Source: an uncultured Bacteroides sp. (GTDB taxonomy: Bacteria > Bacteroidota > Bacteroidia > Bacteroidales > Bacteroidaceae). Taken from it: a stretch of 55,071 bases of DNA. The notes below the pieces were generated by a model. The model did not search any database and was not told the DNA's origin. It saw nothing but the letters and a program-made list of their open reading frames with translations. The translations under genes were made by a program, and so were the position numbers. Of this stretch, positions 1 to 55,071 are shown piece after piece. How positions within the stretch are numbered: the first letter of the stretch is position 1; the number at the start of each line of letters is the position of its first letter. The stretch is from assembly GCA_947074345.1 (NCBI GenBank), contig CAMTPH010000006.1:1-55071 (forward strand). The letters are read 5' to 3'.

Positions 1-49
1 AATAAAAGCATATACATCCTTAATCGGATAGAGAGTATCATTTAAGAGA

Positions 50-133
50 TTGCCACTACATTGGCAAAGTCTTGCCTCAATATAGACAAAGTGTTGCCAA
101 TACACTGGCAAACAATTGCCAATAGAGAGTTAA
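50..133. repeat. 22-bp-period palindrome array, TTGCCA type
   Basis: Units start at 50, 72, 94 and 116, exactly 22 bp apart. Each complete unit is TTGCCA, six variable bases, TGGCAA, then a 4-bp spacer. The second unit has TTGCCT paired with AGACAA, a change that partly keeps the pairing. The fourth unit keeps only the left arm. The array lies directly upstream of the first glycosyltransferase gene. This is read directly from the sequence; its function is unknown. Confidence 0.85.
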
Positions 134-182
134 AAAGATTGATGAATAAAGATTGAATATTACAAATAAACAAACAAATAAG

Positions 183-1316
183 ATGAAGATTTTACACACC
201 ATTCCAGGATTAGATGTTAGCAGTGGAGGTCCAACTACCTGCACCTACAATCTATTGAAAGGGCTCAGGGCCAACAAGGTAGAGGCCGATGTGCTCACCT
301 TTAAATCGAAACAAGAGAATGCTAAAATGATCGGCAACGATTCATTTATCAAATTAGTGGACGATGATGCCATTGCTCCTTTATTGTTCAGCAAGAACTT
401 TAATAACTATCTGATTAACAATCAGGAGTACGACCTCTATCATGCCAATGCATTATGGACATTGCCTAGCCATATGACTATAAAAACGGCGCATCGCAAT
501 AACAAACCGGTAGTGCTGGCCCCTCACGGTATGCTTTATCCACAAGCTTTACAAGTATCCAAATGGAAAAAGGAACTTATCTATCGCATCTTCCAAAAGA
601 GCGATTTACTGAAGGCTACCTGCCTACAAGCCACTTGTATGGAAGAGGTAAAGCATATTCGAAGTTTAAATATACAAACGCCAGTGGCCATCATTCCCAA
701 TTGTTTAAACCTAAATACAAATTGCAAACCAAGGCTTATTCAAAATAACACCAGACGCTTTGGTTTTATAGGCCGCTTGCATCCTATTAAAAATATTCAT
801 CATCTACTAGAATGCTGGAAAAATCTAAAAGCATATACCGATGACTCAGAACTCATCATCATAGGTGGTGGAGATACCGAATATGAGATAGAACTAAAAA
901 GGTATATTATCGATCATAAGATGAATAACATCACCTTCACCGGTTTTATCGAACAAGAATTGTTGAAAGAGCTTATCCCTCAATTTGATTATTTAGTTCT
1001 TCCTAGTAAATCGGAGAATTTTGGTATGGTGGTTCCTGAAGCATTAATTAATGGAGTCCCTGTATTAGCATCAAAAGGAACACCTTGGGAGGAATTAAAC
1101 ACGCACCAATGTGGTTGGTGGTATAACCAAGATGAACTGTCGGACGTACTAATCCAAGCCATTCAGCTGTCCGAATCTAATCGCATAGAGATGGGTAGGA
1201 GAGGTAGAAAACTAGTAAAAGAGAAATATTCGATGGATATAGTTTCATTGCAAATGAAGCAACTCTATCATTGGATATTGACTAAAGGGAACAAACCAGC
1301 TTTTGTGGTAGAATAA
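183..1316 (+). CDS. GT4 family glycosyltransferase
   Basis: This is a retaining GT-B glycosyltransferase (GT4, group 1) predicted to transfer a sugar from a nucleotide donor onto a growing surface glycan at the inner face of the membrane. The N-terminus MKILHTIPGLDVSSGGPTT is the usual first strand and glycine-rich loop of the family. The C-terminal half has the E-x7-E donor motif in SENFGMVVPEA, near residues 278-286, followed by the typical GVPVLAS strand. The frame can open at a TTG at 153, but the ATG at 183 fits the family N-terminus and is preferred. It is first in a run of plus-strand polysaccharide genes, with the flippase gene only 10 bases downstream. The exact sugar cannot be told. 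Confidence 0.9.
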   Translation: MKILHTIPGLDVSSGGPTTCTYNLLKGLRANKVEADVLTFKSKQENAKMIGNDSFIKLVDDDAIAPLLFSKNFNNYLINNQEYDLYHANALWTLPSHMTIKTAHRNNKPVVLAPHGMLYPQALQVSKWKKELIYRIFQKSDLLKATCLQATCMEEVKHIRSLNIQTPVAIIPNCLNLNTNCKPRLIQNNTRRFGFIGRLHPIKNIHHLLECWKNLKAYTDDSELIIIGGGDTEYEIELKRYIIDHKMNNITFTGFIEQELLKELIPQFDYLVLPSKSENFGMVVPEALINGVPVLASKGTPWEELNTHQCGWWYNQDELSDVLIQAIQLSESNRIEMGRRGRKLVKEKYSMDIVSLQMKQLYHWILTKGNKPAFVVE

Positions 1317-1326
1317 TAGAACTATT

Positions 1327-2775
1327 ATGTCTGAGATAAAAGAAAAAACAATCACCGGATTAAGATGGAGCATGGTTGAGAAGTTCTCGAGCCAAGGCAT
1401 CAGTTTTTTGGTTAGTATCGTCATTGCACGATTGCTAACACCGGCTGACTATGGTTTAATCGGACTTACAGCAATATTTATTGGTATTCCACAGGTATTT
1501 ATATCATCGGGATTTGGAACAGCCCTCGTGAAAAAGATAGACCGTACAGAAACCGATTTTAGTACAATGTTTTACTACAATACCGGTATCAGCTTACTTT
1601 GTTATCTTTTATTATTTATCGGAGCACCCTTTATTGCCAATTATTTTAATCAAGCAGAGCTAACAAGCATTGTGCGCATTTTAGGACTCAATTTTGTGTT
1701 CAACTCCTTTCAGTTGGTTCAAATAGTAAAATGCAGAATCAATCTTGATTTTAAAATTCAGGCCAAAATATCATTTGCATGTGTAGTGGGTTCAGGTTCA
1801 ATTGGGTTATTCTGTGCATTTACCGGATTTGGAGTTTGGGCATTGGTGATACAGAGTCTAGCATCCAACTTTATATCGCTATTGTGTTACTCTTTCTTTG
1901 TACGTTGGTATCCTAAACATCGTTTTAGCTCAGAGTCGTTTAAAGAGCTCTTTGGTTACGGATCAAAGATTTTATTGACATCCATCTTAAATACCATCTT
2001 TGGAAATATCTATAACTTTACTATAGGTAAAGTATTCTCCATCTCACAATTGGGATATTATACCAGAGCACAATCAATAGGCGCATTACCATCAGGCAAT
2101 ATTGTTGGTGTATTGCAAAATGTATCCTTTCCTGTATTGAGCAAATGCCAAGAAAACGAAGCACAAATGGTGGCTTATCATCGCAAGATGGTGCGTACAA
2201 CTTGTTATATTCTATTCCCTATATTTGGCTTTTTGATGGTATATGCCAAACCGCTAATCAATGTGCTATTAACAGAAAAATGGCTGCCTGCAGCTCCATT
2301 ATTACAAGTTTTATGTATAGGAATTATGATTGGTTCACTACAAATTTTAAACTCAAACCCGCTTTATGTAAGAGGGAAAACGAATCTAATACTATATGCT
2401 GAAATAATAAATAAAGTATTAATGGTTATCATGATAGTGATCTGTATTCCATTTGGAGTATTGGCCATCTGTATAGGTTCATCCATACTTTCAATTGTAT
2501 CCTTCTTTATCAATATCTATTTTGTAAAGAAAGTATTCCCGCTAAATCTAACCAATCAATTGAAAGATGTATGCTCGAGTTTAGCCATAGTAGGAGTTGT
2601 AGCAATAGCATCGCTTTGCTTCAATCAGCTCTTCACTAATGATTATATCGTATTGATTACCGGTTCCATATTCTCGGCAATATTATATATCGTATTATCT
2701 AAAATCTTTATGAATAACGAATTGATGTCTACATTAGATCTAATTGGACTCAAGAAGAAAGAAGTATTAGTATAA
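1327..2775 (+). CDS. Wzx-type polysaccharide flippase (MOP superfamily)
   Basis: This 482-residue integral membrane protein is predicted to flip undecaprenyl-linked oligosaccharide across the inner membrane. The N-terminus (TITGLRWSMVEKFSSQG, then VSIVIARLLTPADYG) is the hallmark of the WzxC/TuaB branch of polysaccharide exporters. Around a dozen to fourteen hydrophobic segments run through the whole length, and the length is normal for the family. It follows the GT4 gene by 10 bases, suggesting one transcript. It is the only flippase seen in the locus, so it probably exports the glycan built by the neighbouring transferases. The family is clear; the substrate is inferred from context. Confidence 0.92.
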   Translation: MSEIKEKTITGLRWSMVEKFSSQGISFLVSIVIARLLTPADYGLIGLTAIFIGIPQVFISSGFGTALVKKIDRTETDFSTMFYYNTGISLLCYLLLFIGAPFIANYFNQAELTSIVRILGLNFVFNSFQLVQIVKCRINLDFKIQAKISFACVVGSGSIGLFCAFTGFGVWALVIQSLASNFISLLCYSFFVRWYPKHRFSSESFKELFGYGSKILLTSILNTIFGNIYNFTIGKVFSISQLGYYTRAQSIGALPSGNIVGVLQNVSFPVLSKCQENEAQMVAYHRKMVRTTCYILFPIFGFLMVYAKPLINVLLTEKWLPAAPLLQVLCIGIMIGSLQILNSNPLYVRGKTNLILYAEIINKVLMVIMIVICIPFGVLAICIGSSILSIVSFFINIYFVKKVFPLNLTNQLKDVCSSLAIVGVVAIASLCFNQLFTNDYIVLITGSIFSAILYIVLSKIFMNNELMSTLDLIGLKKKEVLV

Positions 2776-2801
2776 CATCTTTTTATTTGTTTGTTTTTTG
2801 T

Positions 2802-2853
2802 GCCTCACTTCACTTTTTCGTGGTTTGTGAAAATAGCACTAAGTGGGTGAGGC
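2802..2853 (+). terminator. Hairpin after the flippase gene, possible terminator or attenuator
   Basis: GCCTCAC (2802-2808) pairs with GTGAGGC (2847-2853), and the pairing extends inward with CACTT and AAGTG. The 3' side runs into CTTTATT. The hairpin sits in the 110-base gap between the flippase and the GT2 gene, inside an otherwise tightly packed gene run, so it may only partly reduce transcription. Confidence 0.5.
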
Positions 2854-2885
2854 TTTATTAAATAAAAAGTAAAATCTAAATCAAT

Positions 2886-3812
2886 ATGAAACAAGTACAA
2901 CGAATATTAGACTTAGCAGTCATTATACTTACCTATAATGAAGAACTGCACATCCGTCGTTGTTTAGACAACGTAAAAACCTTTGCTAGAGAAATATACA
3001 TCATAGATAGTTTCTCAACAGACAATACGCTCGAGATTGCAAGTGAATATCCATCAGTATCTATTATGCAACATAAGTGGGAAAATAGTTATGCCAAACA
3101 ATTCAACTGGGGATTAGCAAATGCTCCAATTAAATCTAGTTGGATACTAAGGCTTGATGCGGATGAATTTCTAACTACTGAATTAATCATGGAATTAGAT
3201 GATAAGTTAGATACTTTAGACTATAATATCACGGGGCTATCCTTCAATCTACGTCGCTATTTCATGGGTGAATGGTTAAAACGTGGTATTTACCCCATTA
3301 AACTAATTCGCTGCTTTAGAAATGGAAAAGCCAAATGCGAGCAACGATTAATGGATGAGCATATCGAACTGTTTGAAGGTGAGTGTGCAGAATTCAAAAA
3401 TGATTTTGTAGATGAAAATCTCAATAATCTATCTTGGTTTTGTCAAAAGCATATCAATTATGCTATAAGAGAAGCAGCAGATTTATTAGATATTGAGTAT
3501 AATTTAACAGAAAATTATAAAAAAAACAACACCTTGCATATTAACAAACAAGCATTACAAAAAAGAAAGCTAAAATATAAATATGCCAAACAACCATTGT
3601 TTGTCCGATCTTTTGCCTATTTTATCTATCGTTATATCATTAAAGGAGCTTTTCTAGAAGGAAAAACAGGTTTTATTTGGACCTTTATGCAAGGTTGGTG
3701 GTATCGTACTTTAGTAGATGTCAAAATATTTGAGATAAAAAGAAAATGCAAAGACGATAAAGAGGAAATCATTCGATATTTGCAAGAAGAATATAATGTT
3801 AGTCTTAAATAG
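2886..3812 (+). CDS. GT2 family glycosyltransferase (WaaE/KdtX-like)
   Basis: This is an inverting GT-A glycosyltransferase of 308 residues. The N-terminal fold starts with AVIILTYNEELHIRRCL and then IYIIDSFSTDNT, typical of the WaaE-like branch of GT2. The metal-binding DxD-type site is in LRLDADEF, near residues 88-94. The region GFIWTFMQGWWYRTLVDVKIFE near the C-terminus is also usual in Bacteroidetes members of this branch. It stands between the flippase hairpin and the acetyltransferase gene, which begins 7 bases after its stop. It probably adds one residue of the repeat unit; donor and acceptor are not recognisable. Confidence 0.9.
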   Translation: MKQVQRILDLAVIILTYNEELHIRRCLDNVKTFAREIYIIDSFSTDNTLEIASEYPSVSIMQHKWENSYAKQFNWGLANAPIKSSWILRLDADEFLTTELIMELDDKLDTLDYNITGLSFNLRRYFMGEWLKRGIYPIKLIRCFRNGKAKCEQRLMDEHIELFEGECAEFKNDFVDENLNNLSWFCQKHINYAIREAADLLDIEYNLTENYKKNNTLHINKQALQKRKLKYKYAKQPLFVRSFAYFIYRYIIKGAFLEGKTGFIWTFMQGWWYRTLVDVKIFEIKRKCKDDKEEIIRYLQEEYNVSLK

Positions 3813-3819
3813 CTAGGTT

Positions 3820-4392
3820 ATGAGCAGATTGTATTATAAATGCGAAAATCAGAAAGATGCCAATGATTCTCCATGGAGTAAAAAGGAGATGATAATGACT
3901 CGAATATGGGAACTTACATGGAATATAGCTATTCGATGGACACCCAAATTTATGTATCGTTGGAACATCCTACTATTAAAACTATTTGGAGCAAAGATAC
4001 ACGGCAGGCCTTTTATTGCCCCATCTTGTCGCATCTATGCACCTTGGCTATTAGAAATAAAAGATCTGGCTTGCCTGGCACCAAGAAGCGAAGTCTATAA
4101 TTTAGGACCCATTGTTATTGAAGAACGTGCAACTATTGCTCAATACACCTATTTATGCAATGGTACACACGATTTAAATGATAAACGATCGCAATTACTT
4201 ATTGGGAATATGCATATTGGAGAAGATGTATTTGTAGGAGCCAAATCCATTATACTACCGGGTTTGAGACTAGGTAAAGGTAGTGTTATAGGAGCAGGAT
4301 CGGTCTTAACAAAAGATACTGGTGAATGGAAAATATACGCAGGAAATCCTGCTTGCTATTTAAAAGAGCGAAAAAGAATTCATGATGATTGA
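3820..4392 (+). CDS. WcaF-like hexapeptide-repeat acetyltransferase
   Basis: This 190-residue protein belongs to the left-handed beta-helix acyltransferases and resembles the colanic acid acetyltransferase WcaF. The N-terminus contains a WELTWNIAIRWTPKFMYRWN helix region, as in WcaF homologues. The middle and C-terminal parts have hexapeptide turns (IGEDVFVGAKSIILPG, GKGSVIGAGSVLTKD) and a catalytic-type histidine in CNGTHDL. It likely O-acetylates a sugar of the glycan using acetyl-CoA. It is 7 bases downstream of the GT2 gene and is followed almost at once by the polymerase-like gene. Confidence 0.88.
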   Translation: MSRLYYKCENQKDANDSPWSKKEMIMTRIWELTWNIAIRWTPKFMYRWNILLLKLFGAKIHGRPFIAPSCRIYAPWLLEIKDLACLAPRSEVYNLGPIVIEERATIAQYTYLCNGTHDLNDKRSQLLIGNMHIGEDVFVGAKSIILPGLRLGKGSVIGAGSVLTKDTGEWKIYAGNPACYLKERKRIHDD

Positions 4393-4430
4393 ATCATAAA
4401 AAAACAAACAAAAAACAAATAATTTTTTTT

Positions 4431-5633
4431 ATGGAAAATAGATTATCTCTTAATGATAAAACGCTAAGTTGGATTATTGTTTTTCTAACAATCAATAATT
4501 TAATTGCTATCTCATTAAACTTAGGAAACATATATTATGGTATATGCGGTGTAGTATTATTTATTATTTTCTCCAAGAATAATAAATATATCATAAATAA
4601 AAGTATGCTCTGTCTATATTTATTATGTGCAATAAGTATATTAATTAATGACATTCCTTCATTATTTAAACCTTGGGAACGTTTAATAAGCTTTATAATA
4701 GTTACAGCATTAGTATCACCTTTTATTGAATCAAATTATTTAAATAGATTCCGAATAAGACTTTTCTCTAGCTTACTTTCTCTTTATCAGCTAGTCGTAA
4801 TTGCATCTATCATAGTTTACTTTATAGGTATACGTTTTAGTGAACTTGCTCACTTTACTGGTATTACAAAACAATCTATGCTTATAGCACCTGTTTCTGC
4901 CATAGTTATATTATATTCAGTATATTCTTTATCAGTTAAACACAAGAAAAACAGATTATATATATGTTATCATATAGTAATATTAATCATCGCTTTTTTA
5001 ACATTGATTTTATCAGCCTCAAGATCAGCAATCATTGGAGCCATTGTATCAATTATTCTTTATTTAGTAATTATTTATCGACAGAAAACACATTATTTCA
5101 TAAAAGTAAGTATAGGTACTATTCTGATTCTCTTATTTACTTTTTCTTTATGGAGTCCATATCTAGAAAATCTAGAACAAAAAAATGCAAGTGCACAAAG
5201 TGCTGGTAGTTTTACAAACACAAGAGATATCTTATGGCAAACTAGAATTGAAGAATTTAAATCAAGCCCATTATTTGGTATAGGTTTTAGTACAGTTGAC
5301 ATAGATCGAGAAGGCTCTAATTATACTAAAGATGGAATAATTGAAACAGGAAGTTCTTGGTTATGTATATTATCAATGATAGGAATACTTGGATTCATTT
5401 CTTTCCTATTTATATATGGAAACAGTGTAAAAATACTTATAAAATCTCTTAATACATCTTTGAAATATGGATCCTTTTTATTGTCACTTTTATGTTTTTG
5501 GACAATCCATATGATTGCAGAAGGATATATCTTTGCTTCTGGAAGTTTTCTGTTTTTTAATGTTTGGTTGTTATTAGGCTATATTCATATTTTAGGATGT
5601 AATTCACATTATATTATAGCTTTATCTAAATAA
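4431..5633 (+). CDS. O-antigen polymerase/ligase-like membrane protein (Wzy or WaaL type)
   Basis: This is a hydrophobic protein of about 400 residues with ten or more membrane segments. A large extracytoplasmic loop (about residues 240-310) contains LFGIGFSTVDIDREGS, typical of the Wzy_C/O-antigen ligase family. It probably polymerises the repeat unit or ligates it to a lipid acceptor in the periplasm. The frame is open from a TTG at 4389, overlapping the acetyltransferase stop, but the ATG at 4431 is a more natural start. Base composition is more AT-rich than in the first four genes, a common sign of variable glycan genes moved between strains. Polymerase and ligase cannot be told apart from sequence alone. 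Confidence 0.82.
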   Translation: MENRLSLNDKTLSWIIVFLTINNLIAISLNLGNIYYGICGVVLFIIFSKNNKYIINKSMLCLYLLCAISILINDIPSLFKPWERLISFIIVTALVSPFIESNYLNRFRIRLFSSLLSLYQLVVIASIIVYFIGIRFSELAHFTGITKQSMLIAPVSAIVILYSVYSLSVKHKKNRLYICYHIVILIIAFLTLILSASRSAIIGAIVSIILYLVIIYRQKTHYFIKVSIGTILILLFTFSLWSPYLENLEQKNASAQSAGSFTNTRDILWQTRIEEFKSSPLFGIGFSTVDIDREGSNYTKDGIIETGSSWLCILSMIGILGFISFLFIYGNSVKILIKSLNTSLKYGSFLLSLLCFWTIHMIAEGYIFASGSFLFFNVWLLLGYIHILGCNSHYIIALSK

Positions 5634-5638
5634 AAAAT

Positions 5639-6694
5639 ATGAAAAAAACAATATCATCATATACAAGTGATAAAATTAAAATCATCTCTTTATTATTGAT
5701 GATTTCAGTTATAAATTGGCATTCAAGTTATAGTTATAATGAAATAGATTGTCTTGTGTTTAATATTAAGTTGCAATATCTGTTTACTGGTATATTTGCA
5801 ATGAGAGTAACTATACAGTTATTCTTTATAATTTCGGGATTCTTATTCTTTTGGAATTTAGAAAATATTTCTTCTGTCTTTAGCAAGATGAAGAAAAGAG
5901 TAAATTCTATTTTAATACCATACATTATCGCATGTACTTTTTTTGTATTTGTTAGCTTATCAATATCTCTAATACCACCTTTAGCAAAATACATGAATTG
6001 GGCTCCAAATTATTTATTGCATGAGAGTTGGAACACAATTCTTATTCATACATTCTTTGATCATGGTGGTAACGGACCGTTAGCATTTCATCTTTGGTTT
6101 CTTAGAAACTTAATTATTATAATAGCCTGTAGTCCAATATTATTTTACATTCATAAATATCTTAAGTCCTATTTCATAATAGTAATTCTTGTTATTGATT
6201 ATTTCTTCAATTATAATAGTATTGTAACTTCTTTACTATGGTTTTATATAGGAGCCTGCTTGGTTGATTTCAATATGAAAATTAATTTAAAGAAGCTTGC
6301 TTTAATTTGTTTGCCTATCTTCATACTAATAATCATATTAGAATTATTCTTTAATATTAAAGTGCCTAGAAAATATGAGTATATTCTTATTTTATTTAAT
6401 ATAATCACGGTATGGAGCGCATATGATCTTTTTATCCCAAAAAGTTTCTCATTAAAAAACAACAGTTTGCTTACTGAAATGTGTAGTATAACCTTCTTTC
6501 TATATTTATTCCATTTACCATTTATAAGTGTAATCAAGAAATTTATAGTTATGATATTAGGTAAGAACTCTCTTGGCTATGCTATAGGCTATCTGACCAC
6601 TCCATTTATATTTTTATTTCTAAGCCTGTTTATAACCGTATTCTTAAAGAAATATTTCTCAAAAAGCTATGCCGTTTGTGTTGGAGGAAGATAA
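5639..6694 (+). CDS. Membrane acyltransferase (Acyltransf_3 family)
   Basis: This is a 351-residue polytopic membrane protein of the acyltransferase-3 family, which O-acylates sugars at the membrane. About ten hydrophobic helices are visible. Family features include IQLFFIISGFLFFWNL after the second helix and HLWFLRNLIIIIA near the middle. The usual early catalytic-type histidine is present in VINWHSSYSY. It starts 5 bases after the polymerase-like gene, so the two are surely cotranscribed. It is very AT-rich. Together with the WcaF-like gene it suggests the glycan is acylated in more than one way. Confidence 0.85.
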   Translation: MKKTISSYTSDKIKIISLLLMISVINWHSSYSYNEIDCLVFNIKLQYLFTGIFAMRVTIQLFFIISGFLFFWNLENISSVFSKMKKRVNSILIPYIIACTFFVFVSLSISLIPPLAKYMNWAPNYLLHESWNTILIHTFFDHGGNGPLAFHLWFLRNLIIIIACSPILFYIHKYLKSYFIIVILVIDYFFNYNSIVTSLLWFYIGACLVDFNMKINLKKLALICLPIFILIIILELFFNIKVPRKYEYILILFNIITVWSAYDLFIPKSFSLKNNSLLTEMCSITFFLYLFHLPFISVIKKFIVMILGKNSLGYAIGYLTTPFIFLFLSLFITVFLKKYFSKSYAVCVGGR

Positions 6695-6817
6695 AGTATA
6701 ACATAATTATAGAATCATGCAATTCAACTTTTTAGAATTTGTATTATCCTATTGATAATCTGATTTATAAATAATTATCTATATAAATTATATTAAAAAT
6801 ATAAATATTTCATTATT

Positions 6818-7608
6818 ATGAAAATACTCTATGACACTCCCGGACAAACATTCAATAGACTTTGGTCTTACATTACAACCTTAGCAGAATGTATTGAAAA
6901 TAACGATAAAATGGCAATTCTATTTTTCGATTATACTTTATTTGATTTTCCTAAACTAAAGAACAATCAATATAACTATTATCCATTCAAAAATGAAAAA
7001 ATAATTGAGTCCATTGGATATAAACAATATATGAAATTATTATATCTATTATTTGGCAACAAATTTATAAGAACCTTTTATTCTAGTAAACTGGGAAGTC
7101 GTTTAGGGTTTATAGAAGGGTGGTCTTTTCGAATGAACAATCAAAATATTCAAAAGAATCACGTTAATCTATATGAGATATTCAAGCCAGATATAAAAAT
7201 AACTCAGGAGGTTGATAATGAATTTTTAAATATAAAGATACTACAATAATAGGTATACACATTAGAAGAGGTGATTATAAAACTTGGAATGAAGGAAAAA
7301 TAAATCAATATATAGAGATTATGAATAGATACGTTGAAGATTATCCAAATGACAATATTGTATTTTTCGTTTCATCAAATGAAAAAATAAATCCTCAATT
7401 ATTTAATGATATAAATTATTTCATATTAAATAATAATGGACCTATTAATGATCTTTATGGATTATCTAAATGTAATAAAATAATAGCTCCTCCAAGTACA
7501 TATTCAAGATGGGCATCATTTTGGGGTAAAAAGCCAATATGTAGAATTAATAAAAAAAATGAAAGAGTATATGACAATGATTTTAATGTCATAGAAACAA
7601 TTTTTTAA
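6818..7608 (+). pseudogene. Frameshifted fucosyltransferase-like glycosyltransferase
   Basis: Two open frames, 6818-7249 and about 7222-7608, together make one protein of about 263 residues. The first opens with KILYDTPGQTFNRLWSY, a nucleotide-sugar-binding start of GT11-like enzymes. The second, read from before its first ATG, gives IIGIHIRRGDYKTWNEGK, the HxRRGDY signature of fucosyltransferases, and ends with LYGLSKCNKIIAPPSTYSRW. The signature lies between the two annotated-looking frames, so neither half alone can work. Adding one base in the T5-A3 tract at 7223-7230 would join the frames as EFLKYKDTTIIG. It may be an inactivated gene, a phase-variable gene, or a sequencing error. Confidence 0.8.
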
Positions 7609-7662
7609 CACAATTAAATATTATAAAAAAACTCTTATCTAGAGAGTTCAACATTCATATAT

Positions 7663-8478
7663 ATGAAAGCATACATCACTTTACTATCAAACGAAAGTTA
7701 CTTAGAAGGTATTCTTGTATTGAATGAATCTCTAAAGAGAGTAAATGCAGAATATCCATTGTACTGCATGCTTTCGAAGAATATGGATACACAGACTGAG
7801 GATTACCTTGAAGAGAAAGGTATCAAATGTATTCGGTTTAACAAATCGGTTATCGAGAATAGGGAAGATGTAAACAGTGACTACTTCTCTTACTGGAATT
7901 ATACGTTCGACAAACTTTTAATTTGGGGATTAACTCAATTTGAGAAGTTGGTCTATCTCGATTCTGATATGATAGTACTCAAGAATATCGATTCATTATT
8001 TGAGAATAAACCGTTTACAGCAGTTTGTGCAGGTAGAAGTTTTCCAGGCAATGAGAGCTGGATTGAATTAAATGCAGGACTCATCGTTCTTACTCCCAAC
8101 AAACAAATAGAACGTGAACTAATTGAAATGGCTCCTAAGGTGATTGCCGAATATAAAGAACAAAATAAAGCATTAGGCGATCAGGATATAATTAACAGGT
8201 ATATAGCCAATTGGTTTAATCAAAAGCAACTGATACTTGATGAAGGGTACAATATGTTAGCACCATATTTATCGCATTATGTAAAGAAGGAGGGATATTC
8301 ACTTAGCTCTGAACAAAAGAAACCAATCTATGTAGTTCATTTTACAGGCAATTACAAACCTTGGAATATCAAATCAATCAATGATTATCTCCACATCTTA
8401 AAGCGAATCTATATTAATCCATATTTGGGAGTGGTACTATATAACTATTGGGGACTATTAAAAAAAGTAAGAAGATGA
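7663..8478 (+). CDS. GT8 family glycosyltransferase
   Basis: This 271-residue retaining GT-A enzyme resembles glycogenin and LgtC. It starts with AYITLLSNESYLEGILVLNESL, the usual GT8 first strand and helix. The metal-binding DxD motif is in VYLDSDMIVL, near residues 100-102. The sequence LNAGLIVL and the late HFTGNYKPW motif are also family markers. It likely adds galactose, glucose or a related sugar with retention of configuration. Its TGA stop overlaps the ATG of the next gene (ATGA at 8475-8478), so translation of the two is probably coupled. Confidence 0.92.
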   Translation: MKAYITLLSNESYLEGILVLNESLKRVNAEYPLYCMLSKNMDTQTEDYLEEKGIKCIRFNKSVIENREDVNSDYFSYWNYTFDKLLIWGLTQFEKLVYLDSDMIVLKNIDSLFENKPFTAVCAGRSFPGNESWIELNAGLIVLTPNKQIERELIEMAPKVIAEYKEQNKALGDQDIINRYIANWFNQKQLILDEGYNMLAPYLSHYVKKEGYSLSSEQKKPIYVVHFTGNYKPWNIKSINDYLHILKRIYINPYLGVVLYNYWGLLKKVRR

Positions 8479-9368
8479 AACATGCATACTTAATCATGGC
8501 ACACAATGAGCCGAAGATATTACAGATTCTTCTGTCGATGCTCGATGATGAACGAAATGATTTGTACTTGCATATTGACAAGAAGAGCAATCTTATCAAT
8601 ACTGACGAGTTAAAAGTAAACCGTGCCAATTTATATGTTCTAGAAGAACGCATCAAGCTATACTGGATGGATATTACACAGATCCAAACAGAGATGTTGC
8701 TTTTTAAAACAGCATATAAAAAGGGACCTTATGCCTATTATCATGTAGTTTCAGGAGTTGATTTACCTATCAAAACCCAAGATTACATTCATCAATTCTG
8801 CGATAAACATCAAGGAAAAGAGTTTGTTCAATTCGAAAATGAAACACACAATGTCGCTGACATGAAGCGGAAAATATCTAAATATCATATCTTATCGAAA
8901 CATTATCGTGATACAAACTATATACGCTTTAGAGGATGTAATGCACTTCGCAAAATAGTACTCTTTGCACAAGACAAATTAAACTATACTCGTAAAGAAG
9001 AGATGGAGTTTAAAAAAGGAAGTAATTGGGTGTGTGTTACTCACGATTTCGTAGGGTATCTATTACAACAACAAGAGTTTATATTTAAACGATTTAAATA
9101 TGTACCTGCACCTGATGAGATATTTCTTCAGTCTATTATTTGGAACTCACCATTTAGAGAAAAAATCTATAAAATAGACGATGATTGCAAAGGTTATCTT
9201 CATCATATTGATTGGAGCAGAGGCGTGTTCCCATATGTATGGAAAAGTGATGATTTGGAAGAACTAATGAATAGCGATAAATTATTTGCACGCAAATTTA
9301 GTAGTGCTGATTTTACTATTATAAATCGTATTCAGAAATTATACTCTATCCCTTCAAAGAAAAAATAA
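8475..9368 (+). CDS. GT14-type beta-1,6-N-acetylglucosaminyltransferase-like protein
   Basis: This is a core-2/I-branching-enzyme-like glycosyltransferase of about 297 residues. The start MKHAYLIMAHNEPKILQ and the following LYLHIDKKSN are diagnostic, as is YYHVVSGVDLPIKTQDYIH near residue 90. The late segment PAPDEIFLQSIIWNS matches the acidic catalytic region of the family. The frame opens earlier, at 8448, but the ATG at 8475 gives the family N-terminus and overlaps the GT8 stop by four bases. It is the last gene of the plus-strand block and is followed by a convergent hairpin. The branching GlcNAc or related specificity is a family inference. Confidence 0.9.
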   Translation: MKHAYLIMAHNEPKILQILLSMLDDERNDLYLHIDKKSNLINTDELKVNRANLYVLEERIKLYWMDITQIQTEMLLFKTAYKKGPYAYYHVVSGVDLPIKTQDYIHQFCDKHQGKEFVQFENETHNVADMKRKISKYHILSKHYRDTNYIRFRGCNALRKIVLFAQDKLNYTRKEEMEFKKGSNWVCVTHDFVGYLLQQQEFIFKRFKYVPAPDEIFLQSIIWNSPFREKIYKIDDDCKGYLHHIDWSRGVFPYVWKSDDLEELMNSDKLFARKFSSADFTIINRIQKLYSIPSKKK

Positions 9369-9688
9369 TCTATATTATATATAATTTCAACCAAATGTTT
9401 ATTTACAAATATTTAACATATATACATCTAAATTCAGATATAAAAGAGTGTTTATAATTCATACTTACCATTTGAAAATAACATACGGACGAAATTAAAA
9501 AAGAACAAGACCTTTTGTAGAATGGTCAGGACGAAATAGGTACTTCTAAAAGACTAGAAAAGGGTATAAATAAAAAATGAGAAGATAAACATGTGTTATT
9601 TCTCATTTCGTGGTTTATCAAAAATCTAATTCTTGATATATAATGCTAATATAATATTTATTTATAGAAATACCAAATCCAAATGAAA
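9369..9688. other. Convergent intergenic region
   Basis: This is an AT-rich gap between two convergent polysaccharide gene blocks. Apart from the hairpin at 9575-9608 I see no gene, RNA or repeat in it. Confidence 0.6.
9575..9608. terminator. Convergent hairpin terminator
   Basis: AAATGAGAA (9575-9583) pairs with TTCTCATTT (9600-9608) around a 16-base loop. The left side is preceded by A residues and the right side ends in T residues, so it could work in both directions between the GT14 gene and the minus-strand GT2 gene. Confidence 0.5.
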
Positions 9689-10690
9689 TTAAACCATATG
9701 GTAAATTATTGAATCTTTGTCTTTACTTCTTGACTTATACAAATAGAGTATCAATTTTAAATAGAGTGAAGGAGCCAATAGCACTAAAGGTATAAAGAGA
9801 TGATATTTCTTATAATTTGATTTAAAGATATATTTTACGATTAATCCACGAGCTTTTGATAACTCTTTTCGAAAGTTCTTTTTATCATCACTATTGAGAT
9901 AATCATACATCTTAAAATAGCTCCAATGCATAGAGAATAAACAATGATAAGATAGATAAGTAATTTCATCGGGACTAAGAATACCATTCTCGAGCATGGG
10001 CTCAGATAAATAAAGATATTCAAAGCCAGTACATGCTCTTTTTAATGAAACGGTATTCATTATAGATCCTTCTCGTTGAGGACGATAGTTATAGCCTACC
10101 ACATCAACATAAATTACATTGTCTGCAAATACCATCGTACGGAAGTTAAAATCATTATCTTCGTGCAACAATCCCTTTACAAAAACAATATTCTTATCGA
10201 TTAAGTATTTACGGTTATACCATAATCGCCAAACACTCCATAGAGGTCCTTTTTGTAGAAAGTCGAAACCACGCATTAATGCTTTGTCCTCTAATGGTGT
10301 ACCTATGACTACAGTATTGTTTTCGTAAAGATAATTTGACTTGAAAGCTATCACATCATATATCTTATTGCGATCAATACTAGATGCTATTTCTTGCATA
10401 GAGTTATCTACCAACCAATCATCACTATCAATAAACCAAATATATTCTCCTTTAGCATATTTCAAACCTGTATTACGCGCCACACTAACTCCTTGATTTT
10501 TTTGCGTATAGAGCGAGATAAACTCATATTTCTCAATTAAGTCGGCTATTTGACTGATGCTGTCATCAGGTGTACCATCATTCACTAGTATAATCTCATA
10601 ATCAAAATCTACCTTCTGTATGCAACTCAATACACACTGACGAATGTATTGCTCTGTGTTGTAAATAGGTATAATAATAGATAGGTACAT
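9689..10690 (-). CDS. GT2 family glycosyltransferase
   Basis: This 333-residue enzyme has a classic GT2 catalytic domain. It starts LSIIIPIYNTEQYIRQCV, then has YEIILVNDGTPDDS and the DxD motif in WFIDSDDW, near residues 88-91. The remaining C-terminal 200 residues, including WSVWRLWYNRKYL and LHEDNDFNFR, are usual for capsule and lipopolysaccharide transferases of Bacteroidetes. It faces the plus-strand block and lies downstream of the GT32 gene on the minus strand, with a 111-base gap. It likely adds an alpha- or beta-linked hexose to the same or a related glycan. Confidence 0.9.
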   Translation of the reverse strand: MYLSIIIPIYNTEQYIRQCVLSCIQKVDFDYEIILVNDGTPDDSISQIADLIEKYEFISLYTQKNQGVSVARNTGLKYAKGEYIWFIDSDDWLVDNSMQEIASSIDRNKIYDVIAFKSNYLYENNTVVIGTPLEDKALMRGFDFLQKGPLWSVWRLWYNRKYLIDKNIVFVKGLLHEDNDFNFRTMVFADNVIYVDVVGYNYRPQREGSIMNTVSLKRACTGFEYLYLSEPMLENGILSPDEITYLSYHCLFSMHWSYFKMYDYLNSDDKKNFRKELSKARGLIVKYIFKSNYKKYHLFIPLVLLAPSLYLKLILYLYKSRSKDKDSIIYHMV

Positions 10691-10801
10691 ATTATTATAG
10701 AGTTGTGTTTAAGTGTAAACAAGTATTTGTATATAATATTAATACTTTAATTTTTAATACGCAAGATAAAATTCATTTTTTATCATTGGAATATAAAAAA
10801 A

Positions 10802-11470
10802 CTAAACTCTAAATATATAAAGATATCGTATATATAAATTATATAAACGAGATGATGAAGTGGTAAGCCATGATCCGTAAAACTCATGTACGGCAACTGT
10901 TTTGTCAGTTATTACATATTCCATAGAGGGATATATTTTTGCACAAAAATACTCAATGCCATAAACTTCAACTGCTTCTTTATTCTCAAATAAATTATTG
11001 CGATTAAAAAAATCAGTAAGTATGTATGGGTTAGGCGTTAATAATAATCTACCTTTAGATGCAATGAAATGTTTACGTTGATAAGTAGTATAAAAAGAAT
11101 GAATCCACGGTGTAGCTTTCATCGCACCAATAACAGCAGTGGATAGCCTTGATGTAGCTTCTAAACCTATAAAAGATGAATGATGAAGATAAGAATCAAA
11201 AGGCTTTAAGGCTCGAACATCCGTATCCAAATAAATGCCACCTTCGGTCATCAGTGCATAGAGTCTAACAACATCACTTACATAGGCATATTTTTTCACC
11301 AAATAGGCCTCTTTGGTAAAAGTCATAGAGTTTAAATCGAAGTTATCCTCATTCCACTCCTTTATTTGATAATCAGGCATCACAATTTGCCAGTTTCGAA
11401 TATTGTTAATAACATCTTGTGGCTTTTTTTTACGCCCAAACCAACAATAATGAATTATTTTAGGTATCAT
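10802..11470 (-). CDS. GT32 family (OCH1-like) glycosyltransferase
   Basis: This 222-residue protein belongs to the DXD-containing sugar transferases related to yeast Och1. It begins MIPKIIHYCWFGRKKKP, the standard GT32 start. The core YAYVSDVVRLYALMTEGGIY leads to the DxD motif LDTDV at residues 82-84. The later AVIGAMKATPW segment also fits bacterial capsule members. The family transfers mannose, galactose or related sugars. It lies 33 bases downstream of the HAD phosphatase gene, so the two probably share a transcript with the following GT2 gene. Confidence 0.9.
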   Translation of the reverse strand: MIPKIIHYCWFGRKKKPQDVINNIRNWQIVMPDYQIKEWNEDNFDLNSMTFTKEAYLVKKYAYVSDVVRLYALMTEGGIYLDTDVRALKPFDSYLHHSSFIGLEATSRLSTAVIGAMKATPWIHSFYTTYQRKHFIASKGRLLLTPNPYILTDFFNRNNLFENKEAVEVYGIEYFCAKIYPSMEYVITDKTVAVHEFYGSWLTTSSSRLYNLYIRYLYIFRV

Positions 11471-11503
11471 AATTTCGTATCATACATTGTAAATAACTAG
11501 TAT

Positions 11504-11935
11504 TTAAAAATTAAATAGACGTCTAAAGATGCCCTCATCTTCTTTTACTTCATTAATAATCTTCTCTCCAAGAATGACCTCTTCATATGTCTGTTTGAAG
11601 TGTACCATATTATATATGGTGTCCCAACTGGGCAATCCACCAAGATTGCGGTCATCAATAAAAATATCGGCCTGTAACTTACGGCTATAATTGGGTGAAA
11701 CTCCTACCACTTCATCAGGGTGATTGCTATTGATAGCATAAAACTCTAGTCCATTATTACGACAATAATCTACTGCTTGTTGTAGATATTCATCTTCGCG
11801 AACTGTCCATAATATCAATACATGACATTCTTGTTGAAGCTTCTTTAATGTTTCTATAGCACCAGGAATGGGTGGGCCAATACGAGGAAATCGATGTTTT
11901 ACTATTGTTCCATCAAAGTCTACAGCAATTATCAT
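11504..11935 (-). CDS. Small HAD-superfamily hydrolase (BT_0820-like)
   Basis: This 143-residue protein is a compact HAD phosphatase without a cap domain. Motif I is DFDGT, with the nucleophile Asp6 and acid/base Asp8. A threonine follows in LWTVRE and the acidic motif is IFIDDRNLGG. It matches the Bacteroides protein BT_0820 type, whose physiological substrate is not settled. It begins the minus-strand run that continues into the GT32 and GT2 genes, so a sugar phosphate or nucleotide sugar precursor is a reasonable but unproven substrate. Confidence 0.85.
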   Translation of the reverse strand: MIIAVDFDGTIVKHRFPRIGPPIPGAIETLKKLQQECHVLILWTVREDEYLQQAVDYCRNNGLEFYAINSNHPDEVVGVSPNYSRKLQADIFIDDRNLGGLPSWDTIYNMVHFKQTYEEVILGEKIINEVKEDEGIFRRLFNF

Positions 11936-12023
11936 AGTAATACAAATTAGATTTATATCCGTAAATATAAAGAAAATATTATTTAAACATAATAACTAAC
12001 TGTGTTCTTTTACTTTATAAACG

Positions 12024-12111
12024 ACACATTTATGCACACATGCCACGATAACTGTTAACTATTATCGTGGTAAGTATATACATTTAATGTGATAACTGTT
12101 AACAGTTATCG
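12024..12111. repeat. Paired GTTAAC-centred 22-bp palindromes in 22-bp register
   Basis: Two 22-bp palindromes start at 12046 and 12090, exactly 44 bp apart. Both have arms of the CGATAA/TTATCG kind around a GTTAAC centre; the first is further flanked by CCA and TGG. The 22 bases between them begin TGGTAA and contain TACATT, features shared with the copies near 28467 and 36745. The 22 bases before the first palindrome resemble the middle unit in reverse complement. The locus lies between the HAD gene and the 3' end of the radical SAM gene. Confidence 0.85.
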
Positions 12112-12127
12112 GATGGAATATAAATGG

Positions 12128-12901
12128 TTAATAGGATGCCGATGCAGGAATACCAAGTTCTTTGAGTTGTTCTACAATATTATCCAACTCCTCTTTGGTT
12201 GCTTTTTGTAAGTCTTCGCCTGGTGTTTCGCGGTCGATGGTGTAAATCATTACTTGTTTGGGTTGAATGTACTTAACAGCTTCGAGCCAAGGAGTAACAA
12301 ACTCGGGAGAAGTATTGCTTACATCTTTTCCTTCGAAAGTGCCATGCATAAACATGGTTTGCACAATGCAGTGGCCTTTGAATAGCTTCATCAATTCTAC
12401 AACGCTGCGTACATCGTACTTGCTGGTAGGTCGATCTACAGTTTCAATATAATCTTGATTGACTGTATCGAGCTTCACAATGTTATTGTCTACCTTGTAA
12501 AGTGCATCGAATACTTTTGGGCGATTGAGCAATGTGCCGTTGGTCAGAACACTTACCTTTGCGTTGGGAAAGAACTCATCGCGCAGATTGAGTGTATCGT
12601 CAATGATTTCTGCAAAGTGAGGATGTGCAGTTGGTTCTCCATTGCCGGCAAAGGTCAATACATCAGGAGCAGGACCGTTTATCTTCATCTCTTCTAACTT
12701 TGCTCGCAATGCATTCTTTACCTCTTCGCGTGTAGGAAGTTTTTGCTTTGCAATGCGATCTTTATTGAATCCGCATTCGCAATAAACACAATCGAACGAA
12801 CAAAACTTGCCATCGGCTGGCAATAGATTGATACCCAAAGACACACCCAAACGACGTGAATGTACCGGGCCAAATATAGGAGATGGATAAATAACAGTCA
12901 T
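12128..12901 (-). CDS. Radical SAM protein (COG0731-like)
   Basis: This protein of 257 residues is a radical S-adenosylmethionine enzyme. The cluster-binding CxxxCxxC motif is CSFDCVYC, with Cys34, Cys38 and Cys41. It is preceded by GPVHSRRLGVSLGINLLP, a signature of the COG0731 branch related to tRNA-wybutosine Fe-S oxidoreductases. The glycine-rich FAGNGEPTAHP is the SAM-binding GGE-like motif. The reaction of the bacterial members is not established. A TTG at 12940 would overlap the upstream stop, but the ATG at 12901 fits family alignments better. It lies 35 bases downstream of the HHH/barrel gene, suggesting a shared transcript. Confidence 0.85.
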   Translation of the reverse strand: MTVIYPSPIFGPVHSRRLGVSLGINLLPADGKFCSFDCVYCECGFNKDRIAKQKLPTREEVKNALRAKLEEMKINGPAPDVLTFAGNGEPTAHPHFAEIIDDTLNLRDEFFPNAKVSVLTNGTLLNRPKVFDALYKVDNNIVKLDTVNQDYIETVDRPTSKYDVRSVVELMKLFKGHCIVQTMFMHGTFEGKDVSNTSPEFVTPWLEAVKYIQPKQVMIYTIDRETPGEDLQKATKEELDNIVEQLKELGIPASASY

Positions 12902-12936
12902 AACACTAGTTCTATTAAAATCAATACAAATATATA

Positions 12937-14967
12937 TCAAAACTTCACACGCAACAGCATTTGTACATCGCCTTTTTTGTTGCCGGTTATTAAGTCGGGA
13001 CCAGTACCAATGGTTTCTCTATCGAGATAGATGGTTTGTCCGAACTTTATCATACACATCCAATGGCGATTGAGATCGTAGCGTGCATATACCGACCAAC
13101 GAAAGCCATTGCCTTGATATGAGGGTGTATAAAAAGCATACAACATCTGTCGCTCGGTGATAAAGATTCTCGAATCGTAGTTATCAGTATCGAAATAGCT
13201 GCCCTGTAATTGCATTTTCAACGGAAACAAAGGGAGATTATAGCCTACTGATTGAGTCAAATGAAAACCTTTGCTGAGACCGGTGGTTTGAAACGAAAAG
13301 AGATTCAAGTCGGCGGTTGTACGAAATGTAAACAGTTGATTGGGGTTATAGTTCAACCGATAACGGAAACGATGTTGATAAGTAGGGTGGATTTCTTGTC
13401 CTTGTGTGCCCGATACATCGCGCTCTTTACGTTTGAAGCGATAGTTCAACTCCATATTATAGGTTTTGCGCGGATTGTAGTTGGCTCGCAACATTACATC
13501 AACTCCTTGTGATGGATTACTGATACGGTATCGCCACCATGGAAACGAAAATAGATCGGCACTGGCAAAGAAGTTCCAATATTTAATAGGCGAACATTGT
13601 GCAGCCACGTACCAACCGTTTTCGTTTTGCACACCACTTCCTTCTGAAAAGGAGCGAGCAAACATCGCCCAATAATCGTGTGCATAGTAACGATGAACTA
13701 ACATCACGCGATAGTTTTGAGAGAAATCATAATGAAGTTGATTAATGGTTGCCATTCCTTTAGTGCCTTTGGCAACTTCGCCCGAAAGAAAGAAGTTATG
13801 ATAACGCCAAGCATAGTTCATACCCACATTATAGAACTTATTACCCTGTAAATTGTATTGTTGATAACCCGTTAACATCGGTTGATAACTCCTGTTCATA
13901 ACGTAGTAAATACCTGTAAATCCGAATCTTAGTTGTCGGAAACCACCACTTATATTTCCTCCCATTAATTGTAATGAAGCGGCATTGCGTTTCATTGATT
14001 CTTTGTCTGTTCGGTGCAATCCGGTTTTGTAGATAGAGGTCAACTCGCCAAGCTCATTGATTGTACCATCTAAATTGCGATGTGAGTAGAAACCGGTTAG
14101 TGTCCATAGTTTATGCAAAGAGAAGGTTGCAGCTACTCCTCGGAAGTAATTATACTCATCTGTTGAAGAATGTTTACGAATTCCTTGTTTATTATTGAGC
14201 GATGTAGCTAGATAACCGCTCTTACCTACAGTGAATCCGGAGTTCATCACCAGTCCTTGACCAAAGTTCAGTTGATAGTTGCCAACTGCTAGAGTTTTCA
14301 ACAGGCCGATGTTTTGTATTAACAGGTACATAGAATAGTAATCGTATCCCTTTTTATTGTGCAACGCACCAAACGGTTCACCTGCATCTTTTTCGCCTAC
14401 AAGCCCTAAATAAAGCTTATCTGAGCAACTAAAAGAGTAACGCACAGAGTTATAAATAGGTGGACCAAGATATCTATCCTCATAGCCTTTGCGACGATAG
14501 AGTGGTATATCAAGTCGAGTTATTAACTCATTTCGGTTAGTTTTCAACAACTCTTTTAACCGAAGTGGTGCAGAGTTATTAACAGGTTGTACACAGACAA
14601 ATGGAGTAAGAATATCGATGGTTTGACGGTCCATATCTTTCACTAACATCAATTCGGAAAGGGTTTTCATCTCGCCATGAATATAAATATAAGCCAATAT
14701 ATTTTCAATCTGAATATGTGACAAAAACGGGAAGCTTTCTAACTCTTCTTTAGTTGCTGAATTAAGATTAATAGGATTCTCTTTTTGTTGATAAAGATCT
14801 ATAAGTAGATTGCTCCAATCAATATCCTCATCATCGTAGTTATTAACAGCTATGTTTTCTAAAATATCTTCTACAGATGTTGTGAGAGGTGTTTGTGCGT
14901 TATTAACTGAAGTTATTAACAAGAGGTTAATAACGACAAATAGTCGCATCAGTATTGTGTTTGTCAT
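12937..14967 (-). CDS. Helix-hairpin-helix domain outer-membrane barrel protein
   Basis: This 676-residue exported protein has a signal peptide ending near SVNNAQ. After it come two helix-hairpin-helix segments of the ComEA type (PINLNSATKEELESFPFLS, then GEMKTLSELMLVKDMD), at about residues 55-120. The remaining 500 residues are rich in alternating aromatic and polar residues and end in MLLRVKF with a terminal phenylalanine, as in outer-membrane beta-barrels. Such HHH-barrel proteins are frequent in Bacteroidetes; their role is unknown, and DNA handling at the surface is only a guess from the HHH motif. A second start at the internal MRLFVVIN is possible. Confidence 0.8.
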   Translation of the reverse strand: MTNTILMRLFVVINLLLITSVNNAQTPLTTSVEDILENIAVNNYDDEDIDWSNLLIDLYQQKENPINLNSATKEELESFPFLSHIQIENILAYIYIHGEMKTLSELMLVKDMDRQTIDILTPFVCVQPVNNSAPLRLKELLKTNRNELITRLDIPLYRRKGYEDRYLGPPIYNSVRYSFSCSDKLYLGLVGEKDAGEPFGALHNKKGYDYYSMYLLIQNIGLLKTLAVGNYQLNFGQGLVMNSGFTVGKSGYLATSLNNKQGIRKHSSTDEYNYFRGVAATFSLHKLWTLTGFYSHRNLDGTINELGELTSIYKTGLHRTDKESMKRNAASLQLMGGNISGGFRQLRFGFTGIYYVMNRSYQPMLTGYQQYNLQGNKFYNVGMNYAWRYHNFFLSGEVAKGTKGMATINQLHYDFSQNYRVMLVHRYYAHDYWAMFARSFSEGSGVQNENGWYVAAQCSPIKYWNFFASADLFSFPWWRYRISNPSQGVDVMLRANYNPRKTYNMELNYRFKRKERDVSGTQGQEIHPTYQHRFRYRLNYNPNQLFTFRTTADLNLFSFQTTGLSKGFHLTQSVGYNLPLFPLKMQLQGSYFDTDNYDSRIFITERQMLYAFYTPSYQGNGFRWSVYARYDLNRHWMCMIKFGQTIYLDRETIGTGPDLITGNKKGDVQMLLRVKF

Positions 14968-15063
14968 AGAGTTTTATCGATTAAGGAGGCCGAATATACT
15001 TTAAATAGGTTAATCATCAAAGGTTTAGGTAGATTATATGAAATATCTGTTTATTTTTGTGAT

Positions 15064-15666
15064 ATGAATCGATGGAGATATATAGGATTTACTATGTTGT
15101 GTTGCACCGCATTAAGTCAATATAGTAATGCACAAGAGCGAAAGATAGCTGATAGTTATCTAGTTCCGCTGTGTATCTATAAGGGCGATACTATACCCAT
15201 CGTGAAGTTGCCTACTATTTATGTGTTTAAACCATTGGCTTTCAAGAACAATAAGGAGCGCGATGCTTACTATCGCATGGTACGCAATGTGAAGAAGGTT
15301 TATCCTATCTCGAAAGAGATTAACCAGATTGTGCTCGAAACCTATGAGTATTTGCAAACACTACCCAATGAGAAAGCTCGAAAAAGACATATTAAAGTGG
15401 TTGAAAAGGGACTGAAAGATCAATATACACCGCAGATGAAGAAGCTGACTTTTGCACAGGGTAAATTGTTGATAAAGTTGGTTGATAGACAAAGCAATCA
15501 ATCATCTTATGAGTTAGTAAGGGCTTTTATGGGACCATTAAAAGCTGGTCTATATCAGACATTTGCATCACTATTTGGGGCAAGCCTTAAAAAAGAATAT
15601 GATCCATCCGGTGAAGATCAACTTACCGAACGAATCATACTATTATACGAGAATGGACAGTTATGA
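15064..15666 (+). CDS. DUF4294 family exported protein
   Basis: This 200-residue protein matches the DUF4294 family of Bacteroidetes. A signal peptide ends near YSNAQE. The mature part has VKLPTIYVFKPLAFKNNKERDAYYRMVRNVKKVYPISKE-type sequence near residues 55-95, the family core, followed by charged helices. It is probably periplasmic. Function is unknown. It is transcribed divergently from the HHH/barrel gene and converges with the RNA methyltransferase gene 10 bases past its stop. Confidence 0.85.
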   Translation: MNRWRYIGFTMLCCTALSQYSNAQERKIADSYLVPLCIYKGDTIPIVKLPTIYVFKPLAFKNNKERDAYYRMVRNVKKVYPISKEINQIVLETYEYLQTLPNEKARKRHIKVVEKGLKDQYTPQMKKLTFAQGKLLIKLVDRQSNQSSYELVRAFMGPLKAGLYQTFASLFGASLKKEYDPSGEDQLTERIILLYENGQL

Positions 15667-15676
15667 ACAATAGTTA

Positions 15677-16210
15677 TTAACCGCCATGTAACTGTTTAAA
15701 CAAGTCCCATATCACAATGCCAGCCGTAACCGATACGTTCAATGAATGCTTGGTTCCGTATTGTGGTATTTCAATACAACCATCCGAATGATCTATTACC
15801 TCTTGTTGAACACCCTTCACTTCGTTTCCTAACACAACAGCATACTTCTTATTCTTGTCAAGTGTCAGTGTATCAAGCATTATACTTCCTTCGCATTGCT
15901 CGATAGAGTATACAGTATAACCTTCTTCTTTGAGGTTATCAACAGTTTGAACAGCGTTATCAACATATACCCAATCGACTGTATTCTCTGCTCCAAGGGC
16001 TGTTTTGTGTATCTCAGCATGGGGTGGAGTGGCTGTAATACCACATAGATAGATACATTCCACACGAAAAGCATCGGAAGTACGGAATACAGATCCTATA
16101 TTGTGTAAACTACGAATATCATCAAGAACTACAATCAAAGGAAGCTTGTCCGATGACTTGAATTCTTCGACTGTCATTCTGTTTAATTCGTTGATTTTGA
16201 ACTTTCTCAT
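15677..16210 (-). CDS. SpoU/TrmH family RNA 2'-O-methyltransferase
   Basis: This 177-residue SPOUT enzyme has the three knotted-fold motifs in order: NIGSVFRTSDAF near residue 36, AVVLGNEVKGV near residue 124, and IPQYGTKHSLNVSVTAGI near residue 150. It should methylate a ribose hydroxyl in tRNA or rRNA using SAM. It has no N-terminal substrate-binding domain, so it is close in size to TrmL-type tRNA enzymes, but the target is not certain. A TACCTTTG -7 element lies 33 bases upstream. Confidence 0.88.
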   Translation of the reverse strand: MRKFKINELNRMTVEEFKSSDKLPLIVVLDDIRSLHNIGSVFRTSDAFRVECIYLCGITATPPHAEIHKTALGAENTVDWVYVDNAVQTVDNLKEEGYTVYSIEQCEGSIMLDTLTLDKNKKYAVVLGNEVKGVQQEVIDHSDGCIEIPQYGTKHSLNVSVTAGIVIWDLFKQLHGG

Positions 16211-16242
16211 CGTTTATATTGTTATAATATATATTGGTTTGG

Positions 16243-16250
16243 CAAAGGTA
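16243..16250 (-). promoter_or_regulatory. Candidate -7 box for the RNA methyltransferase gene
   Basis: On the minus strand the sequence reads TACCTTTG, matching TAnnTTTG. No TTTG-like -33 element is found at 19-21 bases, so support is partial. Confidence 0.4.
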
Positions 16251-16458
16251 GCGTTTTACTGTTAATATGGTTGTTAAGAACCGTTGAAAACTTGTGAATA
16301 ACCTACCAAAAGATTTTTATAAATAGTTCTTGCATTATTCATTTCTAATGGTATATGCAGAATAGCAATGAACAATACAAATTTTAAATGCCTAAGTTTC
16401 TACACAGTATTGAACATATTTTTCAGCACTTTTCCACCAATTTCTTCTTTAAACTTTT

Positions 16459-16490
16459 TAACTTTGCCCGTTATTAACACTTTGTTAATA
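16459..16490 (+). promoter_or_regulatory. Candidate nadA -7 box with adjoining palindrome
   Basis: TAACTTTG (16459-16466) fits the Bacteroidetes -7 consensus, though no good -33 element is seen. A 7-bp inverted repeat, TATTAAC-N5-GTTAATA (16472-16490), lies at the expected start of transcription and could be an operator. The leader would be about 200 bases. Confidence 0.4.
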
Positions 16491-16679
16491 GAGTATGGTA
16501 TATGGCTTATTATCAATAAATAACCCGATTGATAACAGTTTATAACGTTGGGATAACTATGCTAAGAATATTAATAACTTCTTATGCAAGAAATTTAATA
16601 CTTAATTTCCAACAGTATTAACCGACTATAATTACCATCATATATTTATTTTTTAAAAAGAGAAAGAAATAAGATTATT

Positions 16680-17618
16680 ATGAATGAACTCATAAAAGCT
16701 ATTGATAAGCTTAAAAAGGAGAAGAACGCAGTAATACTGGCACACTACTACACCGAAGGTGAAATACAAGATATAGCCGACTTTGTTGGCGACAGTTTGG
16801 CACTTGCTCAATGGGCAGCTAAAACTGATGCGGATGTGATTGTAATGTGTGGCGTTCACTTCATGGGCGAAACTACAAAGATTATCTGTCCCAACAAAAA
16901 AGTACTGGTTCCAGATATGAACGCAGGTTGTTCATTGGCTGATAGCTGTCCTGCTGATAAGTTTGCTGCTTTTGTTTCAGAACATCCCGACCACACAGTT
17001 ATTTCGTACGTCAACACAACGGCTGCTGTCAAAGCGGTGACTGATGTGGTGGTGACATCAACCAATGCTCGACAAATCGTAGAGAGCTTTCCTGCTGATG
17101 AAAAGATCATCTTTGGTCCCGATCGTAACTTGGGCAATTACATCAACTCTGTTACCAATCGCAATATGTTGCTTTGGGATGGAGCTTGTCATGTACACGA
17201 ACAGTTTTCGGTTGAAAAGATTGTTGAATTAAAAAAGAATCACCCTTCTGCATTGGTGTTGGCTCATCCTGAATGTAAGAATACAGTTCTTGCACTGGCC
17301 GATGTTGTTGGTTCGACTGCTGCTTTATTGAAAGCGGCTATCAATAGCGATCAAAAAGAGTTTATTGTTGCTACCGAATCGGGTATATTGCATGAGATGC
17401 AGAAACAATGTCCCGAAAAGACCTTTATCCCTGCTCCTCCCAACGATAGTACTTGTGCTTGCAATGAGTGTAGCTTTATGCGATTGAATACGTTAGAGAA
17501 GCTCTATAACTGCTTAAACGATGAGACACCTGAAATATTAGTGGATAAAGAAGTAGCTGATAAAGCCATCAAATCAATTAAGCGAATGCTTGATATCTCT
17601 GCTCAATTGGGTTTATAA
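16680..17618 (+). CDS. nadA: Quinolinate synthase A
   Basis: NadA condenses iminoaspartate with dihydroxyacetone phosphate to make quinolinate in de novo NAD synthesis; it is a cytosolic [4Fe-4S] enzyme. The 312-residue length is typical of the short form. The three cluster cysteines expected by homology are Cys84 (NAGCSLAD), Cys170 (DGACHVHE) and Cys264 (CNECSFMRLN). The early ILAHYYTEGEIQDIADFVGD is a strong family signature. NadB and NadC are not in the window. It is monocistronic, with a long structured leader and a hairpin terminator just past its stop. Confidence 0.97.
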   Translation: MNELIKAIDKLKKEKNAVILAHYYTEGEIQDIADFVGDSLALAQWAAKTDADVIVMCGVHFMGETTKIICPNKKVLVPDMNAGCSLADSCPADKFAAFVSEHPDHTVISYVNTTAAVKAVTDVVVTSTNARQIVESFPADEKIIFGPDRNLGNYINSVTNRNMLLWDGACHVHEQFSVEKIVELKKNHPSALVLAHPECKNTVLALADVVGSTAALLKAAINSDQKEFIVATESGILHEMQKQCPEKTFIPAPPNDSTCACNECSFMRLNTLEKLYNCLNDETPEILVDKEVADKAIKSIKRMLDISAQLGL

Positions 17619-17641
17619 ACAAAGTTATTGACGATATATAA

Positions 17642-17685
17642 CAAAAGGCTAACGATTCTATTACGAATGGTTAGCCTTTGTTTTT
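17642..17685. terminator. Bidirectional terminator after nadA
   Basis: AAAGGCTAAC (17644-17653) pairs with GTTAGCCTTT (17670-17679), with an inner ATTC/GAAT pairing, and is followed by GTTTTT on the plus strand and TTTTGTT on the minus strand. The stop codon of the convergent acyltransferase gene lies inside the hairpin. Confidence 0.8.
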
Positions 17686-18746
17686 GGTATCAGTTGAGTG
17701 ATCTTTGCTTTGAACGTTTGTTTGATAATTGGTTTCTCTAACAATTTCCATGATGCAATTGAAAGGAGAGTCGTTATCAACAATGCTCCAAAGAACGATA
17801 AGTAGACATTGTATTGTGTTACGTTGTAATAGATGAATACCTGTATCACCGGAAAGTGGAATAGATACATGCCATAAGATACATTCTCGTACTTACGCAA
17901 GAAGAAAAAGTATTTCATGACATATGATAAACCGATGATGACAATCGCAAAAGACAATGGCTCTAAATAACTAAATACGATGTTATAATAAGCCATTGCA
18001 TAAGAGGCAATCCCTATAGGCAATAAATATTTCAGGTATTTGATAAAGGTTTCAAAGTAGAGTAAAATCAATGTACCTGAATAGAAATACATAAACTGTC
18101 CGCCTACTTGCTTGCGCAATAATAAATAGAAATTGTTTAGCGTATGATTGTATAGTTCTGTGAATAACCAATCGTAAAAGAGCGAGAAGAGTAACACGCC
18201 GATAATGACATAGAGCTTGTTGAACTTGGTCATCAAGAAGAAGACGATTGGCACACTTACATAAAACATCAACTCAACCTTCATGGTCCACAATGCACCA
18301 TTGACTGCTTCTACCGGATTGGTATCGAATACGCCAGGTAGTGTAGGTTGTAAGAAATTCATAAAACCTAAGTTGGTGATTAGGTATTTATAGGTCTCTG
18401 TAGAAGTAAAATATTGTACGAAACTAAGATCTGAAACGATGACTCCCAGTGCAAAGCACAATACCACAATCAGGATGTAAGGAGGTAGTATACGTCGCGC
18501 TCTTTTTTCTACATATACCTTTAAGTTTTGGTTCTTATTGAACGTATAGAAAACTAAAAAACCACTGATGATAAAAAAGGCACGAATACGAATTAAACCC
18601 GATATACACCACCATGGTTTATCAATAGCGTTTAAGTCGAAAAAGTGACTTATAAAAACCGATAACATCAAGAAGTAACGAAGAAAGTCAAAAGCATTCT
18701 CTCTTTTCATTAACTCTTTTGACTTATCGCTTAATAGATTCATCAT
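17661..18746 (-). CDS. Membrane acyltransferase (OafA/YrhL-like)
   Basis: This 361-residue polytopic protein belongs to the acyltransferase-3 family. The start RENAFDFLRYFLMLSVFISHFFDL carries the Arg and His residues typical of the active face, followed by IRAFFIISGFLVFYTFNKN. The segment GALWTMKVELMFYVSVPI is also conserved in the family. About ten membrane helices are visible. It O-acylates a sugar or lipid headgroup at the inner membrane. Its start overlaps the PorZ-like stop by four bases (ATGA), so the two proteins are probably made together, which suggests a link to the glycan used by type IX secretion. Confidence 0.88.
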   Translation of the reverse strand: MMNLLSDKSKELMKRENAFDFLRYFLMLSVFISHFFDLNAIDKPWWCISGLIRIRAFFIISGFLVFYTFNKNQNLKVYVEKRARRILPPYILIVVLCFALGVIVSDLSFVQYFTSTETYKYLITNLGFMNFLQPTLPGVFDTNPVEAVNGALWTMKVELMFYVSVPIVFFLMTKFNKLYVIIGVLLFSLFYDWLFTELYNHTLNNFYLLLRKQVGGQFMYFYSGTLILLYFETFIKYLKYLLPIGIASYAMAYYNIVFSYLEPLSFAIVIIGLSYVMKYFFFLRKYENVSYGMYLFHFPVIQVFIYYNVTQYNVYLSFFGALLITTLLSIASWKLLEKPIIKQTFKAKITQLIPKTKANHS

Positions 18747-21052
18747 CTTACAAACATGATTTTAGTTACAATGCCTTCTTTGCCTTCTTGATTGGCAGCC
18801 AATACAAAATAGACTCCTGATGCTACTCTATTGCCTTGCATATTTAGTCCATCCCATGTAAACTGTCCACCGATTGAAGTACCTTCGTAGATTAACTTAC
18901 CGCTGATATTGGTTATCTTCACATCGCTGTCTCTCATTAATCCTGTTACGGTAATAACTCCTGTATAACCAGGGTGAACAGGGTTAGGATAAGCATAAAC
19001 TTGATCTTCTTCGAAACTGCTTTTTCCTTCGGTAGCATCTCCTTGATAAGAAACTAATCCTTTTAATGTTCCGATATAGACCTTACCGCTTTTAGGATGG
19101 ATAGCAATCGATGTAATACTGTTTGAAGGCAGCGGACTGTTATCTACTGTAAAATGCTCGATGGTTTCTAATCCATCTGGGCTTAATAGATAGATACCAT
19201 TTGTTTCTGTACCTATCCATTTTCTATTTCCACCATCAACTGCTATTGCATTGATTTGATCGTTAGCCAATAGAAAATCGGCTAAGTTCGTTCCATCGTT
19301 TCTTGGAACTTTGATTTGTGTGCAGTAATAATCATTATTAAAGAATCTGCTTGCATTATTCAGTACTATAGGACCTTGACCTGTACCAACCCAAATAGCA
19401 CCATCGTTGTCTTCGACAATGCAATAGATACCTTTATGGCTTAATAAAGTACCGTCTTGATTGATAAAGCTACCTACAAACTTATGTTGATCATCAGAGG
19501 TGTTTTCTATTGTTCCATTATAGTTTAAACAGAATACACCATTATCGTTTTGTAGTGATGAGATAGCCCAGAAGTTACCACGTTTATCAAACAAAGATGC
19601 TTTAAACACGATTGGGTTTTTAAGTGATGAATAGCCTAAAGAACTCCATGTATTATCCGATTTTAATACCTGTATTGGATGATAGGGAGTAGAGTTTAAC
19701 ATCCATAGGTTGTTTTGATTATCGTAAGTCAAACCATCTACTCTAACATAATGATATCTAGCGTTATCATCGGGCAATGCACTCTCGAGCGTACTGTTGT
19801 CTAACGAATGAAGACGAACGAATTTATCTTCGTAAAACTCATACAACCCTTGTCCGAAAGAGGTTGCAAAGTGTCTTTTCTCATCTCTTGGATCTTGAGC
19901 AATACTTGTAATGTTTTGATACGGAAGATTGGTTTGATTAGCAATATCATCTTCTTGTAAAGTTGTCCAATTATTATTATCCATATACATCAGCGTACCC
20001 GGTCTACGATTGCTACTACTACTTTGTCCGCCAGCAATTAAAAGACGGTCGTTAGCAAATTTCATGAAGTATGGATAGTTTCTTATCGGACTGTTTGGTA
20101 TGATCAAAGAGTTAACAACTTCGAAGTTGCGATCAGCTTCTTTATATTTTAATCCATTTAATCCATCATTTGCCATAGCCATCCAATAGGTATTATTCTC
20201 GAATACCAGATCATTGATGGTCGTATTATTAAGACTGTTGACAGTAAAATCATTTGAGCTTTTAAAGATAGTAACAGTATTGTTGTTGTTGGCTACCATT
20301 ATATCACCAAAGGTATTTAGCTTCGAATAATTGCCTCCGGTTAATTGTTTATAACTATAGTCGTTCTTGTTAATAACGTTTATACCATTGTTTACCATGT
20401 TGCTAAATAATTCTCCATTTAGCGACTCAATAGAATGAAACACAGCGCTTGATTGACGTTTCCAGTTATTAACATCCAATAAATTGTCGGTTAATAACCC
20501 TGTGAATAAACCAGCGTTAGTAGCAGCATATATTGTATTGTCGAGTACCGTACAATCGTTTACGTTTGCATTTAAATTATATGTATTACTTACCTCTTTA
20601 CGTTTTAAATTTATGACAATAATTCCAAATCCGGTAGTTATGTATGCATTGTCACCATTGAAATAGATGTTGTTTACCGTTTTGTTTTGACTCATGTTTT
20701 TGTCTTTATAATCGGGAAGATTATAGGTTTCATTGTCGTTTATCAGTAAATCTATATTGTAATTATTGTAGATAACTACGAGTGTTTTATTCTCTCTATT
20801 ATAGGCAATGTGTGATATATCGGTATCGCTTAACTGATTATCTTTCCAGTAGCAATGCACACTTTCATCTTCTTTGTCGAAAGCGTATAGCGAACCATTA
20901 CCTATGGTGTAGATAAGCGATCCGGCAGGTGCAACTGCTGTTGCATTATGATAAGATAGATAGCTTTGCCAACTGCCTATGGCATGTTGTGCAGATAGTG
21001 TAGTGAGTAGACTAATAAATAAAAATAGAGTTAGGCAACTTATTTTCTTCAT
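18743..21052 (-). CDS. porZ: PorZ-like type IX secretion protein
   Basis: This 769-residue exported protein has a signal peptide ending in LSAQ, then two large stretches of beta-propeller repeats of the two-component-regulator type (for example IWVGTGQGPIVL and KWIGTETNGIYLLSPDG). The C-terminal 85 residues form a FlgD/T9SS sorting-like domain beginning YPNPVHPGY and ending in KIMFVR. The length, domain order and start (HAIGSWQSYLSYHNATAVA) match PorZ of Porphyromonas, a surface protein that delivers anionic lipopolysaccharide to the sortase complex. The overlap with an acyltransferase gene fits a role with a modified surface glycan. Symbol confidence is moderate. Confidence 0.8.
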   Translation of the reverse strand: MKKISCLTLFLFISLLTTLSAQHAIGSWQSYLSYHNATAVAPAGSLIYTIGNGSLYAFDKEDESVHCYWKDNQLSDTDISHIAYNRENKTLVVIYNNYNIDLLINDNETYNLPDYKDKNMSQNKTVNNIYFNGDNAYITTGFGIIVINLKRKEVSNTYNLNANVNDCTVLDNTIYAATNAGLFTGLLTDNLLDVNNWKRQSSAVFHSIESLNGELFSNMVNNGINVINKNDYSYKQLTGGNYSKLNTFGDIMVANNNNTVTIFKSSNDFTVNSLNNTTINDLVFENNTYWMAMANDGLNGLKYKEADRNFEVVNSLIIPNSPIRNYPYFMKFANDRLLIAGGQSSSSNRRPGTLMYMDNNNWTTLQEDDIANQTNLPYQNITSIAQDPRDEKRHFATSFGQGLYEFYEDKFVRLHSLDNSTLESALPDDNARYHYVRVDGLTYDNQNNLWMLNSTPYHPIQVLKSDNTWSSLGYSSLKNPIVFKASLFDKRGNFWAISSLQNDNGVFCLNYNGTIENTSDDQHKFVGSFINQDGTLLSHKGIYCIVEDNDGAIWVGTGQGPIVLNNASRFFNNDYYCTQIKVPRNDGTNLADFLLANDQINAIAVDGGNRKWIGTETNGIYLLSPDGLETIEHFTVDNSPLPSNSITSIAIHPKSGKVYIGTLKGLVSYQGDATEGKSSFEEDQVYAYPNPVHPGYTGVITVTGLMRDSDVKITNISGKLIYEGTSIGGQFTWDGLNMQGNRVASGVYFVLAANQEGKEGIVTKIMFVR

Positions 21053-21095
21053 ATTTTAAACCTGTTATTATCAATGTATATTCATAGACCAGTTT

Positions 21096-21179
21096 GTTTC
21101 ACCGCATTGAAACGATATTTTCAGCCCATTGAAACGTTGGTTTCTGTACGGTGAAACTAAAGTTTCAGTGAACTGAAAC
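21096..21179. repeat. 22-bp-period palindrome array, GTTTCA type
   Basis: Four units start at 21096, 21118, 21140 and 21162, exactly 22 bp apart. Each is GTTTCA (or one base different), six variable bases, TGAAAC, then a 4-bp spacer. The centres are CCGCAT, GCCCAT, GTACGG and GTGAAC. The array lies between the rdgB stop and the porZ start, both on the minus strand. The same architecture is found at 48144 and, with different arms, at 50. Confidence 0.9.
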
Positions 21180-21219
21180 AAACTGTATCGTATATGTTTA
21201 TAACTTGTTTATAACTTGT

Positions 21220-21807
21220 TTATTGTATGGAATTCAGGAATTTGCATAGTTTATGAACTGCACGCGAACGATGACTGATTTGATTTTTCACCTCTTCGCC
21301 AAGCTCTGCAAATGTTTCGGTATACTCTTCGGGTACAAAGATTGGGTCGTAACCAAAACCGGTAGTTCCACGCTTCGCTTCAATAATCTTTCCGTTTACA
21401 ATGCCTTCAAACAGATACTCTTTGCCTTCGAGTATTAATGCAACGACCGTTCTAAAGCGTGCGTTGCGATTGGTTTCTCCTTGCAAATTCTCCAATAGTT
21501 TGTTCATATTGGCTTCAGAATCATGTCCATCTCCACCGGCATAACGTGCCGAATATACACCTGGAGCACCATTCAACGCTTCTACTTCGAGACCGGTATC
21601 ATCGGCAAAACAGTCTACACCAAACTTATCGTATATATAGCGTGCTTTTAGCAATGCATTTCCTTCGAGTGTATCGGCTGTTTCAGGAATATCATCATTA
21701 CAGTTGATATCTTTCAAGTTCAACAGCTCTATTTGGTTGCCAAGTATGGCAGATACTTCGCCTAACTTATGCGCATTGTTGGTTGCAAATACTAGTTTTC
21801 TTTTCAT
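21220..21807 (-). CDS. rdgB: Non-canonical purine NTP pyrophosphatase (RdgB/HAM1)
   Basis: This 195-residue enzyme hydrolyses dITP, ITP and XTP to monophosphates, keeping damaged purines out of nucleic acids. The start [18 protein letters not shown] contains the family TNN-HK motif. The central [26 protein letters not shown] and the C-terminal GYDPIFVPE and SHRSRA motifs are all present. Length is normal. Its start overlaps the stop of the DUF6056 gene by four bases (ATGA), so they form an operon. Confidence 0.96.
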
Positions 21808-23285
21808 TTTCTATCGAATTTTTGTTTTCTAATTGACTTAACTGCTTGTTTGAGTTGTTCAAAGTTAGATTGTTCGGTAACAGGTTCTGCTTCTAATATA
21901 ATTTGAGATGGACATCCCCAGTATTTGCGGAATGTTTCGTTCTTCCAACTATCTGCTTCGGTAGATATATCTACAAAATAGATGGTTTGCGGAATATTCT
22001 CCAGATTCTTGATTATAAGAACAGAATCTTTGTTGCTATGGTTTTTAACCAAGTCGTATCTTTCGTTTAATTCAGTGCTATATCGACTGGCTTTGCCCGA
22101 AACTAAGTCCATATAACTCGTTGCCACGATGCCATGCTGATTGAAAACCACTACAAATATAAAAAGAAGTAATAGTGCACTATATATATAGGTATAGTAT
22201 TTGTTTTTGAATAATGAAACCATATCGGCATGCTGACTGATGAATAGCTGTGTGCCATAAAACCATCCTACTATAAAAAAAAGATAAATAACATTGGCGA
22301 GTCGGCCTATTGCTACAGTACCGATGCCCCATGTAGGTGGTATATGTGCCAATATCAAGGTTAACACAAAGAACAGGCTAAACCGTTTGAACGAAACAGA
22401 AAAGAGTGATTGCAATCTAGCAGATCGTTGTTTGGTGATGGTTGGGGCTATCAAAGTAGCATAGATAATCGATCCAATCAATAGTATTGGTCCCCAAATA
22501 AGAAACCATGATATGGGTTGCAAAAGCGATACAATAACTGTCCACTTAATGTTATTTGAATTGGCTTCATCCATCATACGTGTTTCATTGCCTGGAGATA
22601 GAAACACCCCAAAAGCAAAGATTATAGCAGCTGCCAATAATATAAGGTGGTGCGTACTGACTTTACGATGTGCAATCGATCTCTCTATATTTATATATAT
22701 AAGCGTGCATACCACAATGACCAACGAAATCTCGTTGCTACCCACAATGGCAAATACAAGTAACGTGTTGATGGTGGTTAAGAGAAGCGTTGACCGATGC
22801 AATAAATTGGCCAACAGTACAATATATAATATAGATGGTACTGTATAGGCTGCATATCCCGAGAACCAATAAAATGATTGTGATATGCTTGGACACTGCA
22901 CAATGTAGATTATAAAACAGAGTATAGCGATGGTTATCTTCTCTTTTTGTCTAAATAGCTCTTTCAGAAGTGATGAAGATAGATACCACAGCGAACAAAA
23001 GAAGAGGGTTATTAAGATGAGAGGATAGATGCGATAGAGTGTCATGGAGTGAAACACCAATGGATTGAGCGATGATAATAGCGTTGCGAAATATCGTCCA
23101 GACCAATTAAGATAGGTCTCAATTCCAGATATCCATATATTGCTCGATATATCTCTCAATGCATAGTTGTAATCGTCGGTACTGGGATGATTATAAATAG
23201 ATAGTAAAAATAGGGGAGCAATAACCAGTATTCCTATTACTAGAATAGTCCATACGCTGATGTTCTTTATATTAATAGCTTTCAT
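21804..23285 (-). CDS. DUF6056 family multipass membrane protein
   Basis: This 493-residue membrane protein resembles the DUF6056 family, which looks like the membrane part of GT-C glycosyltransferases. The N-terminal helix is followed by [16 protein letters not shown], with an acidic pair in the first outer loop as in GT-C enzymes. About eleven hydrophobic helices follow and a soluble C-terminal tail of roughly 110 residues ends the protein. No sugar-transfer activity is proven for the family. It forms an operon with rdgB downstream, while a terminator separates it from yitT upstream. Confidence 0.75.
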
Positions 23286-23367
23286 CTTATATCTTATTGT
23301 ATCGTTACAAATATACTATTTTTAACAGAGTAACGTGTGCTAACCTCTTAAAATATAGGGCATAAAA

Positions 23368-23405
23368 AATCCTCCTATACTCTTTAAATTCGAGTAAGGA
23401 GGATT
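23368..23405 (-). terminator. Terminator of the leuS-yitT operon
   Basis: AATCCTCC (23368-23375) pairs with GGAGGATT (23398-23405), with an inner ACTC/GAGT pairing. On the minus strand the stem is followed by a T run (complement of the A6 at 23363-23368), as expected of an intrinsic terminator. Confidence 0.85.
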
Positions 23406-23428
23406 GATTTATGTGGTAAATAGTCTAT

Positions 23429-24343
23429 TTACTTAACCTTGATGCGATCGAAACCTTCGCCATATACACCAATCACCGAACTTTGTGAGATGAAGGCATT
23501 GGGGTCAATATCTTTCACTAAACGGAAGATATCGACTGATTGACGTTTGTAGGCAAGTACTACCAATACTTTAACGGGTTGTTTGCTGTAACCGCCTGTT
23601 GCATCGAGTACAGTTACACCGCGTTTGGTATCACTTATCACTCGTTCGGCAATCTTTTCGTACTCTTTCGAGAAGATAAAGAACTGTACCGACTGACGTG
23701 CACTATTTACAATGTAGTCGAGTACAAACCCTATGACAAACAATGTAACGAATCCGAAGATTACGCGACGCCAATCATGAAATATGAAATAACATGAAGT
23801 GATGATCACCACATCGCAAATCATAATCATACGGCCCAAAGTAATGTCTCTGTACTTATTAACAATAGCTGCAATGATATCTGTACCACCGGTACTACCA
23901 TTACAATTGAAAACAACTCCTAAACCAACACCACACATGGTAGCACCAATCAAACAAGCCATAAAGTCTTGTCCTTCTCCTACCAGAAGAGGGGATATGC
24001 CGTCTTCGCCATTAACGATTTTCTGTAAGAACCAAAGCAAAAAGGTAAGCATAAAGATAGCATACCCGGTTTTAATACTGAAACGTGGGCCAAGTATCTT
24101 TATGGCAAAAGCCATCAGAAATGCATTGATAATAAAATAGGAGTACTGAATAGGAAATCCGGTTGAATAGAATATAATCGCTCCGATACCTGTAGTACCA
24201 CCAGTAGTAATTTGGTAGGGAAGCAAGAATGCTGCCCATCCCAATGAATAGATGAATAAACCGAAAGTGATGAAGACATAGTCTCTCACCTCTCTCATCA
24301 CTTCGGTTCTATTAGGTTTTTGAATGCTCAGTTTAGCCGCCAT
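23429..24343 (-). CDS. YitT family membrane protein (DUF161 + DUF2179)
   Basis: This 304-residue protein has about five or six N-terminal membrane helices (starting DYVFITFGLFIYSLGWAAFLLPYQITTGG-like sequence near residue 22, then CNGSTGGTDIIAAIVNKY) and a soluble C-terminal DUF2179 domain of about 80 residues (KRGVTVLDATGGYSKQPVKV). This is the normal YitT layout. Transport function has been proposed for the family but not shown here. Its ATG overlaps the leuS stop by one base, so it is the second gene of a leuS operon. Confidence 0.88.
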   Translation of the reverse strand: MAAKLSIQKPNRTEVMREVRDYVFITFGLFIYSLGWAAFLLPYQITTGGTTGIGAIIFYSTGFPIQYSYFIINAFLMAFAIKILGPRFSIKTGYAIFMLTFLLWFLQKIVNGEDGISPLLVGEGQDFMACLIGATMCGVGLGVVFNCNGSTGGTDIIAAIVNKYRDITLGRMIMICDVVIITSCYFIFHDWRRVIFGFVTLFVIGFVLDYIVNSARQSVQFFIFSKEYEKIAERVISDTKRGVTVLDATGGYSKQPVKVLVVLAYKRQSVDIFRLVKDIDPNAFISQSSVIGVYGEGFDRIKVK

Positions 24344-27174
24344 TAAATTACGATGTTTACAATCTTTTTGGGTACTATGATTACTTTCTTAGGAGTCTTA
24401 CCTTCTGTCCATTTCAAAGCACGTTCGTCAGATAATACTGCAGCTTGAATATCATCGTTGATAGCTTCTGCAGGAAACTCCATAGTGAAACGGGCTTTAC
24501 CATTGAATGAAATGGTATAGTTTACCGAATCTTCTTTTAAGTACTCCTCGTTGAATGTAGGCCATTGTGCATCGCATACTGTTGTAGTATGACCAAGTTT
24601 ATGCCATAGCTCTTCGCAAACGTGTGGTGCAAATGGTGCTAATGTTACTACCAACTGTTCAAGAATCTCTTTCTTGTAACATTTCAAAGTGAATAGTTCA
24701 TTAACACAAATCATAAATGCACTTACCGATGTGTTGTATGAGAACTGTTCGATATCGCTTGATACCTTCTTGATTAACTTATGAAGTGCTTTTAGATCTT
24801 CTTTTGTAGCAGCTTCTTCGGTTACGATATATTGACCATCGCGGTTGTAGAACAAAGTCCAGAACTTACGGATAAAGCGGTGTACACCATCAATACCGTT
24901 TGTATCCCATGGTTTAGATTGTTCGATAGGTCCTAAGAACATCTCGTACATACGAAGTGTATCTGCACCATACTTCTCAACAATCATATCAGGGTTAACC
25001 ACGTTGAACATAGACTTACTCATCTTCTCAACAGCCCAACCACAGATGTATTTACCATCTTCCAAGATAAACTCAGCAGTAGCAAACTCAGGGCGCCATG
25101 CCTTGAACGCTTCTACATCAAGTATATCGTTTGATACGATGTTTACATCAACATGTAGTTGTGTAGTTTCGTATTGATCTTTTAAGTGAAGCGATACGAA
25201 TGTGTTGGTATCTTTGATACGATATACAAAGTTACTACGACCTTGAATCATACCTTGGTTCACTAACTTTTGGAATGGCTCTTCTACTACCGATACGTTG
25301 ATATCGTGAAGGAACTTGTTCCAATAGCGAGAATAGATTAAGTGACCGGTTGCATGTTCGGTACCACCAACATAAAGATCTACATTGCGCCAGTATTGAT
25401 CAACTTCAGGAGCAACCAATGCTTTCTTGTTGCGTGGATCCATGTAGCGTAAGTAGTAAGCCGATGAACCTGCAAAGCCTGGCATTGTATTTAGTTCGAG
25501 TGGGAAGATAGTTACATTATCAATCTTGCTGTTCTCTACCACTTGCTTGTTCACAGTATCCCAAGCCCATACTTTAGCATGACCCAATGGAGGTTCGCCT
25601 GTTTCAGTTGGAAGGAACTTCTCTACTTCAGGTAGTTCAAGAGGCAATGCCGATTCGTCAATCATGTAAGGCATACCATCTTTGTAATATACAGGGAATG
25701 GTTCGCCCCAATAGCGTTGACGGCTAAAGATAGCATCGCGCAAACGGAAGTTCACCTTCACACGACCTAAAGCTGTCTTTTGAATATATTCTTTTGTTTT
25801 AGCAATAGCCTCTTTTACAGTAAGACCATTCAAAACCAATCCACCTTCAGGAGCACCCGGACGAGGAGAGTTCATCATGATACCTTCTTTTGCATCAAAG
25901 CTCTCTTCGCTTACGTCGCATCCTTCAATCAAAGGGCGAATCTCTAAACCGAAGTGTTTAGCAAAAGCGTAGTCGCGACTATCGTGTGCAGGAACTGCCA
26001 TAATAGCACCAGTACCATAGCCAGCCAATACATAGTCACTAATCCATACCGGAATAGCTTCGTTTGTCAATGGGTTGATAGCATAAGTACCCGAGAATAC
26101 ACCACTTACACTACGGTCAGCAATACGTTCACGTTCGGTACGTTTCTTAGTACGTTCAATATATGCATCAACTTCTGCTTTTTGTTCGGCAGTTGTAAGT
26201 TGTGCTACTAGTTCGCTTTCGGGAGCCAATACCATGAAGGTTACACCAAACACAGTATCTGCACGTGTAGTAAATATAGTAAATTCAATATCCGAGTCTT
26301 TTACTTTGAATTGCATCTCAGCACCTTCGCTACGACCAATCCAGTTGCGTTGAGTCTCTTTCAATGAATCTGTCCAGTTTACAGAATCCAATCCGTCTAA
26401 TAAACGTTGCGCATATGCAGATACGCGCAAGCACCATTGACGCATTACTTTTTGTACTACAGGGAAACCACCACGCTCACTTACTCCATCAACAACCTCA
26501 TCGTTGGCAAGTACTGTACCAAGTTCAGGACACCAGTTAACCATTGTGTTGCCCAAGTAAGCAATACGATAGTTCATTAATATCTCTTGTTGTTCTTTTT
26601 CAGATTTGCTGTTCCACTCTTCTGCAGTAAATTCAAGCTCTTCGCTACCGGCAGCATTCAATCCTTTTGTACCATTAGCCGCTAAGTGCTCTACCAATAG
26701 GCTGATAGGTTTTGCTTTTTGGCATTTAGGACAATAGAAGCTATCAAACATTTGCATGAAAGCCCATTGAGTCCATTGGTAATATTCAGGATCGCAAGTA
26801 CGAATCTCACGGCTCCAATCAAAACAGAAACCTATTTTGTCGAGCTGTTCGCGATAGCGATTAATATTATTTACGGTAGTTATCGCCGGATGTTGACCAG
26901 TTTGAATGGCATATTGCTCAGCAGGAAGTCCGTAAGCATCATATCCCATAGGGTTCAAAACGTTAAATCCGTTCAGTCTTTTATAGCGAGCGTATATGTC
27001 CGATGCGATATAACCCAGTGGATGGCCTACGTGTAAGCCGGCTCCCGATGGGTAAGGGAACATATTTAATACATAAAACTTCTCTTTCGAAGGATCTTCT
27101 TTCACTTCGTAAGTATGGTCTTCAACCCACTGCTTCTGCCACTTCTTTTCAATCTCTCTGAAATTATATTCCAT
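24343..27174 (-). CDS. leuS: Leucyl-tRNA synthetase
   Basis: This 943-residue class I synthetase charges tRNA-Leu. The HIGH-type motif is in [16 protein letters not shown], near residues 41-56, and the KMSKS loop is in [15 protein letters not shown], near residue 717. The editing domain is present (for example [14 protein letters not shown] and [21 protein letters not shown]). An extra segment after [15 protein letters not shown] (about residues 150-180) matches Bacteroidetes LeuS rather than E. coli. Length is normal for the phylum. It is the first gene of the leuS-yitT operon. Confidence 0.98.
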
Positions 27175-27485
27175 AGCGATAATCCTTTTGTTTATAGTGA
27201 TTTATTATATACTTATTGATAATTTCGGCAAAAATACATCAATATTTTCAGATTATGGTTTGATAGAGTGAAAAACTCTATTTAAAACTCTGTGAGAGAT
27301 AACAAATTTAGAGAAACCTTGTTTTGCCTTTATGATTATTGATAAATAAACAGCTCTAGGAATGATGTTAGTAAACGAAATAGATTGGTGTTAATAAGCC
27401 GAGCAAGATTGCAAACAAAATGTTGTATTATTCTGTTTTAATTAATATTCTGTTAATTATTTATTTAAATTAAGACCTACCAATT
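27175..27485. other. Intergenic region between divergent leuS and EamA genes
   Basis: This AT-rich gap has no gene. On the minus strand TATTTTTG (27229-27236) could be the leuS -7 box, but no clear -33 element accompanies it. I see no repeat or RNA. Confidence 0.5.
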
Positions 27486-28421
27486 ATGAAAAGTTCCGAA
27501 TTTGCTAAAGGGCATTTGATGATGTTTATAGGCACCGTCTTTTTCAGTTTTAACTTCATCATGCTCAAGTATATGATGCCTCGTTGGATGAATGGCTTCG
27601 ATGCTACATTCTTCAGAATAGTTGGAGCGATGATTTTATTTTGGGTGTCTTCTATTTTTATCAAGAATACGGCCATCGATAAGAAAGATTATAAGACACT
27701 CTTCTTTAGTGGGATTTTCGGGTTATTTCCCTTTATGATCTTCTTTAATATGGCGCTGCAGTATAGTTCGGTAATCGACGTTTCGATTATTATGACTACT
27801 CCGCCTGTGTTGGTAGTACTCATCTCGATAATTGTCGATAAAGTTAAGATAAGCATGATGAATGCCTTGGGCTTGTTCTTGTCGATTGGTGGTGCTATCT
27901 TTTTGATATTAATAGGCAAATCAGGGGGAGGTTCGGGTCGCGACATGATGGGCAATATATATGCAGCAATCAGTTCGGTGGCTTATGCTTACTATCTATT
28001 CTCGTTGCGTAATTGTTCTAAAAAATATCATCCTATATCATTGCTTCGTTGGGTGTTCTTAGCAGCGGCATTAGGCGCTATTCCTTTGGGAATTATCTTC
28101 TTGCCTCATGCTCCATTGGTGCATCATCCCAGCCTAGATGCTATATTAATATTGTCGTGTATCATTCTATTTCCGTCTTTCTTGTCTTTTCTTCTTATAC
28201 CGAGAGCACTCAAGCGAATTGGGCAACAGTTGGTTTCAATGTATCAAGATTTAATACCTGTACTAGCTACCGTATTGGCTATTCTGTTTAAAATGGATAA
28301 GCTGTTTTGGGATCAACCGGTAGCGATAGCCATTATTCTATTAGGTGTATATATCAGTTCGGTAGCTGTAAAGAAGGTGAAGGATAAAGAAAAGTTAGAA
28401 TCGCAGGTTAGTGATAAGTGA
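27486..28421 (+). CDS. EamA/DMT family transporter
   Basis: This 311-residue protein has ten predicted membrane helices in two EamA repeats, the drug/metabolite transporter layout. The first repeat starts GHLMMFIGTVFFSFNFIMLKYMM-like and the second includes MMGNIYAAISSVAYAYYLF near residue 157. The sequence FRIVGAMILFWVSSIF, with an arginine after the second helix, is typical. The exported substrate (amino acid, nucleotide precursor or other metabolite) cannot be predicted. It is monocistronic and ends at a hairpin terminator. Confidence 0.9.
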   Translation: MKSSEFAKGHLMMFIGTVFFSFNFIMLKYMMPRWMNGFDATFFRIVGAMILFWVSSIFIKNTAIDKKDYKTLFFSGIFGLFPFMIFFNMALQYSSVIDVSIIMTTPPVLVVLISIIVDKVKISMMNALGLFLSIGGAIFLILIGKSGGGSGRDMMGNIYAAISSVAYAYYLFSLRNCSKKYHPISLLRWVFLAAALGAIPLGIIFLPHAPLVHHPSLDAILILSCIILFPSFLSFLLIPRALKRIGQQLVSMYQDLIPVLATVLAILFKMDKLFWDQPVAIAIILLGVYISSVAVKKVKDKEKLESQVSDK

Positions 28422-28444
28422 TTTTTGAGTGTTTACAATCGAAA

Positions 28445-28510
28445 CGATAACTGTTAACTATTATCATGTTAAATGTATATATCTAGCGCGATAATAGTTA
28501 ACAGTTATCG
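28445..28510. repeat. Paired GTTAAC-centred 22-bp palindromes in 22-bp register
   Basis: Palindromes start at 28445 and 28489, again exactly 44 bp apart. Both have CGATAA-type and TTATC-type arms around GTTAAC; the two copies are in opposite orientation relative to the small asymmetry of the palindrome. The middle 22 bases (28467-28488) match the middle unit at 12068 at 16 of 22 positions when reverse complemented. It lies downstream of the EamA gene and before its terminator. Confidence 0.85.
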
Positions 28511-28588
28511 TTTGCTTTATGGCTATAAAGATTTTGGTTGATATAGATGTGATGCAGTGTGTATATAAATACACCTTATTATATATGG

Positions 28589-28630
28589 AAAGAGGGTTTG
28601 GAACATAATAAGACTCCAAACCCTCTTTTT
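28589..28630. terminator. Bidirectional terminator between EamA and small acidic protein genes
   Basis: AAAGAGGGTTTGGA (28589-28602) pairs perfectly with TCCAAACCCTCTTT (28615-28628) around a 12-base loop, followed by TTT on the plus strand. It serves the convergent genes on both sides. Confidence 0.85.
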
Positions 28631-28655
28631 ATTTAGTTTATACAAAACTATTAAG

Positions 28656-28856
28656 TTACGATCCACCCCAGCCACCTACGCCACCGGCAGTGTCGTTTCT
28701 ATCTTCTATATCTTCTTCTACACTCTCTGTTTCAGAATTCAAATCATCGTTATCCATATCTAATTTATTAAGCGCTTCCTTGCTATAAGGACCGTCTTTT
28801 AATTCAGATGGGCGATGTTTTTCTTCTTCTTCGGGTCGATGCAATTTCCTATCCAT
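28656..28856 (-). CDS. Small acidic hypothetical protein
   Basis: This 66-residue protein is not recognised. It has a charged N-terminal part (MDRKLHRPEEEEKHRP), a central KLDMDNDDLNSETESVEEDIED acidic stretch, and a glycine-rich tail GGVGGWGGS. It has no signal peptide, membrane helix or cysteine, and is probably disordered. A terminator sits 26 bases beyond its stop, and the frame fills the gap well, which supports it as a real gene. No function can be given. Confidence 0.6.
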   Translation of the reverse strand: MDRKLHRPEEEEKHRPSELKDGPYSKEALNKLDMDNDDLNSETESVEEDIEDRNDTAGGVGGWGGS

Positions 28857-28995
28857 AATATATCGTTTTATAATTATTACGTATGCTTTATTTATACAAC
28901 AAACAAAAGCGGGAATAGGTTGATTGGGAAAGGGTGTTTTTTAGTTATTAAGATATAAAAAAAGAAGAGTAGGATGGATTTGTTGACTTATGGGC

Positions 28996-29060
28996 AAAAA
29001 AAAAGGAGTCACGCCTGACTCCAACCTTTGTTAACCTTAAATCTAATACTATGAAAAACA
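28996..29060 (-). ncRNA. Candidate small RNA with intrinsic terminator
   Basis: On the minus strand a perfect promoter (29066-29096) precedes about 65 bases that end in a strong hairpin, GGAGTCA-N4-TGACTCC (29005-29022), followed by nine T residues (complement of the A9 at 28996-29004). No coding frame is present in that span. Promoter, short body and terminator together make a compact transcription unit. The end near 29060 is estimated from the -7 box. I do not recognise the RNA family. Confidence 0.6.
29005..29022 (-). terminator. Intrinsic terminator of the candidate small RNA
   Basis: A 7-bp perfect stem (GGAGTCA/TGACTCC) with a 4-base loop is followed on the minus strand by nine T residues. 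The plus strand has no T run after the stem, so direction is clear. Confidence 0.85.
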
Positions 29061-29065
29061 CATTA

Positions 29066-29096
29066 CAAATGTACGGGTTTTATCTAAAGTAGCAAA
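29066..29096 (-). promoter_or_regulatory. Perfect Bacteroidetes-type promoter
   Basis: Read on the minus strand: TTTG at 29096-29093, exactly 19 bases, then TACATTTG at 29073-29066. This matches the TTTG-N19-TAnnTTTG consensus without a mismatch and points at the candidate small RNA. Confidence 0.7.
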
Positions 29097-29390
29097 TAAT
29101 TCAAGCAGATTGGGATGTAAAATAACATAATTTAATACAAATACACGATTAGTTTACATTTTTACACGATTAAAGCGTTCTTTTTAGCAAAATGATTGTA
29201 GCTTGTACAATTCGACAACAAATATATTTTGCTTTGGTCGTCTATATAGATAAATTGATTATATCCTTTCGTATTCATATCATTTGGCAAACAATCTCTA
29301 AATCAAGGCATCGTTGTTTATGGATGGTTCGTTGAAATGAAGCCCCATTAAATTAGTAGTTGCTATTAAACATTTCTTTAGATGAACGAA

Positions 29391-29421
29391 TTTCGTAACT
29401 CAGAAATTTCAGCTAACTTTG
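29391..29421 (+). promoter_or_regulatory. mutS promoter
   Basis: TTTC (29391-29394), 19 bases, then TAACTTTG (29414-29421). Only one base differs from the TTTG-N19-TAnnTTTG consensus. The start of transcription would fall about 40 bases before the mutS start codon. Confidence 0.7.
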
Positions 29422-29467
29422 TCTTTCTATATCAATATATTATCTAAAAAACAAGGAGAAACTACGC

Positions 29468-32086
29468 GTGAGCATGAATGATATCGAACTAACCCCCATG
29501 ATGAAACAGTTTGTCGAACTGAAAGCGAAACATCCTGATGCTGTGATGCTTTTCAGATGTGGCGACTTCTACGAAACTTACTCTACTGATGCCGTTATTG
29601 CTTCAGAGATATTGGGGATAACACTCACCAAAAGGGCCAACGGCAAAGGCAAAACCATCGAAATGGCTGGCTTTCCGCATCATGCACTCGATACTTATCT
29701 GCCTAAACTGATACGTGCAGGCAAGCGTGTGGCTATATGCGATCAGTTAGAAGATCCAAAAGCTACCAAGAAGTTAGTGAAGCGTGGCATCACCGAATTG
29801 GTTACTCCGGGTGTTTCTATCAACGATAATATATTGAACTACAAGGAAAATAACTTCCTGGCAGCTGTTCACTTTGATAAGAGTAGTTGTGGGGTGGCTT
29901 TTCTTGATATCTCTACCGGTGAGTTTCTTACTGCACAAGGTCCTTTCGATTATATCGATAAGCTACTCAATAACTTTGCTCCCAAAGAGATACTGTTTGA
30001 ACGTACCAAACGCTTGATGTTCGAAGGTAACTTCGGCAGCAAGTTCTTTACCTTCGAACTAGAAGACTGGGTATTTACTGAAACTTCTGCACGCGAAAAA
30101 CTTTTAAAGCACTTCGAAACGAAGAACTTAAAAGGGTTTGGTGTAGAGCATCTTACTAACGGTATAATCGCTGCAGGTGCTATTCTACAGTACCTGGATA
30201 TGACTCAACATACTCAAGTAGCACATATCACCTCTTTGGCGCGTATCGAAGAAGATAAATATGTGCGTTTGGACAAGTTTACCGTTCGCAGCTTAGAGTT
30301 GATAGGCAGTATGAACGATGGCGGAAGCTCATTGATCGATGTGATTGATAAAACCATCAGTCCTATGGGTGCTCGTTTGTTGAAACGTTGGATGGTATTC
30401 CCATTAAAAGATGAGAAACCTATCAATGACCGCTTGAATGTGGTTGAATACTTCTTCCGCAAACCTGAGTTTAAAGAGGTGATAGAAGAAGAACTATCGC
30501 GTATTGGCGACTTAGAACGTATCTTGTCTAAAGTAGCGGTTGGTAGAGTCTCTCCACGTGAGGTTGTTCAACTTAAAATCGCTTTGCAAGCTATTGTCCC
30601 TATCAAGGAGGCTTGTATGCAAGCAGACAATGCCAGTCTCAATGTGATTGGCGAACAGCTGAACCTTTGTCCTTCTATTCGCGAACGAATTGAACGTGAG
30701 ATTAATAATGATCCTCCTTTGCTTATCAATAAAGGTGGAGTTATTAAAGATGGTATAAACGAAGAGTTAGACGATTTGCGTCGCATCGCCTATTCGGGCA
30801 AAGACTATCTATTAAAGATACAACAACGCGAAAGCGAAACTACCGGTATCCCAAGTTTAAAAATAGCCTTCAATAGTGTCTTTGGATATTATATAGAGGT
30901 GCGCAACATACATAAAGATAAAGTTCCACAAGAGTGGATACGCAAGCAAACGTTGGTAAATGCCGAACGTTACATCACGCAAGAACTTAAAGAATACGAA
31001 GAGAAGATTCTTGGTGCCGAAGATAAGATACTATCGCTCGAGACTCGACTATATAATGACCTGGTCTTGGCGTTGAGTGAGTATATACCTGCATTGCAAG
31101 TCAATGCAAACTTAATTGCGCGATTAGACTGCTTGTTGTCTTTTGCTAATATAGCTCGTCAGAACAATTATATTCGTCCGGTTATCGAAGACTCCGATGT
31201 ACTGGATATTCGCCAAGGTCGCCATCCTGTTATTGAGAAACAATTGCCTATTGGCGAAAAGTATATCGCTAACGATGTTATGTTGGATAGTACATCTCAA
31301 CAAGTCATCATCATTACCGGACCAAATATGGCGGGTAAGTCGGCTTTGCTTAGACAAACGGCTTTGATTACGCTAATGGCTCAGATTGGTTCTTTTGTTC
31401 CTGCTCAAAGTGCACGCATCGGATTGGTCGATAAGGTGTTTACTCGTGTTGGTGCAAGCGATAATATCTCGGTAGGTGAGTCTACTTTCATGGTCGAAAT
31501 GAATGAAGCATCCGATATTCTAAATAATATCTCCGACCGAAGTCTTATTCTGTTTGATGAACTTGGTCGTGGTACATCTACATACGATGGTATTTCGATT
31601 GCTTGGGCCATTGTTGAACATATCCATGAGCATCCTAAAGCAAAGGCTCGAACACTGTTTGCTACCCATTATCATGAACTTAATGAGATGGAGAAATCAT
31701 TCAAGCGTATCAAGAACTACAATGTATCGGTGCGTGAGGTTGATAATAAAGTCATCTTCTTACGTAAGTTAGAACGTGGTGGTAGCGAACATTCATTTGG
31801 TATTCATGTAGCCAAGATGGCAGGTATGCCCAAGAGCATTGTGAAACGTGCCAATGAGATATTGAAACAACTTGAAACGGATAATCGCCAGCAAGGTATT
31901 GCAGGCAAACCATTGGCCGAAGTAAGCGAACATCGCGAAGGAATGCAGCTAAGCTTCTTCCAACTAGATGATCCTATTCTTTGTCAAATACGCGATGAGA
32001 TACTCAATCTAGATGTAAATAACCTAACTCCGATTGAAGCACTCAACAAACTCAACGATATTAAGAAGATAGTTAAGGGGAAGTAA
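29468..32086 (+). CDS. mutS: DNA mismatch repair protein MutS
   Basis: MutS recognises mismatches and starts methyl-independent repair with MutL. The 872-residue length is normal. The mismatch-reading Phe-x-Glu is in CGDFYETY (Phe34, Glu36). Connector, lever and clamp domains follow; the ATPase domain has Walker [12 protein letters not shown] near residue 617 and Walker [17 protein letters not shown], with the signature THYHEL downstream. The frame starts with GTG at 29468; an ATG two codons later (29474) is equally possible. The promoter lies close upstream and a hairpin terminator follows. Confidence 0.98.
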
Positions 32087-32108
32087 TACCCTTATAAACC
32101 AAAAAGCA

Positions 32109-32147
32109 ATTAGGCAGTATGCATTCAAATGAATCATACTGCCTAAT
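32109..32147. terminator. Terminator between mutS and the OmpA-family gene
   Basis: ATTAGGCAGTATG (32109-32121) pairs perfectly with CATACTGCCTAAT (32135-32147), with an inner ATTC/GAAT pairing. It serves two convergent genes; the T-rich tail is better on the minus strand. Confidence 0.8.
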
Positions 32148-32226
32148 CTATATAAACACACTTTGAAATAATTGTTAGTTTATTAAACCGCATGAACTAC
32201 ATCATGTTGCCCAATAACTAACGTTT

Positions 32227-33396
32227 TTATTGTTGCGGAACAAAGTCAATGACTACACAGTTGCCGTTCTGTTGTACTTTGCCATCGTTCATCTCTATAA
32301 TTTGAATTAACTCCTCTTTTATATTAGAACTCATCAACTGACGCTTCACCGTTTGTGAACGGAGTTTGGCTCGCCTGATGTTCTGCTCTAGATTATCTGC
32401 GTCATCAGCATATCCCGAAATTAGTATCTGTGCATTCGGGTTCTTCTTTAACACTCTAACCATGCGGTTGATTTTGTATGCTTGATTGTGTTCAATCATA
32501 ACACTGTTTTTTGGGAAGGTGATTGCTGGAAACTCTTTTACTTGAATGGCTTGAAGATTTCCGTTATTGTCCTCTACAATTGTCTCTTCTCGATAGACGG
32601 GTTCAATATGCAATGCATCTTCTATTACTCCAATATACTTTTCGGCCTTCTTGATTACTCTTGGTTTGTGCGAGAATATAAAATTGATGCGTACACCGCT
32701 GTCCCATATGTAATTATCTCTATTGGCAAATTTTGGAGTGCTATCAAGTGATTTGCCCGTTAGATAAGTGATACCACTGTATATACCAAGCGACCAATGT
32801 TTAGCTATCTTGTACACAACCGTTAGATTGCCACCTACACCCATGTGCCATTCAGTTTTATGCTTTATCACTTTGGTATTGGTATCAACAGTTCTGAATG
32901 AAGCTTTTGTTCCAACTAAAGCTATTTGTGGCAATAAACCAACCATCCATCTCGATGCTTTTGTCTCATTAAACAGTCCTAAGATATTGATATTACCTCT
33001 TACACCATATATCTGCATCTTTACGGTCCCTTTCAGATTATCGTATCTCCAACCCACTAAGTCTGATGGTTGTTTAATATAGACGTAATCGTTTTTGCCT
33101 AACCAGAAAATATTGTATTGCGATTGCGAAGTCAGTTTTACTTTACCTGTCAACATATAGGCTTCTAAACCGAATGCTGTGTTAAAATAGTATCCACCAT
33201 ACATACCGGCAGACCATCCAAGTTTGTTATTACCAGATCCGAAAGAGCTAAATGAACTAACACCAAAAGGTATACCACCATCTTTTCCGATATACCATTG
33301 TCCATTGTACTCGTAGGGAGATTGATATACTTGAGCTATTACCGGTTGTGTGCAAAGGGTAATTAACGTGATGAATGCTACTATGTATGATTTCAT
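32227..33396 (-). CDS. OmpA-family outer-membrane protein
   Basis: This 389-residue protein has a signal peptide (ending near PVIAQ), an N-terminal region of about 220 residues rich in beta-strands (GGYYFNTAFGLEAYMLTG, HWSLGIYSGITYL), and a C-terminal OmpA-like peptidoglycan-binding domain from about residue 280. In that domain ANAQILISGYADD-like sequence and NIRRAKLRSQTVKRQL take the place of the usual TDxxG and NxxLSxxRA motifs, so peptidoglycan binding may be weaker. It probably anchors the outer membrane to the wall. It is monocistronic. Confidence 0.85.
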   Translation of the reverse strand: MKSYIVAFITLITLCTQPVIAQVYQSPYEYNGQWYIGKDGGIPFGVSSFSSFGSGNNKLGWSAGMYGGYYFNTAFGLEAYMLTGKVKLTSQSQYNIFWLGKNDYVYIKQPSDLVGWRYDNLKGTVKMQIYGVRGNINILGLFNETKASRWMVGLLPQIALVGTKASFRTVDTNTKVIKHKTEWHMGVGGNLTVVYKIAKHWSLGIYSGITYLTGKSLDSTPKFANRDNYIWDSGVRINFIFSHKPRVIKKAEKYIGVIEDALHIEPVYREETIVEDNNGNLQAIQVKEFPAITFPKNSVMIEHNQAYKINRMVRVLKKNPNAQILISGYADDADNLEQNIRRAKLRSQTVKRQLMSSNIKEELIQIIEMNDGKVQQNGNCVVIDFVPQQ

Positions 33397-33489
33397 AAAC
33401 AGCCAATATTGGTTTATAACATATCTTACATAACAATTGCAACTAGTAAATTGTTAGTTTTTGTCTTTCAATAATCGGCTATAAACGAT

Positions 33490-33525
33490 AAAAAGGATAT
33501 ATTCTCAGAAGAATATATCCTTTTT
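33490..33525 (-). terminator. Terminator of the ychF-panE-lgt operon
   Basis: AAAAAGGATATATTC (33490-33504) pairs perfectly with GAATATATCCTTTTT (33511-33525) around a 6-base loop. It has A and T tracts on both sides, so it can work in either direction; it lies just past lgt. Confidence 0.88.
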
Positions 33526-33537
33526 TGTATGTCAATA

Positions 33538-33552
33538 TACCACAACGTGGTA
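33538..33552. promoter_or_regulatory. TACCAC-N3-GTGGTA palindrome near lgt 3' end
   Basis: TACCAC and GTGGTA arms flank three bases. The same arms with a 4-base centre sit directly before the cysK promoter (48398-48413). Here it lies between the lgt stop and its terminator, so a regulatory role is unclear. Confidence 0.35.
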
Positions 33553-33561
33553 CTCTCATTC

Positions 33562-34395
33562 TTATTTAACAGCTTTCTTTTTGCCGTAGAAGAACATAAA
33601 ATATATACCGATGATAACGAAAGGTACACTTAACCATTGTCCCATGTTGAATGTCATTCCATCTTCAAAACTTACTTGATTCTCTTTTAAGAACTCAATA
33701 AAGAAACGGAAGGTGAAGATGTATGTTAAGCATAGACCGAAGTAGAAGCCACGATGGAGTTTCTTATCATACTTCTTATAAAAGAACATCATTATGAAGA
33801 ATAGTATAAAGTAAGCAATGGCCTCGTATAGCTGTGCCGGATGGCGAGGATAGAGGTCTATTGTTTCGAATACAAATCCCCAAGGCATATCGGTTACCTT
33901 ACCAATTATCTCAGAATTCATTAAGTTGGCTATACGAATAAAACCGGCCATAACAGGAGTAGCGATAGCAATCATATCAACCACATCCATGTAGTGTAGC
34001 TTCATCTTACGCGAGTATAACCAAAGCGATATCATTAACCCCAATGTTCCACCATGACTAGCTAGTCCTTCGTAGCCTGTAAATTTCCAACCTCCTTGTG
34101 GTAATATCTTAATCGGAAGAATCATTTCCCAAAAGTGATGTAGGTAGTATTCGGGTTGATAGAATAGGCAATGTCCCAATCGAGCACCAATCAATATACC
34201 GAAGAAGCAGTAGAAGAACAAGGGTTCAAATGTCTTTTCAGAAATCTTACGTTGGCGAAACAAGTAGTGTACAATCATGTAAACTAATGCAAAGCCGATA
34301 GCCCAAAGCAATCCGTAGTAACGGATAGATACGCCTGCAATATTAAATAACTCAGGGTTTGGGTTCCAGTTGATGAATGCTAATAGTGGATTCAT
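33562..34395 (-). CDS. lgt: Prolipoprotein diacylglyceryl transferase
   Basis: Lgt transfers diacylglycerol from phosphatidylglycerol to the lipobox cysteine of prolipoproteins in the inner membrane. The 277-residue protein has seven membrane segments. The signature [15 protein letters not shown] is present near residue 147, as are the essential-type histidine loop ASHGGTLG near residue 113 and the HPAQLYEA motif near residue 182. It is the last gene of the ychF-panE-lgt operon, 26 bases after panE, followed by a terminator. Confidence 0.97.
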
Positions 34396-34421
34396 ATGTG
34401 TTTGGATTTAATGATTTGTAG

Positions 34422-35333
34422 TTAGAGTGTATTGAATTTCTGTATTACACGTTGATAAGTCGGAATTTCGATGTTATGTGCTTTTGCTGCATCAACCATA
34501 TCAAACAATAGCCCTTGTATCTCAGATTGACCGCCACGAGCTAAGTCTTTCTGCATAGAAGCCGTACTCTCGGGAGCCAGATGATCGATGATACTAAGAT
34601 TGTATGCCACCGGATCTGAATCGTACTCTACACCAAGTCTTCTGCCTAGTTCGGCACTTTCGGTAGACAAGCCGATAAACAGGTCGCGTACTTCGCCAGG
34701 TTTTTGAACCTCGCCCATAGGCACATCAAAAAAAGCACCCGTCAAAGCCATGGCCGATATGAAGGCCCACTTTACGTAGGTGTCTTTGTTGATATCATCT
34801 GATAATACCGTCTTGATATCCGATTCGATTAAATCGTTTTTTACCGCTTCGAGTAGTTCGCGAGATACTTGAGTACCTTTATGAGCACCAAATACCAGCT
34901 GATACGTTTTGCCCATTTGAGTAATCTCTCCCGGACCCGAAACGAAACCTACGATGTAGATGCATCCATCCAAAACCGTTACCTCGGGCACTAATTGCTG
35001 AATGCGTGGGCCAGTGCCATAAACATTCAAGATAGGAATTACAATCGTTTCTTCGTGCGATGCACGTTTAATCAATTGCGCAATCGACTCAATCGAATAT
35101 CCCTTTACGCATACAAATATCACATCCGCTTTCCCCTCAAACTCCTCTGCCGTGTATGCCTTCATTTTAATCAGATGATCGCCTTTTAGGCCCGATTTCA
35201 ACGAGAGTCCTTTCTCTTGGATGGCTTTCAGATGCTCACCACGTGCGATGCACGTCACATCTTTGCCGGCTAAAGCGAGGAAAGCGGCAATACTGCCGCC
35301 AACTCCTCCGGTTCCTGCGATGAGATATTTCAT
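34422..35333 (-). CDS. panE: Ketopantoate reductase (2-dehydropantoate 2-reductase)
   Basis: PanE reduces ketopantoate to pantoate with NADPH in pantothenate and coenzyme A synthesis. The 303-residue protein begins MKYLIAGTGGVGGSIAAFLA, the Rossmann glycine motif. The family lysine/asparagine region is in INKDTYVKWAFISAMALTG near residue 183, and the C-terminal helix bundle includes STASMQKDLARGGQSEIQ. It lies 17 bases downstream of ychF. Some family members act on other 2-oxo acids, so the specific substrate is likely but not certain. Confidence 0.9.
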   Translation of the reverse strand: MKYLIAGTGGVGGSIAAFLALAGKDVTCIARGEHLKAIQEKGLSLKSGLKGDHLIKMKAYTAEEFEGKADVIFVCVKGYSIESIAQLIKRASHEETIVIPILNVYGTGPRIQQLVPEVTVLDGCIYIVGFVSGPGEITQMGKTYQLVFGAHKGTQVSRELLEAVKNDLIESDIKTVLSDDINKDTYVKWAFISAMALTGAFFDVPMGEVQKPGEVRDLFIGLSTESAELGRRLGVEYDSDPVAYNLSIIDHLAPESTASMQKDLARGGQSEIQGLLFDMVDAAKAHNIEIPTYQRVIQKFNTL

Positions 35334-35350
35334 AGCGTTATTGGTGTGTG

Positions 35351-36454
35351 TTATACATTAAAGCGGAAATGCATGATATCTCCGTCTTGAGCAACATATT
35401 CTTTTCCTTCTACGCTCAATTTACCCGCCTCTTTTACAGCAGCTTCTGAGCCATAGTTGATGAAATCTTCGTATTTAATAACTTCGGCACGGATAAAACC
35501 TTTTTCGAAGTCGGTATGAATAACACCAGCACATTGTGGAGCCTTCCATCCTTTCTCGAAAGTCCAAGCACGAACCTCTTGAACACCGGCAGTGAAGTAT
35601 GTTTGTAGGTTCAATAGGTCGTAAGCAGCACGTATCAAACGAGCTACACCCGATTCTGTTAAACCAGCTTCTTCTAAGAACAATTGGCGATCTTCGTAAG
35701 TCTCAAGCTCGGCGATATCCGACTCAGTCTTACCTGCAACAACCAAGATTTCAGCGTTCTCATCTTTCACCGCTTCGCGCACCATATCCACGTATTTGTT
35801 ACCGTTTACAGCGCTTTTTTCGTCTACGTTACAAACGTACATTACAGGTTTTGAAGTCAACAAGAATAGCTCGTGAGCAATCTTTTGTTCGTCTTTTGTA
35901 TCGAATTGTACCGAACGAGCCGCTTTACCTTGTTCTAAAGCATCTTTGTATTTCAACAAGATGTCGTATGTTTGTTTGGCAACTTTATCGCCACCTGTTT
36001 TAGCTTGCTTTTGAACTTTTTGGATACGTGCTTCGATTGTTTCCAAATCTTTCAATTGTAGTTCGTAATCGATAATTTCTTTATCGCGAACAGGGTTTAC
36101 GCTACCGTCAACGTGAGTTACGTTTTCATCGTCGAAGCAACGAAGCACGTGCAAGATAGCATCAGTTTCACGGATGTTAGCCAAGAACTTGTTGCCAAGA
36201 CCTTCGCCTTTGCTAGCACCTTTTACCAATCCGGCAATGTCTACAATCTCAACTGTTGTAGGCAATATGCGTTGTGGTTTTACTAACTCAGCTAGTTTAT
36301 TTAAACGTTCATCGGGCACAGTGATTACACCCACGTTAGGTTCGATAGTACAAAAAGGAAAATTTGCTGCTTGCGCTTTCGCATTCGACAAACAGTTAAA
36401 AAGAGTCGACTTACCTACGTTTGGAAGTCCTACAATACCACATTGTAAAGCCAT
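35351..36454 (-). CDS. ychF: YchF/OLA1-type redox-regulated ATPase
   Basis: YchF is a ribosome-associated P-loop protein of the Obg group that prefers ATP. The 367-residue length is normal. The P loop is GLPNVGKST at residues 9-17, the switch region has TVEIVDIAGLVKGASKGEGLGN, and the C-terminal TGS domain begins about residue 280 (TYFTAGVQEVRAWTF) and ends with DGDIMHFRFNV. The NKxD motif typical of GTPases is replaced by NVDE, as expected of this ATP-preferring branch. It opens the ychF-panE-lgt operon and has a good upstream promoter. Confidence 0.97.
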   Translation of the reverse strand: MALQCGIVGLPNVGKSTLFNCLSNAKAQAANFPFCTIEPNVGVITVPDERLNKLAELVKPQRILPTTVEIVDIAGLVKGASKGEGLGNKFLANIRETDAILHVLRCFDDENVTHVDGSVNPVRDKEIIDYELQLKDLETIEARIQKVQKQAKTGGDKVAKQTYDILLKYKDALEQGKAARSVQFDTKDEQKIAHELFLLTSKPVMYVCNVDEKSAVNGNKYVDMVREAVKDENAEILVVAGKTESDIAELETYEDRQLFLEEAGLTESGVARLIRAAYDLLNLQTYFTAGVQEVRAWTFEKGWKAPQCAGVIHTDFEKGFIRAEVIKYEDFINYGSEAAVKEAGKLSVEGKEYVAQDGDIMHFRFNV

Positions 36455-36533
36455 AAATCTATATCTAAATCTTTTGTAATAATCAATTAATTAGTGAAAT
36501 AGCTCATAAAATAAGCTGTAGCCATTTCGTGTG

Positions 36534-36565
36534 CAAAGATACGTATTAATCTCTTATGACTGAAA
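36534..36565 (-). promoter_or_regulatory. ychF promoter
   Basis: On the minus strand, TTTC at 36565-36562, 20 bases, then TATCTTTG at 36541-36534. This is a near-consensus Bacteroidetes promoter with a leader of about 70 bases. Confidence 0.65.
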
Positions 36566-36678
36566 AGTTTGTATGTTTATTCGGTCTGCAGTTTATGTTA
36601 TGTTGTTAGTTTTTAAGTTATCTATACGATAGCAGGCAGCTATTTATGCTCAATCTCATGGAGTTACCATACATAATA

Positions 36679-36788
36679 CCTTTGTTGTGTAGCAACCAAT
36701 TTGCAATCTACTACATTCAACGCGATAATAGTTAACAGTTATCGTGCTGAATGTAGTAGTTTACCACGATAATAGTTAACAGTTATCA
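36679..36788. repeat. Paired GTTAAC-centred palindromes with inverted flanking units
   Basis: Two 22-bp palindromes start at 36723 and 36767, 44 bp apart, in the same orientation. The unit before the first (36701-36722) and the unit after it (36745-36766) match as inverted copies at 16 of 22 positions, so 36701-36766 forms one 66-bp interrupted palindrome centred on GTTAAC. The unit at 36679-36700 carries its own short inverted repeat (GTTG-N5-CAAC). Confidence 0.85.
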
Positions 36789-36973
36789 AGTGCGATATTT
36801 TGATTGAGCTGTTACTGTTTACATGCCGGTTGCTATGTATATTATAAATCAGTATTTTAGGTGAGTTGATACAAATTGAGATATCACAAAATGTGGCGAT
36901 AGGCATCTGTTTGTGTTTTATGTTAAATAAATAGAGATAAATCAAAAAATATTTTTAAATTTGTTATTGGTTA

Positions 36974-36981
36974 TAGCTTTG
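36974..36981 (+). promoter_or_regulatory. Candidate -7 box upstream of pstB
   Basis: TAGCTTTG matches TAnnTTTG. The expected -33 position holds only ATTT. If used, the leader is about 185 bases. Confidence 0.35.
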
Positions 36982-37170
36982 GATATAAGGATGTTAGTTG
37001 TGTTGACGTTTGATATATCGCAGATTTCCTTTGTTCATGGTAGTTTTGGTTTTGTTTACTATTAAACAAAAGGTCGTGATTAACTGTTAAATAAATACTA
37101 ATCGAATTACTAATTTCTGCATGCGATACATAGACGCCACTATGTTGACTGAACAAATGCAAATAAAATT

Positions 37171-37947
37171 ATGCTGAACAAATCTGAAGAACATAATTCG
37201 AGCATACAAATTATTGACTTAAATGTAAGTATCGGAACTAACCATATATTAAAGGATATCAATGTTGTTATTCCTGACAATAAGGTTACCTGTATCATTG
37301 GTCCATCAGGATGTGGTAAATCTACTCTACTCAAATCAATAAACCGACTGATAGATGACGTAGATAAAGCTGTTGTTACTGGCGAAATATATCTCGAGGG
37401 AGAGAATATATATGGCAAAAACACAGAGCTTACTCATATCCGTAAAAAGATGGGACTACTTTCTCAAAGACCCACTCCGTTGCCCATGTCCATTTATGAT
37501 AATGTTGCCTTTGGATGTAGAATACATGGCATCCGCAGTCGCAAGAAACTCAACGTAATAGTCGAGGAAAACCTTCGTAATGCCGATTTGTGGGATGAAG
37601 TGAAAGATAGACTGCACAGTCCCGCGTCTAGTCTGTCGGTAGGGCAACAACAAAGGCTTTGTTTGGCTCGCGGACTGGCTGTAGAACCGCGGTTTATCTT
37701 GGGCGATGAATCAACATCCGCGCTCGACCCTATCTCAAGTCGTAACATCGAGAACCTTTTTATGCGTCTGAAAGACAAATATGGAATTGTTCTGGTAACA
37801 CATACCCTTAGACAAGCTTTGCGAATAGCCGATCATGTCATCTTCATCTACTTGGGCGAAGTGATAGAGGCGGGAACTGCCGAAGAGGTATTTAAGAATC
37901 CTCAGCACGAATTGACTAAACAATACCTTACAGGAGCATTTAGTTAG
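37171..37947 (+). CDS. pstB: Phosphate ABC transporter ATP-binding protein
   Basis: PstB powers high-affinity phosphate import. The 258-residue protein has Walker A GPSGCGKST near residues 44-52. Two motifs differ from the usual form: the signature is LSVGQQQR rather than LSGGQQQR, and the Walker B end reads GDESTSALDP rather than DEPTSALDP. The catalytic glutamate is kept. The switch histidine is in VLVTHTLRQA. These variants suggest a divergent PstB branch rather than a broken gene. It is unusual in standing first in the operon, 44 bases before pstS. Confidence 0.93.
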   Translation: MLNKSEEHNSSIQIIDLNVSIGTNHILKDINVVIPDNKVTCIIGPSGCGKSTLLKSINRLIDDVDKAVVTGEIYLEGENIYGKNTELTHIRKKMGLLSQRPTPLPMSIYDNVAFGCRIHGIRSRKKLNVIVEENLRNADLWDEVKDRLHSPASSLSVGQQQRLCLARGLAVEPRFILGDESTSALDPISSRNIENLFMRLKDKYGIVLVTHTLRQALRIADHVIFIYLGEVIEAGTAEEVFKNPQHELTKQYLTGAFS

Positions 37948-37991
37948 CTTCAAGCCATAACATCTGAACTCTGAAATAAACGATATATCTT

Positions 37992-38975
37992 ATGAAAAAA
38001 CGAATCAACTTCTCTATAAGCCTACTATTATTGCTTGCAATTGCTACACTCTGCAACTGTGGAAGCAAAAAACAACAAGAACAACAAGACAATTTACAGG
38101 CTACCGATGGTTTATCGGGCACTATTCAGTTGTCGGGTGCATTTGCTCTTTATCCGATGGCCATTAAGTGGGCCGAAGAATTCAGAAAAATACATCCCAA
38201 CGTGCGCATAGATATATCGGGCGGTGGTGCAGGCAAAGGAATGACCGATGCATTGTCGGGTGTTGTTGATATAGGAATGGTATCGCGCGAGGTCTATCCC
38301 GAAGAGATGAGCAAAGGGGCTTTCCCGATTGCAACGGTAAAAGATGCTGTGGTGCCTACCATCAACGTGAAGAATCCTGAGATTGAAACCATTCGTAAAG
38401 TGGGATTAACACGCGATAAGGCAAAACAGCTCTGGAACAAAAAATATTCTACTTGGGGTGATGTTTTGGGTACTCAGTCTAAGATACCACTTCATGTATT
38501 TACCCGTTCGGATGCTTGTGGTGCTGCCGAAACATTTGCCGGTTGGTTTGGTGAGAAACAAGAAGACTTGAAGGCAACCGCTATATTTGGCGATCCCGGT
38601 GTGGCATCGGCTGTGCAAAAAGATAAGGTGGGCATTGGTTATAACAACATAGCCTATGTATACGATCAACGTACCAAACAACCATTCGAAGGGTTAACGA
38701 TTATGCCTATCGATTTGAATGAGGATGGTGTTATCACCGATGATGAATACTTCTATGATAATTCGGGCGATTTGATTCAAGCCATTAAAGATGGACGATA
38801 TCCTTCGCCTCCTGCAAGAGATTTATATCTGGTAACCAAAGGAAAACCTACCAAACCTGAAGTGATTGCTTTTTTAGAGTATGCATTAACTGATGGGCAA
38901 CAGTATGCCAACCCTACCGGATATATCGAATTGTCTCCTGAACAAATCAATGCGGAGTTAGCTAAAATAAAGTAA
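37992..38975 (+). CDS. pstS: Phosphate-binding lipoprotein
   Basis: PstS captures phosphate for the Pst transporter. The 327-residue protein has a lipoprotein signal with cysteines at 21 and 23 (ATLCNCGSK). Phosphate-contact regions appear as GTIQLSGAFALYPM near residue 45, ISGGGAGKGMTDAL near residue 75, and RSDACGAAETFAGWF near residue 180. The C-terminus SPEQINAELAKIK is normal for the family. It stands between pstB and pstC and would sit outside the inner membrane, anchored by lipid. Confidence 0.95.
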   Translation: MKKRINFSISLLLLLAIATLCNCGSKKQQEQQDNLQATDGLSGTIQLSGAFALYPMAIKWAEEFRKIHPNVRIDISGGGAGKGMTDALSGVVDIGMVSREVYPEEMSKGAFPIATVKDAVVPTINVKNPEIETIRKVGLTRDKAKQLWNKKYSTWGDVLGTQSKIPLHVFTRSDACGAAETFAGWFGEKQEDLKATAIFGDPGVASAVQKDKVGIGYNNIAYVYDQRTKQPFEGLTIMPIDLNEDGVITDDEYFYDNSGDLIQAIKDGRYPSPPARDLYLVTKGKPTKPEVIAFLEYALTDGQQYANPTGYIELSPEQINAELAKIK

Positions 38976-38999
38976 CTAATTAACGAATAGGACTGTAAC

Positions 39000-39908
39000 G
39001 TGGGTTTTTCTCTATTGAAACGAAGAGTCTTGAAAGACAAAGTCATGAGATGGGTTATGTTCATCTTAACGTTTATGTCTTTGTTTGCACTTGGTGCTAT
39101 GGCCATCGGGTTAATCTATAAGTCGTTGCCCATACTGCGTACTTATCCTCTTTTCGAACTTTTATCAAATATCGAATGGAGTCCTATGCGAGGACAGTTT
39201 GGTTTTAAATCATTTATTCTCTCTTCTATCTATGTTACGTTGCTCTCTATCGCCATTGCGGTGCCTATTTCATTGCTTACGGCTCTCTTCTTAACGCAAC
39301 AAAAGAGTCCTTATCTCAAGAAGATTATATTTCCGGTACTCGATATCTTGGCCGGTATTCCTTCGGTTGTATATGGGTTGTGGGGCATTCTAATCATTGT
39401 TCCGTGGATATCCGATAACTTCGGTCCACGCTTTGTAGAGTACACAAGTGGTTATTCGTTGATGGCAGGAGGTGTTGTGTTGAGTGTTATGATTAGCCCT
39501 TTGTTGGTTAGCTTGTTTATTGAGCTCTTCTCTACTGTGCCGCAAGCCTTAAAAGATGCTTCAACTTCGTTGGGTGCTACACGTTGGCAAACAGCTCGAA
39601 AAGTTATTTTGCGTAAAACATGTCCCGGAATCATCGCCTCTATTGTACTTGCTGTTTCAAAAGCTTTTGGTGAAACACTGGCTGTATTGATGGTTTGTGG
39701 TAATATGGTGGGACTCCCTCACTCGATATTCGATAGTGTATATCCGTTGCCTGCTTTGATAGCCAACAATTACGGTGAGATGCTCTCGTTGCCTATTTAC
39801 GAATCGGCATTGATGTTTGCAGCGTTGATACTGTTCGTTATCATCTTGGTATTCAATGCCATCTCGCGTATTGTACTCGATAGGGTAGAAAAACGATTTA
39901 TGTTATGA
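39000..39908 (+). CDS. pstC: Phosphate ABC transporter permease
   Basis: PstC is one half of the membrane channel for phosphate. The 302-residue protein has six membrane helices. The cytoplasmic EAA loop is in LKDASTSLGATRWQTARKVIL, near residue 185, followed by SKAFGETLAVLMVCGN. It starts with GTG at 39000, 24 bases after pstS; an ATG at 39045 is a possible shorter start but would remove the basic N-terminus. Its stop overlaps the pstA start by four bases. Confidence 0.93.
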   Translation: MGFSLLKRRVLKDKVMRWVMFILTFMSLFALGAMAIGLIYKSLPILRTYPLFELLSNIEWSPMRGQFGFKSFILSSIYVTLLSIAIAVPISLLTALFLTQQKSPYLKKIIFPVLDILAGIPSVVYGLWGILIIVPWISDNFGPRFVEYTSGYSLMAGGVVLSVMISPLLVSLFIELFSTVPQALKDASTSLGATRWQTARKVILRKTCPGIIASIVLAVSKAFGETLAVLMVCGNMVGLPHSIFDSVYPLPALIANNYGEMLSLPIYESALMFAALILFVIILVFNAISRIVLDRVEKRFML

Positions 39909-40753
39909 AGCTAAAGTTCATCGAAGAGAAAGTAGCCAATGTACTCATGTTTCTGGCAACAGTACTTGTGTTCTTGTTCTTTGCAAGCATCATTTGGACC
40001 ATTGCCGAAACGGGATTTCCAACGCTTACGTGGGAAATGATTACTTCATTGCCCGGTGGTGGGTTCTATTTGGGTAAGGAGGGCGGTATATTGAATGCCA
40101 TTGTAGGGTCATTGATGATTGTTGGCGGATCTACATTCTTAGGCTTGTTAATCAGTATCCCGATTGTATTTTATATAAATGTATATCTCAAGAAAGATTC
40201 AAAGCTAGTTTATTATACCCGCCTATCATTCGACGTATTATTTGGTATTCCCTCTATCGTTTATGGGGCATTTGCCTTTAGTTTGATGATATTCTTGGGA
40301 TTGAAAACATCGCTATTGGGTGGTATTATCGTTATCACAATGCTGATTGTGCCGATATTTGTTCGCTCCATGGACGAAGTTGCCAGTTCGGTTTCTAAAG
40401 AGATGCTTGAAGCTACTTATGCATTAGGGGCAACTCGGTTGGAGGTGTGCAAGGTAGTGTTACGACAAATTGCTCCGGGTGTAGCTACTGCCACCTTGTT
40501 ATCTATTGGTAGAGCCATAGGTGATGCAGCGGCTGTACTATTCACAGCAGGTTTTACAGACAATATTCCTACGGCACTCAATCAACCGGCTGCTACTTTG
40601 CCGCTATCGGTCTTCTTTCAGTTGAGTAGTCCCATCCCCGAAGTTCGCGAACGTGCCTATGCAGCTGCCTTACTGCTTACCATCATTGTCTTGATATTGA
40701 GTATTGCAGGGCGAATGATTACCTCTTATTTCTCTAAGAATAAAATTAAATAG
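39905..40753 (+). CDS. pstA: Phosphate ABC transporter permease
   Basis: PstA is the second half of the phosphate channel. The 282-residue protein has six membrane helices, with ILNAIVGSLMIVGGSTFLGLL near residue 60 and the EAA loop in LEATYALGATRLEVCKVVLRQ near residue 167, followed by GRAIGDAAAVLFTAG. Its ATG overlaps the pstC stop (ATGA). It ends the operon, overlapping the 3' end of the convergent esterase gene by 8 bases. No phoU gene follows, unlike many Pst operons. Confidence 0.94.
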   Translation: MKLKFIEEKVANVLMFLATVLVFLFFASIIWTIAETGFPTLTWEMITSLPGGGFYLGKEGGILNAIVGSLMIVGGSTFLGLLISIPIVFYINVYLKKDSKLVYYTRLSFDVLFGIPSIVYGAFAFSLMIFLGLKTSLLGGIIVITMLIVPIFVRSMDEVASSVSKEMLEATYALGATRLEVCKVVLRQIAPGVATATLLSIGRAIGDAAAVLFTAGFTDNIPTALNQPAATLPLSVFFQLSSPIPEVRERAYAAALLLTIIVLILSIAGRMITSYFSKNKIK

Positions 40754-41321
40754 CTTGTTTGATATAGGGTACGATGACGTTGTTTAATACATCGTAGTTC
40801 AAACGATGCTCTCCATCAAAGATTTCATAGTTGGTATAATATGCCAAATACTCATCTTTGCAGTTCACTAGTTCGTCTTTATCGCCAAAGAAGGCATAAG
40901 TGTTGTCTTTATCAAAGGGTGTTACCTCCTTAAATTGGTTCTTCTCTATAGCTTGATAGGCATCGCAAAGTTCCGGAGTAATATCATACTGATTCACTCC
41001 ATCTACACGTGGGTTCATAAAGGATTGTACGCCAATATTCATTCGCATAAACTCGGATACATGAAAGGCCGGATTCACCAATATCTTCTTATAACCATGC
41101 ATTTGTTGTGCAAACATTCCTCCCATAGAAGTCCCAATAATCAAATCAGGTTTCTCTGTCTGGCAGATGTCATGCAATAACTCCAATGCATCGAATGGAT
41201 TGATTGGTAAATCGGGAGATAGAACAATCAATTCGGGTAGTAACTGTCGCAAGCTTACGACTGTTGACGAAGCTCCCGATGAAGATAAACCGTGTATGTA
41301 TAGAATCTTTTTGTTCGTCAT
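40746..41321 (-). CDS. YqiA/YcfP-like alpha/beta-hydrolase
   Basis: This 191-residue protein matches the UPF0227/YqiA esterase-like family. It begins NKKILYIHGLSSSGASSTV, with the oxyanion HG motif, and has the nucleophile serine in LIIGTSMGGMFAQQ near residue 84. The late segment IFDGEHRLNYD gives the expected catalytic histidine, and FGDKDELV the acid. The natural ester or thioester substrate is unknown. It converges with pstA, overlapping it by 8 bases. Confidence 0.85.
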   Translation of the reverse strand: MTNKKILYIHGLSSSGASSTVVSLRQLLPELIVLSPDLPINPFDALELLHDICQTEKPDLIIGTSMGGMFAQQMHGYKKILVNPAFHVSEFMRMNIGVQSFMNPRVDGVNQYDITPELCDAYQAIEKNQFKEVTPFDKDNTYAFFGDKDELVNCKDEYLAYYTNYEIFDGEHRLNYDVLNNVIVPYIKQAI

Positions 41322-41418
41322 CGTGCAGTGATTTAATGCGATACAAGATAGTGATTTGTGTACTAGTTATACACAAACCACTCACATTATTTCATTGTTC
41401 AAGCCTTTTTATCCGTTA

Positions 41419-42942
41419 TCAGAAAGAGAACTGAATAGGAGATGCCGGTCCGATAGGGATATCGAGTAGTATCCACAAGAAGAACATCACCATCCATCCT
41501 ATGAAGAAGGCTACCGAATAAGGAAGCATTAAGGATACAATGGTTCCTATACCGGCTTTCTTATCGTATAGCTGTACGAAGGCTACTATCAATGCAAAGT
41601 AAGACATCATAGGCGAGATGATATTGGTTACTGAGTCGCCAATTCGATAAGCCAACTGAGTCAACTCTGGCGAGTAACCAAGCATCATAAACATTGGAAT
41701 AAATACGGGTGCCATAATCGCCCATTTAGCCGATGCAGAACCCATTACCAGATTGATAAATGCAGCCAATAAAATGAACGATAGCATCAACGGGAAAGTT
41801 CCTAAATCGAGTGTTTGAAGTATCATCGCTCCTTTTACAGCGACCAACAATCCAATGTTAGACCATTTGAAATAAGCTACGAACTGAGCCGCAAAGAATA
41901 CCAACACAATGTAAGTACCCATAGTCTCCATTGATTTGCCCATCCCTTTGATAACATCGTTATCGCTCTTGATAGTCTTTGCCCCGATGCCATAGGCAAT
42001 GCCCGGCAAAGCAAAGAACAAGAAGATGAAGGTTACAACACCTTTCATAAATGGAGAGGTTAAGAAGTCGCCATTCTCAGGGTTAAGCAAGAATCCGTTC
42101 TTTGGCAATAGCCCGATAAGGAGTATACCAATCAATGCACATGAGGTGATTGTGGCATACATCATGCCGCGCTTCTCGTCTTTAGTAAGCGGTGTGAGTG
42201 GTATGGCTTCGACATCCTTGCCGTGATATACACCCAAACGAGGAACGATAATACGTTCTGTTACCCATGTCCCCAATCCGGCGATCAAGAAAGTAGAGGC
42301 AAACATGAAGTAGTAGTTACAAGCGGGGTTTACCGTATAGGTAGGATCAATGATTTGTGCCGCCTCTTGTGATAAGCCTGCCAACAAAGGATCGATAGTT
42401 CCTAGCAGTAGATTGGCACTATATCCTCCTGATACACCGGCAAAGGCAGCAGCTAATCCGGCTAGTGGGTTGCGACCTGCCGCCAAGAATATCACTGCAG
42501 CAAGCGGAACTAATAGTACATAACCAACTTCGGATGCTGTATTCGAAAGAATCCCTGCAAATACAATCACAAAGGTGAGCATACGTGCTGGTGCTGCCAT
42601 CACGATACGACGTAAGATGGTTGATATTAAACCCGTTCTCTCTGCAATACCTACACCAAGCATCGCTACAAGCACTGTACCCAATGGTACAAATCCTGTA
42701 AAGTTGCTCACGGTATTCTCTAATATCATATGAATACCTTTTTGGGAGAGTAAGTTGACTACATGAATGGTTTCCCCGGTTGCCGGGTTTGTAACTTCGG
42801 GATTGAAGAGAGAGATAATCCAAGATAAAACAAGTACGCCAAATGCAAATAGGGCAAATAGGGTAGTTGGATTGGGTAAGGCATTACCCACTTTTTCTAC
42901 ATAATGAAGAAAACGGTTGATAAGTGTCTTTTTTTGTGTCAT
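41419..42942 (-). CDS. AbgT family transporter
   Basis: This 507-residue membrane protein belongs to the AbgT family, whose members import p-aminobenzoyl-glutamate or export antifolate sulfonamides. It begins with a cytosolic helix and [21 protein letters not shown]. Other family segments are [17 protein letters not shown] near residue 95, [20 protein letters not shown], and the late [22 protein letters not shown] near residue 400. Length is normal. Folate salvage or drug efflux cannot be chosen from sequence. It is monocistronic. Confidence 0.92.
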
Positions 42943-43311
42943 ACGTCGTTTCAGGCGTTTTTAAGTAATAAGCACATCCATAGGTGGAATTGTTATTAGA
43001 TTTATACTAAAAGTCATTTGTACAAATTTACATAAAATAGACCGTTTTAAAAACACGTTTAATATTAATAAAGACATTTTGTGACATTGGTGTGCTGATA
43101 TGGCGCTGTTTGGTTTACAATGCGTGCAAGCGAGACTGTTTAATTAACATTTTTATTGAATTATCCCTATTCTTCTCTTTTATAGATAGAATTTTGCAGA
43201 TAACTAAAAGAGGCGTAGCACAAATGGCAATGCTACGCCTCTTCATTTCAAAGCGATGATGCAATACAAACGACTATTGCAATCTATCACTTAATTTGAA
43301 AGTATGTTCTT
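42943..43311. other. Intergenic region upstream of the AbgT gene
   Basis: The gap holds a possible -7 box for the AbgT gene (TAAATTTG on the minus strand, 43023-43030, with only a weak TTTT -33) and the terminator at 43208-43243. No gene or repeat is seen. Confidence 0.55.
43208..43243 (-). terminator. Terminator of the GDPD gene
   Basis: AAGAGGCGTAGCA (43208-43220) pairs perfectly with TGCTACGCCTCTT (43231-43243) around a 10-base loop. On the minus strand the stem runs into CTTTTAG. It lies 68 bases past the GDPD stop. Confidence 0.88.
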
Positions 43312-45321
43312 TTATTTTTTGGCTACTTTGATTGCATTCTCTTTGTTCACTTTTACAAAGTAGATGCCCTTATTCAAAGTTGATAAGTTGATTTCTTGCG
43401 ACTTATTTCCGTTTCCTTTAATATTCATCATGATGCTACCCGATAGATCGATTACTTGAATAGTTTCTATAGCTTCATTGCTTTGAACACTCAATGCTCC
43501 ATCTGTAGGGTTAGGATAAACAAAGCTAGCTGAGGCCTTATCGTCTATCACTTTCTTGTTAGCAACATCTGTTCCTTTTACTGACATTAAATAAGTCGCA
43601 TATCCGTTTCCCATGCAATAGTGATGGATATATACGGCATTATCATTAATACGCTCTACATGATAGAATGCACCACACGAAGGGTTGCCTGCATAATTAG
43701 CATCTCCTAGTGGGTTTACTGATAATAACGCTGCCTTTTCGGCACTCATATCACGTACAGTAAATCCACCGTTATAGTTTTTTCCGGATGAATGGATAAA
43801 GATATCATGTCCGCCAAGTTTAAACCATGCACCCCCTACTGTGTTATTGCGTGATGGAGGAGTACCCGAAGTTCCACCTGCTACATAATCTCCTCTATCC
43901 ATGCCATCGTAAAGGAAGTAGCCGGTTGCACGATATTGATAGATGAATTTTTGTGGATTATTCTCAATAGGTATCACGTATCCGGCTGTATTTGATGTGG
44001 CTGATAGGGTTGTAGAAGCTGTTGTTTCAACAAACTTGCCATTAGCTATCTTTACGATGTTAACTACTTTCTTTCCGTTTGGGAAGAAGTAAACATAGCC
44101 TCCTTCAGTAGAGAAGATATCTCCACTGGCCGATATAAAGTTGGTTGTCCCATTGTCTAAAAGACTAAAAGAGATAGCTGTTGGCGTGGTCTCACCTGCT
44201 TTATAGGCTTTTAGTAGATTGGGAGTATCACTTAATCCGTCTTCGTTTCTTAGGATGAGATTGCCTGCATCATCGACTGCTATACCGTGTGTGGCAGTTC
44301 CAGTATATGGGGTTTCCACATTACCTGTTTGGTCGAAGGCAAGTAGGGTAGATGTTGTGTAATTGTTCACTAGAAACTTACCGTTGTGGTAAGCCATTTG
44401 TTGTGCAGATGCATAAGTAGAACCTCCAATGGGAAAGTTTGCTGGTAAATTCTTTGCATTAGCGGTAAAATTGAACACAGTATCAAGTTCTACTTCTAGT
44501 GGATCAACAATGTCGCTTGCATTTCCCCATTCGATATCAGCCAATTCGGGCATATCGCTTGGTTCTAAGTAGTCGCAAGTCATCATATAAACACCCATAT
44601 TACCATAGTTATTATAATTGGCTAATGAGTTTACTGTCCAACAAGCCACATTAAATCCTGCATGGTGGAATTTCTTTGTTGTTGCAAAGTCGAAACTACC
44701 CACTGACATACTTGGTTCAATATTCCACTTCTTACACCACTCAAAGCGTTCATCAGAATATGTACTGATTAAGTATTGGCACTTGGCAGTAGGGTAGTTA
44801 GTTTTAACGTACTCAAGTGATTTCTGCATCGAAGTAAGGAATACGACTTTGCCATCCAACCCTTTTGATTTCACTAAAGCGTATAACCCAGGGAAGTTAG
44901 TCATATCGTTACTGTTGATACCTGTACTCCATTTTAACTCGATTATAGGGAATACATTCTTCTCGTTACAAATGTCTAAGTACTCTTCGATGGTACAAAT
45001 CTGACCGGTATATGTTACGCCTCCTCTGGTTTGAGTTAAGGTTTCAGCCTTTAACTGTTCAAGAGTAGCTGTTGCCACCGTTAAATTTCCCCCTAATGAA
45101 TTAGTTGTTTCATCATGCATAATCACGTATTTGCCATCGGCTGTTACGCGTACATCACATTCAAGACCGGTATAACCGTATACATCTACACCATTTCGGA
45201 ATGCTTCAACTGTATTCGATACCCCTTTGTAGCTTCCACGATGCCCCACAAATATGGGCTTCCATGCATAAACAGACATTATGCTGCATGCCATAATTAA
45301 TAGAGAAAGTAATTTCTTCAT
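43312..45321 (-). CDS. Glycerophosphodiester phosphodiesterase with T9SS sorting domain
   Basis: This 669-residue exported enzyme has a signal peptide (ending near SVYAW), then a GDPD TIM barrel over about residues 22-260. The active-site motifs are visible: FVGHRGS (histidine and arginine near 27-28), LECDVRVTADGKYVIMHDET, and FPIIELKW. A middle region of about 320 residues has beta-propeller-like repeats of unknown role. The last 75 residues, starting YPNPTDGALSVQS and ending VNKENAIKVAKK, are a type A T9SS sorting domain, so the enzyme is probably released to or anchored on the cell surface. It likely cuts glycerophosphodiesters outside the cell. Confidence 0.9.
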   Translation of the reverse strand: MKKLLSLLIMACSIMSVYAWKPIFVGHRGSYKGVSNTVEAFRNGVDVYGYTGLECDVRVTADGKYVIMHDETTNSLGGNLTVATATLEQLKAETLTQTRGGVTYTGQICTIEEYLDICNEKNVFPIIELKWSTGINSNDMTNFPGLYALVKSKGLDGKVVFLTSMQKSLEYVKTNYPTAKCQYLISTYSDERFEWCKKWNIEPSMSVGSFDFATTKKFHHAGFNVACWTVNSLANYNNYGNMGVYMMTCDYLEPSDMPELADIEWGNASDIVDPLEVELDTVFNFTANAKNLPANFPIGGSTYASAQQMAYHNGKFLVNNYTTSTLLAFDQTGNVETPYTGTATHGIAVDDAGNLILRNEDGLSDTPNLLKAYKAGETTPTAISFSLLDNGTTNFISASGDIFSTEGGYVYFFPNGKKVVNIVKIANGKFVETTASTTLSATSNTAGYVIPIENNPQKFIYQYRATGYFLYDGMDRGDYVAGGTSGTPPSRNNTVGGAWFKLGGHDIFIHSSGKNYNGGFTVRDMSAEKAALLSVNPLGDANYAGNPSCGAFYHVERINDNAVYIHHYCMGNGYATYLMSVKGTDVANKKVIDDKASASFVYPNPTDGALSVQSNEAIETIQVIDLSGSIMMNIKGNGNKSQEINLSTLNKGIYFVKVNKENAIKVAKK

Positions 45322-45360
45322 ATCTATATAATAAGGTTATATATATACTATCCTCACTAA

Positions 45361-45393
45361 CAAAAATACAAAAAATAATTAAATGAATACAAA
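45361..45393 (-). promoter_or_regulatory. GDPD gene promoter
   Basis: On the minus strand, TTTG at 45393-45390, 21 bases, then TATTTTTG at 45368-45361. The leader would be about 30 bases. Confidence 0.55.
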
Positions 45394-45621
45394 AATGATA
45401 TAAAATAAAAGTTTAAATCAAAATAGATGAGTGTTCTATAGCTGTTTGGTGGTTATAAGCTTATTATACACGTTATTACTCTATGTGTTTAGAATAATAG
45501 TAAGGCCGAATATGTCATTAATCAATTATCTGTTCGCTAATTATACCTAACAATATAACAACTTCGAGTTATTAATTAAATTAACATATTGTGATTTGAT
45601 GTAGTGGTATGATTAATAAAT

Positions 45622-45671
45622 AATCCCCCTTTATTGTTACTCGTAATTGAGTTGAACAATAAAGAGGGATT
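45622..45671 (-). terminator. Terminator of the MscS-like channel gene
   Basis: A long stem pairs AATCCC..CTTTATTGTT with AACAATAAAG..GGGATT, with an inner ACTC/GAGT pairing and small internal mismatches. It starts 18 bases past the stop codon and is followed by ATTTATTAAT on the minus strand. Confidence 0.75.
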
Positions 45672-45688
45672 TATGGGACATACTAGAT

Positions 45689-48013
45689 TTATTGATTTAT
45701 GAGATGTACATCTCTTTGTGGAAAAGGAATAGTTACATTGTGTTCATTGAGCGTATTGTAAATGGCTACTCTTAATTCGGATAGAGTTGTACCGCGACGA
45801 TTTACAGGAACCCAAACAATAACAGATAAGTCCACACTCGAATCTCCAAAGTCATTTAAGAAGACCGACGAATCACGATTGGGGTCAATATTGGGATTTA
45901 GCTTCACAACATCCATGATTAGTTGGCGAACAAAGTCTACATCTGTTCCATAAGCTACGCCTACCAATATCTTACTCATCTCGTATCCGTGGTTGCGAGT
46001 CAAGTTCTTAAAGTTCTTAGAGAAGAGTTGGCTATTTAAGAATGAAATCAGCGAACCATCAATCGTTTCGAGTATTGTCGATTGATAATTGATGTTCACT
46101 ATTCGTCCACGTACACCATCGCACTCCACCATATCGTTCAGATGAACACGCCCTGTCATCAGCATGATACCGCAAATCAAGTTGTTGATCGAATCTTTTA
46201 GGGCAAAACCAATACCAACCCCCATACCACCAATAGCAGCAATGATTCCCGAACTGTTGATATTAAACAATAAGAACACTGAAATTATATATATGCCCCA
46301 CAAGAAGATGGTCGATAGATTAACAATCAATGCGATACTGCCCGTTGAGGCTTTTTCGCTACCATATATCTCGCGAACCACAATACGCGTTATAAGCGAA
46401 ATATAAGAAACGATTATTCCTAAGCATATAACCAAGATGATGCGTGATAATGATATTCGAGCTATATCCGGTAGGTCGATAAAGAAGTAATTATGCTGCT
46501 CTATCAACCAATCATTCATATCAAACATTTGTGCAGCCAATAGTCCGCATAGAAACACGACTAACACATATCCTATAGGCATTACTAAACGTTGTAAAGT
46601 ATAGTATAGTAGGTTGTTGCGTAACTTCACCGTTTGGCGTATCTCTTTCTTCCGTTTGAAGGTAAGAATCATTTGCAAGCAAGCTAAAGTCAACAAACCT
46701 GCCAATAGGGACACCCAGAACATCATCAATTGTAGTCCTAAGAAGTTATAGCCACTCCAAGCCAATATAGTCGACATGCCTAAAGCAATCATGGAGGCAA
46801 TGGAGTATCTACGATCCCAGGGCGACGTTGATCGGTGATATTTGGTCATCACTAGTGCCTGAGCAATTAAACTTACCATAAATATAATAGGTATACCAAT
46901 GCGTATCACCGAAACAGGAATAAAGAGTATCCGGATAATTAACATAACGACACTCAGTAATATAATCGGTAAGTAAAGCATCGTTGCCGATTTCAACAGT
47001 GAAGGCTTTAGTCGAATGGTTGTAGTCAGTAAAATAGCACACAGCAACCACATAAATTCCATTATTAATCGAGTGGTTACAATGAATACGTTTCGTTGTA
47101 AGACAAAGAAATAGAGGTAAAGCAACGCTATAGAAACAGCTATAAAACTAGCTGTAAATAGAATGTGCCATTTCTTTTCATGCATAGTACGCGTAATGTA
47201 TCTATCGGGCAAGTAACGAAACAACAGCCAGCATATAAGCATTGATAGAGCAAAAGCGAATATTATTATAAAGAAGATAAATCTGACACGTTGCATCCAC
47301 TCAGAAGATCTTTGTTGAGCAGACCCATAACAAGCTTTCAGGGCATATCTCACAGATTCCCATTGGTTATCCCAATCGCCTAGCAATGAGATATAGCTCT
47401 TATGACCTTTGTTAAAGAAGATGCGACTGCGCACATTGGCAAACTCTTGCGTAGCATAGTCGTCCATACGTTTCATCTTCCGCGATATTTCATTGTATCT
47501 ATTTTCGTCATCACCCAATGTGTTGCGTTGTTCTATCAACACCTTTCTTAGGTTTGTAGCCAGCTTGATTGACTTCACTCGATCAACTTTCCCTTGTGCG
47601 GTAAGTAAGCTATCGGCCATCTCATTCAACGTAATAATCATTCCTTCGTATCGCACTATATCCATTTCAAATCCAGCGCGCCAATCATCAACCGGGAACT
47701 TAACTTTGTTGAATTTATCGACTCCTTGTGCTATTTGATGGCAAGCGTGGGCCATACCAAACATAAATTCAGATTGTTGCGAATAGAGTATCAATGCCAA
47801 TTCTTCGTTATCTTCTAACAGTTGCTGCATTTGGCTCCAGTATATTTTGCGATGCTCTTCAAACCGTTTTAGTTGATTGGGTTGCTCTGCTTGAAGCTCT
47901 TCAAGTTCATTGCGAAGCATAAAGATGGTTTTATTGAGGTCTTGCTCTTTAAATATGGCCCAAGTGGGCAACGATAGTATTAGATATAGCGATAGCAATA
48001 CAATTTTTTTCAT
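45689..48013 (-). CDS. Large MscS-family mechanosensitive channel
   Basis: This 774-residue protein has a signal peptide, a periplasmic helical domain of about 220 residues with coiled-coil-like sequence (LNKTIFMLRNELEELQAEQ), about eleven membrane helices, and a C-terminal MscS core. The pore helix is in IIAAIGGMGVGIGFALKDSINN, near residue 590, followed by the beta domain (NDMVECDGVRGRIVNINYQST) and a 3' alpha/beta domain. The layout is like KefA/MscK or YbiO. It should open on membrane tension to relieve osmotic shock. It is divergent from cysK and ends at a clear hairpin. Confidence 0.92.
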   Translation of the reverse strand: MKKIVLLSLYLILSLPTWAIFKEQDLNKTIFMLRNELEELQAEQPNQLKRFEEHRKIYWSQMQQLLEDNEELALILYSQQSEFMFGMAHACHQIAQGVDKFNKVKFPVDDWRAGFEMDIVRYEGMIITLNEMADSLLTAQGKVDRVKSIKLATNLRKVLIEQRNTLGDDENRYNEISRKMKRMDDYATQEFANVRSRIFFNKGHKSYISLLGDWDNQWESVRYALKACYGSAQQRSSEWMQRVRFIFFIIIFAFALSMLICWLLFRYLPDRYITRTMHEKKWHILFTASFIAVSIALLYLYFFVLQRNVFIVTTRLIMEFMWLLCAILLTTTIRLKPSLLKSATMLYLPIILLSVVMLIIRILFIPVSVIRIGIPIIFMVSLIAQALVMTKYHRSTSPWDRRYSIASMIALGMSTILAWSGYNFLGLQLMMFWVSLLAGLLTLACLQMILTFKRKKEIRQTVKLRNNLLYYTLQRLVMPIGYVLVVFLCGLLAAQMFDMNDWLIEQHNYFFIDLPDIARISLSRIILVICLGIIVSYISLITRIVVREIYGSEKASTGSIALIVNLSTIFLWGIYIISVFLLFNINSSGIIAAIGGMGVGIGFALKDSINNLICGIMLMTGRVHLNDMVECDGVRGRIVNINYQSTILETIDGSLISFLNSQLFSKNFKNLTRNHGYEMSKILVGVAYGTDVDFVRQLIMDVVKLNPNIDPNRDSSVFLNDFGDSSVDLSVIVWVPVNRRGTTLSELRVAIYNTLNEHNVTIPFPQRDVHLINQ

Positions 48014-48143
48014 ACTCGATTAAGGCGTATTTTGTGTGTTACTTACTTTTTCAATTCAAATTTATATATTTTTTGATAATTGTTAACTCATTTGCCTCAA
48101 TAAATGTAGTATTGATTTGTTTTCGATTACTCGTTTTGGCAAA

Positions 48144-48271
48144 GTTTCAGTTCGTTGGAACTTTTGTTTCATCCCTATGAAAACAAATTTCCTGTTCGTT
48201 GAAAACAAAGTTTCAATGCGGTGAAACTATTGTTTCGGCAAATAAGAACTAATGAAACTGTTAACTGTTTG
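48144..48271. repeat. 22-bp-period palindrome array, GTTTCA type
   Basis: Units start at 48144, 48166, 48188, 48210 and 48232, all 22 bp apart, and an inverted-looking unit (GAAACT-GTTAAC-TGTTTG) follows in register at 48254. The best unit, at 48210, is GTTTCA-ATGCGG-TGAAAC. The outer units are degenerate. Arms match the array at 21096, over 27 kb away. Confidence 0.85.
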
Positions 48272-48397
48272 ATAATTAGATGTAATAGATGGCTTGTGTA
48301 AGGCTCTATATAAACGATGAATATGATAAATGCTGCTTGCTATTTAGTTTGTAGATGGGTTTATTGTGTTTAAAATCCCTTTATTATAGTACTAATT

Positions 48398-48413
48398 TAC
48401 CACGAATGTGGTA
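48398..48413. promoter_or_regulatory. Candidate cysK operator
   Basis: TACCAC-GAAT-GTGGTA is a perfect 6-bp inverted repeat whose right edge touches the -33 element of the cysK promoter. A bound repressor or activator there would control cysK. The regulator is unknown. Confidence 0.55.
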
Positions 48414-48444
48414 TTTCATATCCCGATAGCAAGCTCTATCTTTG
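48414..48444 (+). promoter_or_regulatory. cysK promoter
   Basis: TTTC (48414-48417), 19 bases, then TATCTTTG (48437-48444), one base off consensus. The leader would be about 30 bases. Confidence 0.75.
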
Positions 48445-48482
48445 TAGTATACAATTGATTACTAATTTAAACCAGATATACG

Positions 48483-49430
48483 ATGGCTAAGATTGCAAGC
48501 AAACTAACCGACTTGGTGGGCAATACTCCACTGTTGGAACTTACTAAATTTAATAAGAGTAATGGACTTAACGCGAAGGTGATTGGGAAACTTGAATATT
48601 TCAATCCGGCCGGTAGTGTAAAAGATCGCGTGGCACTTGCCATGATAGAAGATGCTGAGCTTAGCGGCTTGCTTCAACCGGGAGCTACTTTGATAGAACC
48701 TACCAGTGGAAACACAGGAGTTGGTTTGGCATTTGTTTCGGCTTCTAAAGGATATAAACTGATATTGACAATGCCCGATACCATGAGTGTTGAGCGCAGA
48801 AACTTGCTGAAAGCTTTGGGAGCTGAACTGGTATTGACACCGGGTGCCGAAGGAATGAAGGGAGCTATCGCCAAAGCGAATGAATTGAAGGAAAAGACTC
48901 CAGGTTCTGTTATCTTGCAACAGTTCGAGAATGTCGCTAATCCAGCGGTACACGAACGTACTACGGGACAAGAAATATGGCGTGATACCGATGGTAAGGT
49001 CGATATATTTGTTGCCGGAGTGGGTACTGGTGGCACAGTAACCGGTGTTGGTCGTGTATTGAAGGCACACAATCCCAATGTGAAGATTGTTGCGGTTGAA
49101 CCAGCCGATTCGCCTGTTTTATCGGGAGGTAAACCCGGTCCACATAAGATACAAGGTATTGGAGCCGGCTTCGTACCGGGTATATTTGATGCCGATGTTC
49201 CGGATGAAATAATAAAAGTTGCAAATGATGATGCTATTCGTACCAGCCGTGAGTTGGCCAAAGAAGAGGGATTGTTGGTTGGTATATCTTCGGGTGCGGC
49301 TGTATATGCTGCTGTAGAGTTGGCTAAACTACCCGAGAATGAGGGTAAAACAATTGTAGCGCTCTTACCCGATACAGGCGAACGCTACTTGTCTACTGTG
49401 CTTTACGCATTCGAGGAGTATCCTCTATAA
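48483..49430 (+). CDS. cysK: Cysteine synthase A (O-acetylserine sulfhydrylase)
   Basis: CysK makes cysteine from O-acetylserine and sulfide with pyridoxal phosphate. The 315-residue length is normal. The PLP lysine is Lys47 in [12 protein letters not shown]; the substrate loop is PTSGNTGVG near residue 73; the phosphate-binding glycine loop is [12 protein letters not shown] near residue 178; and [10 protein letters not shown] follows near residue 264. It is monocistronic with a strong promoter and adjoining operator, and its stop overlaps the 3' end of the convergent flavoprotein gene by six bases. Confidence 0.97.
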
Positions 49431-49910
49431 TATTTTAGGTTTTTGATGAGGTACAGCATAATCTTTTGCTGTTACTTCATCAATGGGTATCTCCCATATT
49501 TTCACATTGCGAACAGCGGGGTCTGAATAGGTGAACTCTCGATCTACGTATTGTTTCATCAAGATATCGAGTGCTTGACGTTTCTCTTCCATCGATTCGA
49601 TGAAGGTAACACGCCCTCTACAGATTACACTCTGTGCACGCATGCGATAACTACAAGCTACTTGTTCGTGCTGATAGACTAACTGCGTGTCGGTACAAAA
49701 GGTGATACATACCCGGTTATTACGTTCAAGCATCGCTAAGCAACCGCTAGTTGGAGCCGAATGGATGTAAATAACGCCATCTTGATACCCATAATTCATA
49801 GGAATAACGTAAGGATTGCCTTCTAGGTCAACCATCCCTACGTAACAAACAGAACAGCGAGATAGAATTTCTTCTACTCGCTGTTTATCGTTTATCTCTA
49901 TTGTTTTCAT
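49425..49910 (-). CDS. Pyridoxamine 5'-phosphate oxidase-like flavoprotein
   Basis: This 161-residue protein has the split-barrel fold of the PNPOx-like family and resembles NimA-type proteins. Family segments are [34 protein letters not shown] near residues 18-52 and [16 protein letters not shown] near residue 97. It probably binds FMN; nitroreductase or heme-related activity is possible but unproven. Its start overlaps the rnr stop by four bases, so the two genes form an operon. Confidence 0.85.
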
Positions 49911-52051
49911 TCTACTAAAGCAAAATCGAGTTGCTTCTTCTCAATATTAGCGCGTGCTACCTTAATTGTAACCGCATCGCCTAGACTGTATATCTTGTTT
50001 TTGCGGCGACCACGTAGACAATAGTTCTTTTCGTCGAACTCATAGTAGTCATCGTCTAAGTCGCGAACAGGAATCATACCTTCGCATTTGTTCTCATTCA
50101 GCTCAACATAAAGGCCCCATTCGGTTACACCCGATATTACACCATCAAATGTTTGTCCCAAACGCTCACTCATAAACTCAACTTGCTTGTATTTGATAGA
50201 AGCACGTTCAGCATTAGCTGCAATTTGTTCCATAGTCGAACTGTGCTCGCATAGATCTTCGTACTTAGCTTCCGATACGGTACGTCCACCATCGATGTAC
50301 TTCGTTAGCAAACGGTGTACCATCAAGTCAGGATAACGACGGATAGGCGAAGTAAAGTGAGTATAGTAATCGAATGCTAACCCGTAGTGACCGATATTGT
50401 GAGTAGAGTAACGAGCCTTTTGCATAGCACGAATTGATACTGTCTCAATCAAGTTCTCCTCTTTCTTACCATGAACATCATCTAGCAGGTGGTTGATCGA
50501 TTTAGAGATATCAGTCTTAGTACCTGTTGTGCGTAGTTTGTAACCAAAGCGCGCGATGAACTGAGCCAAGTTGTCTAACTTCTCAGGATCTGGCAAGTCA
50601 TGAATACGATAAGGGAATACTTTAGGCTTCTTGTTCTTAGGCACTTTGCCTACAAACTCGGCCACAGTGCGATTGGCCAAGAGCATAAACTCCTCAACCA
50701 ATTTGTTGGCATCCTTAGACTCCTTGAAGTATACGCTAACCGGTTTGCCTTTCTCGTCAATCTCGAACTTCACTTCATAGCGATCAAAGTTGATAGCACC
50801 CGAAGCAAAACGTTTCTGGCGCAATATCTTTGCCAAAGCATCCATCTTCAACACTTCTTCTTTGTAGTCGCCTTCGCCAGTCTCGATAATCTGTTGCGCC
50901 TCTTCGTAAGTAAAACGACGATCAGAGTGAATCACCGTATGCACAATGCGCGAATCAACAACCTCTGCCTTATCGTTCATGTTGAAGATAGCCGAATAAG
51001 CCAATTTATCTTCGTGTGGACGAAGCGAACAAAGGAAATTACACAAGCGCTCAGGAAGCATAGGTATGGTACGGTCTACCAAATAAACCGATGTTGCACG
51101 TTTCTCGGCCTCTTTATCAATGATGCTGCCCTCTGATACATAGTGCGAAACATCAGCAATATGAACACCAATCTCCCACAAACCATTATCAAGCTTGCGG
51201 ATAGAGAGTGCATCATCAAAGTCTTTTGCATCTTTCGGGTCGATAGTAAAGGTAGTAATGCCACGCATATCTTCGCGACGAGCAATCTCTTCGGGACTGA
51301 TATCGTCTGGAATGCGGTCGGCAGCTTTCTCTACAGTAACAGGATATACGTAAGGCAAGCCAAACTCTGCAAGGATGGCGTGCATCTCAGTTGTGTTATC
51401 GCCTGCAACCCCCAATATATCGACTACATGACCGATAGGGTTCTTTGCCTTCTCTGGCCATTCTACAATCTTCACGATGGCTTTATCGCCCGTCTTGCCA
51501 CCTTTCAGTCTCTCTTTAGGGATAAAGATATCGTTGGCAAGTGTGCGGTTCTCAGTAATTAAGAAAGCAAAGTTCTTGGCAACTTCGAGTGTACCTACAA
51601 AAACATCGTTGGCACGTTCGATAATCTCAATTACTTCTCCCTCTTTCTCGTGGTTCTTGCGCTTCGCAAAACAAGCAATGCGCACTTTATCGTTATTCAT
51701 GGCATGAGCCGAGTTGCGTTCAGCAATAAAGATTGGGTCGCCTCCATCTTCAGGGATGAAAGAGTTCTTACCATTGCTTTTGCGTTGGAAAGTTCCAATC
51801 AACTCAGTACCGTTGGTATTGTATTTATATTTAAACTTATCTACCTCGCTGATATGGTCATCTGCTACCAAATCGTATAAGATGTCCATGCAAAGCATTT
51901 TAAGTGGGTGAGTAGTTAGGCGAAGTTCCGAAAAAAGATACTTCAAACCGATTACCTCTCCTTGCTTATCTTGGAAGAAGGTCATCACCACATTTACCAA
52001 ATCGCGCTTTTTCATTCGCTTACCGGCTTTTTTTTCTTTCTTTTTCGCCAT
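49907..52051 (-). CDS. rnr: Ribonuclease R
   Basis: RNase R is a processive 3'-5' exoribonuclease that degrades structured RNA. The 714-residue protein has a very basic start (AKKKEKKAGKRMKKRD), a winged-helix domain, cold-shock domains, the RNB catalytic domain with DPKDAKDFDDALSIR near residue 275, and a C-terminal S1 domain (GVISGVTEWGLYVELNENKCEG near residue 635). The four catalytic aspartates appear intact. There is no long lysine-rich tail of the E. coli type. It is cotranscribed with the downstream flavoprotein gene. Confidence 0.96.
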   Translation of the reverse strand: MAKKKEKKAGKRMKKRDLVNVVMTFFQDKQGEVIGLKYLFSELRLTTHPLKMLCMDILYDLVADDHISEVDKFKYKYNTNGTELIGTFQRKSNGKNSFIPEDGGDPIFIAERNSAHAMNNDKVRIACFAKRKNHEKEGEVIEIIERANDVFVGTLEVAKNFAFLITENRTLANDIFIPKERLKGGKTGDKAIVKIVEWPEKAKNPIGHVVDILGVAGDNTTEMHAILAEFGLPYVYPVTVEKAADRIPDDISPEEIARREDMRGITTFTIDPKDAKDFDDALSIRKLDNGLWEIGVHIADVSHYVSEGSIIDKEAEKRATSVYLVDRTIPMLPERLCNFLCSLRPHEDKLAYSAIFNMNDKAEVVDSRIVHTVIHSDRRFTYEEAQQIIETGEGDYKEEVLKMDALAKILRQKRFASGAINFDRYEVKFEIDEKGKPVSVYFKESKDANKLVEEFMLLANRTVAEFVGKVPKNKKPKVFPYRIHDLPDPEKLDNLAQFIARFGYKLRTTGTKTDISKSINHLLDDVHGKKEENLIETVSIRAMQKARYSTHNIGHYGLAFDYYTHFTSPIRRYPDLMVHRLLTKYIDGGRTVSEAKYEDLCEHSSTMEQIAANAERASIKYKQVEFMSERLGQTFDGVISGVTEWGLYVELNENKCEGMIPVRDLDDDYYEFDEKNYCLRGRRKNKIYSLGDAVTIKVARANIEKKQLDFALVE

Positions 52052-52285
52052 AATGATTTCTTTCTTTATGTAAATTCATATCTGTAATAATACAAAGTAA
52101 AACAAATTAAATGATTTCTTCGTTCACGTATGGTCTTTATTTTATAGCCTTATTTCATGGCTTCATGCTATAAATACGTTCTTCAAGATGCAGCGTAAAA
52201 GCTAATTCTATGAGATGCAAGCGTGTTAATTATCTCCTTTATTTACATCTATACTGCACTATTTCTATGATTTGGATGTGGTTTT

Positions 52286-52316
52286 CTTGCATTCCGAAGT
52301 AGATAGTTTACCTTTG
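52286..52316 (+). promoter_or_regulatory. Epimerase-PAP2 promoter
   Basis: CTTG (52286-52289), 19 bases, then TACCTTTG (52309-52316). The leader would be about 25 bases. Confidence 0.65.
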
Positions 52317-52348
52317 TAGCCAATAATTTAGTTAAAAGCAGTAAAGCA

Positions 52349-53356
52349 ATGGCGAGTATATTGATAACCGGGGCAAGCGGTTTTATTGGTAGTTTTTTGG
52401 TAGAAGAAGCATTAGAGCAAGGGTATGATACTTGGGCCGGAATGCGTGGTAGTAGTAGCAAACGCTATCTACAACAACCTAATACACACTTTTTGGTGCT
52501 CGACTTTGCACATCCTGATAAACTAAAAGAGCAATTGTCTGCTCATAAAGAGCAGTTTGGTGCTTTCGATTACATTGTGCATTGTGCAGGTGCTACCAAG
52601 TGTCGCAATAAACAAGAGTTTGAGCAGACTAACTACCAACAAACAGTAAACTTTGTTGAAGCTTTGCAGGCGCTCGATATGGTACCACGTCAGTTTCTCT
52701 ATGTCAGTACATTGAGTGTATTTGGTCCTATTCGCGAAGCTGATTATTCACCAATACAAGAGTCGGATACTGCACAACCCAATACGGCTTACGGATTGAG
52801 TAAACTCAAGTCCGAGCAATACTTGCAAAGCTTGAAAGACTTCCCTTATGTTATCTTTAGACCAACGGGTGTATATGGTCCTCGTGAGGCCGATTATTTC
52901 TTGATGGCTAAGTCTATTGGTAACCATTTAGACTTCTCAGTAGGTTATAAACGACAAGATTTAACTTTTGTCTATGTGAAAGATGTGGTTCAAGCAATCT
53001 TTAAAGCTATTGATAAGAAAGTGCTTCGTAGAGCCTATTTCTTATCCGATGGTAATGTCTATCCAAGTCGCCGATTCTCTGATTTGATACAGAAAGAGAT
53101 GGGTAAATCGTTGGTTATTCGTATTAAATGTCCGTTAATTGTACTTAAAATAGTATCTTTGCTCGCCGAAACGGGGGCACGCTTCTCTGGAAAGAGCAGT
53201 ACTCTCAACTCGGACAAGTATAAAATAATGAAACAAAGAAACTGGCAATGCGATATCACACCGGCTCAAAATGAGCTTGGATATGCACCACAATACGATC
53301 TAGAACGTGGTGTAAACGAAACGATTGCTTGGTATAAAAAAGAAGGATGGCTTTAG
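52349..53356 (+). CDS. NAD-dependent epimerase/dehydratase family protein
   Basis: This 335-residue short-chain dehydrogenase of the extended type starts ILITGASGFIGSFLVEEAL, with the NAD(P) glycine motif at residues 8-14. The catalytic YxxxK is in YGLSKLKSE near residue 147, with the serine in VSTLSVFGP. The segment YVIFRPTGVYGPRE is typical. The C-terminal domain resembles sterol or dihydroflavonol reductase relatives more than sugar epimerases, so the substrate may be a lipid or isoprenoid. It overlaps the PAP2 gene by 10 bases, suggesting a shared pathway. Confidence 0.87.
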   Translation: MASILITGASGFIGSFLVEEALEQGYDTWAGMRGSSSKRYLQQPNTHFLVLDFAHPDKLKEQLSAHKEQFGAFDYIVHCAGATKCRNKQEFEQTNYQQTVNFVEALQALDMVPRQFLYVSTLSVFGPIREADYSPIQESDTAQPNTAYGLSKLKSEQYLQSLKDFPYVIFRPTGVYGPREADYFLMAKSIGNHLDFSVGYKRQDLTFVYVKDVVQAIFKAIDKKVLRRAYFLSDGNVYPSRRFSDLIQKEMGKSLVIRIKCPLIVLKIVSLLAETGARFSGKSSTLNSDKYKIMKQRNWQCDITPAQNELGYAPQYDLERGVNETIAWYKKEGWL

Positions 53357-54318
53357 ATTTATTTAAAAGAGTAGAAACTCGCAAAGGGTTGTTTGCTGTC
53401 GAGAAGGTAGCACTTATTTACAACCTACTAACTACTATATTGATTCTCTTCTTATTCCAGCGAATTGAAAACCCTTGGAATATGTTGTTAGATAGAGCCA
53501 TGATTGCTGGTATGACTTTCTTGTTGATGTACCTCTATCGTTTGGCACCCAGTAAGTTCTCTGCATTTGTGCGTATTGCTGTACAGATGAGTTTGCTCTC
53601 ATATTGGTATCCCGACACTTACGAATTCAATCGATTTCTCCCTAACTTAGATCATGTATTTGCTAATGCCGAACATTTTATGTTTGGTTGTCAACCTGCA
53701 ATTCACTTCTGTGAAGTGATGCCTTACAATTGGTTTAGCGAAGCAGTCAATATGGGTTACTTTGCCTATTATCCTATGATACTTGTTGTGGTAATGTATT
53801 ATTTCATAATGAGATACGATCTTTTCGAAAAGATATCTTTCGTCTTGGTTACCTCGTTTTTTATCTATTACCTCATCTATATATTTGTTCCGGTAGCTGG
53901 TCCACAATATTACTTCCCTGCCATTGGTATGGACAATGCTAATATCGGCGAGTTTTGGGCTATTGGCGATTATTTTAATTATAACCGAGAGTTATTGCCC
54001 GGTCCTGGATACGCAGATGGCTTCTTCTATAACCTTGTAGAAGGATCTCAACAAGTAGGTGAACGCCCAACAGCAGCTTTCCCTAGTTCGCACGTGGGTG
54101 TATCTACTTTATTGATGATTATGGCATGGCGTGGTAGCAAAGTATTATTTGCATGTTTAATGCCTTTCTACCTTTTCCTTTGCTGTGCAACGGTCTATAT
54201 TCAAGCTCACTACCTAATTGATGCTTTTGCCGGATTTATATCAGCTTTCATCCTTTACTATTTGGTAACCAAGATGTATAATAAGTGGTTTGCTAAGCCG
54301 ATGTTTGGTGTTGAGTAA
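53347..54318 (+). CDS. PAP2-superfamily membrane phosphatase/phosphotransferase
   Basis: This 323-residue protein has about seven membrane helices and a PAP2 active site. The second motif is AAFPSSHVG, near residues 242-250, and the third is QAHYLIDAFAGF near residue 287, giving the catalytic histidines and aspartate. The N-terminal motif is less clear, as in inositolphosphorylceramide-synthase-like members. It may hydrolyse lipid phosphates or move a phosphoryl headgroup. The overlap with the epimerase gene links the two, but no sphingolipid genes are visible beside them. Confidence 0.87.
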   Translation: MALDLFKRVETRKGLFAVEKVALIYNLLTTILILFLFQRIENPWNMLLDRAMIAGMTFLLMYLYRLAPSKFSAFVRIAVQMSLLSYWYPDTYEFNRFLPNLDHVFANAEHFMFGCQPAIHFCEVMPYNWFSEAVNMGYFAYYPMILVVVMYYFIMRYDLFEKISFVLVTSFFIYYLIYIFVPVAGPQYYFPAIGMDNANIGEFWAIGDYFNYNRELLPGPGYADGFFYNLVEGSQQVGERPTAAFPSSHVGVSTLLMIMAWRGSKVLFACLMPFYLFLCCATVYIQAHYLIDAFAGFISAFILYYLVTKMYNKWFAKPMFGVE

Positions 54319-54338
54319 ACGGTTGTCTAATTTTTTAT

Positions 54339-54365
54339 GTAGAGACGTAGCGTGCTGCGTCTCGA
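54339..54365 (+). repeat. REP palindrome next to the RAYT gene
   Basis: The sequence starts with GTAGAGACG and ends with CGTCTCGA; the core stem is AGC-GT-GCT. The GTAG head and imperfect palindrome are typical of REP elements handled by RAYT proteins. It lies 56 bases past the RAYT stop, in inverted orientation to the copy at 54864-54890. Confidence 0.8.
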
Positions 54366-54420
54366 TATTGGCAATAAGGCTTAGATGATTGTAGCTTTAA
54401 TTACAATGTAGGCAATTTGT

Positions 54421-55017
54421 TTACTTCTCTTTTTCTGTGTTAAATTGGTCTTTATCCCAATTAGCAATATTATTTTGAACATATTGAGCAATCATATTTA
54501 ACTCCTCTTGATTCTTGATAATATGTTCATGAAATCGAGACTGCCACTTAAAACAAATATTTTCTTGATTAGCAAATCGAGTAATAGCCGATTTAAATCC
54601 ACGAATAACGATGGATAATGCTCCCATTCTATCAGCAGTTACTTTCATTTGGTACTCTATTGGTAGAAGCGCTTCATGTTGTGCTTCGATATTGCACTCG
54701 CTATTCATTGATTGATCTATTCTTATGATGAGATGAATGTGATTGGGCATGATGACAGACTCTAGAATAAGCGCATAAGGATAGTGAGATGTTATTTCTA
54801 GAATGTTTTTATAAGTAAATTCCCCAATTTTAGATAGAATACAAATGTTTTGTGTAGTTGTGTTCGAGACGCTGCACGCAACGTCTCTACTTTCTATTCT
54901 ACCTAAATAGGACTGCATATTTGCAGTACAAATGGTCACAAAATATAACCCATCATTATAGTTATGCCACGATGCTCGGGCTGATTTGATTCTATATTTC
55001 CCTTGAAACAAATTCAT
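54421..55017 (-). CDS. REP-associated tyrosine transposase (RAYT, Y1 family)
   Basis: This 198-residue HUH-type Y1 transposase-like protein is related to IS200/IS605 TnpA. The HUH motif is in VIMPNHIHLIIRID, near residues 90-103, and the catalytic tyrosine is expected in IAQYVQNNIANWDKD near residue 183. The start NLFQGKYRIKSARASWHNYNDGLYFVTICT is typical of bacterial RAYTs. Residues 43-51 are encoded by a REP palindrome lying within the gene. The ATG at 55017 overlaps the stop of the preceding partial frame by one base. RAYTs cut and move REP sequences but are usually single-copy. Confidence 0.9.
   Translation of the reverse strand: MNLFQGKYRIKSARASWHNYNDGLYFVTICTANMQSYLGRIESRDVACSVSNTTTQNICILSKIGEFTYKNILEITSHYPYALILESVIMPNHIHLIIRIDQSMNSECNIEAQHEALLPIEYQMKVTADRMGALSIVIRGFKSAITRFANQENICFKWQSRFHEHIIKNQEELNMIAQYVQNNIANWDKDQFNTEKEK
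54864..54890 (-). repeat. REP palindrome inside the RAYT coding sequence
   Basis: Read on the minus strand it begins GTAGAGACG and ends CGTCTCGA, with core TGC-GT-GCA. Compared with the copy at 54339, the outer pair of the core stem has swapped from A-T to T-A, keeping the hairpin. It is read in frame as residues 43-51 of the transposase. Confidence 0.85.
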
Positions 55018-55071
55018 CAACCGATATGCTCAGCATAATCAACCACTATACGATCGAGTATTTTAAACAAC
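55017..55071 (-). CDS. 3' end of an unidentified gene
   Basis: An open frame enters from the window edge and ends with TGA at 55019-55017. It encodes LFKILDRIVVDYAEHIG, a plausible C-terminal helix. The TGATG junction with the transposase start suggests a real gene end. Too little is present to name it. Confidence 0.4.
   Translation of the reverse strand, partial: LFKILDRIVVDYAEHIG

Follow-up and report, generated by a model that had tools for sequence, protein, structure and literature searches.

Six loci within one stretch of Bacteroides DNA are spaced by the same 22-bp step, raising the question of what could keep a ruler constant while the sequence laid along it changes. The stretch comprises 55,071 nucleotides of contig CAMTPH010000006.1 from an uncultured Bacteroides sp. 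(GCA_947074345.1), and is referred to in its entirety as the window. All six loci, reported in an initial annotation, proved to be real, comprising three arrays of 18-bp palindromes with 4-bp spacers (at 50, 21096 and 48144) and three loci in which GTTAAC-centred palindromes alternate with a 22-bp unit (at 12046, 28445 and 36723), as follows:

50..137, no strand: family A array of four TTGCCA-N6-TGGCAA dyads with 4-bp spacers, step 22 bp, score 42/48; units at 50, 72, 94 and 116, the second and fourth degenerate (9/12 arm positions)
12046..12067, no strand: family D palindrome, GTTAAC-centred, first of a pair
12068..12089, no strand: family D linker of 22 bp, an imperfect dyad (consensus inspected)
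12090..12111, no strand: family D palindrome, GTTAAC-centred, second of the pair, 44 bp from the first
21096..21179, no strand: family B array of four GTTTCA-N6-TGAAAC dyads with 4-bp spacers, step 22 bp, score 46/48; units at 21096, 21118, 21140 and 21162
28445..28466, no strand: family D palindrome, first of a pair, 3' of an EamA-family gene
28467..28488, no strand: family D linker (consensus)
28489..28510, no strand: family D palindrome, second of the pair
36723..36744, no strand: family D palindrome, first of a pair, in a divergent spacer
36745..36766, no strand: family D linker (consensus)
36767..36788, no strand: family D palindrome, second of the pair
48144..48249, no strand: family B array of four GTTTCA dyads (48144-48227) plus a degenerate fifth, score 42/48; units at 48144, 48166, 48188 (8/12 arm positions) and 48210
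48232, no strand: degenerate fifth unit of this family B array (8/12 arm positions)

Each dyad-array unit in the window consists of 6-bp arms around a 6-bp centre, followed by a 4-bp spacer. At the three GTTAAC loci the paired palindromes lie exactly 44 bp apart, and the 22-bp linker between them is itself a near-palindrome, so that, by inspection, each of the six loci can be viewed as a string of dyads spaced by 22 bp. With window genes defined as longest ORFs with a minimum length of 80 aa, rather than by a gene finder, five of the six loci lie between ORFs, while the locus at 50 lies between the contig end and an ORF starting at 153.

Scanning 1.22 Mb sampled from five genomes at periods of 15-35 bp, we identified 53 four-unit dyad arrays, 39 at a period of 22 bp, 10 at 23 and 4 at 21, with none at the other 18 of the 21 periods and none in shuffled sequence. 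More than ten different arm sequences occurred on the common 22-bp period, and a three-unit scan likewise placed 41 of 42 arrays at 21-23 bp. In 450 kb of the same genome as the window (the window together with 20 stretches from the contigs numbered first, chosen regardless of arrays), four-unit same-arm arrays scoring at least 38/48, a cut-off chosen after the data were seen, numbered 13 at step 22 and 5 at step 23; none were found at steps 15-21 or 24-35, or in an order-2 Markov shuffle. Lowering the cut-off to 36 (steps 16-30) added two arrays each at steps 21 and 24 and one at step 29, with none in the shuffle, and a cut-off of 35 gave 24 clusters at nine steps besides 22 and 23, against 8 in the shuffle. 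The dyad scan is blind to diverged or mixed-arm arrays, family D falling mostly under the cut-off. Array densities are inflated in G030 and in the relatives G128, G145 and G091, because stretches of the former were partly picked at known GTTTCA matches and some stretches of the latter at repeat matches. The proposed ruler therefore stands in widened form: 22 bp is the commonest step and, with 23 bp, stands apart from nearby lengths at the stricter score, but the range is 21-23 bp. These three steps are unequally in phase with a helix of 10.5 bp per turn. There is thus strong support for a class with a common ruler and differing sequences, which also occurs in other Bacteroidota.

The pattern also recurs throughout the genome, represented by an assembly of 183 contigs that is 84% complete. 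A GTTAAC 20-mer (up to 2 mismatches) matched 189 sites in 3.1 Mb, a two-unit GTTTCA pattern (up to 3 mismatches) 94 and a two-unit AACATCC pattern (up to 1 mismatch) 69, compared to 0 for each control (a reversed pattern for GTTAAC). With up to 4 mismatches, of 35 GTTAAC sites in the 450 kb, 5 stood alone and the rest formed 15 pairs, each with a separation of 44 bp. Five arm families (A-E) were distinguished in this genome, their units of 14 or 18 bp being followed by spacers of 9 or 4 bp, respectively; family E is a single array with GTAG inside both paired arms. Unit number is mostly, not strictly, four in this genome. When four units were not required, four were present in 21 of 42 arrays and three in 15, with four-unit arrays accounting for 11/15 in this genome, 4/13 in G128, G145 and G091, and 6/14 in G030. 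More than four units, as counted in the scan that itself requires four, were found in 0/18, 0/18 and 4/17 arrays, respectively.

Arrays were almost all intergenic. The genes flanking 18 placed arrays of this genome were divergent in 6 cases, convergent in 5 and tandem in 7, compared to 33/17/52 for background spacers, revealing no promoter or terminator preference. The exact pattern of one family was found across many Bacteroidota genera, and no array was found in 200 kb of E. coli. A phage or plasmid origin was considered and rejected: exact two-unit patterns of families A-D had no match in a viral contig collection, and a family D query against plasmids matched only 29-base segments (E 0.5), all from three E. 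coli records. A literature search, with most subscription journals outside its scope, found no description of this array class.

Comparison of orthologous spacers revealed which parts of an array persist between species. At three orthologous gene spacers the relatives have retained an array whose period is unchanged and whose arms are similar, amid spacers and flanks that look random. Against G128, a family A array matched at 41/48 arm positions, 12/40 non-arm positions, and 14/40 and 13/40 flanking positions; against G091, a family C array matched at 32/32 outer-arm, 16/24 middle and 10/27 spacer positions. Four units were retained in three of four cases at orthologous family C spacers. In G145, family C arms are mostly TACA..TGTA instead of AACA..TGTT, both at two orthologous sites and in other arrays, a switch as might be expected if sites track a changing reader protein, or from concerted change. 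Several arrays of this genome lack a counterpart in the relatives' orthologous spacer, including the array at 21096..21179, for which no GTTTCA array was found in the Ham1-PorZ spacer of G128, G145 or G091. Judged from these sequence comparisons, array gain and loss is fast.

Such retention makes it very improbable that the arrays are plain minisatellites, formed by replication slippage on short palindromes in the absence of selection. Longer arrays elsewhere do show similarity between neighbouring units, and the orthologous Bacteroides arrays L040 and L057 (the latter a family B array of B. xylanisolvens XB1A) seem, by eye, to be one whole unit apart in length, but slippage would neither fix a 21-23-bp period across many sequences nor keep arms and not spacers at orthologous sites.

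A possible, though less favoured, explanation is that of dispersed mosaic repeats resembling BIMEs, in which units of approximately 22 bp are copied or exchanged by a putative enzyme or by recombination, with no cellular role and a ruler imposed by the copying machinery. Besides array gain and loss between species, the abundance of family D would fit such a process, with 189 sites in this genome, whereas the three nearest relatives have 4, 1 and 6 (control there 0-1). So would the recurrence of identical words between arrays beyond the expectation from shuffled columns. Within this genome, family C spacer words recurred 19 times (1.2 expected) and family B words 7 times (0.8 expected, inside the null maximum of 9). 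Between this genome and its near relatives, recurrences numbered 13 for B (0.8 expected) and 13 for C (2.2 expected). G128, G145 and G091 gave 23 for C spacers (1.5 expected); for B centres they gave 17 (1.0 expected), and a pool of other genomes gave 57 (9.6 expected), with orthologous arrays not removed. Canonical orientation was set before shuffling, which may bias this null, and an array straddling a 400-base bin may be counted twice. Adjacent B units were also more alike than distant ones (4.79 vs 4.13 of 8). Centre and spacer words thus recur beyond independence, and unit exchange may therefore also play a part. Conversely, a copying process does not account for family C spacers that keep arms and period amid near-random surroundings. 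Whole-array copying was rejected, as in-register spacer similarity among 12 family C arrays of this genome was 14.89/27 compared to 14.63 when permuted (p=0.22); the arrays have no common order and are not simple copies.

Nor was an enzyme found for such copying. The initial annotation had offered the RAYT in the window as a candidate, a proposal that found no support. This gene, which matches NF047646 at 1.9e-11, under the model cut-off, is flanked by its own GTAGAGACG GTAG palindromes at 54339 and 54882, and the GTAGAGACG nonamer has no further occurrence in 450 kb. The RAYT is not implicated because these palindromes are other than the array dyads. A Y1_Tnp profile search matched 1 of 12 genomes (G011); it also missed the weak RAYT of the window, so its negatives mean little. 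Passages of PMC3733652 describe REP/BIME elements as RAYT-associated palindromes tagged with GTAG or CGTC, the tetranucleotide foot being unpaired. The arrays resemble these in their many intergenic palindrome copies, mixed-orientation clusters, several families per class and mosaic make-up. They differ in their fixed 21-23-bp head-to-tail step, in that the palindromes of families A-D have neither GTAG nor CGTC as an unpaired foot (by inspection of arm consensus; the GTAG of family E lies in paired arms), and in that no cognate RAYT flanked by array palindromes was found.

Since every unit is a dyad, the arrays might instead act as RNA, in the form of transcribed strings of small hairpins serving as mRNA 3' ends, attenuators or sRNAs. 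The arrays at about 28445 and 12046 lie directly 3' of genes, and a loose set of 218 C units pairs slightly above independence (p 0.057-0.18). However, among 202 B units, not all independent, the inner positions showed no base-pair covariation beyond that of independent halves: Watson-Crick matches were 0.683 compared to 0.687 at position 6 and, at position 8 of the four tested, fell below expectation (0.203 vs 0.279, p 0.0075). In family C, homotypic half-site pairs were avoided (11/101, compared to about 36 expected), with half-sites combining heterotypically, and perfect pairing is therefore rare. A simple homodimer leaves this avoidance unexplained. Further, gene ends are not preferred, the full 22-bp palindromes have no loop, and no window array matched Rfam, the sole match in the window being a FopS sRNA at 28995-29061, outside the arrays. 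Lack of covariation, heterotypic C half-sites and absence of gene-end bias together favour protein-read DNA half-sites over hairpins, and the RNA reading offered earlier is accordingly improbable. A long hairpin formed by a whole array was also rejected: in 61 partly overlapping windows, reverse-complement similarity of centres (of 8) was 3.49 for units 1 and 4, 3.48 for units 2 and 4 and 2.85 for units 2 and 3, compared to 3.05 between arrays, with no consistent excess within arrays.

Several known systems share the approximate dimensions of the arrays. CRISPR arrays, which carry near-identical repeats, unique spacers of about 30 bp and cas genes, were rejected, given the unit and spacer lengths (14+9 or 18+4 bp) and the recurrence of spacers between arrays. 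Plasmid iterons and partition-site arrays also have repeats with a length of approximately 22 bp, matching two turns of the helix, but iterons lie beside one rep gene, whereas the arrays are dispersed over the chromosome and dyadic. The GTTTCA/TGAAAC arms may be likened to the parS half-site, although the centre here is 6 bp rather than 2 bp. Closer in setting is BrickBuilt of Porphyromonas gingivalis, presented in sections of PMC4596501 as a minisatellite inside a MITE, described in one species, always intergenic, with a 23-nt tandem unit lacking spacers. It can be long (one element has 18 full repeats), and its leader and tail carry terminal inverted repeats resembling those in IS5-family elements (PMC4596501). 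Common features are a tandem unit of approximately 22-23 bp, intergenic siting and a Bacteroidota genome; read as a 6-bp-arm dyad, the BrickBuilt consensus scored 48/48 at the best of several IUPAC resolutions, a score that 2% of shuffled units equalled. BrickBuilt stands apart in its leader, tail and potential length. Around 15 aligned D elements no conserved flank was seen.

The initial annotation had also suggested a protein with a two-turn footprint, which fits best among its three explanations. We tentatively favour, at somewhat less than even confidence, the arrays as tandem operators for several related putative DNA-binding proteins, with dyads two helical turns apart. Period, arm families, intergenic siting, arms and period at some orthologous spacers, and lack of covariation are observed, and we infer a reader protein, its oligomeric state, wrapping and a cellular role. 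Dimers of a sequence-specific protein would occupy neighbouring dyads, whose centres lie 21-23 bp apart and mostly number four per array in this genome; the dimers would sit almost on one helical face, in contact with one another. One array would thereby bind a small oligomer of dimers and probably bend or wrap 70-90 bp. We propose that dimer packing sets the ruler and so keeps it constant, and that arms differ between families because each has a different, related reader with a diverged recognition surface. Given their presence in many spacers between transcription units, the arrays would most likely serve in chromosome architecture or as boundaries, and would influence neighbouring genes secondarily.

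The best structural analogue of such a reader is Lrp/AsnC. Portions of PMC2995911 describe Lrp dimers binding imperfect inverted repeats of 13-17 bp, two or three turns apart centre to centre, with octamers common and DNA wrapped. Array units are likewise imperfect inverted repeats with two-turn spacing, and octamers of four dimers, wrapping sites two turns apart, could be the readers themselves. This is nonetheless improbable, if slightly less so than the RNA reading: PF01037 domain matches number 2 in this 84% complete genome and 1-4 in ten relatives, so that one Lrp per family fails, there being fewer matches than the five arm families, and unit number is often three in relatives. Lrp proteins are also transcription regulators, whereas the arrays show no promoter preference. 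No reader protein was found, Lrp/AsnC being too few in this genome and the ten relatives.

More speculatively, and in our estimate unlikely, Bacteroidota could have a hitherto overlooked superfamily of chromosome-organising DNA-binding proteins with one quaternary geometry, in which dimers two turns apart pack into small oligomers. Its diverged paralogues would give each genome several orthogonal sets of dyad arrays to bind, with units exchanged among the arrays, amounting to a sequence-independent ruler code across much of the chromosome. Whereas sequence usually defines a repeat family, what is conserved in these arrays is a geometry of dyads at a 21-23-bp step. Repeat finders that work from sequence would therefore assign the arrays to separate, unrelated families and overlook that they form one class. 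With a strict ruler and orthologous sites to compare, the operator idea can be put directly to the test in laboratory strains already available. Should there be a reader protein, a nucleoid or boundary factor would have gone unnoticed in a phylum that is dominant in the human gut, and many sites at which it binds could be predicted at once.

We recovered each of the six loci that the initial annotation had described as sharing a 22-bp step. The window is contig C6 of a 3.11 Mb assembly (183 contigs, 84% complete); five loci have ORFs on both sides, and the one at 50-137 has the contig end on one side and an ORF on the other:
50-137: four-unit array, 18-bp dyads with 4-bp spacers
12046-12111: GTTAAC palindrome pair, 44 bp apart
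21096-21179: four-unit array, 18-bp dyads with 4-bp spacers
28445-28510: GTTAAC palindrome pair, 44 bp apart
36723-36788: GTTAAC palindrome pair, 44 bp apart
48144-48227: four-unit array, 18-bp dyads with 4-bp spacers

To survey such arrays, every position was scored for four consecutive dyads with one common 6-bp arm (maximum 48), allowing centres of 2-12 bp and periods of 15-35. At a score of at least 38, 450 kb of the same genome yielded 13 clusters at step 22 and 5 at step 23, with no cluster at any other step of 15-35 and none in shuffled sequence. Score 36 added five clusters (steps 21, 24 and 29), and score 35 gave 24 real clusters at nine steps besides 22 and 23 vs 8 in shuffled sequence. 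Across five genomes (1.22 Mb, score 38) we identified 39 arrays at 22, 10 at 23 and 4 at 21, with zero at remaining periods and in the shuffle, while a three-unit scan placed 41 of 42 arrays at periods 21-23 and one at 25 (shuffles 0). At score 37, no array was counted in 200 kb of E. coli K-12; five were found in other Bacteroidales families (259 kb; steps 23, 23, 21, 18 and 34) and five in same-genus genomes lacking family B, described below (227 kb; steps 22, 22, 22, 21 and 15), so that off-ruler arrays do occur, rarely, in these control genomes.

Arrays were grouped into families by arm sequence, the relatives carrying more arm types than the examples listed:
Family A, own genome: TTGCCA-N6-TGGCAA, step 22
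Family B, own genome: GTTTCA-N6-TGAAAC, step 22
Family C, own genome: AACATCC/GGATGTT with 9-bp spacers, step 23
Family D, own genome: GTTAAC palindromes alternating with a 22-bp linker
Family E, own genome (single array in the sample): TGGTAG..CTACCA, step 22
Relatives: ATAACC..GGTTAT, step 21
Relatives: GACACCC..GGGTGTC, step 23
Relatives: ATGCAG..CTGCAT, step 22
Relatives: GTGAAT..TCAC, step 22
Relatives: AAACAT..TGTTT, step 21
Relatives: CTTTTGTACAAAAG, step 22

The exact two-unit family B pattern matched 41 stretches. Their record titles name Bacteroides, Phocaeicola, Mediterranea, Parabacteroides, Porphyromonas, Prevotella, Segatella, Petrimonas, Bacteroidales, Chryseobacterium, Flavobacteriia and one Treponema MAG. 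When named loci retrieved with the B pattern were scanned at score 38, 38 of 41 fell at step 22, in what is a seeded set. The family B array of L081, a rumen MAG contig whose title gives uncultured Treponema, may reflect either a binning error or transfer from Bacteroidota. At L085:7384, in a Bacteroidales MAG, near-identical GTTTCATTTTT..-CTAG units make up a long B-like array. Family B was present in 8 of 61 sampled genomes (reversed control positive once, in G052) and family C in 6 of 61; G000, G018 and G030 were the sole genomes with both. Sites of family D number 189 in this genome (control 0), whereas the three nearest relatives have 4, 1 and 6 (control 1, 0 and 0) and four further genomes have 0; given control matches of up to 2 in the latter, the small counts in relatives are partly noise. 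The four sites of the near relative G128 form two pairs, each 44 bp apart.

Without the four-unit requirement, the 15 own arrays comprised four units in 11, three in 3 and six in 1; those of the near relatives G128, G145 and G091 (n=13) four in 4 and three in 9; and those of G030 (n=14) four in 6, three in 3 and five to seven in 5. Four is thus the mode in this genome rather than a rule. In the scan itself requiring four, an extra unit (9 or more of 12 arm positions) was found at 0/18, 0/18 and 4/17 arrays, respectively. In G017, several family C places among the matches listed consist of three units, and in at least three of these places the order a+c, a+a, c+a makes the unit string symmetric.

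We compared own arrays with syntenic spacers of G128, G145 and G091 wherever sequence was in the sample. Family A at L023:626 is kept in G128 (arms 41/48, remainder 12/40), with no same-family array at the site in G145 or G091. The family C array at L023:15015 is kept in G091, with 32/32 identities in the outer arms and 10/27 in the spacers, and also in G145 (24/32, arms mostly TACA..TGTA). At L029:2826, G145 retains four C units and G128 two, and no counterpart was found in the G091 stretch. Flanks of conserved arrays show 8-16 identities per 40, indicating that arms and period were kept while spacers and flanks drifted. Elsewhere one site carries different families: 3' of the EamA gene, own D vs an A-like array in G128 (L192:1593) and a 23-bp C-like array in G145 (L193:14648); 3' of the radical-SAM gene, own D vs ATGCAG in G145 (L194:7813), a weak candidate in G128 (score 37) and none found in G091. 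Since roughly a quarter of spacers, by our estimate, carry some array, these coincidences have no more than suggestive value; chance accounts less easily for the same-family conservation of C.

For other arrays no counterpart was found. In the spacer compared for B at window position 21096, none of the three relatives yielded an array; for B at L029:13434, none was detected in the G128 spacer or in the G145 and G091 stretches examined; and for D at 36724, none was detected in the G128 spacer or the G145 stretch. For B at 48144, G091 has a weak match only (score 37), the G145 spacer has no array and the G128 contig ends there. The Ham1-PorZ spacer, with a B array in this genome, holds a GTAGACACG..CGTGTCTCTAC hairpin in G128 and another long hairpin in G145 (L127, L128), and seems to attract palindromes. 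On the upstream side of nadA, G091 has a weak D-like array (L200:9264, score 37); none was detected in the own nadA spacer (window 16211-16679).

Of 21 own arrays scoring at least 37, the 18 placeable between two ORFs comprised 6 divergent, 5 convergent and 7 tandem spacers, vs 33, 17 and 52 in a background of 102 spacers no shorter than 120 bp; the 20 G030 arrays were 10 tandem, 6 convergent, 3 divergent and 1 overlapping a 97-aa ORF. This placement resembles that of neither promoters nor terminators. Between an EamA gene and mutS lies a FopS family sRNA (Rfam RF04319, 77.5 bits; window 28995-29061, minus strand), at a distance of about 490 bp from a D element.

Twelve own C arrays contain 23 identical spacer-word pairs vs 1.3 under column independence (19 vs 1.2 between arrays only), shared in both orientations; no sharing of word order was detected across them (p=0.22). 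Near relatives gave 23 vs 1.5 for C and 17 vs 1.0 for B, and words common to own and near-relative arrays 13 vs 0.8 for B and 13 vs 2.2 for C, orthologous C arrays excluded. Own B units alone (7 vs 0.8) remained inside the null range (maximum 9). Such recurrence may reflect either a selected, limited vocabulary or unit exchange.

Copying by an enzyme like the RAYT at the end of the window had been proposed among explanations of the ruler. The relevant features are:
54339 and 54882: GTAGAGACG palindromes, on both sides of the RAYT-like gene
54421-55020: RAYT-like gene, similar to REP-associated tyrosine transposases (Pfam Y1_Tnp, 1.3e-5, 25.7 bits, cut-off 23; NCBIfam NF047646, 1.9e-11, under the model's cut-off)

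The first flanking GTAGAGACGNNGCGTGCNGCGTCTC palindrome spans 54339-54363 and the second ends at 54890, within the listed ORF; the gene therefore probably begins downstream of the TTG given as its start. No further copy of the nonamer GTAGAGACG was found in 450 kb of this genome, and the RAYT and its palindromes look like a separate, ordinary REP system. Membership of the arrays themselves in REP/BIME was rejected on the tag and on the RAYT.

Hairpins acting in RNA were weighed through half-site pairing. Across 202 B units, most of them taken from relatives and some related through tandem duplication, inner positions of the two halves vary independently, one of four positions (position 8) showing a pairing deficit (0.203 vs 0.279, p 0.0075). 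In a loosely defined set of 218 C units, pairing exceeded independence by a small margin (p 0.057 to 0.18). Among the strict C units (n=101), three half-sites, AACATCC, AACACCC and AACATGG, combine heterotypically, with 11 homotypic units vs about 36 expected, a count this low arising in 0 of 20,000 permutations. Selected hairpins are not expected to give B independence together with C heterotypy, and the heterotypy of the halves may point to an oriented site or to a heterodimer.

We found no description of this array class in the open-licence literature searched. The nearest described element found is BrickBuilt of P. gingivalis (PMC4596501), which may belong to the class, embedded in a MITE; a dyad test of its consensus was suggestive only. 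The nearest described geometry, as far as we know, is that of the Lrp/AsnC octamer (PMC2995911). Lrp/AsnC paralogues are too few to be the array readers. One of the two own matches (L023:16677-17150, plus strand) lies 1.6 kb from the C array kept in G091 and G145, with another gene between; no direct link is claimed. The best supported reading is that the arrays would serve as operators for cooperating dimers spaced two turns apart; the cellular role of the arrays may be nucleoid organisation, boundary marking or gene tuning.
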